Origin: Lachnospiraceae bacterium
Lineage (GTDB): Bacteria > Bacillota > Clostridia > Lachnospirales > Lachnospiraceae
NCBI GenBank assembly: GCA_910574745.1
Contig: CAJTCE010000030.1
Coordinates: 1 to 50,133, forward strand
Length of the DNA stretch: 50,133 bases
Reading direction: 5' to 3'
Shown here piece after piece: positions 1 to 50,133 of this stretch. How positions within the stretch are numbered: the stretch's first letter is position 1; every line of letters begins with the position of its first letter. The position numbers and the translations under genes were made by a program. The notes below the pieces were generated by a model. It was not told the DNA's origin and ran no database searches. It saw nothing but the letters and a program-made list of their open reading frames with translations.

Positions 1-157
1 CTGTGTGATTGTTATTCGCAATTCAATTATACCATCAAGTGCAGGTTTGTGCCTTTTTTATGGACTAAAGTATTGATTTTTCAAGGTTCAGCACACCAAT
101 CGGTGTGGGAAGTTTGAGTAATATAATTTAACAGTAAAAAGAAGGGAGAAAAAGCAA

Positions 158-523
158 ATGCATTTAACAGTAGATCAAGTGTATAAAATAGCAGAAAGAT
201 TGTTGGATGATGAATATATCTTGCTATTAAAAAAATCTTCTGTTTTTAGTGATTGGCCGTTAACAAAAATTGCCGTGATAGCATTTAATCATACAGGAGA
301 TATGCCTGTTTCAGGAGTTTCCGGATTACTTTTTAAATCAAATGATTTAGGAGATGAACTGAGACTTATTGAAAATAATGGGAGAATATATTATTTCATT
401 TATAATAATAAGCGATTTAAACGTCGTGGAAAAACACTCCCCATAACAGATCAGGTTCTTAAAGACTTTGAGTTAACAATAGCAGGCGAAGAATTTGTAA
501 AAAAATACTTAGAAGAGAGGTAA
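158..523 (+). CDS. Hypothetical protein, 121 aa
   Basis: I do not recognise this protein. The ATG at 158 follows a GGGAG ribosome binding site at a normal distance. The product is mixed alpha/beta in appearance and soluble, with no signal peptide or membrane segment; a basic patch (KRFKRRGK) lies around residues 87-95. It is followed after 8 bases by a membrane-anchored protein gene, so the two are probably co-transcribed and end at the terminator near 1055-1085. The upstream gene context is cut by the window edge. Confidence 0.75.
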   Translation: MHLTVDQVYKIAERLLDDEYILLLKKSSVFSDWPLTKIAVIAFNHTGDMPVSGVSGLLFKSNDLGDELRLIENNGRIYYFIYNNKRFKRRGKTLPITDQVLKDFELTIAGEEFVKKYLEER

Positions 524-531
524 GAAAAAAC

Positions 532-1044
532 ATGAAAAAAATTATACCCATAATCGCAATTATTTTGGCAGCAGTTTTTGTTTATGCTGTTTACAATAAC
601 AATGTATCAGCGGGAGAATACGGCTATATATCGGATGACGCAATTATGCCGGTTAAAGAAGTTGAAGAAGTACCCTTTAATGACACCAAAAATATTAAAG
701 CTTCAGGAGAAGAAATTATCAAAAATTCCCCTGAGCATAATTCTAAAATAGAGGATAATACTTCAACAATTAAAGAAACTGAAATGGCCGGGGCAGAAAA
801 AGTTATTCAAACTTCAGAAATTGAAGAAGAGATAGCTAACGTATCTGAAACAACCGAAACATACCCTATCGAAGAAGTTCCGGAGTCAGTATTGATTTCA
901 GAACCTGTTCAGGAAACACAGCAGGTTATTGTCGCTGAACCAGTGGTTGTAGACATGGTAGAACAGACCGCAGATATAACAGAATATCTGCCGGGGGAAA
1001 TTGATAACTCAGGATTTGGACAAATTGTTCAATGGGAAGAGTAA
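532..1044 (+). CDS. Membrane-anchored, Glu/Val/Thr-rich extracytoplasmic protein, 170 aa
   Basis: The protein starts with a lysine pair and a hydrophobic stretch (about residues 3-20) that reads as a signal peptide or N-terminal anchor. The rest is low-complexity and strongly acidic, rich in Glu, Val, Thr, Ser and Pro, like the linker or stalk of a surface protein. No catalytic domain is visible. It lies 8 bases after the preceding gene and is followed at once by an intrinsic terminator. A role outside the membrane is inferred from the N-terminus only. Confidence 0.7.
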   Translation: MKKIIPIIAIILAAVFVYAVYNNNVSAGEYGYISDDAIMPVKEVEEVPFNDTKNIKASGEEIIKNSPEHNSKIEDNTSTIKETEMAGAEKVIQTSEIEEEIANVSETTETYPIEEVPESVLISEPVQETQQVIVAEPVVVDMVEQTADITEYLPGEIDNSGFGQIVQWEE

Positions 1045-1054
1045 AAAAACATTT

Positions 1055-1085
1055 AAACTCCTGCACATAGTGTAGGAGTTTTTTA
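1055..1085 (+). terminator. Intrinsic terminator after the first operon
   Basis: A stem formed by AACTCCTGCAC and GTGTAGGAGTT with a three-base loop is followed by a T-run. It ends the two-gene operon. The group II intron begins four bases downstream. Confidence 0.85.
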
Positions 1086-1088
1086 TTG

Positions 1089-1700
1089 GTACGCCCAGCA
1101 TGGGCGTAATATATGTGTAATCGGTACAAGTCTGTAAAGTGCCCTGATAGAGGGAAACTTATAGCCAATGGCAAGGGTGTCCATCGTAAGATGAAATCTG
1201 ATGGAAGTTGGATAGCAAACTTCTGGTCTGACGGACAGAAATCCCATATAAGATAACTATCCGAAGGTATACTGGGTAAATATGGCAGATAGGTGGAGGG
1301 AAAGATTACGCTCCTTAACTGGGGGTCTGTATGGCACGCTTTGAAAAGTGATACAATATATACACCTTAGTAACCCATGTTGTAAGGCATGGCTAAACAT
1401 ACAAAAGTCAGCTCAAGTCTTAGTACTGAGGAAGTCTGTAAAAGTAGATGGAGGAAAAGACTTGACGGTTGGGATAAGACAGACGCTATTTATCTGATAC
1501 TTTAAGATAGCAGTTTCTCATAAGAGGTTACTTATATGAGGGTAGGTTGGAAACTGAGAGTAAAAGATAAGAACGCTTAGAGTTAGGAATGAATAGTGCA
1601 AGGCATAGGCACACATCTTTGAACAACTGAACTGTCGCTTACGGAACCGCATGAGCGGTGGTGTGAGAGGACGGGGGTTAGTTACCCCCTCCTACTCGAT
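1089..1700 (+). mobile_element. ORF-less group II intron
   Basis: The segment opens with GTACGCCCAGCATGGGCG, the usual start and first helix of bacterial group II introns. It closes with GGTGTGAGAGG, a GGGGGTTAGTTACCCCC hairpin (domain VI-like) and the typical 3' end CCTACTCGAT. A domain V-like hairpin is visible near 1632-1668, with a GAAC loop and a two-base bulge. The whole intron is about 612 bases and has no reverse transcriptase reading frame in any frame, so domain IV has been reduced to a short remnant. If it still splices or moves, maturase must come from elsewhere. It sits directly behind an intrinsic terminator, an insertion habit known for bacterial class C introns, though I cannot assign the class. 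Confidence 0.85.
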
Positions 1701-1790
1701 TATATAGCATTATGCATATTTAAAATATGGGAAAGTAAAAGTAATATTGTCTAATCTATCAAAGAATAAAGAATATTTTTTGATTTTAGG

Positions 1791-2147
1791 TAGACAAAAA
1801 TAGATAAATGGAGTATTATAATCTTAATATTTGTTTGCCAACTATTAGTAATAAGTCATTAGTGAAATGGTTTCCTTATATAAGGGGGCTATTTTTTAGT
1901 TGGTAAAGACTAAAGGAAGAACCTGGTTCTTCTGAAGCATCATGGTAAAAGCCGTGTTCATATATATAGAAACATAAAAAGACAGTTTACTGCTTTCCCG
2001 GATGGTATTTATGACCATCTAACATAACACAGGAAAATGGTATTCTGTCTTTTTATGTATAAATTACTTTCAGAACTGCCATGGACCGATTTTTGGCAGT
2101 TCTTTTATTATATATACAATATAAAAAAGAATGTTTGGAGGAAAAGC
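1791..2147 (+). promoter_or_regulatory. Leader module L1: promoter plus multi-hairpin leader
   Basis: A possible -35 TAGACA (1791) and -10 TATAAT (1817-1822) are 20 bases apart, which is long. The leader has an outer stem TTTGCCAACTA (1834-1844) with TAGTTGGTAAA (1897-1907). This stem encloses a CCTTATATAAGG palindrome and a T-run. Next comes the family's AAAAAGACAG (1976-1985) / CTGTCTTTTT (2045-2054) hairpin. A strong terminator stem AGAACTGCCA/TGGCAGTTCT with TTTTATT follows at 2072-2108. The first gene starts at 2148. Related modules occur at 15357, 22966, 27275, 30744, 34779 and 37229. Confidence 0.7.
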
Positions 2148-2348
2148 ATGAAATGTACAGAGAGTCAAACAAAAGAAACTTTTACCGATGATGAACTGTA
2201 TATTATATCAGACGCAATGTTAAATCTTATTAGATCTACAAATTGTGCTTTAAAACTGATATATGATCAAAACAGTATTGAATCATTAGGTAAATCCTTA
2301 AAAAAATATAAGGAAGTTAATCAAAAAGTTTGTATGATGTTAAAATAG
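2148..2348 (+). CDS. Hypothetical small protein, 66 aa
   Basis: The start at 2148 is chosen because GGAGG lies just upstream; longer readings would run back through the leader hairpins. The protein is small, soluble and probably helical (FTDDELYIISDAMLNLI near residues 13-27). It is not recognised. It is the first gene behind leader L1 and is followed by three more small genes and a terminator at 3083-3123. Confidence 0.65.
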   Translation: MKCTESQTKETFTDDELYIISDAMLNLIRSTNCALKLIYDQNSIESLGKSLKKYKEVNQKVCMMLK

Positions 2349-2379
2349 CGATTTTAGGTAAGAAAGAGAGGAAAATAAA

Positions 2380-2712
2380 ATGAAAAACAAAGTAAATATT
2401 AAATTCTATGCTGGACTTATTGTTATGGAAATGAATCGTGCATGGAAAGCAGAAGCTCTGCTTCAGGAAGGACATAAAACCCTTTTAGGAGAAGATTTGA
2501 GAGTTAAGCGTGATAACAGCGCACGCAATGCAGGATACATGATCTTAAAAGTTAACAGCTTGGTTAGAAAATGTACCGGCTGCGGTTTTCTCAACAAATT
2601 CTACAACATTAGTATTGTGGATGGTAAATTAAAAGAAAGCAGTGAGCTGATGGAGTTATTTGATATGTTCCAGATGTCTGCTCCACTTTTGTATGAACTG
2701 ATTGCAGCATAA
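2380..2712 (+). CDS. Hypothetical protein, 110 aa
   Basis: The ATG follows AGAGAGG at 2365-2371. The protein is soluble with one CxxC pair (KCTGCGF near residues 64-70) and no membrane segment. A single CxxC is not enough to call a zinc site. It is the second gene of the L1 operon and is not recognised. Confidence 0.65.
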   Translation: MKNKVNIKFYAGLIVMEMNRAWKAEALLQEGHKTLLGEDLRVKRDNSARNAGYMILKVNSLVRKCTGCGFLNKFYNISIVDGKLKESSELMELFDMFQMSAPLLYELIAA

Positions 2713-2724
2713 GGAGGATTAAAT

Positions 2725-2937
2725 ATGTTTATTAAAAGAAATGAATTATCATTTCTCCAAAAAGAAATAGAAGCTCTTAGATTTGAAAATGAGGTTCTTA
2801 GGGTTCAAAATGAACATTTTAAAAATAAGAATGAAATGCTTAAAAAGGAAAATAAAGACCTTCAAAGAGAGAAAAATATTTTTGAAATAAAAGTTTCTTT
2901 TATGGAATCAATGGTAAAATTGCTTTCTAAGCACTAA
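2725..2937 (+). CDS. Small coiled-coil protein, 70 aa
   Basis: The start follows AAGGAGG with normal spacing. About residues 8-60 form a near-continuous heptad pattern rich in Glu, Lys, Asn and Leu, so a dimeric coiled coil is likely. No other domain fits in 70 residues. It may act as an assembly or regulatory partner of a neighbouring product, but nothing in the sequence says which. Confidence 0.65.
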   Translation: MFIKRNELSFLQKEIEALRFENEVLRVQNEHFKNKNEMLKKENKDLQREKNIFEIKVSFMESMVKLLSKH

Positions 2938-2964
2938 GTCATTTTTATACAAGGAGAAAGTACT

Positions 2965-3075
2965 ATGATAAAAAAATATTTATTTAAAAAATGGCCCTTT
3001 AAGGATAAATCAATTTATCCTGGGTTAACAAAAAAAAATGGAGTAATTACATTAAAACTTGTTTGGCACAAATAA
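2965..3075 (+). CDS. Very small basic protein, 36 aa
   Basis: An ATG at 2965 follows a good AAGGAG site and opens a 36-residue frame that ends at 3075, just before a strong terminator. The product is basic and aromatic (KKYLFKKWPFKDK near the N-terminus). The well-placed ribosome binding site and the terminator right after the stop support translation. It could be a regulatory peptide of the operon, but that is speculation. Confidence 0.5.
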   Translation: MIKKYLFKKWPFKDKSIYPGLTKKNGVITLKLVWHK

Positions 3076-3082
3076 GGTCAAT

Positions 3083-3123
3083 AAAAATGGATTCAGCATT
3101 AACCATGCTGGATCCATTTTTTT
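3083..3123 (+). terminator. Intrinsic terminator closing the L1 operon
   Basis: AAAAATGGATTCAGCAT pairs with ATGCTGGATCCATTTTT across a short loop and ends in a run of seven T. This separates the L1 operon from the next promoter. Confidence 0.88.
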
Positions 3124-3148
3124 ACTTATTTATATAAAAAGTAATTTG

Positions 3149-3177
3149 TTGATAAATTATTCAATCAATGATATTAT
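3149..3177 (+). promoter_or_regulatory. Promoter TTGATA-17-TATTAT
   Basis: TTGATA at 3149-3154 and TATTAT at 3172-3177 are exactly 17 bases apart, shortly behind a terminator and 46 bases before the 3224 gene. Confidence 0.6.
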
Positions 3178-3223
3178 GTATTTTAAACATAGTACACCAA
3201 AACGGAGCGTAAGGAGAATTAAA

Positions 3224-3952
3224 ATGTCTTCCATAAAACTGTATAAAAAGAAAATAAATATAAAAGGTGGATGGCAGATAGAAGAGCCGGTGGAAAATAA
3301 AATAGACAGAAAATTATGGAGAGTCACAATAGGAGAGGCGAAATATGGGGATAATGTTAAACCCTTACAAATAGAAATTTATGAGGATATATTGGATGAA
3401 TTGGTAAGTGAAAACAAAAATATTATATTAGATATTCAATCTGGCAGAGATCAGGTAAATATGATGTATAGTGGTCATTTGTTAGAATATAACCCACAAA
3501 AAACGGTTCAATACAATAGATTAAGAAAAGTATTAGGAAAATATTCTGTCAGAAAAAAAATAAGGTTATATAATGGTATTTTTCTTAACATGGATTATAA
3601 CTATGCACTACCAGATGAAGTTAAAGAGTTCCAAGGAACTACAAATGCAAATTTAAGAGAAACATATACATTGTTTGTAATCAGGTATCTTTTATGGGAA
3701 GAAATTGAAAAAGATAAAATAAAAAGATTTTCTATTTCTCAAAAAGTACAGGAATTTAGCCAATATATAGAGAACATATCAGCAGAGGAGTTGGCCGAAC
3801 TCGCCAGTGAAGCTCTTTATATAGCTTTTAATTGTGAACCATATCGAAAATATTGTGATGTATTATCAGAAGAATTTGATTTAACAAGGAAAGAAATAAA
3901 AAAAGCAGCTGAGCAAGAAATAATTAATCGTTTTTTTATAGGCAGAAAATAA
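3224..3952 (+). CDS. Hypothetical protein, 242 aa
   Basis: The start at 3224 is chosen for the AAGGAG just upstream; the open frame reaches back to 3059, but across the terminator and promoter. The protein is soluble, lysine- and glutamate-rich, with no signal peptide. Its C-terminal third is helical (about residues 170-242). I do not recognise it. It heads a run of genes with lipoproteins and a CvpA-like protein that continues without a clear terminator until about 8252. Confidence 0.7.
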   Translation: MSSIKLYKKKINIKGGWQIEEPVENKIDRKLWRVTIGEAKYGDNVKPLQIEIYEDILDELVSENKNIILDIQSGRDQVNMMYSGHLLEYNPQKTVQYNRLRKVLGKYSVRKKIRLYNGIFLNMDYNYALPDEVKEFQGTTNANLRETYTLFVIRYLLWEEIEKDKIKRFSISQKVQEFSQYIENISAEELAELASEALYIAFNCEPYRKYCDVLSEEFDLTRKEIKKAAEQEIINRFFIGRK

Positions 3953-4000
3953 TATGATTTGTTAAATAAAAATTATTTTAATGAAATATGGGAGGAAAAA

Positions 4001-4237
4001 ATGACACCTGCAGAAAAAATTTTAATTGAAGAAACCACAAATTTAAATGGTATTGTTTTAATATTTGCTGGAATTTGTATTACAACACTTATTTATTTGA
4101 TAGTAAGTATGATGTTAGATAAAAGGAAATTAACATATTATAAAAAAATAAAAAGACTTATCGAACAAGGACATCAGAAAAAAATGCTAAAGAGCCAAAA
4201 TAATACAGAATATTATCATGAAGATACACCCTGGTAA
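4001..4237 (+). CDS. Small single-pass membrane protein, 78 aa
   Basis: The ATG at 4001 follows GGGAGG. One membrane segment lies at about residues 17-38 (hydrophobic, rich in Ile, Leu and Val), followed by a basic helix KRKLTYYKKIKR and a polar tail. The short N-terminus is acidic, so the tail is probably cytoplasmic. No family is recognised. Confidence 0.65.
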   Translation: MTPAEKILIEETTNLNGIVLIFAGICITTLIYLIVSMMLDKRKLTYYKKIKRLIEQGHQKKMLKSQNNTEYYHEDTPW

Positions 4238-4264
4238 TAAGACACTGGACATCCGAGGATAGAC

Positions 4265-4474
4265 ATGAGAAAAAAAAGAAAAAATGGTACAAATAAAAAA
4301 GTACCAAAGGAGACTGTCGAATTAATTTTAAAGGAATATAAACAGAATAATTTTTCTGATAAAAAACATTATAAAAATCAATATCATAGGACTGGATTAT
4401 CGTATAGACAATTGGCAAAAAAATATAATATCAGTCTTTCAACAATAACCAAAATAATAAATGGTACATATTAA
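4265..4474 (+). CDS. Small helix-turn-helix protein, 69 aa
   Basis: The C-terminal half contains a clear helix-turn-helix: SYRQLAKKYNISLSTITKII at about residues 46-65, with the alternation seen in resolvase- and transposase-type HTH domains. The N-terminus is very basic (RKKRKNGTNKK). At 69 residues it is only a DNA-binding domain, so it may be a small regulator or the remnant of a larger recombinase. A GAGGAT motif sits 10 bases before the start. Its place in front of the lipoprotein genes suggests local control, which is inference. Confidence 0.65.
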   Translation: MRKKRKNGTNKKVPKETVELILKEYKQNNFSDKKHYKNQYHRTGLSYRQLAKKYNISLSTITKIINGTY

Positions 4475-4494
4475 GTAAAAGAAAAGGGATAAGT

Positions 4495-5931
4495 ATGAAA
4501 AAATTAATAATTTTAACAATTTCTATATTAATGACAATAACCATTACTGGATGCTCACTCGATCAGGAAATTTTTCAAAAAGAAGTAGATCCGTATGAAC
4601 AGGTCGCTGTCTTAAAAGAAAATCTGGAAGAGGATGTTTATTATGTTAAAAACGGAACAAAATTTTATGCAGCATTTAAAACAGAAAGAATGGAGAGTAA
4701 GGATAAGAAACAAATAAGGTGGCTGAATGATAATGAAAGAGCATTACCTATTTATTACAAGGGGGAATACATAGCAATTACCTCATCTCAAAATACGGAA
4801 TTTGAAACATCTATTATCCGGTACAAAAATCTTGGATATTCTATTGGGGCAGCAAATTTTTCAATGACGGAAAATGGTTTGTCATGTTCCGAAAAGGATA
4901 TAATAAATGAATCTGATTTTTATAGAGTACTAGGTGATTCCAAAACTATCACAATTGCAGATATAAATGGGACAAGCTTAACAGAAAATGATATATCTGA
5001 ATGTGGTTCAATATTGAATTTGGAAAAGGACGAAGAATACAATATTGGGTATTATATTGGATCATATTATAAGCAGGATATAGTAAAGGCAGAAACTAGA
5101 ATTCTTTATGAATTTGAAAGTTATCCTGTTGAATATAAATTAACAAATAATGGGTATACAACAGTAAAATTACCAGAGGATGCAAAAAGCGGATATTATT
5201 CTATCGGAGATTGCATGTTTATTTATTATGATTTTGAAAAAACATCTTCAGTTTCTGCTAATGAAATTGATATGAATCAGATATATTATGAAGATTTAAC
5301 AGAGTCAATTTTTATAAATTCACAGCAATACAGCTTTGTATTAGATACAGATAAATATAATATGGAAGTCGTATGTCTTTATGAATTTTCCAATTCTAAA
5401 AAAGAAGCTATTAGTGAAGAGGAAGAGCTTCTTGAAGAAAATAATATTAAAGGGTATCTGACTGCACCCAATGGGACTACATATGAAATGGTTTTAAATG
5501 GGGAATATAATACATTAAGAACAAAATTAGATACAGCAATTGCAGGAGGTTGGACAATTAATATAAATCCAAAAACATTGATTATTTCTGATATTAGTGT
5601 AACATCTGATGAAATATTACAGGAAAGTACAGAGCAGGAATATCGGTTTGTTTTTGATGAAGAGACTGGTAATATTAAATTTTTTGTTGAATATGAGGGG
5701 AATGGAGAAGTACATGCCATTATTATAGATCCTAATGGTAACACATATGATTTTGAACCTGAAGGAAAAAGAAATGATAATACAAAAGGAATTTTAAGTT
5801 ATACAATGCCTTATGTGGCAACGGGAGAATATATTGCCAAGGTTTATCACTATACAGATACAGATATAAAAAATGTCTCCTATCAGATTGACACGGGTAA
5901 TGAGACAGATATTATAACTGTTACAGAATAA
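4495..5931 (+). CDS. Lipoprotein, 478 aa
   Basis: A lysine-start signal peptide ends in a lipobox TITGC with the cysteine at about residue 20, so the mature protein should be lipid-anchored outside the membrane. The remainder is acidic and beta-rich. The C-terminal part (about residues 320-478) has two similar stretches of the type GYLTAPNGTTYEM and AIIIDPNGNTYDF, which look like repeated beta-sandwich edges. No enzyme motif is visible. A CvpA-like membrane gene follows after 20 bases and a second lipoprotein after that, suggesting a surface or envelope module. Confidence 0.8.
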   Translation: MKKLIILTISILMTITITGCSLDQEIFQKEVDPYEQVAVLKENLEEDVYYVKNGTKFYAAFKTERMESKDKKQIRWLNDNERALPIYYKGEYIAITSSQNTEFETSIIRYKNLGYSIGAANFSMTENGLSCSEKDIINESDFYRVLGDSKTITIADINGTSLTENDISECGSILNLEKDEEYNIGYYIGSYYKQDIVKAETRILYEFESYPVEYKLTNNGYTTVKLPEDAKSGYYSIGDCMFIYYDFEKTSSVSANEIDMNQIYYEDLTESIFINSQQYSFVLDTDKYNMEVVCLYEFSNSKKEAISEEEELLEENNIKGYLTAPNGTTYEMVLNGEYNTLRTKLDTAIAGGWTININPKTLIISDISVTSDEILQESTEQEYRFVFDEETGNIKFFVEYEGNGEVHAIIIDPNGNTYDFEPEGKRNDNTKGILSYTMPYVATGEYIAKVYHYTDTDIKNVSYQIDTGNETDIITVTE

Positions 5932-5951
5932 AGCTTCGTAATAGAGGTGTT

Positions 5952-6536
5952 ATGGGTATTATTGTAAATTTTATTTTAATTATAACTATAATAGTAGGTA
6001 TTATTGAAGGACAGAAAAAAGGACTGTGGTATACTCTGGTTCCATTTATATCTTTTGCTATATCATATATTATAGTCAGCACTGTTGGAAAAATATGTGT
6101 AGAAGGAATTATGAACATTCTTGGAATTGAGGAGTCGTATTTTACAATTTATGCTCCAGCTGCAAGTTCAGGACCAAGAACAATATCTTCTTTTTTAGAG
6201 ATAGGAAACAGTATAACAGAAACAATAAGTTATTATACAAGCAGTATGTCAAAATCGATTTGCTCTTTAATTATTGTTATATTAGCAGGTGTTATACGAA
6301 AAGTTTTATATATGGTAAAACCGAAGCACATGTTTTTAATGAGCAATATTGACAGACTAGGGGGAAGTATTGCCGGCATTATAAGAAGTCTGATCAGAAT
6401 ATGGGCTTTTTCAGCTATATTAGAAATATTGATTTCACTTAATATTACATTTGTGACAGAATTTTACAATAATTTATTTAACAGTTTTTTGTTTAGGATG
6501 ATAGCATCCTATAATCCATTGTACAGGCTTTTATAA
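5952..6536 (+). CDS. CvpA-like integral membrane protein, 194 aa
   Basis: The start follows AGAGGTG. Four hydrophobic segments can be seen, roughly at residues 2-20, 25-47, 97-117 and 140-165. The N-terminal pattern (GIIVNFILIITIIVGIIEG then KKGLWYTL) and the length fit the CvpA/colicin V production family, whose members are poorly understood inner-membrane proteins. The gene is framed by two lipoprotein genes, so the product probably works with them at the membrane. Family assignment rests on general pattern only. Confidence 0.6.
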   Translation: MGIIVNFILIITIIVGIIEGQKKGLWYTLVPFISFAISYIIVSTVGKICVEGIMNILGIEESYFTIYAPAASSGPRTISSFLEIGNSITETISYYTSSMSKSICSLIIVILAGVIRKVLYMVKPKHMFLMSNIDRLGGSIAGIIRSLIRIWAFSAILEILISLNITFVTEFYNNLFNSFLFRMIASYNPLYRLL

Positions 6537-6573
6537 TTTAGAAATTAAAATATATAATGAAAGAAGAAGTGAA

Positions 6574-7857
6574 ATGAAAAAATACATATTATTTACACTC
6601 ATTATATCTATGACATTTATATTAACAGGATGTGGTTCGAGAGCTGTTTATAAACCACTGTCTTCGGATTATAAAGCTGTGGATAGCATAGAGGGATGTG
6701 TTTTTGGAATACCGGTGCCATTTTCTGAAAAAGCAACAGCAATTACCAGAGTGACAAAGAACGGAGATTATGATGCATCTACATTGTATTCTTATAAAAA
6801 TGGTAATGACCAATATTTAATGTTTTGCATGGATTCTTTTATAATTATTGCACAAAAAAATGTTGATTTTGATTTTTCCAGTGGAGATTATTTAAAGTCA
6901 GTAGAAACAGGAACCATTATGGGAATGTGGCTTCATCCAATTGAGAAGGCTGATGTAGAAACAGGAAAGAATGAAAAAGCAGGAAAAGTGGTCGTTGAGT
7001 CTATAGCAGAAATCACTATGACAGATACGTTATATGGGGATTTTGTGGGGAAATTTGCATATGTATCAAATGGAAAAGATAACTGGGCCATTTTTTGTGG
7101 ATGCCCAGGAGAAAAATATGAAGAATTGGATAAAGAAAGATTAAATGTTATTAATAATGTCGTTTATAGTTTAGCACCTTATGAAAAAGAAAATAACGTA
7201 CCTGAATATGAAGTTGTAGTCAAAGGGGGAACTGTGAGCAGTAATATTCTTCCTGCAACTTCTGTTAGTGAAAATAATAATGTCCAAACTTCCATTAGTC
7301 AAAATGATGTAGAAAAAGAAGATAATATCATAATTTCAAACCAGAATGAAAATAGCAGAATAACAGGTGTACCTTATGATTCCAGTATTTATGATATGTT
7401 AAAAGTTGGAGATTGTGGTTATCTATATGTTGCATCTGAAGAAAAAGGCAATTGTGTACAACCTATCATTAAAGTTGAAGAAATTTATAAGAACGCAGAA
7501 GATATAGTGAAGGAATATTGCAAAGAGTCTGTTGATTATTCTTATCAGGGTGCCCCGATAGGGTGCCATTGGGAAGCAATCAAATATAGTGTAGATTATA
7601 CAGGATGTGGAGAATTACCCTATATTAATATTAAATTATGCGGAGTAGATGGAGAAACATTAAAATACCATGGTATTCCATATGAAAAAAGGACTTATGA
7701 TATTTTTGATAATGTGACTGAAGATGGAACGACCATGTTAAATGCAATTTGTTTTTATGCTGTTCCAAACGGATGTGAAGAGTATGTATTAGAATGCGGA
7801 GATGGAACAGTTGAAATGCCAGATATTAAGTCTGCTTACTATTATATTGGCAAATAG
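6574..7857 (+). CDS. Lipoprotein, 427 aa
   Basis: The signal peptide ends in the lipobox ILTGC (cysteine near residue 20). The exported part has an N-terminal globular region to about residue 210, a Ser/Asn/Glu-rich linker at about 220-260 and a second globular region containing several cysteines at 285-427 that could form disulphides outside the cell. No catalytic motif is recognised. It is the last lipoprotein of the 4495-7857 group and is followed by an HU gene. Confidence 0.8.
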   Translation: MKKYILFTLIISMTFILTGCGSRAVYKPLSSDYKAVDSIEGCVFGIPVPFSEKATAITRVTKNGDYDASTLYSYKNGNDQYLMFCMDSFIIIAQKNVDFDFSSGDYLKSVETGTIMGMWLHPIEKADVETGKNEKAGKVVVESIAEITMTDTLYGDFVGKFAYVSNGKDNWAIFCGCPGEKYEELDKERLNVINNVVYSLAPYEKENNVPEYEVVVKGGTVSSNILPATSVSENNNVQTSISQNDVEKEDNIIISNQNENSRITGVPYDSSIYDMLKVGDCGYLYVASEEKGNCVQPIIKVEEIYKNAEDIVKEYCKESVDYSYQGAPIGCHWEAIKYSVDYTGCGELPYINIKLCGVDGETLKYHGIPYEKRTYDIFDNVTEDGTTMLNAICFYAVPNGCEEYVLECGDGTVEMPDIKSAYYYIGK

Positions 7858-7919
7858 CATTATTAAATGCTTTGCAATAAAAAATAAAAGTCCAAATGTG
7901 GGCAGAAAGAGGTAGAAAT

Positions 7920-8195
7920 ATGACAAAATCAGAACTTATTTCAAAAGTGTCAGAAAAAGCGTGCATAACAAAGGCTGATACAGAGAAAGTATTGGACGCC
8001 TTTTCAAAGGTTGTAACCGGAAGTCTTGTAGTGGGAGAAAAGGTCGTATATCCGGGATTAGGGACATTTGAAGTGGCAGAGAGAGCAGCAAGAACAGGAC
8101 GTAATCCGCAGACGGGGAAAATAATGCAGATTAAAGCGTCTAAGACAGCTAAATTTAAAGGTGCAAAAGCATTAAAAGATGCATTAAATCAATGA
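7920..8195 (+). CDS. HU-family DNA-binding protein, 91 aa
   Basis: The sequence reads as a full-length HU/IHF protein: MTKSELISKVSEKA at the N-terminus, the conserved GLGTFEVAERAARTGRNPQT arm near residues 46-65, and a C-terminal KFKGAKALKDALN helix. HU proteins bend and compact DNA. AGAGGT six bases before the ATG at 7920 decides the start over an upstream in-frame ATG. A strong hairpin after the gene probably ends transcription. HU genes on mobile elements are common and may help recombination or replication of the element. Confidence 0.95.
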   Translation: MTKSELISKVSEKACITKADTEKVLDAFSKVVTGSLVVGEKVVYPGLGTFEVAERAARTGRNPQTGKIMQIKASKTAKFKGAKALKDALNQ

Positions 8196-8251
8196 TAATA
8201 ATTTTGGGAGTATAATTTATTAATAAAAATTTTGTAAAATGAAATTGCTTT

Positions 8252-8287
8252 ATAAGTCGGATTTTCAGAAACTGATGTCCGACTTAT
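8252..8287 (+). terminator. Hairpin after the HU gene, probable terminator
   Basis: ATAAGTCGGA and TCCGACTTAT form a perfect 10-bp stem around a 16-base loop. The following tract is TATTATTTAT rather than a pure T-run, so termination may be partial. A new promoter begins 14 bases later. Confidence 0.65.
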
Positions 8288-8300
8288 ATTATTTATAAAG

Positions 8301-8329
8301 TTGACAAAACGTCTATAAAATGTTACACT
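8301..8329 (+). promoter_or_regulatory. Promoter TTGACA-17-TACACT of an unusual conserved type
   Basis: TTGACAAAACGTCTAT, six bases, then TGTTACACTA can be read here. The minus-strand promoter at 18097-18125 has almost the same sequence, including the spacer part GTCTAT and TGTTACACTA. Identity inside the spacer suggests a shared regulator or sigma-factor preference rather than chance. It drives the genes from 8450. Confidence 0.65.
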
Positions 8330-8449
8330 AAAATAAAAATTTATTACTAAAATGCTATAAAATCTAATTGGGAAAACAAGAAATTGTGGAAAATAAGGTG
8401 CTTGAAAAAATAGTCATTGGTACAAATGACAAGACAGTGGAGGTGTAAA

Positions 8450-8722
8450 ATGGTAGGTAAAAAATGTACAATTATAACCATTATAATGGTAGTAGTTATT
8501 CAGCTTACAGCTTGTGGAATGATGGAATCCCTGTCTCCGGAGTCAATTGAAATACAATCTGATAACCCCTCTCATCCAGAGGAAAATGAAAATAGAAGCA
8601 ATTATATTGTTAATAAAGATAAACAGCCAATAAATGATGGACTATCAGTATCTGATAATGCATATGAACAAATGCAATTGGAGAATAAAATCAGGGAAAT
8701 AGAAAACCTGATAAACAAATAG
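8450..8722 (+). CDS. Small lipoprotein, 90 aa
   Basis: The start at 8450 follows TGGAGGTG. A short basic and hydrophobic leader ends in the lipobox QLTAC (cysteine near residue 22). The mature part is short, polar and acidic with no recognisable fold, and ends in a helix with repeated Asn, Glu and Ile. It heads a three-gene unit with the 8733 and 9425 genes, behind the TTGACAAAA-type promoter. Confidence 0.7.
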   Translation: MVGKKCTIITIIMVVVIQLTACGMMESLSPESIEIQSDNPSHPEENENRSNYIVNKDKQPINDGLSVSDNAYEQMQLENKIREIENLINK

Positions 8723-8732
8723 AAAGTTGGTA

Positions 8733-9422
8733 ATGACTATGGATATAAACTTCGAGGATTTATATAGGACATTAGATATTTTAAAAAAAAGAAAACTAAT
8801 AGATATGTCGGGAATTGAACGCTATCAGTGGTATAAGTATGAAAAAAAATCTCAACTTCCATCTCCTATAATATATAGAATTGCGGAAAAAGATCGTAGA
8901 ATATTAGATCTAATGCCATATGATTTTTTGTTTTATACTTCTTATACAGTCAAAGTAAATATGGCTTATCATAATATTGGAATAAGAAAATTGGCAAAAC
9001 ATCTTCAGCAAAGTCCTCAAAGAGTATATGGTATACTATCAAGGTTTAATCTTTGTTATGAGGATAAGGATGGATTATTAGACGCTTTTCAAAATGATTT
9101 AATTGTTCCATTAATAAAGTATCCAGGAGGGTACAAATTGATGACGGCAATTGACACATATCCTGGAGAAGTTAATTTTATAGAAAGATTACTAATTCCT
9201 GTAAGTGTAATAAATGACAATAATAGCAATATAGAAAATAGCTTTAACAGAGCGATTTCTCATATGTATACAAGGCATTGTATCAGTGAAATGAATGGAA
9301 TAAAAGATTTTGTTGATTTAGAAAAAGAGTGTGATAAGTTTATGGCTCCGGTAACAGCAGTAGCAACAAGATATAACAGTGTAGAAAAAAGGTTTTATAT
9401 CGCAGAGGTAAAGGATAAATAA
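8733..9422 (+). CDS. Hypothetical protein, 229 aa
   Basis: Not recognised. The ATG at 8733 is chosen over a nearby TTG (8727) and a second ATG (8739); no strong ribosome binding site decides between them, and coupling to the gene ending at 8722 is likely. Residues about 75-105 (YHNIGIRKLAKHLQQSPQRV) look like a helix-turn-helix, so it may bind DNA. The rest is mixed and soluble. Confidence 0.65.
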   Translation: MTMDINFEDLYRTLDILKKRKLIDMSGIERYQWYKYEKKSQLPSPIIYRIAEKDRRILDLMPYDFLFYTSYTVKVNMAYHNIGIRKLAKHLQQSPQRVYGILSRFNLCYEDKDGLLDAFQNDLIVPLIKYPGGYKLMTAIDTYPGEVNFIERLLIPVSVINDNNSNIENSFNRAISHMYTRHCISEMNGIKDFVDLEKECDKFMAPVTAVATRYNSVEKRFYIAEVKDK

Positions 9423-9424
9423 TA

Positions 9425-9682
9425 ATGCGGAATTTTAAGACAGTAGATGATCATCCCGATATGGGCTTAGACAATACATTATGTACGGACAAAAAATATT
9501 ATTGTAAATCCCATAGAATATTTTTATCAGAAAAAGATGCCCATAATAAAGGCTGTTTTGAAAAATGGGATTCAAGTATGATTGAAAAGAATCAATGTAA
9601 CTTTTTAATAGATAAGGAAGCATTAGATGAAGAAAAAGAAAGATATTCTTTTAGGGATAGAAAAAAAGGCAGGCATTGGTAA
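9425..9682 (+). CDS. Hypothetical protein, 85 aa
   Basis: The ATG lies two bases after the previous stop, so translation is probably coupled. The product is polar and charged, with four cysteines spread over about residues 20-60 (CTDKKYYC, GCF, NQC) and a very basic C-terminus. It could bind metal but has no clear zinc-finger spacing. Not recognised. Confidence 0.6.
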   Translation: MRNFKTVDDHPDMGLDNTLCTDKKYYCKSHRIFLSEKDAHNKGCFEKWDSSMIEKNQCNFLIDKEALDEEKERYSFRDRKKGRHW

Positions 9683-9775
9683 AAGGATGTGATGAGAAGA
9701 AATAAACATACCACCTACCCATCGTAAATGTGCTGGGAGAAGGCAATTTTAAATTAAGTTCATTTAAGTTATAAA

Positions 9776-9857
9776 ATGGGTGCTGCTATAACAGCGGTTA
9801 CCACACAGGCAACTTATATTTTAATATACACACGCTGATATAGGCTTATACACCCAT
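9776..9857 (+). ncRNA. Candidate structured RNA in a 430-base gene-free stretch
   Basis: The stretch 9683-10111 has no coding frame of note. Within it, ATGGGTG (9776-9782) and CACCCAT (9851-9857) pair over 7 bp and enclose smaller hairpins such as GCTG...CAGC. Just upstream, near 9708-9743, is a motif with CATACCACC and GGGAGAAGG that recurs at about 16413-16448. This could be a leader or a small RNA. No known family is recognised, and the rest of the gap shows only AT-rich sequence. Confidence 0.3.
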
Positions 9858-10029
9858 CTAAGGTATCATATACATTTTTTTCATAATGTCATTTCAGTGT
9901 ACAAAATTCAATACTTTTAAAAGTAAACTCTAAACTATTATCTCAGAAATTCAATTAATAATCATATTGTAAATGGAAATTTTATTCGCAATATGTTACA
10001 TATAGTATACATTATTTGGCCTCGTGAAT

Positions 10030-10058
10030 TTGACGAGGTGTATTATATATGGTATATT
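10030..10058 (+). promoter_or_regulatory. Promoter TTGACG-17-TATATT
   Basis: TTGACG (10030-10035) and TATATT (10053-10058) have ideal spacing. The -35 lies within an inverted repeat CCTCGT...ACGAGG (10020-10038) that could be an operator. The promoter faces the 10112 gene. Confidence 0.5.
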
Positions 10059-10111
10059 ATTAAAAAAAAGCATAGTGGAATTGAATGTTTATGAAAGCAG
10101 GATGAAATTAT

Positions 10112-11257
10112 ATGAATATCAAAAATATAGTAAAAAAGGTAAGCTTTATTATCTCTATAATGATATTAACTCAAAATATATTAATGGTTTATGTAAAAGC
10201 AGAAACTGGAAGTCTTCAAGGAGAGCTTCAAGAAATGATGGACGATGGAACTTTTGTCCCGGCAGAAGAAAATGACAATTCAGAATCTACAAGAGATGAT
10301 GAAATTTCTGAAGACATTTTTCAATCAGCAGGAAAAGTTGCTGCTTATGATCAAGATATGCAGCAGATAATAAGTGTGCCAGAGCAGAATACATATGAAA
10401 TTTCTATTAATCATGGTATGTATGATGAAATTACAGAAGAAGCTATTAATAATTATAATACAGCAACTATTGATGGAAAGGCAGACTCCTGTTATATAGA
10501 TGTAGTATATGATTCAAAGACAAATCTATTATTCCCGGCAACAGCAATTTATCAGAATTTTAAAAACAGAGAAGATGGCTTTATTAGATATTATACTGCT
10601 GATGAAAATGGAGAATATTCGAGAATGTTATATGAAATCCATTTTTATCAGAATGATATCAGTAAGATAGAGAATTTTAATGAATGGCACTTTGATACAT
10701 ATTTAGATATTCAAAAAAATAATTCAAGCAAATATAAAGGAACGTATCAATTGGTATTTCGTGATGAACGGGAACTCCCTTTTATAGTGGGAATTAGTTT
10801 CCTAACAGAAGAGGAAAATACAAAATACTATATTTATACCACAAATCAAGATAATGGTTATGCTCTTATAGCAGAAGTTACATCTGATGAAAATGGATAT
10901 ATCAGTTTTGACACGAACAGTTTAATGAGATATACCGTATCGTCAACAGATATTATTGCAGAGATTGAAAGAGAAAAAAATGAAGCAGAAAAAAATTCAA
11001 TAATAGAAGGAGAACAGCTTGACAATGAAAAAGCAGCACAACAAGAAAAAGTTGATATTTTGAAGGAGAAAAGAGAAAACAGTAATATAATAGAGTCAAT
11101 GACAGTAGCGGAATTAAATTCTATTTTTTATAAGATTGCTATAGGCGTGGGGTGTGTCATTATAGGAGGAATAATTTTTTATTATTATATCATTTGGTTA
11201 AAAGATAAAAAGCATAAATTAGAAAATAATAAAGGCAGGTCAAACAATGAAAAATAA
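10112..11257 (+). CDS. Secreted, C-terminally membrane-anchored protein, 381 aa
   Basis: An N-terminal signal peptide ends near VKA (residues 28-30), and a single membrane segment lies at about residues 338-360 followed by a basic tail (KDKKHK). The bulk is therefore exported and held at the membrane by its C-terminus. An acidic region follows the signal, a beta-rich domain covers about 70-280, and a Glu/Lys-rich coiled coil at 285-330 precedes the anchor. It overlaps the next gene by 11 bases, so the two are translated together. The family is not recognised. Confidence 0.75.
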   Translation: MNIKNIVKKVSFIISIMILTQNILMVYVKAETGSLQGELQEMMDDGTFVPAEENDNSESTRDDEISEDIFQSAGKVAAYDQDMQQIISVPEQNTYEISINHGMYDEITEEAINNYNTATIDGKADSCYIDVVYDSKTNLLFPATAIYQNFKNREDGFIRYYTADENGEYSRMLYEIHFYQNDISKIENFNEWHFDTYLDIQKNNSSKYKGTYQLVFRDERELPFIVGISFLTEEENTKYYIYTTNQDNGYALIAEVTSDENGYISFDTNSLMRYTVSSTDIIAEIEREKNEAEKNSIIEGEQLDNEKAAQQEKVDILKEKRENSNIIESMTVAELNSIFYKIAIGVGCVIIGGIIFYYYIIWLKDKKHKLENNKGRSNNEK

Positions 11258-14200
11258 GCAAAAAAAAATAACAAGCCGATTAATAGCATTTTTATGTATT
11301 TGCTCTATAATTTCGGGATTTTGGCTCCATACTCAAAAGGTATGGGGCTATTCTGCAGTATCAATACAAAACGATTTATGGATGGGTGCAGATGGGAATA
11401 TTTACTTTCAAACATATGATTTAATGGGGAAAACATCTATATCATATAAGACAATAGGTTTTAGGGTTACAAGATGTGCTCTGGGAACCAAAAATCCCAT
11501 TGTAAATGAATATGTTGAAATTTGTCTTGATAATTATGAAGATGATTCAGAAACAGCTGGCACATATGTAACAACAGTGTTTTCTATTTCAGCAGAAGAT
11601 ATTATGGCTAGAATATCAGCAGTCAATCCAGAATGGTATGCGGATATTACTTCAGGAGAAAATTGTTATTTGAAATTTGATGCTATTATGATTACTATCA
11701 GCAATGGAATCTGGTCAGGGGCAGTCTTAGATAATTCTCCATATGTTACCAGAATTTTAAATTCAGCTTCTAATAAACCGGCTGTATATGATATTGATTC
11801 AAAAGATGCATTAAAGACTGCTTATTCTTGGCGTGATCCGGCAAGTATTGACAGTCATTTTAATAAATACTTATTATTTTCAGGACCAGGAATAACATCC
11901 CATGTAAATCACAATACAGGAAAATTAGAGGCCCATGTTAAAACAGGTAATTATTCCACAGAATTCAGTCTATCTGACGGTATTCCAACAAGTGAAACAG
12001 TGATTAATGAAATAGAAGCAGATAAATGGTTTGGCAATGCTGTATTTACGCAGCAGGAGGTCACTAAAAAGAAAACTTATTATTATGAATTAAATTATCA
12101 AATATGGGATTCAACAGCAGGAACATGGGTAGAGGATGAGACAGAAACTGATGGTGGACATATGTCAGGGGATTATGTAGATAAAAAAGAGAATTATTCT
12201 GTCAGTGTAGACTATACCATTAAATACTGGTATCTTGGAAACTTAAATGTATATACTTTGGATGAGATTGACGTTTTTAATAGTACATATGGCAATGACC
12301 AAATATTGGTTTACAATGGTTATGATAGTGTGCCAATTACTTATGTCATAAATGGAATAGGTAATCCATCAAGGATAACAGACTGGAGTCCTATTGAAAG
12401 TCAGCATGTAGATTGGGATGAAGCAAGTAATGAAAGTGCTGCATCTCCAATGTCTATTACGGCATCTACATTAGCTGAATGTAAGAAGATAGCTGATAAT
12501 GATGCTAATTCTGATACAAAAGTAGATATTAGGGCAAGAAATGATACATTGTCTATTGATGGAAACTTATATATGAATGGAGAATGGATTTCCCTTAATA
12601 GTTCAAATGACTGGAAAACATTAGATCCGACTTATTTTCCTTCTGATGGAAATTATACGAAAATAACTGGAAGTAAAAGCATAGAGATTCCATCTTATGT
12701 TGAAAATAATGTTTATTATACCCAGCTGAAATATATATATCGCAGAATAGCTGTACAGGGGACGGATTATGTAGGTTTTGCAAATTCCATTATACCAAAT
12801 AATATTCTGGATCAATGGTATGCAAATGAACCGATTAAAGTTCATACGCCGGTTATATCGCCAGTACGGGTTGTAGGAGAAACAAAAACACAGCTGGTTA
12901 ACGCTCCTGAAGATAATTACGTGGACGGACAGTTCATTTTGGATAATTATTATACATTTCATTGGGATTCTGCTGTCCATAGGGCTATTATGGGTTATGG
13001 AGATTCTGGAGACCCATCAAAATATGATAAATATACAATTAAAAAAGAAATGTGTTTTCCGGTAGATGTTTATTATAATGGCAGTTATAAAAGAGCAAAT
13101 TCATATTTTGAAATTGCAAAAGCAGATTGGATAGATACTCTAATTTATATTCCATCTTGGGCAGAAGAAACAACTGGTACAGTAAAATACAGGGTAACAG
13201 CAGAAAATACTCTGGATGATGATGGAAGGCCGGTAGCAGAACGAATTGAATTACAGGAAAACACTGCAAATATAAGTGTTAAAGTTGATGGAAGCGGTAA
13301 AAATTATATAGCTACTTATGAAACACCGATTCAAACTTCAGGTATATTATATGGATTTGAAGTAGATGGTGTTAATGATAAGGAACTATTTACAGGAGAA
13401 TCTGTGGAAATAACAGAATTACAAGATTATTCGCTTGCACTTAACAAAAAAGAAAAAAAGGTAGGAACAAAAAATCGGCTGGGAATGCCTTCTCTTAGAT
13501 ATACAGTAGACGGATTGGTAACATCATCATGGGATGAAGAAAATACGCTTCCAATGGGTGTTGATAAGAATGGGAATGCTACAGGTATAGAGAGAGGATT
13601 AAGGTTCTCATATCAGCTTAGGTCTATTGCAAATCTTGGGGATGATAGTAATGACTGCATTTATATAAGACCTACTTATCGGTATGTGGATGAAAACGGA
13701 AATACTTCTACAGATATTAAATTATATTATCATACAGATTCCGGATTATTTGTGGAATATGGAAGTGATAGTGACATAAACTTTACTCAATCTATTACGT
13801 TGGGAGATAATATGTTTGAGGGATCTGTCTATGATTATGGAGAAGGATACAGAACAAATAATTATCATGGTAATGAATTGAGTTTTACAGCAGGAATGGA
13901 TTTGACGCAGGGGTTGACCAATTATAGTGTAAACGAATTCCTTAACCGATTTAGCATGAATTATAATTTAAGTAATATAAAAATGTCAAATAAATTAAGG
14001 GTATTGAGCGGAAATTATGGATTTTTGCGTATGTCCAGTACAGGAGAAGGTAATCTTGCTTTAAACGAATATACAGATATGGAAAATCGAACAGGGTATA
14101 GTTATAACATATTAAATGGAGTGGGAGACAGTACATCCTCTGGAGAGCTTTATTCTAAAATGGTTGCATCCATGCAAACCTGGCATGGAGTATATGAAAT

Positions 14201-14552
14201 TCCAGATCAGTTGTATGTAACTGATAGTAGTATCAATTTAGAAGAATATGCAATTAATAACGAACTATCAGAAAATTCCGATATTTGGTATGATTCAGGA
14301 TATTTGGTTTTAAATTTCTATATTTATTCTAAAAATAATGGCAATAATCACTTAAGATACTTTGCATCTTCAGATTCTAATACTTCGATCAATATGTGGA
14401 ATATAGAAGGAGCAAAAAAAGAAATGAATATAAATGGAAATATTGTCCCATTGAAGCCTGGAGATGTAGCGGTAATTGCTTTGTCAGATACGCCATATAC
14501 TCCAACCAAAAGAAGTGACAAATACACGGATGGAATTTTTATGATTAATTAA
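11247..14552 (+). CDS. Large secreted protein, 1101 aa
   Basis: The start at 11247 follows AAAGGCAGG inside the end of the previous gene. A basic, hydrophobic N-terminus (about residues 9-35) is a signal peptide; no sortase motif or C-terminal anchor is seen, so the product is secreted or held by its partner. The long body is beta-rich, with many Tyr, Asp, Gly and Asn, as in surface adhesins or extracellular binding proteins. No glycosidase or protease motif could be identified. It resembles uncharacterised large secreted proteins of Clostridia mobile elements (possibly the DUF5704 group, uncertain). With the 10112 and 14616 products it probably forms an extracellular complex. Confidence 0.8.
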   Translation: MKNKQKKITSRLIAFLCICSIISGFWLHTQKVWGYSAVSIQNDLWMGADGNIYFQTYDLMGKTSISYKTIGFRVTRCALGTKNPIVNEYVEICLDNYEDDSETAGTYVTTVFSISAEDIMARISAVNPEWYADITSGENCYLKFDAIMITISNGIWSGAVLDNSPYVTRILNSASNKPAVYDIDSKDALKTAYSWRDPASIDSHFNKYLLFSGPGITSHVNHNTGKLEAHVKTGNYSTEFSLSDGIPTSETVINEIEADKWFGNAVFTQQEVTKKKTYYYELNYQIWDSTAGTWVEDETETDGGHMSGDYVDKKENYSVSVDYTIKYWYLGNLNVYTLDEIDVFNSTYGNDQILVYNGYDSVPITYVINGIGNPSRITDWSPIESQHVDWDEASNESAASPMSITASTLAECKKIADNDANSDTKVDIRARNDTLSIDGNLYMNGEWISLNSSNDWKTLDPTYFPSDGNYTKITGSKSIEIPSYVENNVYYTQLKYIYRRIAVQGTDYVGFANSIIPNNILDQWYANEPIKVHTPVISPVRVVGETKTQLVNAPEDNYVDGQFILDNYYTFHWDSAVHRAIMGYGDSGDPSKYDKYTIKKEMCFPVDVYYNGSYKRANSYFEIAKADWIDTLIYIPSWAEETTGTVKYRVTAENTLDDDGRPVAERIELQENTANISVKVDGSGKNYIATYETPIQTSGILYGFEVDGVNDKELFTGESVEITELQDYSLALNKKEKKVGTKNRLGMPSLRYTVDGLVTSSWDEENTLPMGVDKNGNATGIERGLRFSYQLRSIANLGDDSNDCIYIRPTYRYVDENGNTSTDIKLYYHTDSGLFVEYGSDSDINFTQSITLGDNMFEGSVYDYGEGYRTNNYHGNELSFTAGMDLTQGLTNYSVNEFLNRFSMNYNLSNIKMSNKLRVLSGNYGFLRMSSTGEGNLALNEYTDMENRTGYSYNILNGVGDSTSSGELYSKMVASMQTWHGVYEIPDQLYVTDSSINLEEYAINNELSENSDIWYDSGYLVLNFYIYSKNNGNNHLRYFASSDSNTSINMWNIEGAKKEMNINGNIVPLKPGDVAVIALSDTPYTPTKRSDKYTDGIFMIN

Positions 14553-14567
14553 ATTATTAGGTTAAAT

Positions 14568-14588
14568 ATATGTTCACGGTGAACATAT
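14568..14588 (+). repeat. Perfect 10-bp palindrome, possible operator
   Basis: ATATGTTCAC, one G, then GTGAACATAT lies between the 14552 stop and the 14616 start. No T-run follows, so it is more likely a protein-binding site or an RNA hairpin affecting the downstream lipoprotein gene than a terminator. Confidence 0.6.
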
Positions 14589-14615
14589 TGCATAAGAATA
14601 GGAGAGTGACAATAA

Positions 14616-15353
14616 ATGAAAATAGAAACTAAAGTGTGGATCCTACCTCTGCTTGTTATTTATCTTTTCGGATGCGGAAGAATAGATGATAGGGATAATT
14701 CGATATCTGGAAATACGGATACATTGAACGAAGTTATAGAGGATGAAGAAAAAACATCATATTTATCGGAGACCTATTATGATGGAAAAAGTATTGTAGA
14801 CAAAGAGTTATATGCTGTTCCATTTAGGAAGTCTGATAAATATATATCAAATAAGGAATTAAGTGAAACTGTGTCGGCAGCAAATATGAATAAAATGGTA
14901 GACACAGTAGAAGAATATATTAACATTCTATATTCGACGGGCTATAGACAAGTTGTTTCAGATCAGGAAAAATTTCGAAATACGTTATTTACTTATCTTG
15001 ATGATAATGCTTATTATACAGATGGAAATGGCAATGTAATAACAGCTGATGAATATGTGAATATGATTATAGAATGGATTGTTGATAATCATATTATTGC
15101 AGAAATAGCTGTAACTACAGATAGAAGTCTTGTATATTCGGATATGTACTATTATGTAAGGTGTAAAATAGATATCCAAAATTATGGGGATCAGAAAATA
15201 CCGGCAGGAAGTTTTATGCCAGTGTTGACAGAAGATGTTATTAATGTATTTGAAAAAAAGAGTATTTATTGTGATATTGCTTTGAAATTAGAAAATTCAA
15301 ACGATTATACATCAGGAAAAATCGTTTCGATTAATGTAATAAATATAGAATAA
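14616..15353 (+). CDS. Lipoprotein, 245 aa
   Basis: The start follows AGGAGAG. The leader ends in YLFGC with the lipobox cysteine near residue 21. The mature protein has an acidic Ser/Asn-rich linker, then a globular region from about residue 60 with features of a small alpha/beta, NTF2-like fold, though this is only an impression. It lies 63 bases after the large secreted protein gene and may be the lipid-anchored partner of that complex. Confidence 0.75.
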   Translation: MKIETKVWILPLLVIYLFGCGRIDDRDNSISGNTDTLNEVIEDEEKTSYLSETYYDGKSIVDKELYAVPFRKSDKYISNKELSETVSAANMNKMVDTVEEYINILYSTGYRQVVSDQEKFRNTLFTYLDDNAYYTDGNGNVITADEYVNMIIEWIVDNHIIAEIAVTTDRSLVYSDMYYYVRCKIDIQNYGDQKIPAGSFMPVLTEDVINVFEKKSIYCDIALKLENSNDYTSGKIVSINVINIE

Positions 15354-15356
15354 AGG

Positions 15357-15519
15357 TTGACAATCAGTTATAAAAAGGTAATAATATAATTAAATTTGTG
15401 ACAACTACATAGTAATGAGCCAATAGTGAGACAGTAACCAATGGGGGACTGTCTTTTTTGTTGTTACAAATTAAATAACGTCTGTGAAAGGCGATTAAAT
15501 AGAAAGGAGGCATAGATTT
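15357..15519 (+). promoter_or_regulatory. Leader module L2: promoter and terminator enclosed by a long stem
   Basis: TTGACA (15357) and TATAAT (15385-15390) lie 22 bases apart, so one of the boxes may not be the real one. The leader is compact. AATTTGTGACAAC (15393-15405) pairs with GTTGTTACAAATT (15460-15472) over 13 bp with one G-T pair. Inside lies the terminator AGACAGT/ACTGTCT plus six T (15429-15459). The transcript must pass this terminator to reach the 15520 gene. This enclosing-stem layout matches L1 and L4. Confidence 0.7.
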
Positions 15520-15843
15520 ATGAAAAATCATATGTCCGAAGAAGAATTTCTGTTTTATGCATCTGAAATTCTGAAGAAAGAAATACCTGTACGCTTGAAA
15601 AGAATTTGTTACAGGAAACTGAAAAAGGCCATCAGTAAATTGAAAGTTTTAATTAAAGAACTTATTGAAATTTACAGTTGGTTTTTTTTAATGGCTTTAT
15701 GTATTGTTATGGCCAGTATAGAATGGCTCTATGTACATGATGCTATAAGCTGTTTATTTATGATTATTTCTATTTTTTGCTTATTTTTAGGGCAAAGAAA
15801 AATTGTAAAAACAGCCAAAGGTAAAAAAGAAAAGGGAAAATAG
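15520..15843 (+). CDS. Small membrane protein with two membrane segments, 107 aa
   Basis: A very strong AAAGGAGG precedes the start. The N-terminal half is basic and amphipathic; two hydrophobic segments lie at about residues 53-71 and 75-92, with a basic tail. Both ends are likely cytoplasmic. It is the first gene behind leader L2. Not recognised; the shape is compatible with a small membrane-acting protein of a mobile element. Confidence 0.65.
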   Translation: MKNHMSEEEFLFYASEILKKEIPVRLKRICYRKLKKAISKLKVLIKELIEIYSWFFLMALCIVMASIEWLYVHDAISCLFMIISIFCLFLGQRKIVKTAKGKKEKGK

Positions 15844-15903
15844 CATAAAACAAAATATTGGTATTTTGGTGCTGGTAATTAATTAGAAAGAGAGGTAGAA
15901 ACT

Positions 15904-16083
15904 ATGAAAGTTGAACTGTTTGGTCTTAATGAGGAAGTAGAAATTGATGAAAGTAAAATTATTCATCATGATTCTATGCCTGATGTGGACGCCGGATATG
16001 AAGATGTATACTATTTTGATGATGGTAGAATAATTGCATACGATGAAGCAATTTGCAGCTGGGTTTCTTTAGGGTATTTTTAA
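15904..16083 (+). CDS. Small acidic protein, 59 aa
   Basis: AGAGAGG precedes the ATG at 15904. The product is acidic, with GLNEEVEIDESKIIHHD near the start and a Tyr/Asp-rich middle. It is compact and soluble, without cysteine motifs apart from one C-terminal Cys. Acidic small proteins of mobile elements are sometimes DNA mimics, but nothing here goes beyond composition. Confidence 0.6.
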   Translation: MKVELFGLNEEVEIDESKIIHHDSMPDVDAGYEDVYYFDDGRIIAYDEAICSWVSLGYF

Positions 16084-16144
16084 AATACCCTAAAATAATA
16101 TTTTTTTTCAAGGATATTTTCTACTTTGACGGAGGATATGCGGA

Positions 16145-16411
16145 ATGAGAAGAAATTACAAAAATGAATATAATGACTCTCGTATGGAAGCATTAGACAT
16201 GGCAAAAAAATATGGAACAGCAAGCGGAATTGAGCTTTGTTTATCATTTACGAGATACGGCAAGAAAGTGTTTAAAAATATGAACAAAAAACTATATGAA
16301 GATGCAGAGATTAACCGTAAACTTGGTGTAATAACCGAAGAAGAATATAAATTAGAGATTGATACTTATTGGATAATTGAAAACAGTATCGCAGAAGGTT
16401 GTGTATATTAA
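16145..16411 (+). CDS. Hypothetical helical protein, 88 aa
   Basis: The start follows GGAGG at a spacing of about ten bases. The protein is mostly helical and charged, without membrane segments or cysteine clusters. It is the third gene of the L2 operon and is not recognised. Confidence 0.6.
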   Translation: MRRNYKNEYNDSRMEALDMAKKYGTASGIELCLSFTRYGKKVFKNMNKKLYEDAEINRKLGVITEEEYKLEIDTYWIIENSIAEGCVY

Positions 16412-16459
16412 CCATACCACCCACTCGGCGGGGATGCGCCGGGAGAAAGAAGGAAAGAT

Positions 16460-16825
16460 ATGTTTCCAATAAAGAACAAAAATGATTTAAGAAATGCATA
16501 TAAATATTTAGAAATACTAAAAGAACTTAGAAAACCTATTGACAGAATGGAAGATGTAAAGCGTGCTATCAGGGAATATACTCATAAAGAAAACACTGAC
16601 AGAATTGTAAAAGACTATGGAATTGATGGATATGTCGTTTTAATGGAACTTCCTGATTTTCTGGAGAATCAACAGGATGCAGAGGAATATTTTGAGGAGG
16701 GCCATGTAATTCACGCAACGCCTTCAATATATGATTGCACTGGTCAGGCATTTACATCATGGTATAAGATATTCAAACGCAGAGATAGGTTTTATGCATA
16801 CCATTCAGTATGTTTTGACGTATAA
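16460..16825 (+). CDS. Hypothetical protein, 121 aa
   Basis: Not recognised. The start follows AGAAGGAAAG. The 48 bases before it hold a GC-rich motif with a small GGCG...CGCC hairpin that also occurs near 9708, so initiation may be regulated. The protein is soluble, with a helical N-terminal half (about residues 5-45) and an aromatic-rich C-terminus (WYKIFKRRDRFYAYHS near 103-118). Confidence 0.62.
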   Translation: MFPIKNKNDLRNAYKYLEILKELRKPIDRMEDVKRAIREYTHKENTDRIVKDYGIDGYVVLMELPDFLENQQDAEEYFEEGHVIHATPSIYDCTGQAFTSWYKIFKRRDRFYAYHSVCFDV

Positions 16826-16877
16826 AGAATAGGCGGCAATAAACCTTACAGGGAAAAGCAAGGGAAAGGACGGTAAT

Positions 16878-17117
16878 ATGTATAATTCAAATAATATCAG
16901 GTCATTAAAGAAAACAGTGGAAAAAATGAAAAAGGGGGAAAAGTTATATATCAACGCTATTTCCCTTTCAGTTAACGTAATAGAGCAGCTTCGGGATTAT
17001 ATCGAAGATAATGTGCTTCTACCAGATAAAATGGAAGTCGAGAGGGTTTATAATGACATTTCATCAGTTATGAGTGGAAAAGTAATTTTTCCTCAAATGA
17101 CATATATCAGACAATAA
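16878..17117 (+). CDS. Hypothetical small protein, 79 aa
   Basis: AAAGGACGG precedes the start. The product is small and mixed alpha/beta, with KKTVEKMKKGEKLYI near residues 11-25. It is not recognised. It is part of the L2 operon. Confidence 0.6.
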   Translation: MYNSNNIRSLKKTVEKMKKGEKLYINAISLSVNVIEQLRDYIEDNVLLPDKMEVERVYNDISSVMSGKVIFPQMTYIRQ

Positions 17118-17153
17118 TTTACTTTTATAGAAAATAAGAAAGAGGTAATCAAA

Positions 17154-17561
17154 ATGGAGAATGAATCAATACTTAAGGAAAAAGAAAAACTTAGCGAAAG
17201 CCGTCGAATAGCAATTAAAAGAATGTATGCCCTGGTCTATTGGTATGTTGATGAAATGCTTAAGGAAGAAGATGCAGAAAAAAGAGAGAAGGAAGAGTTT
17301 AAAAAACAACTTGAGGCAGAACCAGATAAACTACAATGCAGAATAAGCGCCCACGATAACAATGCAAGAGTTATGAAAACCTGCATAAGAGAGGCAAGGG
17401 ACGCAATAAAATTTTTAATAAATAGTGAGAACGACATAGAAGAATGGCAGATATCCGGGATAAATGCAATGTTTGATCAGTGCAATATAGAAAATATTGT
17501 ACCGTATGATATGCCAACAGCAATAAAAGGGCTTTTGTGTATGCACATTGTTAGGTGTTAA
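17154..17561 (+). CDS. Hypothetical helical protein, 135 aa
   Basis: AAAGAGG precedes the start. The N-terminal 60 residues are a highly charged helical or coiled-coil region (EEDAEKREKEEFKKQLEAE); the rest is more globular, with four cysteines. No family is recognised. It is the last gene of the L2 operon; a terminator follows 85 bases downstream. Confidence 0.62.
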   Translation: MENESILKEKEKLSESRRIAIKRMYALVYWYVDEMLKEEDAEKREKEEFKKQLEAEPDKLQCRISAHDNNARVMKTCIREARDAIKFLINSENDIEEWQISGINAMFDQCNIENIVPYDMPTAIKGLLCMHIVRC

Positions 17562-17645
17562 CAGAAGATTAGAAAGTACTCAAGTGCTAAACACTCATTT
17601 TTAAAATTTAGTTGCGGAACATGGAAATAGTTTATAACCAGTTAG

Positions 17646-17681
17646 AAGGCATTAGCGGAAATATTCGTTAGTGCCTTTTAT
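17646..17681 (+). terminator. Intrinsic terminator closing the L2 operon
   Basis: GGCATTAGCG pairs with CGTTAGTGCC around an eight-base loop and is followed by TTTTAT. Confidence 0.75.
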
Positions 17682-17709
17682 AGTGGATGTAAATTATATA
17701 TAATTGAAT

Positions 17710-17763
17710 ATTGATTGTAATGATGATCAAATTAAGAATGTAATGGCTCATAGATGGATTTAA
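17710..17763 (+). pseudogene. Short remnant related to the 18517 gene
   Basis: The frame reads IDCNDDQIKNVM, close to INCDDDQIKKDM inside the intact protein encoded at 18517-18921. At DNA level GATGATCAAATTAA is shared. Only this piece remains, with no start or ribosome binding site. It suggests an earlier tandem copy of the gene that was mostly deleted. Confidence 0.5.
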
Positions 17764-17778
17764 TATTAAAAAAACATT

Positions 17779-17982
17779 TTATAAAAAAATACCAAGGCTT
17801 TTCAATGCAGCATCTCCCATGTTAATAATTTCATCCTGACTAATGCCAGTTTCTTCCATAACTTTTTTTGCAATAGCATCAGCATCTGTGTCGGAAATAA
17901 TAACATTTCCAAATTCATCAGTATTAGGATTAAGAGGCTGTTTTTCTTTTGTATATTCATTTATATTTATAATTTTTGTCAT
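17779..17982 (-). CDS. Small acidic protein on the minus strand, 67 aa
   Basis: On the minus strand the ATG at 17982 follows AAAAAAGGAG with good spacing; an upstream in-frame ATG lacks one. The product is acidic and helical (DTDADAIAKKVMEETGISQ near residues 31-49) and unknown. It is the only convincing intact minus-strand gene of the window. It has its own promoter at 18097-18125, of the same unusual type as the + strand promoter at 8301. It could be a regulator or an antitoxin-like protein, but no partner toxin is apparent. Confidence 0.65.
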   Translation of the reverse strand: MTKIININEYTKEKQPLNPNTDEFGNVIISDTDADAIAKKVMEETGISQDEIINMGDAALKSLGIFL

Positions 17983-18096
17983 ATTATCAACTCCTTTTTT
18001 AGTTACTGTGAACATTTATATGACTGCTATATTTAAACTTTACATAGCTTTTTCTCGAGTTTTGCCTTTCATATTATTGACATCTATTTTATATAT

Positions 18097-18125
18097 AGTG
18101 TAACAAAAAATAGACATTTTGTCAA
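18097..18125 (-). promoter_or_regulatory. Minus-strand promoter TTGACA-17-TACACT
   Basis: Read on the minus strand: TTGACAAAATGTCTAT, six bases, TGTTACACTA. It matches the promoter at 8301-8329 in both boxes and part of the spacer. It points at the 17982 gene and lies back to back with the + strand promoter at 18135. Confidence 0.62.
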
Positions 18126-18134
18126 TGGAAGTGC

Positions 18135-18163
18135 TTGAATTTGTATGATAGTTATGATATTAT
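18135..18163 (+). promoter_or_regulatory. Promoter TTGAAT-17-TATTAT
   Basis: TTGAAT (18135-18140) and TATTAT (18158-18163) have 17-base spacing and diverge from the minus-strand promoter ten bases away. The first sequence downstream is a broken gene. Confidence 0.45.
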
Positions 18164-18221
18164 TTATAAAAAGAATAATACACCGATTTTGAGTAAAAAT
18201 TAATACCGTGGAGTGGGTAAT

Positions 18222-18454
18222 ATGCATCATTTTTCATTCCAATTTTAAAATAGATCCTGATACATTTTACTGTAATAAAGTGAAAAATATATGGTTGGTA
18301 AAGAGGTTTATAAGGGAGATATTTTTGTAAACTCGACAAATGGCGATATAATGATTTTATGGTTTGGAACTTATAAAACTTATATTATCCGGAAGAAAAG
18401 TCTTGTTTTGGAGTAAATGGAGAAATATTTTATAACCCCGAATTAAAAGAATAA
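18222..18454 (+). pseudogene. Small gene broken by two frameshifts
   Basis: Three successive frames give protein-like text that joins smoothly: NFKIDPDTFYCNKVKNIW, then KEVYKGDIFVNSTNGDIMIL, then NLYYPEEKSCFGVNGEIFYN ending in a stop at 18454. Each segment alone is too short and lacks a proper start or end. The simplest reading is an old gene of about 75 codons with two frame changes, near 18300 and 18390. The family is not recognised. Confidence 0.5.
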
Positions 18455-18516
18455 TAAGGCAGGTAGATTGTGCCTCTTACAATCATTTAAAATGAATTTT
18501 ATAAGGAGACATAAAA

Positions 18517-18921
18517 ATGAAAAAAGGTAATAATTCCGCAGCGGGAGCAACACTTATTAAAGCAATTTGTTTTGTATATGGTATAGAAGATACTAAGTGC
18601 GACGATATTATAAAAAAATTAGAATCTCTGTCCCATGAAGATATGATAACGATAATTGATAAATATGAAAACCATATAAAATCAGATATAGATATAGAGT
18701 CCGTGAGAGAGCTTTATAAAGAACTTTGTATCAATTGTGATGATGATCAAATTAAAAAAGATATGGAAGATGAGACAGTCATATTATTTACCGGACCAGC
18801 AAAAAGTAAATTTATATGGTATGAAGGTAAAGACGGCGTAGAAGTTCTTGCAAATATTCATGGACATATTATTTCAAGAGAGAGTGATGAAATTAACAGG
18901 TTGTTAAGTATCGAGTGTTAA
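18517..18921 (+). CDS. Hypothetical protein, 134 aa
   Basis: AAGGAG precedes the start. The protein is soluble, acidic and helical, with a cysteine-containing acidic segment INCDDDQIKKDM near residues 73-84 that also survives as a fragment at 17710. The C-terminal part looks like a small beta domain (FIWYEGKDGVEVLANIHGH). Not recognised. Confidence 0.65.
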   Translation: MKKGNNSAAGATLIKAICFVYGIEDTKCDDIIKKLESLSHEDMITIIDKYENHIKSDIDIESVRELYKELCINCDDDQIKKDMEDETVILFTGPAKSKFIWYEGKDGVEVLANIHGHIISRESDEINRLLSIEC

Positions 18922-19075
18922 AAAGATATTAACTGATAATATAGGTATTTATGAAACAAATTAATAATTTTTATTTCATGAATAAAAAAATACGATTGAT
19001 GAAGGTGCATTTTAATAAGTCCTGCCTTATTTATTAAAAGGTAAGTATTCTTTAAAGTATGGAGGTAATTATAAA

Positions 19076-19336
19076 ATGATGGTTTCAGAATTAAAAGTAA
19101 TATTAGATGGTATGAAAGATGATGATAAAATTGTTTTTGTATCGCCTGAAAACGGTAAAGTATTAAATATATCAAGTGAAAAAAAAGAGTTTAAACCACC
19201 TGGCCGTGAGGAAAATACATGGTCTAAAATAAAAAGGCTTTATAAAGAATACAAAATACTTATATGCTTAATATTAGTATTTTTTGCATTGTTTGCTTTT
19301 TATAATTTTTGTTATTACTTTCAAATATATATATAA
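19076..19336 (+). CDS. Small C-tail membrane protein, 86 aa
   Basis: The ATG follows TGGAGG with a long but usable spacing. A soluble N-terminal part of about 55 residues ends in basic KRLYKEYK, followed by a hydrophobic C-terminal segment at about residues 61-82. This is the layout of a tail-anchored protein with a cytoplasmic head. Not recognised. Confidence 0.62.
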   Translation: MMVSELKVILDGMKDDDKIVFVSPENGKVLNISSEKKEFKPPGREENTWSKIKRLYKEYKILICLILVFFALFAFYNFCYYFQIYI

Positions 19337-19375
19337 TTATTTTCCGACACTATAGAAGGGAGAACAGGATAAATT

Positions 19376-20527
19376 ATGAAAAAGAAAGATATTGAACATA
19401 TTAAGAGGAATTTTAAGCATAATAATGACGCATTATTGGTTCATGGTATTGGTATATACCATGTATCAGATGATAAGAAAGTATCTGGTAAATTAAAAAG
19501 ATTCTGCGAACTGCGTGATATGAATAATGGGAAAAGTGGTTCGGAAAATTACTGGGATCTGGCAGAAGAAAACAGATTTTTTGAAATTATGAAAAAATCA
19601 ATAAGTGGTTCAATCGGCCAGACGTTAGAAGAATACAAAATAGAGGAATATTCAGATATGAAAAAGATTATTGACTCTAATTTGGATAAAGGTGTTGCTG
19701 AGAGTTATGCGGAATATATTGCGAATAAATTGAATTTGACAGGGAGCTATGCAATTGTCCTTGCAGTATGTGAATTAAGTGAAGTATCGAAGGATAGTAG
19801 AGGATGGAATACGAAGGATGATGACTTGTGTGAAACGGATGTTGCTATACATAAATTTTTGATCACAAGCATTTGTCCGATGAATACAATAAATATAAGT
19901 CTTTATTTTGACAGAAATAAGAGACAGATAGAACACTGGGAAGGAATTGAAAAAGAGGTAGGGTTGCCGGCAGCAGCCTTTATTTATCCTGCAATTGAAG
20001 ACGGCTATGTATTTGACAGTCATGTAATGGTATACAACAAGGACAAAAATAATCCATTAAAAAGCTTAGTGGTTGATGTTTTAGGAAGTATTCCCAAAAT
20101 AACATCAAAAGAACAGAAAAAAGTATTTGAAGAAATATTAGATATGTCTTTAAAGAATGAAGAAAGTAAAACTATAAAAGAGAAAAAAGAGATAAAGGCA
20201 GCCGTTAAGGAAAAAGTAAAGGAACTCAGCACTATTGCTGCAGAAACTGGAGATAAGGGAATTTTAGACGAGAATACTGTGAAAAATATCTTTGTTTCAA
20301 GCGGTATAACAGAAAGTGTTGCAAAAGAAGCAGCAAGAAAAGTAGAAAGCAAAAAGGATGAGAACGTGATATTGTCTGTAGAAAATATTGTACATACGCC
20401 TAAAAAGAAATATCAGCATATTGCTGTAAATATTCCGGAAGGAAAAATAGAATTACTGAAGCAGGTTATTGGGGGAAAAGAATGTTTGGTAATTCCTATT
20501 GATGATTATGAAATTAAAGGAATTTAA
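19376..20527 (+). CDS. DUF4317-family protein, 383 aa
   Basis: The order of motifs fits the DUF4317 family of Clostridia: an MKKKDIEHIKRNFK start, SISGSIGQTLEEYKIE near residues 77-92, ITSICPMNTINISLYFDRNK near 161-180, and a VGLPAAAFIYPAIEDGY segment near 194-210. The function of that family is unknown. The C-terminal third is rich in Lys and Glu and helical. A GAAGGGAGA site precedes the start. The gene stands alone between debris and the PcfJ-like gene, and such proteins are frequent in Lachnospiraceae genomes and mobile elements. Confidence 0.75.
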   Translation: MKKKDIEHIKRNFKHNNDALLVHGIGIYHVSDDKKVSGKLKRFCELRDMNNGKSGSENYWDLAEENRFFEIMKKSISGSIGQTLEEYKIEEYSDMKKIIDSNLDKGVAESYAEYIANKLNLTGSYAIVLAVCELSEVSKDSRGWNTKDDDLCETDVAIHKFLITSICPMNTINISLYFDRNKRQIEHWEGIEKEVGLPAAAFIYPAIEDGYVFDSHVMVYNKDKNNPLKSLVVDVLGSIPKITSKEQKKVFEEILDMSLKNEESKTIKEKKEIKAAVKEKVKELSTIAAETGDKGILDENTVKNIFVSSGITESVAKEAARKVESKKDENVILSVENIVHTPKKKYQHIAVNIPEGKIELLKQVIGGKECLVIPIDDYEIKGI

Positions 20528-20551
20528 GGTTTTATTAACGGTTTATGAAAT

Positions 20552-20580
20552 TTGGAACACCAAATAAACCACAATATAAT
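20552..20580 (+). promoter_or_regulatory. Promoter TTGGAA-17-TATAAT
   Basis: TTGGAA (20552-20557) and a perfect TATAAT (20575-20580) have 17-base spacing, 38 bases before the TTG start proposed for the PcfJ-like gene. Confidence 0.6.
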
Positions 20581-20618
20581 AATGTGTTAAAATGATAGTA
20601 TATGTTTGGAGTGTTATT

Positions 20619-22862
20619 TTGAGAAAACAACAGAAAAAATTACTTATAAAAGCTAAAAAACTAAATATGAATGTTGCTCAAATAGATATTTTAGCTAGAG
20701 AAGATCTTACTATATATGAACTTCAAACAGTCATGGACTATTTCAAATATCAGCCAAAGGAAATGAATAAAGACTTTCTGGCATCTGAAACAAAGAAGTA
20801 TATTGAATTTTTAAAAGAAAAAAAAGGAAAAATAGGAAATATAAATAATTATAAAATTCTTTTTTCTTCTTTTATGCCGTCCTATTTTACCCTCATAAAT
20901 ATAAATAAAGATATATTATTAGGAACTCGTAAAAAATTTAGAATATATAAAATGTATATGTTTTTTATAAAGCATATGATGAACAGAGAAATAACTGATG
21001 ACAATTTTTTCAAATATATCTTCATAAATTATGTATTTATGCTTTATATGAATTTTAGTATTTGGCATACAAATACAGTGCTACGCTCTATTTTTTCAAA
21101 TAAGGATAAAGAAGTACGATATAGATTAATCTTTAAAATTTATCCATGTATTATGGATGATTTTCTTTATAATGGAAGAAACTCTATTTTCTATTATATA
21201 GCGATAGAAACAAATATTATAGAACAATTCGAATCAGATCCAAAAGTGTTGGAAGAATTGTATAATTATGATTGTCATCACTTTCCTTTTAAAAAAGAAG
21301 AATTTCATGATTATTTTATATATAGTGACAATAATATGAGGTATAGTTATGGATATGTGTTAAATGAACCATATTTTAGAGAAAAACAATTAAAGCAGTA
21401 TCCTATTGTAGGATTAATTGGAGATTTTTGTAAAAAAAGTATATTGGAACCATGTGATAAAGAAAACGGTATATTTACAACCTGGAATATATGCCGCCTT
21501 ATGGAACCAAAAGTGGAAAATAAGATAAGAGAATGTTATAAGATATTAGGACAGGGCTTTAGCACTGATGCAGCTACATTTTATTTTTCTGTTAGCATTA
21601 ATATTAACGGTTTTGTTACGGTAAAATATTGTGAATATAAAGCTATTAAGATAAGTGAATCATATGATGCCGGATGGGATGTTATATATCCTGCTGCAAA
21701 AAAAATTTCTTTTGTGGTTTCGCCGGACGGGAAATTATATAGAAAGTCAGTAAAATCAGGTAAATATTATCCTATTGGGATGAAAGACTTTATTTATTTG
21801 TACAAAAATCCAAATTTAAAGTCATTAGAATTTATGGATCTGATTCTCGATTATAATATACAGAAAAATGTATTTTATAGGGAGGTAGTTTGTGATTATA
21901 TGGAAACAAAGGCGACAATGCCATTAAACTTTAACGAGATAGCAGATTATCATAACCGTGCTGATTTAATTTTAAAAAAATATAAGACCGCTTCATATAT
22001 GAACATTAAATGGAACAAACAAAATTTAAATCTTTCTTATCTGTTGATTAAAGCATATAATATTGTAGATCCCTACAAAAGTCGTCAGATATTGTTACAA
22101 CAAAAAAAATTATCTCCAGTAACAAATGGAGTATATAGTGGAAAAGCTTGTAATAGACCTTATGAATATGTAAAACAACTTTTATTAGAAAGGATTTTAG
22201 ATAGCGAAACTAGGCGTATTTCTAAGAAAGATAGAGAAAATATTGAAAAAAAATATAGGGCAGAGATTATAGGAGAAATACATACAGATATTCTTTCAGA
22301 TGAATATAATCAATGGATAAATAAAAAAATAGAAAGAGAATTAGGGCTTAATGGACATAGTATATCTAGAACAATTGATGATTATATTTCTATGTGCCGA
22401 CAGGCAAAAATTAAAATCAGACTTGATATATGTTCAGTAAAACAATTGGACAGGTTACATGAAAGAATTGGTTCCTATGGTGCTGACTATCGGGAAATAA
22501 CCAAAGATGTAGTTGTGCCAGATAAATCAAAATTTTTACCACTTAGAGAGATACTTCCGGAAGAATTTGAATGGATTACAACTAGAAAAAGGCTTATTTT
22601 AGAAACAGAACTTCAGAATCATTGTGTATGGAGTTATGCGGAAAAAATCACAGATGATGTATGTGCTATTTATTCATTCACTGATAAGAGAGCAGAGTAT
22701 GGAAAGGATGGTAAGCCAAAAAGGTATACAATTGAATTTAGAATAAAGAATGGGGTTTATTATGTTGAACAAGTACAAGGTAAGAATAATAAGGTAAATG
22801 CAGATGGGATGAGAGAATATATTCAGTCGTTACTTGTTCAGTATATAAAAAAATCAAGTTAG
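20619..22862 (+). CDS. PcfJ-like protein, about 747 aa
   Basis: The C-terminal 150 residues read as the PcfJ domain known from conjugative plasmid pCF10 and many Firmicutes elements: LPLREILPEEFEWITTRKR, then LETELQNHCVWSYAEKI, then YTIEFRIKNGVYYVEQVQGK. The N-terminal 500 residues are aromatic and lysine-rich without a named domain. PcfJ function is unknown, but the family marks mobile elements. I prefer a TTG start at 20619, because GGAG lies seven bases upstream, while the ATG at 20592 has no ribosome binding site. The gene has its own promoter and is followed by a perfect palindrome. Confidence 0.8.
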   Translation: MRKQQKKLLIKAKKLNMNVAQIDILAREDLTIYELQTVMDYFKYQPKEMNKDFLASETKKYIEFLKEKKGKIGNINNYKILFSSFMPSYFTLININKDILLGTRKKFRIYKMYMFFIKHMMNREITDDNFFKYIFINYVFMLYMNFSIWHTNTVLRSIFSNKDKEVRYRLIFKIYPCIMDDFLYNGRNSIFYYIAIETNIIEQFESDPKVLEELYNYDCHHFPFKKEEFHDYFIYSDNNMRYSYGYVLNEPYFREKQLKQYPIVGLIGDFCKKSILEPCDKENGIFTTWNICRLMEPKVENKIRECYKILGQGFSTDAATFYFSVSININGFVTVKYCEYKAIKISESYDAGWDVIYPAAKKISFVVSPDGKLYRKSVKSGKYYPIGMKDFIYLYKNPNLKSLEFMDLILDYNIQKNVFYREVVCDYMETKATMPLNFNEIADYHNRADLILKKYKTASYMNIKWNKQNLNLSYLLIKAYNIVDPYKSRQILLQQKKLSPVTNGVYSGKACNRPYEYVKQLLLERILDSETRRISKKDRENIEKKYRAEIIGEIHTDILSDEYNQWINKKIERELGLNGHSISRTIDDYISMCRQAKIKIRLDICSVKQLDRLHERIGSYGADYREITKDVVVPDKSKFLPLREILPEEFEWITTRKRLILETELQNHCVWSYAEKITDDVCAIYSFTDKRAEYGKDGKPKRYTIEFRIKNGVYYVEQVQGKNNKVNADGMREYIQSLLVQYIKKSS

Positions 22863-22898
22863 AAAGATTAATTATTAAAATAATTTATAAAATAATTG

Positions 22899-22923
22899 CC
22901 GGAACAGGAATTTCCTGTTCCGG
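22899..22923 (+). terminator. Perfect 12-bp palindrome after the PcfJ-like gene
   Basis: CCGGAACAGGAA, one T, TTCCTGTTCCGG. No T-run follows directly (GAAATAAAATAATTTT), so it may be a weak terminator, an RNA-stabilising hairpin or an operator just before leader L3. Confidence 0.55.
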
Positions 22924-22965
22924 GAAATAAAATAATTTTGGCAGCTTAGATTTTTAATCAATATT

Positions 22966-23262
22966 TTGACAAATCTAATAAATATATAGTATAATATATT
23001 CATAATTTGTTACACAAAAAATTGTAATAAGTATTTTGTCCGCATCCTTAATAGATAAAGGGTGCGTTTTTTGATTTCAGGGGATAAAAATCCCCCCTTA
23101 AACGTGGAATTCCACGATCATATAGATTTAGAAACATAAAAAGACAGTTTGTTTTATTCCAGCATCATTAAATGGAAAAAAACTGTCTTTTTATATGCAA
23201 TTCTTTATACAGGTAAAAACCTGTTTTATATATTGAAAATCAAAATGTTAAGGAGGAATGAG
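22966..23262 (+). promoter_or_regulatory. Leader module L3: promoter and five-hairpin leader
   Basis: TTGACA (22966-22971) and TATAAT (22990-22995) have 18-base spacing. The leader then carries, in order: an intrinsic-terminator-like hairpin CGCATCCTT/AAGGGTGCG with six T (23041-23072); an AGGGGAT/ATCCCCCCT hairpin (23079-23098); the palindrome CGTGGAATTCCACG (about 23103-23116); an AAAAAGACAGTTT/AAACTGTCTTTTT hairpin (about 23139-23192); and ACAGGTAAAAACCTGT (about 23209-23224). The same order is found in L5, L6 and L7. The first gene begins at 23263 behind AAGGAGG. Confidence 0.8.
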
Positions 23263-23613
23263 ATGGAGTTAAGCAACGAAATTATAATCGCTGTTAAAGA
23301 GTGTAAATTTTCTTTAAGTGCAGTTGATAATTGTGTAGGCCAATGCATTGTTGAAATGTATCGACCTATACCGGGGTCAGATGTATGGAATGAAACAATC
23401 TGGTTTGATGGAACGAATGGAAATTTCATTGAAGCCGTCAGGGAGAGAGCAAATGAATTTGATGTTGAAAAAGAGGCCAAATTCTCAGAATGGTTTAATC
23501 AACGGATAAAAAATATTATATCTGATTTTTTAACCTTGGTCAAAGATGCTGAATGGAAAAAGGTTGAATTGCAAAAATTAGCAACCTCGCTGGAAGCACT
23601 GAATCTTAAATAA
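23263..23613 (+). CDS. Hypothetical protein, 116 aa
   Basis: The start at 23263 is decided by AAGGAGG; the longer open frame would begin inside the leader hairpin. The protein is soluble and helical, with two conserved-looking cysteines near residues 12 and 27. It is first in the L3 operon, which runs to the terminator at 27184. Not recognised. Confidence 0.65.
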   Translation: MELSNEIIIAVKECKFSLSAVDNCVGQCIVEMYRPIPGSDVWNETIWFDGTNGNFIEAVRERANEFDVEKEAKFSEWFNQRIKNIISDFLTLVKDAEWKKVELQKLATSLEALNLK

Positions 23614-23630
23614 AAATGGAGGAAAATGAA

Positions 23631-24056
23631 ATGAGTGTAATGAGTAAAGTAACCCTGTATGCCGGGGAAAAGGTATTTAAGGATTTGAAAAAGTTATGGG
23701 AAGAAGAATTTCCCAACTATCATCCTAAGTCTATAAGGTTAGACGCAGATGGAATGTACTATATTCAGTTTGAAAGGAGTGATTGGTCAATTACCAGTGA
23801 CTTTGCTGAAAAAGTGCAGGATGTTTGTAGGGACTATGACGATTTAGAGTGTGATGAACATGACAGGTCCATCTCATATTGCATGATAAGGATAGGAGAG
23901 TCCGTACAGGATATAGAGATCACAGCTAATTCGTCGGGAGAATGGTTCTTTGAACCAGAGATAGATATTAGTGTTGCTGTTCCAGATACTGCAACGGAAG
24001 AAGCTTATCTGAGTAAAATCGCAGCTGCAACAAATTTAGAGGAAGGAAAGGAATAA
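23631..24056 (+). CDS. Hypothetical acidic protein, 141 aa
   Basis: ATG at 23631 is preferred over ATG at 23616 because the GGAGG lies between them, at 23618-23622. The product is acidic and alpha/beta, with WSITSDFAEKVQDVCRDYDD near the middle and an acidic C-terminus. Not recognised. It is followed by a long GC-richer untranslated stretch before the next gene. Confidence 0.62.
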   Translation: MSVMSKVTLYAGEKVFKDLKKLWEEEFPNYHPKSIRLDADGMYYIQFERSDWSITSDFAEKVQDVCRDYDDLECDEHDRSISYCMIRIGESVQDIEITANSSGEWFFEPEIDISVAVPDTATEEAYLSKIAAATNLEEGKE

Positions 24057-24061
24057 CGAGT

Positions 24062-24246
24062 ACCTGGTAAACCGGGTTGAATTGGCGGGTGTGTAAGCCA
24101 TGGCGAAAAAGAGGTTGAGTAGTTGCGAGTAAGTCCACATGTGCTTATGTAAATAGTGATAAACGGTTGAAAGCCCTTAAACAGAACAATGTGGCATCAT
24201 GGGTAGCCTGATACCTCTTATCCACGATACGGTATTTGTAGCGTGG
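24062..24246 (+). ncRNA. Candidate structured RNA before the PAPS-reductase-like gene
   Basis: The 194 bases between two genes of one operon are richer in G and C than their neighbours and hold several stems: ACCTGG-TAAA-CCGGGT (24062-24077), a long-range CCACAT (24134-24139)/ATGTGG (24189-24194) pair, GGTA-GCCTGA-TACC (24202-24215), and a terminal hairpin CCACGATAC/GTAGCGTGG (24222-24246) that ends four bases before the ATG. Unpaired purine-rich runs such as GGCGAAAAAGAGG are typical of folded RNAs. I could not match it to a riboswitch, ribozyme or intron class. It may control the downstream gene or be an independent small RNA. Confidence 0.45.
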
Positions 24247-24250
24247 TGTT

Positions 24251-25000
24251 ATGAAATATATTGTAAGTATAAGTTTTGGAAAGGATAGTCTTGCTATGTT
24301 ATTAAAGTTACTAGCATTGGGTTATCCGATTGACGAAGTTATCTTCTTTAAAATAGGAGTTGATTTTAATTGCATTAATATTAATGCGGAAAAGATGAAG
24401 AAAATATTAAAGGATAAGGGAATTCAATTTACAATTTTGGAACCCAAAGATCCCTTTATCTGGTGTATGACCGAAAAGCCAGTAGCAAAACGTGATGGGA
24501 CACATCAATGTGGCTATAAGTGGTGTGGAGGCTGCACCAGATGGGGAACAACCTTGAAATTAGATGCTATCAAAGAGAATAACAAAAAATATGGAGACGA
24601 AATGATTGTGGAATATGTTGGTATTGCTGCCGATGAGCGGCATAGAATAGACCGCAAAAGAAATGGAAATCGGGTAAAACTGTATCCTCTTGTTGAATGG
24701 GGGATGACAGAAAAAGATTGTCTTGAATATTGTTATTCTCAGGGATGGCATTGGAATGAAGAAGGATATGAGTTATATGACTTACTTGATAGAGTTTCCT
24801 GTAAATACTGCAATAACAAAAACTTAAAGGAATTAAGGAATATCTATCACTTTTTGCCTAATGTATGGCAGGAATTAAAAGAGCTTCAAGATAAAATTCA
24901 AATGCCGTTTAGAGGAGATAAAACAATACATGATCTTGAGACTAGATTTATATCAGAAGATAGTCAAATGACCATAGAGGAATTTTTAAAGGAGGTTTGA
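24251..25000 (+). CDS. PAPS reductase-like PP-loop protein, 249 aa
   Basis: The N-terminal SISFGKDSLAML motif (about residues 6-17) is the PP-loop of the adenine nucleotide alpha-hydrolase superfamily, as in PAPS reductases and related sulfur-transfer enzymes. Later cysteines, in CGYKWCGGC (near 81-89) and CKYCNN (near 186-191), may bind metal or an Fe-S cluster. Phage- and element-borne versions are common; their substrates are mostly unknown, and some act in DNA or nucleotide modification. It stands behind an unusual RNA-like leader and in the same element as a DNA methyltransferase-like gene. Sulfate assimilation seems unlikely in this setting. Confidence 0.75.
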   Translation: MKYIVSISFGKDSLAMLLKLLALGYPIDEVIFFKIGVDFNCININAEKMKKILKDKGIQFTILEPKDPFIWCMTEKPVAKRDGTHQCGYKWCGGCTRWGTTLKLDAIKENNKKYGDEMIVEYVGIAADERHRIDRKRNGNRVKLYPLVEWGMTEKDCLEYCYSQGWHWNEEGYELYDLLDRVSCKYCNNKNLKELRNIYHFLPNVWQELKELQDKIQMPFRGDKTIHDLETRFISEDSQMTIEEFLKEV

Positions 25001-25004
25001 TAAT

Positions 25005-25484
25005 ATGTATAGTCAAAACGAAATTGACAAAATCCTTCATGATGCCAGATATATAGGTGCAGAAACTATATCTAACTGGACCAAGAAGCGATTCGAAGAG
25101 AAACTTAAAAAAGTAATAAGAGATTCAGAAGTATTAAAGGAAATAATGTCATGTAAACTGGATGTATTAAAAGAAAGTTTATTAAAACTTTATGGAAGAT
25201 TTCCTACATCCTGCTACGGGAATCATACAAATTTTTATACACTGAAACCAGAAGCAGTGTACTTGACAGTGCGTGAAGTAGAAGTCTTAAAACAAAAGTC
25301 CAAAAATCCAACATCTGGACGATACTTGTGTAACTATATCTTATGGGAAAAATGTGGTTCCAAGTTTATTCCTCATAAGAAGCAGGGTGTCGCTCAGATA
25401 AAAGGTGTTCAGGCCTATTTTGATGATGGAACAGTAAAAAGAACTGATTCAAAAGGATTTGAATTTATCTCAAAGGAGGAATGA
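25005..25484 (+). CDS. Hypothetical protein, 159 aa
   Basis: AAAGGAGG precedes the start, and the gene lies four bases after the PP-loop protein, so the two are probably functional partners. It has a helical N-terminal half and a basic, beta-rich C-terminal half. Single cysteines near residues 54, 71 and 106 do not form a clear site. Not recognised. Confidence 0.65.
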   Translation: MYSQNEIDKILHDARYIGAETISNWTKKRFEEKLKKVIRDSEVLKEIMSCKLDVLKESLLKLYGRFPTSCYGNHTNFYTLKPEAVYLTVREVEVLKQKSKNPTSGRYLCNYILWEKCGSKFIPHKKQGVAQIKGVQAYFDDGTVKRTDSKGFEFISKEE

Positions 25485-25486
25485 AA

Positions 25487-25813
25487 GTGTCAAAGTCAAA
25501 GGAAAATCTTATTATTAAGATGATTGAAAGACTACACCGGAAAGGGAATTATACAATCTCCAAAATTCAACGTATGTTTAATATTAGCTTTGCTGAAGCT
25601 AAAGAATGTGAAAAAAAATGGTGTGATATGAATTCTGATGATGAAAAGGTATATGTTTTTTGTGATCAGTCCGTTTTTGAATATAATACACGTTCTCAAG
25701 CTGAAAAATCTCTTTTATCAACAGTGATAGATTGTAAGGGTTTAGAGCAGGCACGCTATGCGAATGCATACATGGATATTCTGTATGGAAAAAAGATTTG
25801 CATGGACAACTAA
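25487..25813 (+). CDS. Hypothetical protein with possible HTH, about 108 aa
   Basis: An ATG at 25481 overlaps the previous stop as ATGA but sits only one base behind AGGAGG; the in-frame GTG at 25487 has ideal spacing and is preferred. The region YTISKIQRMFNISFAEAKEC near residues 21-40 resembles a helix-turn-helix of the FtsK-gamma or winged type. A DNA-binding role is possible. The C-terminal part is short and unknown. Confidence 0.58.
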   Translation: MSKSKENLIIKMIERLHRKGNYTISKIQRMFNISFAEAKECEKKWCDMNSDDEKVYVFCDQSVFEYNTRSQAEKSLLSTVIDCKGLEQARYANAYMDILYGKKICMDN

Positions 25814-25940
25814 AATTATGGGGCAGCTTGTCAATTATGATTACGGCTGCCCTCAAGTGACAGATAGGATAGAACAATAATCAAACATATTGACAAGTAC
25901 ATAAAAGTCATGAAATCATTGAATAGGAGGATAATATTGT

Positions 25941-26591
25941 ATGTCTAAAAAATACACAAACGAGGCGATGAAAACATATAAATTTATGACAGTAGAAGAG
26001 GTTGTAAAAAAATTACTTTCATTTTATCTACCGCCTAGTAAGACCATTGATTTTACGTTTGATACACCAGATGATGTAACAAATAATTGTTTTGAACCAT
26101 CTGAATGGTATGGTGTCAGAATAATAAATTTATTTGATGAACCCCATGGAATCTTATGTTTTGGCGGCTACGGGGGAGGCTCTACGAAAACAGAAGTAAT
26201 TTATGATTATGAGAAAGTTGGGGAAATTTTTCAAAAACTTCTTTATGAAGAATATGGTTCTGAAGTAAAAACACTGTGTGTAAGCGAAACTGTAGGATAT
26301 GAGCATTATAAGTCTATATGGAGACAGAAGAGCTTGTTTAATTTACCTTGCAATGTAGGGGATAAATTATATGCATTTCACCAATCTTTTGGAGTCTTGC
26401 CATATACAATAGAAAAGATAACGATTAATGAAACATCTGTTGTTTTTAATTGTGCTGCACGTACATATCTTCCTGGAGATTGTCCGACGGCACCTCTTGA
26501 TACAATGGATGTGGATATAAGAAGCCTTGGTAAAAAGGCGTTTTGTTCAGAAAAAGAAGCTGAATATTCAAGAGAAAATATCTGTGATTGA
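25941..26591 (+). CDS. Hypothetical protein, 216 aa
   Basis: AGGAGG precedes the start by twelve bases. The protein is soluble, with a glycine-rich loop GGYGGGSTKT (about residues 75-84) that is not a standard Walker A. The C-terminal part contains cysteines at about 135, 174 and 183. Not recognised. A GGGCAGC...GCTGCCC hairpin lies upstream at about 25820-25855. Confidence 0.65.
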   Translation: MSKKYTNEAMKTYKFMTVEEVVKKLLSFYLPPSKTIDFTFDTPDDVTNNCFEPSEWYGVRIINLFDEPHGILCFGGYGGGSTKTEVIYDYEKVGEIFQKLLYEEYGSEVKTLCVSETVGYEHYKSIWRQKSLFNLPCNVGDKLYAFHQSFGVLPYTIEKITINETSVVFNCAARTYLPGDCPTAPLDTMDVDIRSLGKKAFCSEKEAEYSRENICD

Positions 26592-26605
26592 AAAGGAGGG
26601 AAAGT

Positions 26606-26812
26606 ATGAAGTGTAAAAATTGTGGTTGGTGTTATTTAAATAGTGCATTAAGTACAGATAAAGTATGTTGTAATCCTGAATCGATAAACTATAACAACAT
26701 TATTTCAGAAGAACAAATAGAAGAGAGTGGATGTGATAAAGGAGAAACAATAGAAGCAATAGACTATAAAAATATGACTGCATGGGAATTTGCTTCAAAA
26801 TATTATATGTAA
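26606..26812 (+). CDS. Small cysteine-rich protein, 68 aa
   Basis: The start at 26606 follows AAAGGAGGG; a longer reading from 26588 would place the ribosome binding site inside the gene. The N-terminus has CKNCGWC followed by CC and a later C, enough ligands for a zinc-ribbon-like site. The C-terminus is an aromatic helix (WEFASKYYM). Its role is unknown; a nucleic-acid or protein adaptor is possible. Confidence 0.62.
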   Translation: MKCKNCGWCYLNSALSTDKVCCNPESINYNNIISEEQIEESGCDKGETIEAIDYKNMTAWEFASKYYM

Positions 26813-26827
26813 ATTGGAGGTGGTGGA

Positions 26828-27106
26828 ATGACGAATAATGAAGTAATTGAATGGCAAAAAGCATTTAAGCGGACATATAAAGGAATTCCGAAAGAGGTAA
26901 ATGAGGCTTGCGACATGGCAATTTCAGCTCTTGAAGAAATCCAGCAATACAGAGAAATCGATACAGTTGAGGAATGCAAAAAATCAGCCGATATACGAAA
27001 GAGAGTTACTGAAATAGTAAATAGTCAACTTATTACGGGAAAGAATAATTACAAAGAAGCTTATAATTGTTTTTGGAAAATTGTAAGAGTTATACAGGAT
27101 AACTAA
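26828..27106 (+). CDS. Hypothetical helical protein, 92 aa
   Basis: GGAGG precedes the start. The protein is mostly helical, with MAISALEEIQQYREI near residues 29-43, a pattern often seen in small phage- and element-encoded proteins of Clostridia. It ends the L3 operon; the terminator follows at 27184. Confidence 0.6.
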   Translation: MTNNEVIEWQKAFKRTYKGIPKEVNEACDMAISALEEIQQYREIDTVEECKKSADIRKRVTEIVNSQLITGKNNYKEAYNCFWKIVRVIQDN

Positions 27107-27183
27107 TAAAACGGAGGTTTTTTATGGTGCGAATATGAAGGAGTATGAATACTTTTAAGAAAAATTTCATATAAATAAATGAT

Positions 27184-27221
27184 AGCCAGAGCAGATAACG
27201 CTGCGCTGGCTTCATTTTTAT
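27184..27221 (+). terminator. Intrinsic terminator closing the L3 operon
   Basis: AGCCAGAGCAG pairs with CTGCGCTGGCT and is followed by TCATTTTTA. Confidence 0.7.
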
Positions 27222-27274
27222 ATGGTTATATTTTCTAATAATTAATAATTTACTTATTTATACATTTATGATAG

Positions 27275-27420
27275 TATAATTATATATTTGTGAAAATAAA
27301 ATAGTAATGCGATATTTGTAACAGGAACCTATATTGGTTGCCTGTTTTTTTATTTTCACGAAACAGGCAGCAGGGAGAAAATTTCTTCCTGCTTATTTCA
27401 ATTTAAAGGAGGAAAAGTAT
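27275..27420 (+). promoter_or_regulatory. Leader module L4: TATAAT and enclosed terminator
   Basis: TATAAT lies at 27275-27280 without a clear -35. GTGAAAATAAAA (27290-27301) pairs perfectly over 12 bp with TTTTATTTTCAC (27348-27359). Enclosed is the terminator ACAGGAACC/GGTTGCCTGT with seven T (27321-27351). The terminator's T-run takes part in the outer stem, so the two structures compete. A further AGCAGGGAGAAA/TTTCTTCCTGCT hairpin follows, about 20 bases before the ribosome binding site of the 27421 gene. Confidence 0.65.
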
Positions 27421-28422
27421 ATGAATAAAGATGTGGAATTACAAAGAGTGTTATCGGAAGTTAGAAAGCAAATGACGTATACAGTTCTCTCGTATCCTGA
27501 GAGAGATCCAAACGGATTTAAATGGGGCGATCAGAAATATAATGGAAATTGTTCCGGAAAGGTTCCCCTTGGATTTGTTGATAAACTTGGAGCAAAATCT
27601 GTATGTGAATTGTTTGCCGGCAGTGGAACTTTGAGCGATGTGTGCAGGGATTATAAAATTCCTTATTGCGGCATAGACCTAAATCCAAATCCAGTCAGGG
27701 ACAATATAGTTGCTATGGACATACTGGATTTAGAGCAGGAACTACCGGATGCATTTTATGAGGCAGATATGTGTTTTTCACACCCGCCATATCCAGGGTT
27801 AAACCATGTAAAATATGCTGGTGTGGCATGGCAGGATACAGTAGGAGGATTGTTAGAAAAAGATATACAAAACATGCCTTTTGAAAAAGGCATGCAAAAA
27901 GTAAACATTTCGACTATGAGAGCTTATACGGCTCTACAACCAGGAGCTTATATGGTAATTCTCGTAGGAGAGATAAGGGCAAATGGAAAATATTTTTCCA
28001 TGTTTAACAATCTGGCTTTGCCCGGAGAAGTTTTTCAGACCTATGTGAAATTGCAGCACAACACATGGTCAGGAAGACAAAACTATTCGGAAAAAACAAA
28101 TCCAAGAGCTTTGACGGGTCATGAAATGATAGTTGTTATTAGAAAGCCATCCGGATATGAAATTGCTTATGTACTACCCAAAAAGTATGTAAATGATATC
28201 CGTGACAGCATTAATTCTGCTACATGGAAGGATGTTGTAATGAGTTATGCGAGGGAAGAAAAACAATTTACAAATCAGCAGATATGTTCAGATTTAAAAG
28301 ACCATGCAAAGGCCAAAAGTAACAATAATATTGAAGCAAAGCTCAGACAAACATGTGCAAGGCTGGCCGAAGCAGGTTTATTAAACCATATTGCTCCGGC
28401 AACTTGGGCAATGGCTGCATAA
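27421..28422 (+). CDS. DNA methyltransferase-like protein, 333 aa
   Basis: The start follows AAAGGAGG. VCELFAGSGTLSDVC (about residues 61-75) is the SAM-binding motif I, followed by an acidic CGIDLNPNP strand. SHPPYPG (about 120-126) occupies the place of the DPPY/NPPY catalytic motif of amino-methyltransferases that act on adenine N6 or cytosine N4, with His in the second position. The C-terminal 80 residues have a helical region that may be a target-recognition or winged-helix part. No restriction partner lies next to it, so it is probably an orphan enzyme protecting the element or regulating it. Confidence 0.75.
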   Translation: MNKDVELQRVLSEVRKQMTYTVLSYPERDPNGFKWGDQKYNGNCSGKVPLGFVDKLGAKSVCELFAGSGTLSDVCRDYKIPYCGIDLNPNPVRDNIVAMDILDLEQELPDAFYEADMCFSHPPYPGLNHVKYAGVAWQDTVGGLLEKDIQNMPFEKGMQKVNISTMRAYTALQPGAYMVILVGEIRANGKYFSMFNNLALPGEVFQTYVKLQHNTWSGRQNYSEKTNPRALTGHEMIVVIRKPSGYEIAYVLPKKYVNDIRDSINSATWKDVVMSYAREEKQFTNQQICSDLKDHAKAKSNNNIEAKLRQTCARLAEAGLLNHIAPATWAMAA

Positions 28423-28462
28423 AAGAACATTAAAATAATTATTTGAAGGGAAAAAATAGAAA

Positions 28463-28696
28463 ATGACAATCAGTAGAGCAGAAGCAATGAATGAAAAAGG
28501 CCATACGAGAGCTTGCCGTTTAGCAAAGAAGAACAAAACAGATACCATAAATTATGGCACATTAGATTTGGTTCCAAGGAATTGTGTCTGCGGACATGCA
28601 GATTCTTCTTACGAGGATCAGGACACCGAATACGAAGTGGATATTTATTTACTGAACGGAAGATATGTAGCCGTAGATATGTTTGACAGATGGTAA
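28463..28696 (+). CDS. Hypothetical small protein, 77 aa
   Basis: A GAAGGGAAA site precedes the ATG at 28463. The protein is small, with RNCVCGHADSSYEDQDTEYE around residues 38-57 and a C-terminal beta hairpin (EVDIYLLNGRYVAVDMF). Not recognised. It sits between the methyltransferase-like and DUF3560 genes of the L4 operon. Confidence 0.6.
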   Translation: MTISRAEAMNEKGHTRACRLAKKNKTDTINYGTLDLVPRNCVCGHADSSYEDQDTEYEVDIYLLNGRYVAVDMFDRW

Positions 28697-28749
28697 TAAA
28701 AATCCAATATAGGTTATTCTATTATTATAAGGAAGGAAATGGTAAAAAT

Positions 28750-29985
28750 ATGAGCGAATATATTATGAATAATGAGACACAGAAAATTGAATTACATTTT
28801 AGTAAAGCTGATTACATAGCATTATCAGAAGATTTAAAAAAGGAAATCAAAAGCAACTTCCTTTTTAGTCGTAAATCTGGCGCATGGGTAAGCCGTGCAA
28901 AATTTCCTAATCTTTGGAGAGCTGAAGCAGTTGCTAAAAAGTTAGGATTAGAAAATGGCGGAAAAGTTGGAAAAACTTTGACCTTTGCAGAGCAGATGGA
29001 ACGCAAGGCTCAAAAGGCAAAAGCAAGAGCGGCAAGATATGACGATAAGTCAGAAAAAGCACAAGATAGATCGGAAGCATTACAGAAACCCATTAACGAT
29101 ATGCATGGAGATATTTCATTTTTCACGCAGCCGAACATTAACAGCAGTGCTGGACGTGCTTTTACAAACAGGCGCAACAAGATGTTTTCAGCATGGGAAA
29201 GGGGTTTTGAGGAATTTAAAAAATCAGAATATTATGCAGAACGTGCTGAAGTAGCAAGGAAGACAGCAGCGTCAATTAAACCTACCGATAAAGGATTTAT
29301 TGATAGGAGAATTAAAGATGCAGAAAAGACTATCAAGGCACAAAAGAAAAATCTTGAGTTATATCGTGAAAAGTTGGAACAGATTGAGAAAGGAAAAGTA
29401 TTTAACAACTATAACTATAACGGTAAACCCATTACTGCGGAAACGGTTCAGGGATGGATTGAAGATGCAGAAATGATGATAGAAAATGCAATTAACAAGT
29501 CTATCTATTATCATGAGTGCCTGGAAGAAGTTGGAGGAGTGGAATTTTCAAAAGATAACATTAAGACCGGTTACATTGTTGAAATTGCCAGATGGGGCAA
29601 ATGTAGGGTTGTAGGAACTGGAAAAGTGAACATTTCTTATGAGATTATGGAAGGTGGAGCTGCCGGCTTTGGTGGAAAAGCAACATATGCAGAAATTAAA
29701 AGAATTATTTCTGCAGAAATATCACAACAGCCGATACATCCTTTTAAAGTTGGAGACATTTACACGGTGGAAGTTTGGAACGGCAAAACATATGAGAGGG
29801 AGCCAAAAGAATACACAGTTACAAAAATAACTAATGATCGTGTAACATTAAAAAGTGGAGAAGAAAGAGCTATTAGCAGAAAACCACGCAGATTTAGAGC
29901 TGGTGCAAATACTTTTTCTTGGGCATTAGGGATTGTTGATGGATTAAATGGAACAATTTATAAAAAGGAAGAGGTAACAGCTTAA
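28750..29985 (+). CDS. DUF3560-type protein, 411 aa
   Basis: The start at 28750 is chosen because GGAAGGAAA lies upstream, and the earlier in-frame ATG would overlap the previous gene. The opening about 75 residues look like an element-borne domain with KSGAWVSRAKF. The central part is a long Lys/Ala/Glu-rich helical region with QKAKARAARYDDKSEKAQDR near residues 87-106, characteristic of DUF3560 proteins of mobile elements. The last 130 residues are beta-rich (VGDIYTVEVWNGKTYERE). Function is unknown; frequent linkage with methyltransferases and PcfJ proteins suggests a role in DNA handling or anti-restriction. Confidence 0.7.
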   Translation: MSEYIMNNETQKIELHFSKADYIALSEDLKKEIKSNFLFSRKSGAWVSRAKFPNLWRAEAVAKKLGLENGGKVGKTLTFAEQMERKAQKAKARAARYDDKSEKAQDRSEALQKPINDMHGDISFFTQPNINSSAGRAFTNRRNKMFSAWERGFEEFKKSEYYAERAEVARKTAASIKPTDKGFIDRRIKDAEKTIKAQKKNLELYREKLEQIEKGKVFNNYNYNGKPITAETVQGWIEDAEMMIENAINKSIYYHECLEEVGGVEFSKDNIKTGYIVEIARWGKCRVVGTGKVNISYEIMEGGAAGFGGKATYAEIKRIISAEISQQPIHPFKVGDIYTVEVWNGKTYEREPKEYTVTKITNDRVTLKSGEERAISRKPRRFRAGANTFSWALGIVDGLNGTIYKKEEVTA

Positions 29986-30032
29986 ACAACATATCTGAAA
30001 AATAAAGTTGGTAAATATTTGAATTATAGTTG

Positions 30033-30066
30033 TAAAGCAGACGGGGGTTCTCCGCCTGCTTTATAC
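30033..30066 (+). terminator. Intrinsic terminator closing the L4 operon
   Basis: AAAGCAGACGG and CCGCCTGCTTT pair around a short loop and are followed by ATA; the T-run is weak but the stem is strong. Confidence 0.68.
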
Positions 30067-30099
30067 GTGGTATTATGATTTAGATGGAGAGGAAATAAT

Positions 30100-30588
30100 A
30101 TGGCAAGAAAACATGAAAAATTTCAATGGATAGGATATAAATATGCTCCGGAAACTTTTAAATTCTTCCTAAATGGAAAACGATTAAACCTTTCAGAAGA
30201 GGATAGAAGTAAAATTTCATATTTGGCAGCATGTGGAAGAAAGAAAGAAGTATCAGATGAGTTGAAACGTGTACTACGAAAAGAAGAGAAAAAGCCAATA
30301 ATTATTGGAAAATGTATTTGTTTCTTTAAAGAAAACTCAGATGAATACTATTATACACAACAACTTATGTACAATCATAATAATATACAAGACGCACTCG
30401 GATCTTATAAAGAATGGAAAAGGTATATCAAAAGTAAAAACAATGTTTTAGAAAATGGATATGAATTGATGGAAGGGCAATTTACTCCGTTTGGAAAAAA
30501 TAAGGGAAAAGCAAAAATAATTACAAATAATATTGATTTAAATAGGTGTGGAACGGTAACTATTATAAGAGAGACTATATTTGATTAA
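30100..30588 (+). CDS. Hypothetical basic protein, 162 aa
   Basis: GGAGAGGAAA precedes the start. The protein is lysine-rich and soluble, without signal or membrane segment. It has no leader of the repeated type; it probably depends on read-through of the L4 terminator or an unseen promoter. A long hairpin follows at 30674. Not recognised. Confidence 0.65.
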   Translation: MARKHEKFQWIGYKYAPETFKFFLNGKRLNLSEEDRSKISYLAACGRKKEVSDELKRVLRKEEKKPIIIGKCICFFKENSDEYYYTQQLMYNHNNIQDALGSYKEWKRYIKSKNNVLENGYELMEGQFTPFGKNKGKAKIITNNIDLNRCGTVTIIRETIFD

Positions 30589-30673
30589 GATGTAAGGATT
30601 ATAATTGCTTTAAAGATTAAATTCTGTTAACCTTCAAGCATTTAAGAAATAATTTAAGAATCAAATAAGTAAA

Positions 30674-30738
30674 AAGGGGGCTGTTGTAAATGTAATGTCA
30701 ATTAGTTAATCTAAAGACATTGGGTTTGCAACTCCCGT
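30674..30738 (+). terminator. Long hairpin before leader L5
   Basis: GGGGGCTGTTGTAA...AATGTC and GACATT...TTGCAACTCCC form a long, slightly imperfect stem, followed by CGTTTGTTTT and then the L5 -35 box. It would isolate L5 from the upstream gene. Confidence 0.55.
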
Positions 30739-30743
30739 TTGTT

Positions 30744-31042
30744 TTGACAAAACTTAATAATTATTATATAATATATTTATAATTTGTTATTATATATATT
30801 TGTGATAGGTACTTTGTTGGCATCCTTTTTAAGGGTGTATTTTTGTTTTTAGGGGAAAAATGTCCCTTTTAACGTGAATATTCACGATCATATAAATATG
30901 GAAAACGTAAAAAGACTGTCTTTTCTCAATTAAGAAGAACGAAAAAGGCCGTTTTTTTATTTGTAATTTTTTATCCAGGTAAGAACCTGTTTTATATAAA
31001 AATATAGCTTAAATTAGCAAAAACAGAAAGGTGGAAAAGTAT
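30744..31042 (+). promoter_or_regulatory. Leader module L5
   Basis: TTGACA (30744-30749) and TATAAT (30767-30772) have 17-base spacing. The leader repeats the L3 order: GCATCCTT/AAGGGTGT with a T-rich tract (30820-30846), AGGGG.../...CCCTTTT, the AACGTGAATATTCACGAT palindrome (30871-30888), AAAAAGAC hairpins (30908-30958, more degenerate than in L3) and CAGGTAAGAACCTG (about 30976-30989). The first gene begins at 31043. Confidence 0.78.
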
Positions 31043-31819
31043 ATGTATATAAAAAGTTTAACTATGAGATATGCAAACTATTTTAGAGTTGCTATCGAAA
31101 AAGTTTCTGAGGATGTAGCACAAGATATAGTAGCAGGAATCACAAAAATAGACCCACCAGGGTATGTTGGGCTGCGCTGCAAAGAAAATATCAAATATGT
31201 GTCCTTTGAAGTTGAAATGTATCAGGACTCGAATCATTGTACTATAGTATACTTCTTTGAAGATTATAAAGAAATATGTGACTATGGAGAAGATTCGGAA
31301 GTATATAAACTGATGAAAAGCTTTATTGATACTTATGGAAATAAGTATCCTGATAACAGCGAACTCTTGCTTGGAGACGTGGAATATCTCAGTCTCCCAG
31401 AAGTTCAAAAACTTAATGATGAATATATATCCATAAACAAGAGTGTAAAGAAAATAAGCAGTGAAGTTATTCCGGTAAATATTCCAGTAAAAATTAAGAT
31501 TTCTGAAAAGAAAATGAAAGAAGCAATAATTACTGGTGTCTGTAAAGTTGAAAACGGAAACGAGAAATTTGAGGAGTTATTACTGCTTGCAGACGGTAAA
31601 CCATGTGACTCATTGCTGGTATATTTGGATGATAAGCCATTTTCTGAATTATCCGATAATCTTTTGTTTGAATGGTTTATATGTATGAAGCGTGAGAAGG
31701 AAAGACTTGATTCTGGGCAAAGATTTTGCTATACAGAATACTGCTTTTCTGATACGGGAGAAGAATACTGTTATTCAAATAAAGACTTTAAAAGACACTA
31801 TACACGAAACGAAGGATAG
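31043..31819 (+). CDS. Hypothetical protein, 258 aa
   Basis: ATG at 31043 follows AAAGGTGG; an in-frame GTG at 31031 lies within that site. The protein is acidic, soluble and alpha/beta, with several aromatic clusters and no membrane segment. Not recognised. It leads the L5 operon of seven genes that ends at 34741. Confidence 0.65.
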   Translation: MYIKSLTMRYANYFRVAIEKVSEDVAQDIVAGITKIDPPGYVGLRCKENIKYVSFEVEMYQDSNHCTIVYFFEDYKEICDYGEDSEVYKLMKSFIDTYGNKYPDNSELLLGDVEYLSLPEVQKLNDEYISINKSVKKISSEVIPVNIPVKIKISEKKMKEAIITGVCKVENGNEKFEELLLLADGKPCDSLLVYLDDKPFSELSDNLLFEWFICMKREKERLDSGQRFCYTEYCFSDTGEEYCYSNKDFKRHYTRNEG

Positions 31820-31861
31820 GTATCCTGAATGGATAAATGAACAGATTAAGGAGGAAGATAA

Positions 31862-32041
31862 ATGACAAAATGTATGAGATTGAATAATAGAGTTGTAAGT
31901 ACGGAAAATATTACTTTTTTTCAATGGTTAAACACATATGAATTTATGTGTAAAAGAGAATTCAAGGAGTTGCCCAGGTATAAGCAGGAAAATTATAGAC
32001 GGGAGTTCGAATTGTTTAAAAAAGGAATCGGAGGATATTAA
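31862..32041 (+). CDS. Small basic protein, 59 aa
   Basis: An ATG at 31862 behind AAGGAGG opens a 59-codon frame ending at 32041, one base before the next ATG. The product is basic and helical (CKREFKELPRYKQENYRREF near residues 33-52). Its position and ribosome binding site support it as a real gene of the L5 operon. Not recognised. Confidence 0.65.
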   Translation: MTKCMRLNNRVVSTENITFFQWLNTYEFMCKREFKELPRYKQENYRREFELFKKGIGGY

Positions 32042-32042
32042 A

Positions 32043-32663
32043 ATGGGATGGACATCTTACCATGCAACATATTATAAAAAAGGAACTGTTGACAGGAAAG
32101 CAGAATGCGACGCTTATTTTATGGAAGGGTCAAATGCCGAATTTTATAAGGTTATAAAATCAGCACTTGTTGGTTCGGTATATTATGCAGCTGTTATGAA
32201 CTTAAAGCGGTATTCAGATAGGCGGGATGAAAGTAATCATCGCATTATTGAGGATATACCGGAAAATAAGCGCACTGTATGGGCGGTCGTTTTTCTTACT
32301 TCGGTAAACAGTAAGGACTATTTTAACTTTGCCTACAAAGATTTGAGTGAGGATATGGGACCAATAGCGGATAGATGCCCGACATCAATTTTGAATCTGT
32401 TAAGTCCTACTGATAACAAACAAGCTATTGCTTGGCGTGAGCGTTGTCAGAAAAATAATGAGAAAAAGAAAAATCCTCAATCGTTAAGTAATTTACCTAT
32501 CGGTACGGTAATACGTTTCACAAATGGGGAAGGCAAATTCGTTGAGTTGTTAAAACATCCGGCAGCATTCCAATTTAAGAGGCCGTTTTGGTACTGTAAA
32601 GAATTAGGTTGCTATATGCCGACCACACGAATCCCTGATAGTTACGAGGTAATAAGTGCATAA
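32043..32663 (+). CDS. DUF6927-like protein, 206 aa
   Basis: The start at 32043 follows GGAGG, and the opening MGWTSYHATYYKKGTVDRKA is characteristic of a family found in phages and conjugative elements of Clostridia (I believe DUF6927; assigned from memory). The middle (TVWAVVFLTSVNSKDYFNFA, near residues 80-99) looks like a beta-rich core, and the C-terminus contains an SH3-like stretch (GTVIRFTNGEGKFVELLKH). Function is unknown. Confidence 0.65.
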   Translation: MGWTSYHATYYKKGTVDRKAECDAYFMEGSNAEFYKVIKSALVGSVYYAAVMNLKRYSDRRDESNHRIIEDIPENKRTVWAVVFLTSVNSKDYFNFAYKDLSEDMGPIADRCPTSILNLLSPTDNKQAIAWRERCQKNNEKKKNPQSLSNLPIGTVIRFTNGEGKFVELLKHPAAFQFKRPFWYCKELGCYMPTTRIPDSYEVISA

Positions 32664-32686
32664 GAGTCTAGGAGGAATAGTAAAAT

Positions 32687-32878
32687 ATGGACAATAAAGA
32701 ATTAGAAAAATTGTGGGACGAGTTTGAAGACGTATTATTTATAGAATCAGATAATGGTACTTTGGTTCTTGCATCAAGTTGGAATGGTTTTGACCCGGGT
32801 ACAGATAGGGAAACCATTTGGCATTGGTTTGATGAACGTCATAGCAAAGGTGTTGGCTGGTTATTAAGCGGCACTTAA
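32687..32878 (+). CDS. Small acidic protein, 63 aa
   Basis: AGGAGG precedes the start. The product is acidic and aromatic, with the C-terminal segment WHWFDERHSKGVGWLLSGT. Small acidic proteins of this composition appear next to anti-restriction-type genes in mobile elements, but I cannot assign it. Confidence 0.6.
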   Translation: MDNKELEKLWDEFEDVLFIESDNGTLVLASSWNGFDPGTDRETIWHWFDERHSKGVGWLLSGT

Positions 32879-32916
32879 GTGTTAAAAAATAAGTTCAGAA
32901 ACAGGAGGTAATAATT

Positions 32917-33489
32917 ATGGAATTAATACATCATGGATATTACGAAGCAGATAAAGGAAAACATTTTGTTCTTACGGAAAAGGGCAAGGCAGAATGTGTT
33001 ACAGAAGGTTATGAAGTCGTTTATGATTATAACGGTTACACACTAAGTGCGGGTAATCATATAGTTTTTCCGAAGAGACAAATTGCGGAAAGCTACATGA
33101 AAAACCAGGAGAAAAAATCTTGGATGAAGAAACATAAACTCTATATTCGTACTGGGATTTATGAAGGAGTAGCTTTAAAAGAGTGCAGGACTCATGACAA
33201 TAAGCAGGTGTATAATACCGATTGGTTTTATGGCATTGATTGTCTTCAGTTAGGGGATTTAGTTGAAGAAGAAATTATTGATGATATAATTGACGCTTTG
33301 CCCCCGGCCTGCATGAGAACTGACTGTACACAGTTAGGAGAACCTGCTGACCATAGAATTGATGAAAACGGAAAAACCCGTGCTGTTTTTGCCACATTTA
33401 AACGTATTGCAGAGAACACATGGGAATATTGCGGCAATTGTTTTAGAGGCGAGAACATACAACGAGGCATTGAACCGGCATATGTATAG
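32917..33489 (+). CDS. Hypothetical protein, 190 aa
   Basis: CAGGAGG precedes the start. The protein is soluble; the N-terminal part has a winged-helix-like opening (HHGYYEADKGKHFVLTEKGK) and the C-terminal part has several cysteines (CMRTDC, CGNC) that could bind zinc. Not recognised. It is followed within 15 bases by the 33504 gene. Confidence 0.65.
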   Translation: MELIHHGYYEADKGKHFVLTEKGKAECVTEGYEVVYDYNGYTLSAGNHIVFPKRQIAESYMKNQEKKSWMKKHKLYIRTGIYEGVALKECRTHDNKQVYNTDWFYGIDCLQLGDLVEEEIIDDIIDALPPACMRTDCTQLGEPADHRIDENGKTRAVFATFKRIAENTWEYCGNCFRGENIQRGIEPAYV

Positions 33490-33503
33490 AAAGGAGACGT
33501 AAT

Positions 33504-34511
33504 ATGAAAGAAATCAAAGTAAGACTGTATCGGTCAGAAGATGACAACTATATTGAGCTATGGAAGGTTATTAATCCTGAAAAAGGTAAAACTCAATATT
33601 ATGGCCGATACATGCACAATAATGAGGGACTTTGGATTTATGTAGCCGACCCACTGGGATATTGTGAAAGGGATCACAATGTTCCCGATGATGTGGTTTT
33701 TATTTTGTGCGACGAAAATGGCAAAGAATATTACAGATATTCCAATGCGGACGAAAATCCTCTTCCTACTTTGGAAGAAGTGATAAAAGCAGAGTGGAAC
33801 AAAGTAAAGGGCAGCATTACACACAATGCAGAGAATTACGCAAAAGACTTCTTGACAGAAGTAAAATGCGGAGAGACCACGCTGAGCTTAAATCAGTGGT
33901 TGTTGTCGTTCAAGGACCCTGATTTATACCAGAAGGCAATTGCCGATATGTTCGGATACGACGATAACTGGTTGTATGGTACAAAGTCCGGAAAAGAAAT
34001 TAAGTATGAACCTATTTCAGGGACTGTATTTTCATACCTGGGCCACGAATATCAGTTTACAGCCGTAACCTGTAAACATGATATATGTGGCGTCGAATGG
34101 ATTGAATACAAATGTACCGATGCGCCTTATATTGTAGAGGATTGGAATCATAGGGTAAAATCTTATGGTAATGACGTAGGCAATTATTATGACGCAACAA
34201 AAATTGGGACTATGTATGATATTCGGACAGCACGGCAACTTGTCGCAGATGCGTTAATGAAGATTTATCCGCAAGCAGAGCGAAATGCTTCATTGCTGTA
34301 TGTTAAGAAAAGCGGTTGTAAGATATTGCTAAAATTATCCTACGAAGAAGCTGCTGAAATTCTGTTAGGTGGAGAACTGCATCGGAGTAAGGTTTTAGAA
34401 TTAATAGAATCTGAAAAACAGAAAAATCATTTTCATCTGTATACAAGAGAAAATAAGAAATCAATTATTGCGGCGAATCCTGGCATTATTGATAATACAT
34501 GGAGGTATTAA
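33504..34511 (+). CDS. Hypothetical protein, 335 aa
   Basis: AAAGGAG precedes the start. The first 110 residues are beta-rich, residues about 120-155 look helical, and a long mixed region follows. It has no signal peptide or membrane segment and no catalytic motif that I can recognise. The two-domain look and its place among small accessory genes fit a multi-domain element-borne protein, perhaps with anti-restriction-like parts, which is speculation. Confidence 0.65.
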   Translation: MKEIKVRLYRSEDDNYIELWKVINPEKGKTQYYGRYMHNNEGLWIYVADPLGYCERDHNVPDDVVFILCDENGKEYYRYSNADENPLPTLEEVIKAEWNKVKGSITHNAENYAKDFLTEVKCGETTLSLNQWLLSFKDPDLYQKAIADMFGYDDNWLYGTKSGKEIKYEPISGTVFSYLGHEYQFTAVTCKHDICGVEWIEYKCTDAPYIVEDWNHRVKSYGNDVGNYYDATKIGTMYDIRTARQLVADALMKIYPQAERNASLLYVKKSGCKILLKLSYEEAAEILLGGELHRSKVLELIESEKQKNHFHLYTRENKKSIIAANPGIIDNTWRY

Positions 34512-34513
34512 AA

Positions 34514-34681
34514 ATGACAAACGAAGAATTCTTAAAGTTACATTTGGCTATGACGTATGAAGAACATAACAAAAGTGATTGCACACAGTGCAGCAGAGAA
34601 AACTGTATACACAGAAACGCATATAGGAGACTCCCCGAATCTGAGGGTGGGTTAGCTTTATGTCCACGCTTAAATGAATAG
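34514..34681 (+). CDS. Small Cys/His protein, 55 aa
   Basis: The start at 34514 follows GGAGG, which overlaps the end of the preceding gene. DCTQCSRENCIHRNAYRRLP (about residues 19-38) holds three cysteines and a histidine in a zinc-finger-like arrangement, with one more cysteine near the end. It is the last gene of the L5 operon. Confidence 0.6.
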   Translation: MTNEEFLKLHLAMTYEEHNKSDCTQCSRENCIHRNAYRRLPESEGGLALCPRLNE

Positions 34682-34740
34682 TACAGAAATAGATAGGATT
34701 AAATGATGAAAGCCGGCTATGGTATGGTTTTCATCCCAAA

Positions 34741-34777
34741 AAAGGCTCAGTAAATATAACTACTGAGCCTTTTTATT
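34741..34777 (+). terminator. Intrinsic terminator closing the L5 operon
   Basis: AAAGGCTCAGTA and TACTGAGCCTTT form a 12-bp stem with a T-run. The T-run merges into the -35 box of leader L6 at 34779. Confidence 0.9.
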
Positions 34778-34778
34778 T

Positions 34779-35036
34779 TTGACAAATGTGAATAAATATT
34801 ATATAATATATCCATAATTTGTTGTAAAAAAATTGTGATATGTATTTTGTTTGCATCCTTTTTATGGGGTGCTTTTTTGTTTTCAGGGATAATATATCTC
34901 TTTTAACGTGAATTCTCACGATTATATAAATATTTGGAATGTAAAAAGACAGTTTATTTTATTTGTATTAAAGGAATAAAAAGCTGTCTTTTTATATGTA
35001 TTTTTTACACAGGTTAATAACCTGTTATATATATAT
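34779..35036 (+). promoter_or_regulatory. Leader module L6
   Basis: TTGACA (34779-34784) and TATAAT (34802-34807) have 17-base spacing. The order is again a GCATCC.../...GGGGTGC hairpin with six T (34852-34880), an AGGGAT.../...ATCTC pair, AACGTGAATTCTCACG (34905-34920), AAAAAGACAG (34943-34952)/CTGTCTTTTT (34984-34993) and ACAGGTTAATAACCTGT (35009-35025). It leads into a gene that has lost its start. Confidence 0.8.
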
Positions 35037-35485
35037 GATGATGGAACAGAAGCCGAAATATCAAGTGATGATGATTGGAAAGAAATTGAACAACACTATG
35101 AATGGGGTGGTGGATTTGGACAGGAACTGCCAACGGTTGACCTGAAACTGCCGGATGGAAAGAGAATTGTTGCACCGGAAGTAGTTGATATTTCTGCAAT
35201 CGACACACTGGATGAACTGGAATACAGTTTATGGGGGACGATTGAAGAATATCTATCTCTGTTTGGTATCAGAACAGAGGATGATAGTCCTGATTTTGGA
35301 ACAGTTAAAGCTGTGCAGGATAAACTGTTAGAAGTCCTTATGGATGCAGGTATCAATTTTCAATTCTTTGATAACTGTGAATCACAGGATAAATCTGTGT
35401 AAATGGCCATTATTTTGCACTGACACCAATTGACGCAGACTATGTTGTTCAGTATGCGTTATTTGGAACTATTATTTATAAATAA
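35037..35485 (+). pseudogene. Gene truncated at its 5' end and frameshifted
   Basis: An open frame DDGTEAEISSDDDWKEIEQH begins at 35037, right behind the leader hairpin, without a start codon or ribosome binding site. It runs to a stop at 35400. In the next frame the text continues as ICVNGHYFALTPIDADYVVQ and ends at 35485. Adding one A to the AAA run near 35391-35393 joins both into one protein of about 150 residues. So the gene lost its 5' end, probably by a deletion that fused leader L6 to its interior, and then lost a base. Its end resembles small antirestriction-type element proteins, but the family is not certain. Confidence 0.7.
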
Positions 35486-35497
35486 GGAGGAATAATT

Positions 35498-35833
35498 ATG
35501 TCATATGATTTGAATGCCAAGGCAAAAGAAGTAAAGAAAATTGTATATGATAAAAATGAAAAAAATAAAGACAAGGAGAGGACCTTTTTATATTTTAAAA
35601 TTATAGAAAGGGCTGAAAAGGAAGGTTTATACAATGGGCAAAAATTGAATCTGATGATGGACATTGAAAGTGCGGATAAAAAATTTAATTTAAGGCTTAA
35701 CGAGTGGCTTAATGCCGATAAATTTAATTTTGCACATGACCTTTTTGGTATTATGAATAACATTGTCCGCAATGAATTTCCCTCATCAAATTTTGGCTCT
35801 TTTGTCCCTAGATTTGCTGGCCAGTATAATTAG
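35498..35833 (+). CDS. Hypothetical helical protein, 111 aa
   Basis: AAGGAGG precedes the start. The protein is basic at the N-terminus and helical throughout, with MMDIESADKKFNLRLNEWL near residues 48-66. Not recognised. It is the first intact gene behind L6. Confidence 0.62.
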   Translation: MSYDLNAKAKEVKKIVYDKNEKNKDKERTFLYFKIIERAEKEGLYNGQKLNLMMDIESADKKFNLRLNEWLNADKFNFAHDLFGIMNNIVRNEFPSSNFGSFVPRFAGQYN

Positions 35834-35847
35834 AAGGAGGAAAAGAA

Positions 35848-36339
35848 ATGAAAAAGCTTAACAGACGGATATATGAATTTGGAGAATATCTTTTGGATAC
35901 ATTTGATTACAAGCTTCCGGGTCAGATTTTGGAAGAAGAAAAGCAAAAGGTTTCAGAAGAAATTGAAAAATTCAGAAAGGAATGCATAGCTGAAGAAAAA
36001 CCCTTAGATTATGGCGAAGAAGATTATTTAAAATCTATTGCCAGTCAAATTCATAATAAGTGGGTATTTCGTGATGCAGAAAGACTTCTCTATAAAAGGA
36101 CTATAGCAATCATTGATTACATTGAAAATTTCACAGAAGGCGAGATAGAAACTAATGATGAGGTAGAAGAATTAATTAATTATGCAGGTCAGTTCTATGA
36201 GGAAGAAAGAAAACGATTTGCTGGTAGTCCAATTGAATTCTTTTTTGAAAAAGAGTTTATGAATGCATATACGGCTGCAATGAATTGTGCATGTGAACAT
36301 ATCAATGAAATTCAAATGAAGGAGAAAAATAAGAATTAA
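35848..36339 (+). CDS. Hypothetical helical protein, 163 aa
   Basis: AAGGAGG precedes the start. The product is all-helical and strongly charged, rich in Glu and Lys, with no membrane segment. Not recognised. A perfect 11-bp hairpin follows, between it and the next gene. Confidence 0.62.
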   Translation: MKKLNRRIYEFGEYLLDTFDYKLPGQILEEEKQKVSEEIEKFRKECIAEEKPLDYGEEDYLKSIASQIHNKWVFRDAERLLYKRTIAIIDYIENFTEGEIETNDEVEELINYAGQFYEEERKRFAGSPIEFFFEKEFMNAYTAAMNCACEHINEIQMKEKNKN

Positions 36340-36341
36340 TC

Positions 36342-36370
36342 ATATGTGGCGGCCCTGTACCGCCACATAT
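36342..36370 (+). repeat. Perfect 11-bp hairpin inside the L6 operon
   Basis: ATATGTGGCGG and CCGCCACATAT surround a seven-base loop, with no T-run. It may stabilise or process the mRNA, or act as a weak attenuator before the 36394 gene. Confidence 0.6.
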
Positions 36371-36393
36371 AATAAGTTTAGGAGGACGAAATT

Positions 36394-36603
36394 ATGGGAA
36401 TTATCGAAGGAAAAAAGAAATATGAAATAACAGGATATAAAGTCTATGAATGCCCTAAATCGCCTACGGAAAAAGGTTTGTATTATGGAAAAACCCCAAT
36501 TTTAGAACAGGCTGAAGGGATAATCAAAAGAGCTAAAGAATCCGGCAAACACTTATTTCTTAAGGCCGTCTGCAGTGATGGAATTGAGAGATATATGTTT
36601 TAG
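36394..36603 (+). CDS. Hypothetical small protein, 69 aa
   Basis: AGGAGG precedes the start. The protein is small and alpha/beta, with YEITGYKVYECPKSPTEKGL near residues 9-28. Not recognised. Confidence 0.6.
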   Translation: MGIIEGKKKYEITGYKVYECPKSPTEKGLYYGKTPILEQAEGIIKRAKESGKHLFLKAVCSDGIERYMF

Positions 36604-36637
36604 CTTAAAAAACGAAGAAAGAAAAGAGGAAAATACA

Positions 36638-37177
36638 ATGTTAAATAAGAGAGCAAAAAAATTAATTGGTTATAACCATTTGGTGGAGGATCTTGCAAAA
36701 AAAATATTGTCTGAAGAACTCGATAATTTGGAAACCAAAAATCTAAAAGAAATTCTGGGTGCAGGATATGAAAAATGGGAGTTTAAGGATTGGTATAGAC
36801 TTCTTGCCGATATTAAACGGAAAAAGAGAGAAGCGGATCATGAGGCAATAACGGCAGAGATAATCTTTAATGGTCTACCATGGGCGGCACAACAAGCCGC
36901 ACAAGAAGCGGTAAGGATATTGTTAAGGAAAGCTACTGCAGAAAGGCTTTTCAAAGTGGATGAAGCAGTAGAGACGGCGGCAGAAATTATCTGGAATATG
37001 TTTTATTGCATGAAGATTGATATTAAGCATACGGTTCAAAAACTGAATGAAAGAAATAAAGCGTATTCACATAATGATTTGAAAGAAAATAGATTGTTGA
37101 TGGACTTTATAGAGGAATTAAGGAAAGAGCAATGGAGAGAAGGGAATGTAGCAAGGCTTAGAACTAAAGCTTTGTGA
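36638..37177 (+). CDS. Hypothetical helical protein, 179 aa
   Basis: The ATG at 36638 follows AGAGGAAA; an open frame from 36575 would overlap the previous gene. The protein is helical with an alanine-rich middle (LPWAAQQAAQEAVRILLRKA near residues 88-107). It ends the L6 operon and is followed by a terminator at 37189. Not recognised. Confidence 0.62.
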   Translation: MLNKRAKKLIGYNHLVEDLAKKILSEELDNLETKNLKEILGAGYEKWEFKDWYRLLADIKRKKREADHEAITAEIIFNGLPWAAQQAAQEAVRILLRKATAERLFKVDEAVETAAEIIWNMFYCMKIDIKHTVQKLNERNKAYSHNDLKENRLLMDFIEELRKEQWREGNVARLRTKAL

Positions 37178-37188
37178 TATGAATCTAA

Positions 37189-37228
37189 ATAAACAGACAC
37201 GGTATTTTAGATATCGGGTCTGTTTATT
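37189..37228 (+). terminator. Intrinsic terminator closing the L6 operon
   Basis: AAACAGACACG and GGGTCTGTTT pair around a loop and run into TATTTT directly before the L7 -35 box. Confidence 0.75.
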
Positions 37229-37510
37229 TTGACAAAAGTTTATAAATTTTATATAATATAAACATAATTTGTGATTTAAAAATTTGTGATTTGTAATTTG
37301 TTGACATCCTGTAAAGGGTGTGTTTTTGATTTTAGGGGCGCTATGTCTCTTTTAGCGTGAATTATCACGATTATATAGATAATAAATATAAGATGACAGT
37401 TTATTTTATGTCCATATTACTAAGTGGAATAAATCAACTGTCTTTTTATATGTATTTTTTTAATACAGGTTACAAACCTGTTTTATATATAAATTAATAT
37501 ATAGTATAAA
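37229..37510 (+). promoter_or_regulatory. Leader module L7, now reading into an IS element
   Basis: TTGACA (37229-37234) and TATAAT (37252-37257) have 17-base spacing. The leader repeats the family order: CATCCTGTAAAGGGTG with a T-run (37303-37330), AGGGGCG.../...TCTCTTTT, AGCGTGAATTATCACGAT (37354-37371), GATGACAGTTT/AACTGTCTTTT (37391-37446) and ACAGGTTACAAACCTGT (37465-37481). A ribosome-binding-like AAAGGAG lies near 37508-37514, but its gene is missing: the IS110 element starts about here. Confidence 0.8.
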
Positions 37511-37639
37511 GGAGCTTCCTGTATAATTCAAGTATAGGGAATTCCAAGAAAGAAGGTTGAGAAAAAAATACCTCAGAGTAAAATAAGATTACTGACTTGC
37601 AGGTTAGTGAAAATCTTATTGAACAGAGAGGTATCTAAA

Positions 37640-38926
37640 ATGAATTGTAACACACAAAACGCAAAAATTGCATCCATAACTGAAAAAACTTTGATTGTTG
37701 GAATCGATGTAGGAAGTGAAACCCACTATGCCAGGGCATTCGACTGGCGCAACTATGAATATACCAGAAAGCCACTGGAATTCAGTAACACAGAGGCAGG
37801 GTTCCAGACATTCAAAGCATGGATGGAGGATATAGCGGCGAAACACGGTAAAACTGTTGTAATACCGGGCATGGAGCCGACAGGACATTACTGGTTTGCC
37901 CTGGGGAAATTCCTGCAGGACAGGGGGATGAGGCCTGTGCATGTGAATCCCCATCACGTGAAAAAATCAAAAGAACTGGATGACAACAACCCCAACAAAA
38001 ATGACCGTAAAGACCCAAAGACGATCGCTGCGCTTGTCAACGAGGGACGGTTCTCGTACCCTTACATACCAACCGGTATCTATGCAGAGATCAGGAGCCT
38101 GTCAAACCTGCGCTTCCAGACGCAGGAGGAGCTCACGAGGATCAAGAACCGCCTGGCCAGATGGTTCGCCATCTACTTTCCTGAATATAAAGACGTTTAT
38201 GGGGATTTGAAGGCGGTGAGCGGGAGGATGGTGCTGAAGGAGGCGCCGCTGCCGGAGGACATCAGAAAACTGGGGGTGGAAGGTGTGAACCGGATATGGA
38301 GGGACGCAAAGCTCAGAGGCGCCGGAATGAAGAGGGCAAGGATCCTGGTATCGGCAGCGGAGCACAGCGTAGGAAGTAAGGAAGCACCGGGAGCGGCAAG
38401 GATGGAACTGAAGAACCTGCTCAACGACATGGATGTATATACCTCAAGGCTGGAGGAGCTTCTCCTGAAAATAGAGGAAAAGCTGAAAGAAATCCCATAT
38501 GTTGATAAACTGATGGGGATCAAGGGGATCGGCCTGGCAACAGTCAGCGGATTCATTGCGGAGGTGGGAGACATTGGACGTTTTGACAACCCAAAGCAGT
38601 TACAGAAGCTGGCGGGATATGCGATTGTGGCGAATGATTCCGGGAAGCATAACGGCGAGAGCCGGATCAGTTACAGGGGAAGGAAACGCCTGAGGTATGT
38701 GCTGTATGAAGCAGCGATATCCTTGATTGGGAAGAATGCAGAGTTCAGGGCAATACATGAGTATTACCGGACACGTAAAGAAAACCCATTAAAGAAGATG
38801 CAGTCTGTCGTAGCGGTAGCGTGTAAGGTTCTGAGGGTATTCTACACGATACTGACAAAAGGTGTAGACTATGATGCCGGAAAACTGATGGGTGACATCA
38901 GGAGACCACAGATCCAGGCGGCATAA
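37640..38926 (+). CDS. IS110-family DEDD transposase, 428 aa
   Basis: ATG at 37640 follows AGAGAGGT. The N-terminal DEDD (RuvC-like) domain shows the acidic residues in VGIDVGSETHYA (near residue 22), PGMEPTGHYW (near 79) and NDRKDPKT (near 121-128). The C-terminal half has the helix-hairpin-helix MGIKGIGLATVSGFIAEVGD (near 294-313) and the SGKHNG motif (near 334) carrying the conserved serine. IS110 enzymes cut and join DNA guided by a bridge RNA from the element's untranslated end. All catalytic positions look intact, so it may be active. Confidence 0.92.
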   Translation: MNCNTQNAKIASITEKTLIVGIDVGSETHYARAFDWRNYEYTRKPLEFSNTEAGFQTFKAWMEDIAAKHGKTVVIPGMEPTGHYWFALGKFLQDRGMRPVHVNPHHVKKSKELDDNNPNKNDRKDPKTIAALVNEGRFSYPYIPTGIYAEIRSLSNLRFQTQEELTRIKNRLARWFAIYFPEYKDVYGDLKAVSGRMVLKEAPLPEDIRKLGVEGVNRIWRDAKLRGAGMKRARILVSAAEHSVGSKEAPGAARMELKNLLNDMDVYTSRLEELLLKIEEKLKEIPYVDKLMGIKGIGLATVSGFIAEVGDIGRFDNPKQLQKLAGYAIVANDSGKHNGESRISYRGRKRLRYVLYEAAISLIGKNAEFRAIHEYYRTRKENPLKKMQSVVAVACKVLRVFYTILTKGVDYDAGKLMGDIRRPQIQAA

Positions 38927-39450
38927 TAAACGAACATAAACCACAAGCGGGCAATGCCCTGTCATAGTTGGGTTGAACTTTCAAAAATTTTGATTGAGGG
39001 TTGAATCCAGCTGTGACAGGAAAGCTGGAAAGTATGGGGAACGATCCGGGAAAACGTCCACCGAAAGGTGCCGGTGAGGGAAACATATGAGACAGGTCGG
39101 TAAGACTTATGACAAAGAATGAGCCGGTAGTCGGCAGGAATATTATCCATAGGGCATGACCCTGTAAAGGAGCTAAGCTGACACCCTGGTTATGGACAGG
39201 CGGGACGAAGGAAGTTAGGACCCGGCAGAGATGCCGGTAATCCTGGTAGACACGGGAGGTTCGCTGCCGTAGAAGGAGGGGTATACACAAGGCCATGTAG
39301 AGCGGAAACGGAAGACGTTCTACTTTGTATACCCAACACCTCTATTTTCGTACCAGATACAAAGAAATGTCCATTATCTTGGCTCATTCATCTGAGATAT
39401 ATAACTAAAAAATCCTTGAAAAATAAGGAAAAAAGACTTGACTAAATAGG
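38927..39450 (+). ncRNA. Long 3' untranslated part of IS110, candidate bridge RNA
   Basis: About 520 non-coding bases follow the transposase stop. They contain several stems, for example GCCGG.../...CCGGTAGTCGGC around 39070-39137, CCGGCAGAGATGCCGG (39222-39237) and a strong hairpin GGGTATACACAA/TTGTATACCC (39279-39334) with an inner GTAGA/TCTAC stem. In the IS1111 subgroup of IS110 the bridge RNA lies at this 3' position. A smaller hairpin TACCTC/GAGGTA around AATAAGATT/AATCTTATT stands at 37569-37633, before the transposase. That one could regulate transposase translation or be the alternative bridge RNA site. Confidence 0.5.
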
Positions 39451-40991
39451 GAGGATGGGATGTAAATAATTTATTTACCATTATTCCATTGAATGCAGCT
39501 AAAAGTGATATCTTGGCGTTGCAGACAATCGGTAGGGGATTACGTTTGCCATTTGGCGAGATAACCAAGATAGAAGAATTAGATACATTGGATATTGTTG
39601 CACATGACCATTATCGTGAAATTGTTGATGATATAAAAAACAATCCTGTGTTTAAAAAGAGAAATTTGGATGAAGAAGATATTCCAAGTGTAGAAACTGT
39701 GAAGGTAGAAGCTACGGTTGAAAATGCACAACTTTCATTGTTCGACGAAATATTTTGTGAAAATAATATTAAATCTTTCCAAAGTTTGAAAGATGAAAAG
39801 ACAGTTGATAATTTGTTTGAGGCATATCAAAAGGCATTTATAAAAAGGGCAGTGTCAAAGAAAGCAACGGAAGATAGCGAACAAATGACATTGTTTGATT
39901 ATATGAATGAAAAACAAGATGAAAAATCCGTGGAGCATGAAGTTGATGCTCTGTCAGTTCAGCAAGATATGAGAACAGAAAAAATAGATATCAAACAATC
40001 TGCTGAATTAGTAAATATTGTTCCTTATGCCAAGCAAACCTTTCAGAAGAAAATGGAAGAATTAAAAAGAGTAGCTATAGCTGTTCCTAAAATTAATATC
40101 AGCTATAGTTCCACAATTACTTTTCATCCATTTAAAGTAAAGCGGAATATTCAAGATTTTGATGTGGCTGCTTCTAGAATAGAACGATATGATACGATTA
40201 ATGAAAAGTTGTTGCAGGTATTAGATGCGGATGTATTAATTGCAGAAAATCCTGAGAATATGTTAGCTGTTTCATTGTTGGAAAGTATTCCGGAATTTAG
40301 TTCTGATGATGCAGAATTTATTCTTGATGTAGTAAATCAATATTTGGCATTAATTGAGGAAAGTGCTGAAGATAAGAAAAGGGTTGTTCGTAGATATGCA
40401 ACTCTTATCGTAAATGATCTTAAGAAACAAATATATGCATCAAAAGATGAAAAAACTGAATTTGTGTATAATGTTCAGAAAGACCTTATTGTTTTCGGGC
40501 AATTTGTTAAAAACATGAAGGTAGGCGGCAAGGTTAACTATAGAAAGGAAATTGCAGATAAAAAGAATATAAAACAATATCTTTTTACGGGATATAAAAA
40601 ATCCTATTATGCAGATAATGCTTTTGAAAGCGATGAAGAGAGAAAATTATCAGTTATATTGGAAGATGATGAAGATGTGATTCGTTTTATTAAACCCCCA
40701 TTAAATCAGCTTGGGTTATTTTATCGTGCGGCAAAACAGTACAATCCGGATTTTCTAGTCGAAGTGAAGGATAAGAAATATATGATAGAGGTAAAGGCAG
40801 AGAACCAAACGGATCGAGAAGAAGTCTTAGAAAAAGCAAAAGCGGCAATTAAGTGGTGTCAATGTGCAACAGAGGTTGATGCAGATGGAAAATCATGGGA
40901 GTACAAAATGATTCCAGCTAACCAAATAGTTATAGGAAATACCTTAAAATATGTTGCAGGTCTGGCAGTTCCGATTGATGTGGAAGAGTAA
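39450..40991 (+). pseudogene. Truncated type III restriction-like helicase-nuclease (C-terminal part)
   Basis: The frame resumes at 39450 behind a TAG at the IS end with GGWDVNNLFTIIPLNAAKSD and then LALQTIGRGLRLPFGE, motifs V and VI of the superfamily 2 helicases of type III restriction (Res) subunits. Near residue 430 of this remnant, NPDFLVEVKDKKYMIEVKAE is a PD-(D/E)xK nuclease motif. The N-terminal helicase domain with Walker A and DEAH box is absent, as are a start codon and ribosome binding site. The gene lies 23 bases before drmA in the same direction, so it was probably the first or second gene of the same operon. Confidence 0.8.
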
Positions 40992-41014
40992 AAAATTAGT
41001 GCAGGGAGGTTTCT

Positions 41015-44000
41015 ATGGTTGATATAAAAGATTATAAGCATGCGATAGTAAGACAGAAAATACTGGATGCAGTAAGACAGGATTTGATTGGACCAAGTGC
41101 GCCTGAAGAAGAATTATTTGAGGAGCCGACAAAGAGTTATATTACAGGATTATTATATCCGGCGGATTCCACTATTACAGAGGATGAAAACTATTTTGAC
41201 GTAGAATTTACAGAAAAAAAGTTTGATGCAGAAGAAGAATCAAAGGAGGCAACTATCTTCGAAGAGGAAGAACCAGAAGATAGAATTAAAGGTGGATTTC
41301 AAAAACCATCATCTATTGGTATATCTTTTTATGTAAAAGACGACGTTTCAGATTTAAATGTATATGTTAAATGGGGACGTTATTATGCAGAACAAATCCA
41401 AGGAGAAGTTGTTGACGAGTCATTAGAAGAGGATGCGGAGAATAGAAGAAAAGAGAAACGTACAGTTTATAAAAGGGAAGCAATGGAAGATATTGTGGAA
41501 CTGGATTTAACTTCTATAGGCAAATCAAAACAGTTATTTTTGGATGCTAATAGTAATGTTTATATATATGTAATGCAGATGAAACTTGATAACGGATATA
41601 AAATGGTTTCTATTTATTTGCATAACAATGATAAATCTTGTGATGATGAAAAAGAATATGAAAAAGTAATGTTCCAAGTCGAAATGTTAATTGCTGATGA
41701 TAGGATGAATCCAATATTTGTACCTGAATATATTTGCAGAAAAGTCGAATTGGAAGATGAGTATTATTACAAAGGGCGGCCTATATATGCAAGAGGAAGA
41801 GGGTGCGCCGCAGTATGGGATACAACTGTTAATGAGGGAAATGCAACTTATGTGATGACATCTTTTATCCCAGATTATGAAATTCCAAGTGTAAGTACGC
41901 AAATAGAGGAAATGCCACAATATACATTTTCTATGTTACAAATGGGATGTTCGAAGAAAAAAGAGGAAACAATTGAAGTGCTACATGCACTAACAGAATG
42001 CTATGAGACATGGATTCATAAAAAATTAGAAGGAAATCCTGTTATGAAAGATACGGGATTTTCAACAACGGGCCAAGGTATTATTAATAGGTGCATAGAA
42101 GCACATCGTCGTATGAATGCAGGAATTGATTTGATTGAAAAGGATGAAAAAGTATTCCGGGCGTTTTTATTTATGAATCAGTCAATGTATCTTCAGAGAA
42201 GTATTACTGCGTTTTCTAAAGACTATGGAAATGGTATTCCCTGTAGTTTAAAGGATTATATGCGTGATATTCCTGAAAAGAACAGAAAGAAAGATCATAG
42301 TGAATGGAGACCGTTTCAGATTGCATTTATTCTTTTAAATTTATTTGGGATTATTAATGGGGAAGCACCTGAACGGGATATTGTTGATTTGCTGTATTTT
42401 CCCACCGGTGGTGGTAAGACAGAAGCCTATCTTGGATTAATTGCTTTTACTATTGCATATAGACGTCTGACAGCTTCAGAAGAAACCGAATATGAAAAGG
42501 ATGGTGGTGTAACTGTATTGTTACGCTATACACTCAGATTACTTACAACTCAGCAAAGGGATAGATTGATGCGATTAGTTGTTGCAATGGAACAATTACG
42601 TGAAAATAATCCTGAGCTGTATGGTAATGAAAGAATTACAATAGGATTCTGGGTTGGAAGTGGCGTAACACCTAATAAGTTTAGTGATTATGATGATAAA
42701 GATAAGAAAAAAGAATTTATCCGTAAATTAACAAAACAGATTATCAAATGTCCATATTGTGGGAAGAGAATAACGAAAGACCAATATATAATTAATTCAA
42801 AGGGTAAATATGTTCAAATTCATTGTGCGGATCGAGGCTGTTATTTTGAAAAGTCAAGGGGAAGAACAATGCCGGTTTACCTTGTTGATGAAGAAATATA
42901 TGCTAAGTGCCCTACAGTTATTATTTCTACAGTTGATAAATTTTCCAGATTGCCGTGGACCGAACGAGTTGGTCTATTATTTGGAAGAACTGACAGGTGT
43001 TGTTCAAGATGTGGATATCTTGCTGTTGGCGAAAAGCATGAAAAGACACATCGAGTGAATGTTTCTTATGGATTAGAAGCAGCGATTGTAAATGAATGTA
43101 AAGCCTTTTATCCGCCTGAATTGATTATTCAAGATGAGTTGCATTTAATTACAGGTCCATTGGGTACTATATATGGCGGTTATGAAACTGTTGTAGAAGA
43201 AATGTGTTGTATTCAGAAAGATGGTAAAAAAATAAGGCCGAAGTATATTGTATCAACCGCAACAATAAGAAATGCAAGAGAACAAATCAAATTTTTATAT
43301 GGACGAGAAAACTTTGCACAATTTCCTCCAAGTGGATTTGATACAAGAGATTCTTTCTTTATAAAAGAAGTGCCCCTTCCAAATAAGGACCTTCGTAATA
43401 TATCGGAAGAAGAAGTACAAGAAATGATTGAGCAGGGTAAGAAGCCATTCAGGCAATACGTAGGGATTTGTGTAAGTGGACAATCTGTAAAAACTACTTT
43501 GATTCGTTTATACTCTGCTATTTTACAAAAGACCTTAGATTTAGCAAAAGATTCTGAATATGAGGATTATGTGGATCCATATTATACACTTATTGGATAT
43601 TTCAATAGTATAAGGGAATTAGGTGGTGCGGTCAGATTGTTTGATGACGATATTAAGAGCAGGATGCATTTTGTGAAAAATAAGTATGGCAGCCCAAAGC
43701 AAAGATTTATAGGTATTGATGGAAGAAAAGAGATAACTTCTCGTATGTCGTCAGAAGATATTGTACAGACTTTGGAAAAGTTAGCAATTTCTTTTGATAA
43801 AACCAAGTCTAAGCAGGGATGTTATGATGTAGTGCTTGCCACCAATATGATAGCTGTTGGAATGGATGTTGACAGGCTGGGATTAATGTCTGTTGTAGGT
43901 CAGCCGAAACAGAATTCGGAGTACATACAGGCAACAAGCCGTGTGGGGCGTCAGAAACCAGGGATTATTTTTACGGTGTATAACCCATATAGACCTAGGG

Positions 44001-44476
44001 ATTTGTCAAATTATGAAAACTTTGTTGGTTTTCATTCTCAGATGTATCGCTATGTTGAAGGAACAACTGCAACACCATTTGCAGCCCGGGCGCGTGACAG
44101 AGTATTACATGCGTTGGTAGTAGCATTATTGAGATTGCAAATTGAACTGATGGCTGATAATAGCGGTGCAAAGCAAATTAATAATTTGTCAGATACAGAG
44201 CTCGATGAAATAAAAGGAATGATTTTAGAAAGAGTAAAAATGATAGCGCCAAGTTCTTTTTCAGATACAGAGGAAGAAATAGAGTCTTTTATTAACACAT
44301 GGAAGAGCATCGCAAAAAAAGATGATTTGTATTATTTTCTTCCATCTGTAGCAAATGACAAAAAACGTTTGCTTGTCTATTTTGACGAATTATGTGGAGA
44401 TAAAGAAAAACCAACGTTAAATTCAATGAGAGATGTTGAACAATCATCTGTAGTGTTTTACTGGGAGGGTATTTAA
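41015..44476 (+). CDS. drmA: DISARM helicase DrmA, 1153 aa
   Basis: The start follows GGGAGG. It is a superfamily 2 helicase: Walker A FPTGGGKTEAYLG near residues 461-473, motif II QDELH near 705-709, STAT near 745, and motif VI QATSRVGR near 970. Between them are two cysteine clusters (CPYCGKR near 578, CSRCGY near 662) that probably bind zinc. The N-terminal 400 residues are acidic. Length and order fit DrmA, which with DrmB recognises and moves on invading DNA in DISARM phage defence. All helicase motifs are intact. It overlaps drmB by one base (TAATG). Confidence 0.88.
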   Translation: MVDIKDYKHAIVRQKILDAVRQDLIGPSAPEEELFEEPTKSYITGLLYPADSTITEDENYFDVEFTEKKFDAEEESKEATIFEEEEPEDRIKGGFQKPSSIGISFYVKDDVSDLNVYVKWGRYYAEQIQGEVVDESLEEDAENRRKEKRTVYKREAMEDIVELDLTSIGKSKQLFLDANSNVYIYVMQMKLDNGYKMVSIYLHNNDKSCDDEKEYEKVMFQVEMLIADDRMNPIFVPEYICRKVELEDEYYYKGRPIYARGRGCAAVWDTTVNEGNATYVMTSFIPDYEIPSVSTQIEEMPQYTFSMLQMGCSKKKEETIEVLHALTECYETWIHKKLEGNPVMKDTGFSTTGQGIINRCIEAHRRMNAGIDLIEKDEKVFRAFLFMNQSMYLQRSITAFSKDYGNGIPCSLKDYMRDIPEKNRKKDHSEWRPFQIAFILLNLFGIINGEAPERDIVDLLYFPTGGGKTEAYLGLIAFTIAYRRLTASEETEYEKDGGVTVLLRYTLRLLTTQQRDRLMRLVVAMEQLRENNPELYGNERITIGFWVGSGVTPNKFSDYDDKDKKKEFIRKLTKQIIKCPYCGKRITKDQYIINSKGKYVQIHCADRGCYFEKSRGRTMPVYLVDEEIYAKCPTVIISTVDKFSRLPWTERVGLLFGRTDRCCSRCGYLAVGEKHEKTHRVNVSYGLEAAIVNECKAFYPPELIIQDELHLITGPLGTIYGGYETVVEEMCCIQKDGKKIRPKYIVSTATIRNAREQIKFLYGRENFAQFPPSGFDTRDSFFIKEVPLPNKDLRNISEEEVQEMIEQGKKPFRQYVGICVSGQSVKTTLIRLYSAILQKTLDLAKDSEYEDYVDPYYTLIGYFNSIRELGGAVRLFDDDIKSRMHFVKNKYGSPKQRFIGIDGRKEITSRMSSEDIVQTLEKLAISFDKTKSKQGCYDVVLATNMIAVGMDVDRLGLMSVVGQPKQNSEYIQATSRVGRQKPGIIFTVYNPYRPRDLSNYENFVGFHSQMYRYVEGTTATPFAARARDRVLHALVVALLRLQIELMADNSGAKQINNLSDTELDEIKGMILERVKMIAPSSFSDTEEEIESFINTWKSIAKKDDLYYFLPSVANDKKRLLVYFDELCGDKEKPTLNSMRDVEQSSVVFYWEGI

Positions 44477-46236
44477 TGTATTTTTATAAAAAGTTAGGCG
44501 AAATTCGCCCCAATCAATTAATAACCACATATGGACCCGGTGCAATAATGGATGCTTTGAATGATTCATTGACTGTATTGGACATTGAGTATTGGGATAA
44601 TAATAATATTGGGAAGGAAATTAGAGATGCGCGACTGGCAACTTATATGAATGTTAAAAGGTTTTATATGCCAAAGACAGGTGGAAAAGAAGATATACCT
44701 GTGATTTCTTTTCCATATTATCATGTTTGCTCGAATGGAAAATGTAAATACTTATTTGATATGAGGAAATCTCTGGACATTGAACAATATAAAAAAAGTC
44801 AGGGAGAAGTAAAGTGTCCAAAGTGTGGATTTGGAGCATATCCTTCAAGATTTATTACAGTATGTGAAGATGGGCATATGGATGATTTTCCTTGGAGATG
44901 GTGGGTGCATCGCGGAGAGACAAGCTGTAAGAAAGATATGTATTTAAAATCAATGGGAAATACATCTTCTCTTGCAGATCTTTTGGTTGAATGCGAATGT
45001 GGAGCTAAGAGGGTTATGGCAGGTGCAATGCAGAAAGATAAATTTTCAGGACTAAGTTGTTCAGGAAATCATCCGCATAGGCCTGGAAGTAGACCAAAGA
45101 TATGCAAAAAGAGTGTTGTACCCAGTCAAAGGGGCGCATCAAATGTATATTTTCCGGTTATAAAAAATGCAATTTCTATTCCACCTTGGACGAATCCTAT
45201 TCATGATATTATAAGTGTAAATCGTACCGTTATTGAGAATTATGAGGAAGATTTTGGGGAAGATGGTTTACAAAGAGCTTATGAGAAATTCTTTGCACCT
45301 ACATATACAAGGGAAGAGTTTGATGCTGCTTACAATAGATTGAAACAGAAAATAAAGGAATTTATCGAATTAAAAGAAATGGAATATGCTGCAATTACGC
45401 ATCATGAGGATGTAATGTTTCAGCATGACGTAAAGTACTTTAAGGCAGAAGAAATAAAATTGCTTGAAAGTTTAAAGCCTTACATTTCCAGAGTGATAAA
45501 GATTCATCGCTTAAGAGAAGTACGGGTATTAACAGGTTTCACAAGACTGGAAGTACCTGAACCGGAAATTGATGAGCAGGCGCATATTGTAAAGTTAAAG
45601 TCAGGTTCGGGTGAAAAGTGGCTTCCTGCGGTTGAGATAAATGGAGAAGGTGTATTTATTGAACTTAACAGAGATACACTTAATAGGTGGCTTCAAATAG
45701 AAAAAGTTCAGGAACGTTCAAAAAAATACGCACAATGTTATGCAGCTTATTGTGAGAAAAAAGGCTGGAAAAATTATAAATCAAGAAATGCAGAATATGT
45801 TTTGTTACATACTTTGTCTCATATGCTGATAAAAGAAATGGCAATGCAATCTGGTTACTCTTCTGCAGCGTTGCATGAGAGAATCTATAGTAGCGAAAAT
45901 ATGTGTGGTCTACTTATATATACTGGGGCTGCAGATAAAGAAGGATCACTTGGCGGGCTTGTTGAGCTGGGGGGAATGAATAAGCTGATACCATTACTAA
46001 AAGGGGCATTAGAAAATGGATTAACATGTACTACTGATCCAGAATGCTTTATGAAAAATCCTACCAGTGATAGACTTAATGGAGTTGCCTGTCATTCATG
46101 TACAATGATATCAGAAACGGCGTGTGAAAATAGTAATAGACTATTGGATCGTGCCTTGGTAGTTCCAGTTCCAGAACATGAAGAAATGGGATATTTTAGA
46201 GAATTGGTAAAGGACTTATGTGGAATACAAATATGA
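44476..46236 (+). CDS. drmB: DISARM protein DrmB (DUF1998), 586 aa
   Basis: The N-terminus GEIRPNQLITTYGPGAIMD is typical of DrmB. Cysteine pairs CSNGKCKY (near residue 85) and CPKCGFG (near 114), CEDGHMDDFPW (near 132) and a later CECG suggest zinc-ribbon sites. The C-terminal DUF1998 domain has HTLSHMLIKEMA (near 445), the glycine-rich GSLGGLVELGG and a final four-cysteine cluster (CTTDPECF and CHSCTM near 516-542). DrmB is the partner of DrmA in the DISARM core. Overlaps with drmA and drmC imply coupled translation. Confidence 0.88.
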   Translation: MYFYKKLGEIRPNQLITTYGPGAIMDALNDSLTVLDIEYWDNNNIGKEIRDARLATYMNVKRFYMPKTGGKEDIPVISFPYYHVCSNGKCKYLFDMRKSLDIEQYKKSQGEVKCPKCGFGAYPSRFITVCEDGHMDDFPWRWWVHRGETSCKKDMYLKSMGNTSSLADLLVECECGAKRVMAGAMQKDKFSGLSCSGNHPHRPGSRPKICKKSVVPSQRGASNVYFPVIKNAISIPPWTNPIHDIISVNRTVIENYEEDFGEDGLQRAYEKFFAPTYTREEFDAAYNRLKQKIKEFIELKEMEYAAITHHEDVMFQHDVKYFKAEEIKLLESLKPYISRVIKIHRLREVRVLTGFTRLEVPEPEIDEQAHIVKLKSGSGEKWLPAVEINGEGVFIELNRDTLNRWLQIEKVQERSKKYAQCYAAYCEKKGWKNYKSRNAEYVLLHTLSHMLIKEMAMQSGYSSAALHERIYSSENMCGLLIYTGAADKEGSLGGLVELGGMNKLIPLLKGALENGLTCTTDPECFMKNPTSDRLNGVACHSCTMISETACENSNRLLDRALVVPVPEHEEMGYFRELVKDLCGIQI

Positions 46237-46907
46237 GAATCGATTATATTGCAGAGCTGGTAGCTGATGCTGTAGAAGATTACAGCATCAGCAGGAATGA
46301 GGGGATTTTTGATGATGTTATTAAAGAATTAAAAGAACACTTTAAAAATTGTGATGAAGATGAGATTATGGAAATTTTATCTTTGTGTGTAAGTGTATAT
46401 GGGAAAAAGCATAATGAAACAGCAGAATTGGTTGTTACATCTCCTGACTCATTTAGAGTGAAGTCAAAGAAGACGGAGGATGTCATTTTTTCACTTATTA
46501 AAGAGGCAGAAAAAAGTATTACTATAACAGGTTACTCAATATCGGATTTTTTTAGTGAAATGCTGGATATCATAATTAAAAAGAGTCAGCAAGGTGTGTA
46601 TATAACTTTATACATAAATGATTTAGAAAGACAGAAAGAGGTTTTGGAACGATTATTATCGTATCAGAGCAAATTTTTAAAAATATATGAGTTTCAAAAA
46701 GATGCAGAAGACAAAATGGCAGCACTTCATGCTAAGGTATTGGTAATTGATAGGAAAGTGTCATTAGTATCGTCGGCTAATTTATCCTATCATGGTATGC
46801 AAGGAAATATTGAAATGGGTATATTATTACAATCACAGGAAAAAGCAAGAAAGATTGAGGCTTTATTGAAAGAACTTAAGAAAATGAAGGTATTTAGTAG
46901 GATTTAA
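46233..46907 (+). CDS. drmC: Phospholipase D-like protein DrmC, 224 aa
   Basis: ATG at 46233 overlaps the drmB stop as ATGA and is preferred over ATG at 46218. The HKD motif HAKVLVIDRK is at about residues 166-175, followed by SSANLS, as in PLD-family nucleases. Only one HKD copy is present, so the active enzyme is expected to be a dimer. DrmC is part of known DISARM operons, though it is often dispensable for defence. Confidence 0.85.
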   Translation: MRIDYIAELVADAVEDYSISRNEGIFDDVIKELKEHFKNCDEDEIMEILSLCVSVYGKKHNETAELVVTSPDSFRVKSKKTEDVIFSLIKEAEKSITITGYSISDFFSEMLDIIIKKSQQGVYITLYINDLERQKEVLERLLSYQSKFLKIYEFQKDAEDKMAALHAKVLVIDRKVSLVSSANLSYHGMQGNIEMGILLQSQEKARKIEALLKELKKMKVFSRI

Positions 46908-46926
46908 TAAATAAAGGTAATTGAGT

Positions 46927-47361
46927 ATGGATACACTAACGCCAGAACAACGCCGTAAAAATATGAAAAGTATTAAGAGCAAGGATACTAAGATTGAGTT
47001 AAAGTTGCGGAAAGAATTGTGGAATAGAGGATATCGATATAGAAAAAATGTCAAATCGTTGCCCGGCACTCCCGATATTGTATTTTCTAAATATAAGTTG
47101 GCGATTTTTTGCGATAGTGAGTTCTTTCATGGAAAAGATTGGGAAGTGTTAAAACCGCGTTTGGAAAAAAGTAATAATAGTGAATTTTGGATTAGTAAAA
47201 TATCCCAGAACAGAGAACGTGATGAAAAGGTTAATAAACAGCTTTTATTTCAAGGATGGACAGTGATTAGATTTTGGGGGACGGATATTACAAAAAATTT
47301 GGATGAGTGCGTGAAAGTAATAGAAGAAACAATGTTTGATATTGTTATGCAATTAAGATAA
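46927..47361 (+). CDS. Vsr-like very short patch repair endonuclease, 144 aa
   Basis: The opening LTPEQRRKNMKSIKSKDTKI and the central GTPDIVFSKYKLAIFCDSEF then FHGKDW fit the Vsr endonuclease family, with the PD motif and a C-terminal WTVIRFWGTDI strand. Vsr nicks beside T:G mismatches that arise when 5-methylcytosine deaminates, and usually goes with a cytosine methyltransferase. The classical zinc-binding pattern is altered here (CDSEFFHGK). No cytosine methyltransferase is visible in the window. It lies 19 bases after drmC and likely shares its transcript; it could instead act as a nuclease of the defence system. Confidence 0.8.
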   Translation: MDTLTPEQRRKNMKSIKSKDTKIELKLRKELWNRGYRYRKNVKSLPGTPDIVFSKYKLAIFCDSEFFHGKDWEVLKPRLEKSNNSEFWISKISQNRERDEKVNKQLLFQGWTVIRFWGTDITKNLDECVKVIEETMFDIVMQLR

Positions 47362-47448
47362 TAGTCATACCGTATATTAAATTTACCTTGGAAACAAGTT
47401 TCTTGCTTATTATTAGCTAAAAGTAAGAATGTATTGAAAGGACGTTCT

Positions 47449-49785
47449 ATGGATATCTTGGAAAACTTAAAACAAACCATAGCCTCCCTCCAAAAAGAAA
47501 ACCACTACCTAAAATCCCTCCTAAAACAAGCAGGCATACCATACGAATCAATCAATCCCTCACAAACACAACTAATACTTCCCCAATCAAGGTGCATGCA
47601 TCCACCCCCCGAAATATTACTTCCGAAGATGCCAATTTATTTTTCAGCATGTTTTGGGGACGTACAGATGTATATAGTAAACGTACCATTAAGAAATCTA
47701 CCGGCGAAGTAAATTATTATACTCAATGTACTAATTTTTGGAAAAACGGATGTCCCAGAATTTATGGAAGAAAAATGAAATGCCAGGAATGTGAAAAACA
47801 AGCCTATAAAAACTGGGCAGTAAAGAAATCATGGCACATTTAAAGGGAGATGCCGAGGATGGAACAGACGTTATCGGGATATTTCCGCTTTTGCCTAATG
47901 CTTGGAAGGAAGAGATTGATACCCTAAGGGAGATATGTAAGATAAACGGCATAGATGCTCTGGTAGAGCGTTCCGGATCGGGAAGAGGTGCACATGTGTG
48001 GATTTTCTTTCAAAAGCCTATAGAGGCATCATTGGCGAGGAAGTTTGGAAATACCTTATTAAGAAAGGGAATGGAATCGGTTAATCTCAAGTTATTCCGC
48101 TATTATGATAGAATGCTTCCAATGCAGGAGCATCTTCTGGCAGGAGGAGTCGGAAATCTGATTTCGCTTCCGTTGCAGGGACAGGCGCTAAAAGAGGGAA
48201 ACAGTGCATTTATTGATGAAGATTGGAATGCCTATTCGGATCAATGGCAAGTATTGTTTAGTAAACAGAAGCTTACTAAGGAATTTGTAGAGGAGAAAAT
48301 AAAGGAATGGAAAGTACCCAATCCTATTGAAGTAACAGAACTTGCAGAAATACGGGAAGGCAGTGATGAAAAGCCTTGGGATAAAAACAATCGCTTTGCA
48401 GTAGGGGATGTGGATGGAGAGCTGCGTATGATTCTGGCAGACGGCATATATGTCGAAGCATCAAATCTGAAGGCAAGAATACAGAATCAGATAAGAGAAC
48501 TGGCAGCATTTAAAAACCCTGTATTTTTCAAAAATCAGGCCATGGGATTATCTAATTTTGCAAATACCAGATATATTTATCTGGGAAGGGATGAAAACGG
48601 GTATATTAGGATTCCCAGAGGACTGCTGGAAAATTTGCTTACGGAATGATACAAGGCAGGCATAAAGTATGATATTGAAGACAAACGGTGCAGCGGCAGA
48701 GAAATTAAGGTTGAATTTAAGGGACAATTAAAGGAATCGCAAGCTCCGGCTGTAGAAAAAATGACCCGGTATGAAACCGGAATTTTGAATGCCGCAACAG
48801 CTTTACTCCCGAATATGAGACTCCATCCGGCAGGATAAAAAGAAGGAAGAGTGTAATCGGCAGGCTTCAGGGTGCGCATGATTCGTCCACAGGAATTGTT
48901 GATATAGCAATGGTTGGCTCTATCTGCAAAAATGGAGAATATCATGAAAGGTTGAAGAATTATGGCCTTGTGATTCTGGATGAATGCCATCATGCGGCCT
49001 CAGATACAATTGTAGATGTGCTGCAAAAGGTAAGGGCCAAATATGTATATGGGGTAACTGCAACACCATCCCGTGGCGATGGACTGGAAAGGATTAATTT
49101 TATGCTGCTTGGTCCCATTAGGTACAAATATACATCAAAAGACAGGGCAAAGGAACAGGGAATTTCCCATTTGGTTTATCCACGGTTTACAAGAGCGGTG
49201 GCCCCAAGATTCAAACAGGACAAAATGCATCCTAATGAGGCCTATGAAATTATAAGAAATAATGATGACAGGGACAGTATCATTATTAATGATGTAAAAA
49301 AGTGTATCGACGAGGGAAGGACGCCAGTTGTTCTTTCAAAATATGTGGATCATGCAAAAAAGCTGTATCAGCAGCTTGCAGACTATGCGGATAAGGTATT
49401 TTTGTTATCGGGTAATAATTCGAAAAAAGAGCATGGAAAGATTCTACAGGATATGAATCAGGTAAAAGCCGATGAAAGTATGATTCTTGTGGCTACGGGC
49501 AAGCTGATTGGAGAAGGCTTCGATTTTCCTAGGCTGGATACGTTGATTATGGCAACGCCTGTTGCATGGAAGGGCGTAGTTGAGCAATACGCCGGACGGT
49601 TAAACAGGGATTATGAAGGAAAGCAAAGCGTCATTATTTATGATTATGTGGACAGTCATATTTCTATGTTTGACAGGATGTATTACAAAAGACTGAAGGC
49701 ATATAAGCAGATTGGCTATGAAATTTATTCAGGAAAAGATTCATTGCATTTATCGTTACTGTCCAAGTCACATCATGAATTCTAA
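47449..49785 (+). pseudogene. Decayed TOTE-type primase-helicase gene
   Basis: Pieces in several frames follow the order of one large protein: a coiled-coil start (ENLKQTIASLQKENHYLKS, 47449-about 47590); a cysteine-rich part with NLFFSMFWGRTDVYSKR and CTNFW...CQECEKQ (to about 47815); the archaeo-eukaryotic-type primase domain of TOTE conflict systems (47831-48649: DALVERSGSGRGAHVWIFF, LKLFRYYDRMLP); and a superfamily 2 helicase (about 48660-49785: ILDECHHAA, ATPSRGDG, YAGRLNRDYEG). The FDFDNH-type metal site expected after GIFPLLP is deleted, as is the segment with the helicase Walker A after LNAATA. It cannot encode an active enzyme. Confidence 0.8.
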
Positions 49786-49807
49786 TACTATTGTCCACAA
49801 GTCAATT

Positions 49808-49963
49808 CTATTCCTCTGCCAGATTCATCTCAAAACCAAAGCCCCGCATCCGCTCCTGTAATTCCATCCAATATTTGCCGTCCCCGTAACCATACATATC
49901 CGGTTTCCACGTAACAATTACGATATTCAGTCCAGCTTCCTGCTTTTCCTTTAGCAAAAGCAT
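49808..49963 (-). pseudogene. Inverted fragment of the TOTE protein C-terminus
   Basis: On the minus strand the frame reads LLKEKQEAGLNIVIVTWKPD and then GYGDGKYWMELQERMRGFGF, ending in a stop at 49808. This matches the phospholipase-D-like tail that normally follows the helicase in TOTE proteins. Its orientation is opposite to the helicase piece that ends 23 bases away, so an inversion or a second, opposite copy must have existed. Only about 50 codons remain. Confidence 0.6.
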
Positions 49964-50009
49964 AACAATTTTTTAAAGAAGCATTCCTATAGAGAATGAA
50001 ATTTGAACT

Positions 50010-50090
50010 TTGACAAAATAAAATCTCCCCGTATGATGTATATGAGTTTAGCGACTTAATACATCAGAAAACAAAGGAGATTTTATAACA
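50010..50090 (+). promoter_or_regulatory. Promoter and nested hairpin covering a ribosome binding site
   Basis: TTGACA (50010-50015) and TATGAT (50032-50037) are 16 bases apart. TAAAATCTCC (50019-50028) and GGAGATTTTA (50076-50085) pair over 10 bp, with TGATGTAT (50034-50041)/ATACATCA (50059-50066) nested inside. The outer repeat lies partly within the promoter, so only the inner hairpin is sure to be in the transcript. In read-through transcripts the outer stem would hide the GGAG ribosome binding site, a common way for insertion sequences to block expression from outside promoters. Confidence 0.6.
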
Positions 50091-50133
50091 ATGAAAGTAA
50101 AGTACGAAGACCGCCAGAAACAAAAAGTAATCG
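50091..50133 (+). CDS. Start of a gene cut by the window end, possibly a transposase
   Basis: ATG at 50091 follows GGAG; 14 codons are visible (MKVKYEDRQKQKVI), basic and polar. The promoter and the hairpin that hides the ribosome binding site in outside transcripts suggest a transposase gene of another insertion sequence, but the visible part is too short to tell. Confidence 0.4.
   Translation, partial: MKVKYEDRQKQKVI

Follow-up and report, generated by a model that had tools for sequence, protein, structure and literature searches.

Repeated leaders with a common TNGT-terminator core precede operons of a plasmid-like element in a Lachnospiraceae bacterium

Introduction

The way in which conjugative plasmids of Clostridia switch on their genes in new hosts is a largely open question. 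It is raised here by a window of 50,133 nucleotides, i.e. the whole stretch analysed, from contig CAJTCE010000030.1 (C30) of a Lachnospiraceae bacterium. A sequence-only reading had proposed that seven related promoter-leader modules (L1 to L7) open operons in this window. Are these modules parts of one control system and, if so, how would it act? Our analysis points, with a probability of about 0.5, to a plasmid-wide regulon of leaders with conditional promoter-proximal terminators, acting by attenuation or antitermination. Present in 18 copies, the candidate control element is both compact and structurally defined, and its core plus hairpin provides a handle for listing the regulon.

Modules of the window

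The seven modules, all on the plus strand, have the positions first assigned to them. L1 (1791..2110) comprises a promoter with TAGACA as -35 box, a core (1830-1899), a closing stem P1 (to 1910) and, after it, hairpins akin to helices 3-4 of the long-class modules described below, with a terminator (2075-2100). L2 (15357..15475), whose TTGACA box starts 4 nt past the upstream stop codon, has its core at 15395-15459, a terminator hairpin and a closing stem P1 (TTTGTGACAAC/GTTGTTACAAA). L4 (27275..27395), of the short class, consists of a TATAAT box, a core (27287-27352), P1 to 27362 and a second hairpin (27369-27393); it fronts a methyltransferase-like gene. The four others belong to the long class: L3 (22966..23237; core 23006-23074, then hairpins 2-5), with an SD and then an ATG at 23263 downstream, L5 (30744..31004; core 30783-30846), L6 (34779..35035; core 34818-34881) and L7 (37229..37493; core 37268-37330). 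A TATAAT promoter had been claimed for each leader; L4 does have a TATAAT, but no recognisable -35 box.

Predicted intrinsic terminators on the plus strand lie upstream of L4 (27177..27217), L6 (34739..34774) and L7 (37192..37224), the stem ending 4 nt before the -35 box for the last two. Such a terminator, stopping 4 nt short of TTGACA, is present in five of the seven long-class copies of the genome. The L2 operon is separated from L3 by a strong hairpin (22899..22923), which was terminator-like on the minus strand only in our scan.

An intact gene lies directly behind five of the seven modules. L6 abuts a frame without start codon (to 35402), with intact genes beyond, and L7 now faces an IS110-type transposase gene (37607-38926). 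The operon of L1, read as one unit ending at a terminator, contains internal terminators at 3083-3121 and 8253-8286. Since each of them is followed by a promoter-like site, the L1 interval may hold more than one operon; promoter-like sites are common by chance in the window sequence.

A core common to all modules

L1, L2 and L4 lack the five-hairpin order of L3, L5, L6 and L7 and have a shorter core in common with them. All seven leaders carry three TNGT units, with an intrinsic-terminator hairpin 2-4 nt past the third. The layout of this core is TNGT, 14-16 nt, TNGTRATNNG, TNGT, with Gs 7+7 nt apart, and then the terminator hairpin. The stems differ among short-class leaders, but the core is the same.

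We compared the core in 18 rows, i.e. 17 modules of the element and one from another genome (G301). The Gs of units 2 and 3, with a middle G between them, are spaced by 7+7 nt in all of them, this spacing being part of the search pattern. Unit 1, which was not part of the pattern, is also present in 18/18 rows: this upstream TNGT occurs in 17/17 pattern-found modules and in 1/15 of the remaining pattern matches, for a chance rate of 5.1% (259 of 5103 TNGT sites). In 17 of the 18 rows the hairpin starts 2-4 nt past unit 3, whereas the -10 box is at a variable distance (7-14 nt) from unit 1 across the 15 rows with TATAAT. Hence, the core motif is phased to the hairpin and not to the promoter. 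Two copies deviate: the hairpin is absent from C2_268k, and units 2 and 3 of C28_2.6k are just 13 nt apart.

The modules span 120-320 bp and are AT-rich (GC 0.24-0.34). Stem P1 exceeds shuffles in only 6 of the 18 rows (p 0.001-0.023, uncorrected) and the leader fold is therefore not uniform. No mutually exclusive terminator/antiterminator pairing was found in the leaders. A leader peptide inside the core, where some copies have an ATG, was also considered and dropped since this ATG lacks both conservation and a preceding SD.

Covarying structure of the long class

L3, L5, L6 and L7 are copies of a cassette of about 260 nt. They align over 260-280 nt and keep five hairpins in the same order, as claimed, namely the core terminator hairpin plus four more. 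The arms of helix 4 (AAAAAGACAG/CTGTCTTTTT) are not literally kept in L5 and L7, as had been thought, but most positions still pair. Together with three further copies (C2_283k, C28a and C28b), the class comprises 7 of the 18 modules, and 95.2% of the cells of this alignment pair. In its helices, 9 of 39 pairs have changed on both sides. Four of five covariation measures were matched by 0/500 shuffles; the fifth, on further pair types, was reached by 260/500. The long class has a covarying RNA structure, as the sequence-only reading had deduced from paired changes. Its proposal of one structured leader family across the element holds as well, with the modification that the common part is the TNGT-terminator core and not the five-hairpin order. 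At E up to 1, six of the seven long-class copies were recovered by model R1, whose training set was eight short-class copies, namely C2_283k (33.6 bits), C28a (28.4), L3 (27.1) and, at 19-22 bits, L6, L7 and C28b; L5 was missed at this threshold.

Genomic setting and downstream genes

In its own genome, the core module occurs 18 times, on three contigs only: C30, C28 and C2 (213-297k). Model R2 gave 18 matches at E up to 0.1, 18/18 on these contigs (127 of 2704 first-look candidates scored), and with R1, at E up to 1, 13 places were found, likewise confined to them. They carry plasmid-type genes (Rep3, ParAB, VirD4-type) and look like one large conjugative plasmid. Within this genome, the leader modules are restricted to the plasmid-like element. 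Its transfer operon is devoid of them: none lies near the VirD4-type/VirB4-like genes on C2, including in the gap upstream of these genes (263,985-264,280).

An SD-preceded ORF was located by script 90-318 nt downstream of 13 modules and by inspection downstream of C28a and C28_22k, so that an intact ORF lies directly behind 15 of the 18. Module-led operons encode SSB, a RecD-like helicase, ParB-like, DUF3854/CHC2 (primase-like), SNase and YodL proteins. Furthermore, they include NrdG-like/NrdD, methyltransferase-like and nuclease genes and many small genes of no known family. Judging from the minority that have known domains, of which several are weak, the module-led genes are putative establishment genes.

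A conserved Rpn-type nuclease partner was rejected: C28_22k and G301 precede relatives of PF12784 and PF04754, but the gene behind G304, a locus of another genome, has no Pfam or NCBIfam match. No significant BLAST match was obtained among the genes behind these three, and no core was found at L081, one relative of the C28_22k nuclease from the genome-contig collection.

Occurrence in other genomes

Two outside loci, G301 and G304, were accepted, both in genomes of the same genus; the middle G is missing from the core of G304. They adjoin HTH genes and were not seen in conjugative elements. Among 41 relatives (own genome included), R2 gave a match at E 0.1 in six. Those of G314 and G009 were rejected, as was G319 (E 2.4e-5), which lacks unit 3 and lies antisense between two genes that we read as SCIFF-like and radical-SAM-like. 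In nine genomes of the genus, R1 found the own genome and G301. In 299 family and 392 order genomes, it returned the own genome plus one weak match (G252), considered as chance since it has neither unit 1 nor unit 2 nor a clear -10. R2 found only the own genome among 397 family genomes at E 0.001, with 13 candidates scored per genome; weak copies can escape such a search, which returned 13 of the 18 own modules.

Searches by blastn with one long-class copy gave, among 200 family genomes, the own genome plus 10 others with short weak matches (E 5e-5 to 7e-4), no match at E 0.1 in 72,556 plasmid records and three weak phage records. The strict long-class promoter pattern matched no stretch in the genome-contig collection and three in viral contigs, none of them matched by R1. 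TATAAT plus core was matched in 26 viral contigs, with a hairpin and T-run in 0/26 by inspection. In addition, eight R1 matches in three of six DUF5704-type plasmid records (best E 0.057) were not the core by inspection.

Comparison with known systems

Against Rfam release 15, the whole window gave only two matches at gathering score, to a group II intron (1180-1461), outside the leaders. Five sub-threshold matches (E 1.8-4.5) were far below gathering; three overlap a leader or its upstream terminator. HutP-type leaders have triplets at 7-nt steps near a terminator. The present leaders likewise have triplets 7-nt steps apart but, unlike in HutP leaders, their second base is variable (TNG). A search of the own genome for HutP (PF09021) gave no match at E up to 1, the control search being positive in Bacillus subtilis.

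The leader order had been thought to correspond to no described family, which holds as far as we searched, although similar repeated hairpin-rich sequences are described: EGeRS1, found before several operons of the conjugative pLS20-family plasmids of Gram-positive bacteria (PMC8708921). According to this source, the copies on pLS20 are 62-95% identical, 420-750 bp long and GC-richer than their plasmid; each contains several inverted repeats and immediately precedes an RBS and an operon whose genes vary, apart from the transfer operon. It also reports that EGeRS1-B blocks read-through from an upstream promoter and that no constitutive promoter was found in EGeRS1-B, and describes the mechanism as unknown. 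The modules resemble EGeRS1, as described there, in their multiple copies (18 here), each before an RBS and an operon, their inverted repeats and the separate transfer operon. They differ from it in being shorter (120-320 bp) and AT-rich, with predicted promoters that match the consensus sequence at 12/12 positions in L3, L5, L6 and L7. The identity above 60% that defines EGeRS1 was not seen, judging from R2 on pLS20 and the plasmid blastn rather than from pairwise alignment. On all of pLS20, R2 gave nothing convincing (best 18.1 bits, E 0.056, at 39659-39709). This best match is not upstream of the zincin-like metallopeptidase gene, which we take to be ardC. By analogy, the putative leader regulon resembles the regulatory sequences of pLS20-family establishment genes, without sequence similarity.

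Proposed function and alternatives

The common core, the position of its terminator, the covarying RNA structure of the long class, the restriction to the element within this genome and the downstream genes are observed; conditional read-through, a trans-acting factor and the establishment role are what we infer from them. The modules would head the operons of a plasmid-wide regulon. Each has a sigma-A-type promoter and, directly after it, an RNA leader with three TNGT units and, 2-4 nt past the third, an intrinsic terminator; long-class copies add four hairpins and often an upstream terminator beside the -35 box. A terminator next to the -35 box and another in the leader would insulate the operon from upstream transcription. 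The operon would be expressed once polymerase that started at its own promoter gets past the leader terminator, either by attenuation, a factor reading the TNGT units on nascent RNA and blocking or enforcing the hairpin, or by antitermination, the folded leader itself modifying polymerase. By analogy with pLS20-family plasmids, such a regulon would help to maintain the DNA and to establish it after transfer. A more specific version is tentative: a new class of conditional-termination leaders, whose three TNGT units (about 14-nt steps, with G at 7-nt steps in units 2-3) may be read on nascent RNA by a ring-like RNA-binding protein or by RNA polymerase and decide the adjacent terminator, the 18 copies on one plasmid firing maintenance/establishment operons together, apart from transfer genes.

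Processive antitermination by RNA alone, of the put, EAR and canT kind, is somewhat doubtful. Processive antitermination is described for conAn (pLS20), which has ConAn1 as protein partner, canT (Tn916), EAR and put (PMC8955417, PMC11658703, the last two as cited there). The leader RNA would let polymerase pass the leader terminator and later ones of the operon. The modules share with conAn, canT and put, as these sources present them, an RNA element near the promoter of mobile elements, here predicted to act on terminators. The leader lies at the transcript start, with a conserved fold, a terminator right after the core and up to three terminator-like hairpins in series, and its motif is also present in two other genomes, where the loci were not seen to be part of such a plasmid, as would fit a factor-free device. 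However, conAn and canT each serve one long conjugation operon, whereas the 18 copies precede other operons and none heads the transfer operon, which such systems usually serve. Moreover, the two internal terminators of the L1 interval each have a promoter-like site after them, so that long-range read-through may not be needed, and pLS20, which carries conAn2, gave R2 nothing convincing. Control at the DNA level, the TNGT units being repressor operators just past the promoter and the hairpins only insulators and mRNA stabilisers, is unlikely. The units span about +1 to +35, where operators normally lie; a repressor is reported to act on shared operators in clade II pLS20-family plasmids, and EGeRS2 (Reg of p576), like the modules, is described as a promoter plus shared sites before several operons of one plasmid (PMC8708921). 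The modules differ from EGeRS2 in their covarying RNA structure. Against DNA-level control, a 14-bp spacing would place sites on different helix faces, the units stay at 2-4 nt from the hairpin but not at a fixed distance from the -10 box, and the EGeRS2 dual motif TTATCCCnnTTATCCC is absent from all three contigs on both strands.

Single-stranded DNA promoters of the Frpo type, active on entry of the transferred strand, are most improbable here. Such repeated promoters are reported before SSB and anti-defence genes (PMC11541004), and in the modules, too, promoters with inverted repeats recur ahead of SSB and further genes of the leading-region type. Yet DNA folds of L2 and L4 (one strand each) and of L5 (both strands) gave no single long stem holding -35 and -10: in L5 each lies in a small local hairpin of its own, and the -10 of L4 is inside a short local one. 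Furthermore, the 12/12 promoters of L3, L5, L6 and L7 are double-strand consensus promoters. It is also quite improbable that the modules are recently copied repeats devoid of RNA function and co-inherited with their operons. Long-class copies are clearly paralogous, and L6 and L7 look like recombination products, but compensatory changes exceed both shuffles and slid partners, and the short-class leaders keep the core despite their different stems.

A core shared by all leaders

What unites all seven leaders of the window (L1 to L7) is a core located 5' of the first hairpin, made of three TNGT units (units 1 to 3) and a mid G and followed by a terminator hairpin. A pattern combining unit 2, the mid G and unit 3, with two mismatches allowed, was searched in the window, which is the entire contig C30, and in C28 and C2:200-297k, two other contigs of the same 4.35-Mb draft genome. 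It gave 32 matches, 17 of which are modules (promoter and structured leader). A further TNGT unit lies 14-16 nt upstream in all 17 modules, versus 5.1% in the background, and also in one of the 15 other matches. The hairpin starts 2-4 nt past unit 3 in 16 of the 17 modules, the sole exception being C2_268k (named by contig and position), where no hairpin follows unit 3. With the locus of G301, a genome of the same genus, these make 18 rows, with unit 1 in 18 and the hairpin in 17.

A second search model (R2), trained on 17 cores, recovered C2_268k despite its absence from the training set. It also found new matches at C28:2613-2674 (35.3 bits; units 2 and 3 being 13 nt apart) and in G304:C32 (34.7 bits; mid G absent). 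The element totals 18 modules: seven on C30, seven on C2 (213k, 268k, 280k, 283k, 287k, 292k and 295k) and four on C28 (2.6k, 22k, 44.8k and 46.9k).

Across the whole genome, R2 matched 18 places with E at or below 0.1, every one of them on C30, C28 or C2; in 180 kb of its chromosome (L068-L076), nothing matched with E at or below 1. Among 41 genomes (own included), two loci were accepted outside it, in G301 (51.3 bits) and G304 (34.7 bits), both of the same genus; three further matches were dropped as weak or misplaced. In 397 family genomes, with limited scoring per genome, our genome was the sole match at E 0.001. At both outside loci (L066 in G301, L111 in G304), the leader is flanked by a gene for an HTH protein on one side and, on the other, by a further gene that is YhgA-like in G301 and has no assignment in G304. 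The two HTH proteins are homologous (30% identity, E 3e-39), which makes their gene a candidate partner of the leader. The bare pattern also matched 26 viral contigs; on inspection, none has a hairpin then a T-run and four have a T-run without hairpin.

Leader structure

The sequence-only reading viewed L3, L5, L6 and L7 as related modules with a conserved five-hairpin RNA structure, and both views hold. Repeat search and alignment confirm that they are copies of a ~260-nt unit, which has three further copies, C28a and C28b (C28, 44.8k and 46.9k) and C2_283k, all on the minus strand. In the seven-copy alignment all five hairpins covary: both sides changed in 9 of 39 pairs and pairing is kept in 95.2% of cells, versus 41-64% for slid versions. 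The observed value was reached by none of 500 shuffles on four of five covariation measures and by 260 of 500 on the fifth (further pair types). An intrinsic terminator ends 4 nt upstream of TTGACA in five of these seven copies (L6, L7, C28a, C28b and C2_283k).

In short-class leaders, a stem (P1) whose sequence varies from copy to copy encloses the core and terminator. P1 beats shuffles, at p 0.001-0.023 before correction for 18 tests, in six of 18 rows (L1, L2, L4, C2_213k, C2_295k and C2_287k) and does not do so in the remaining 12. RNA folds of the leader start are more stable than shuffles in L1, L2, L3, L4 and L6 (z -3.5 to -5.9), more weakly so in L5 (z -2.3) and not clearly so in L7 (z -1.2). 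By eye, stretches from plasmids of Paenibacillus and Thermobacillus that carry DUF5704 genes (L059, L061 and L058) show a long outer stem around an inner hairpin that has a T-run of its own; this resembles P1 plus the terminator, but the core motif is absent.

Genes behind the modules

A script found an SD-preceded ORF 90-318 nt downstream of 13 of the 18 modules, and inspection showed that C28a and C28_22k also precede ORFs. L6, L7 and C2_213k have no intact original gene directly behind them. An open frame without start codon (35034-35402) begins right where the L6 leader ends, as though a recombination event had joined this leader to a gene that was missing its 5' end.

Each co-directional gene run after a module probably forms one operon. 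Family matches within these runs include SSB and a DUF3854/CHC2 protein (C2_287k), a RecD-like helicase (C2_280k), YodL and SNase (C2_283k), ParB-like, AbiEi-like and DnaB_2 proteins (C28a), NrdG-like and NrdD proteins (C28_2.6k), a methyltransferase-like protein below the Pfam cut-off and a DUF3560 protein (L4), a PAPS-reductase-like protein (L3), DUF4317 and PcfJ-like proteins (L2), DUF6874 (L6), a VWA protein (C2_292k), a weak AAA_6 match (C2_295k) and a PDDEXK_2 protein (C28_22k). For most of the small genes tested, no family was matched. The searches placed no module at the transfer genes, at rep or at the ParAB pair of C2.

How the leader may work

The motif keeps its phase relative to the hairpin rather than to the promoter, an arrangement in favour of a reading at the RNA level. 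A terminator lies directly past the start of 17 of the 18 modules, which is most readily explained by conditional or partial read-through. Of the two main rival readings, RNA-only processive antitermination by the leader is rather unlikely and a DNA operator is less likely still. The nearest described arrangement is EGeRS1, the establishment gene regulatory sequences of pLS20-family plasmids, which block read-through from upstream by a mechanism described there as unknown (PMC8708921). Given the RNA-level phasing, the early terminator and this likeness, we propose, with a probability of about one half, that the modules head an establishment-type regulon in which conditional termination in the leader would set operon expression. 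A literature search, with few subscription papers within its reach, found no published description of the leader.

A probable conjugative plasmid

C2:213-297k encodes a Rep3 initiator, ParA/ParB, a VirD4/TraG-type protein and a VirB4-like protein. C2 and C28 are probably neighbours, since nrdD is split between the C2 end (C-terminal part) and the C28 start (N-terminal part). Because the modules are shared, C30 would belong to the same replicon. The simplest reading is that C30, C28 and C2:213-297k form one large conjugative plasmid. From its ORFs, C2 left of 212.7k looks chromosomal, and therefore integration or a misjoin is possible. A C30 protein is related, in two pieces, to a protein of the Butyrivibrio proteoclasticus plasmid pCY186 (29.5% identity over 95%), which also tops the match list of the VirD4-type protein; R2, at E up to 1, gave one match in pCY186 (E 0.58).

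The element also encodes an HU-like DNA-binding protein (7896-8195), as does pCY186. Matches to group II intron domains (RF02001, RF01998) lie just upstream of L1 (1180-1461). DrmA, DrmB and DrmC homologues (DISARM-type defence) stand in a row at 41015-46907, and after them comes a Vsr-like nicking endonuclease (46921-47361). Another gene (39489-40991) may be a fragment, since the part of a type III restriction enzyme profile that it matches is the C-terminal one (best stretch 715-856 of 871).
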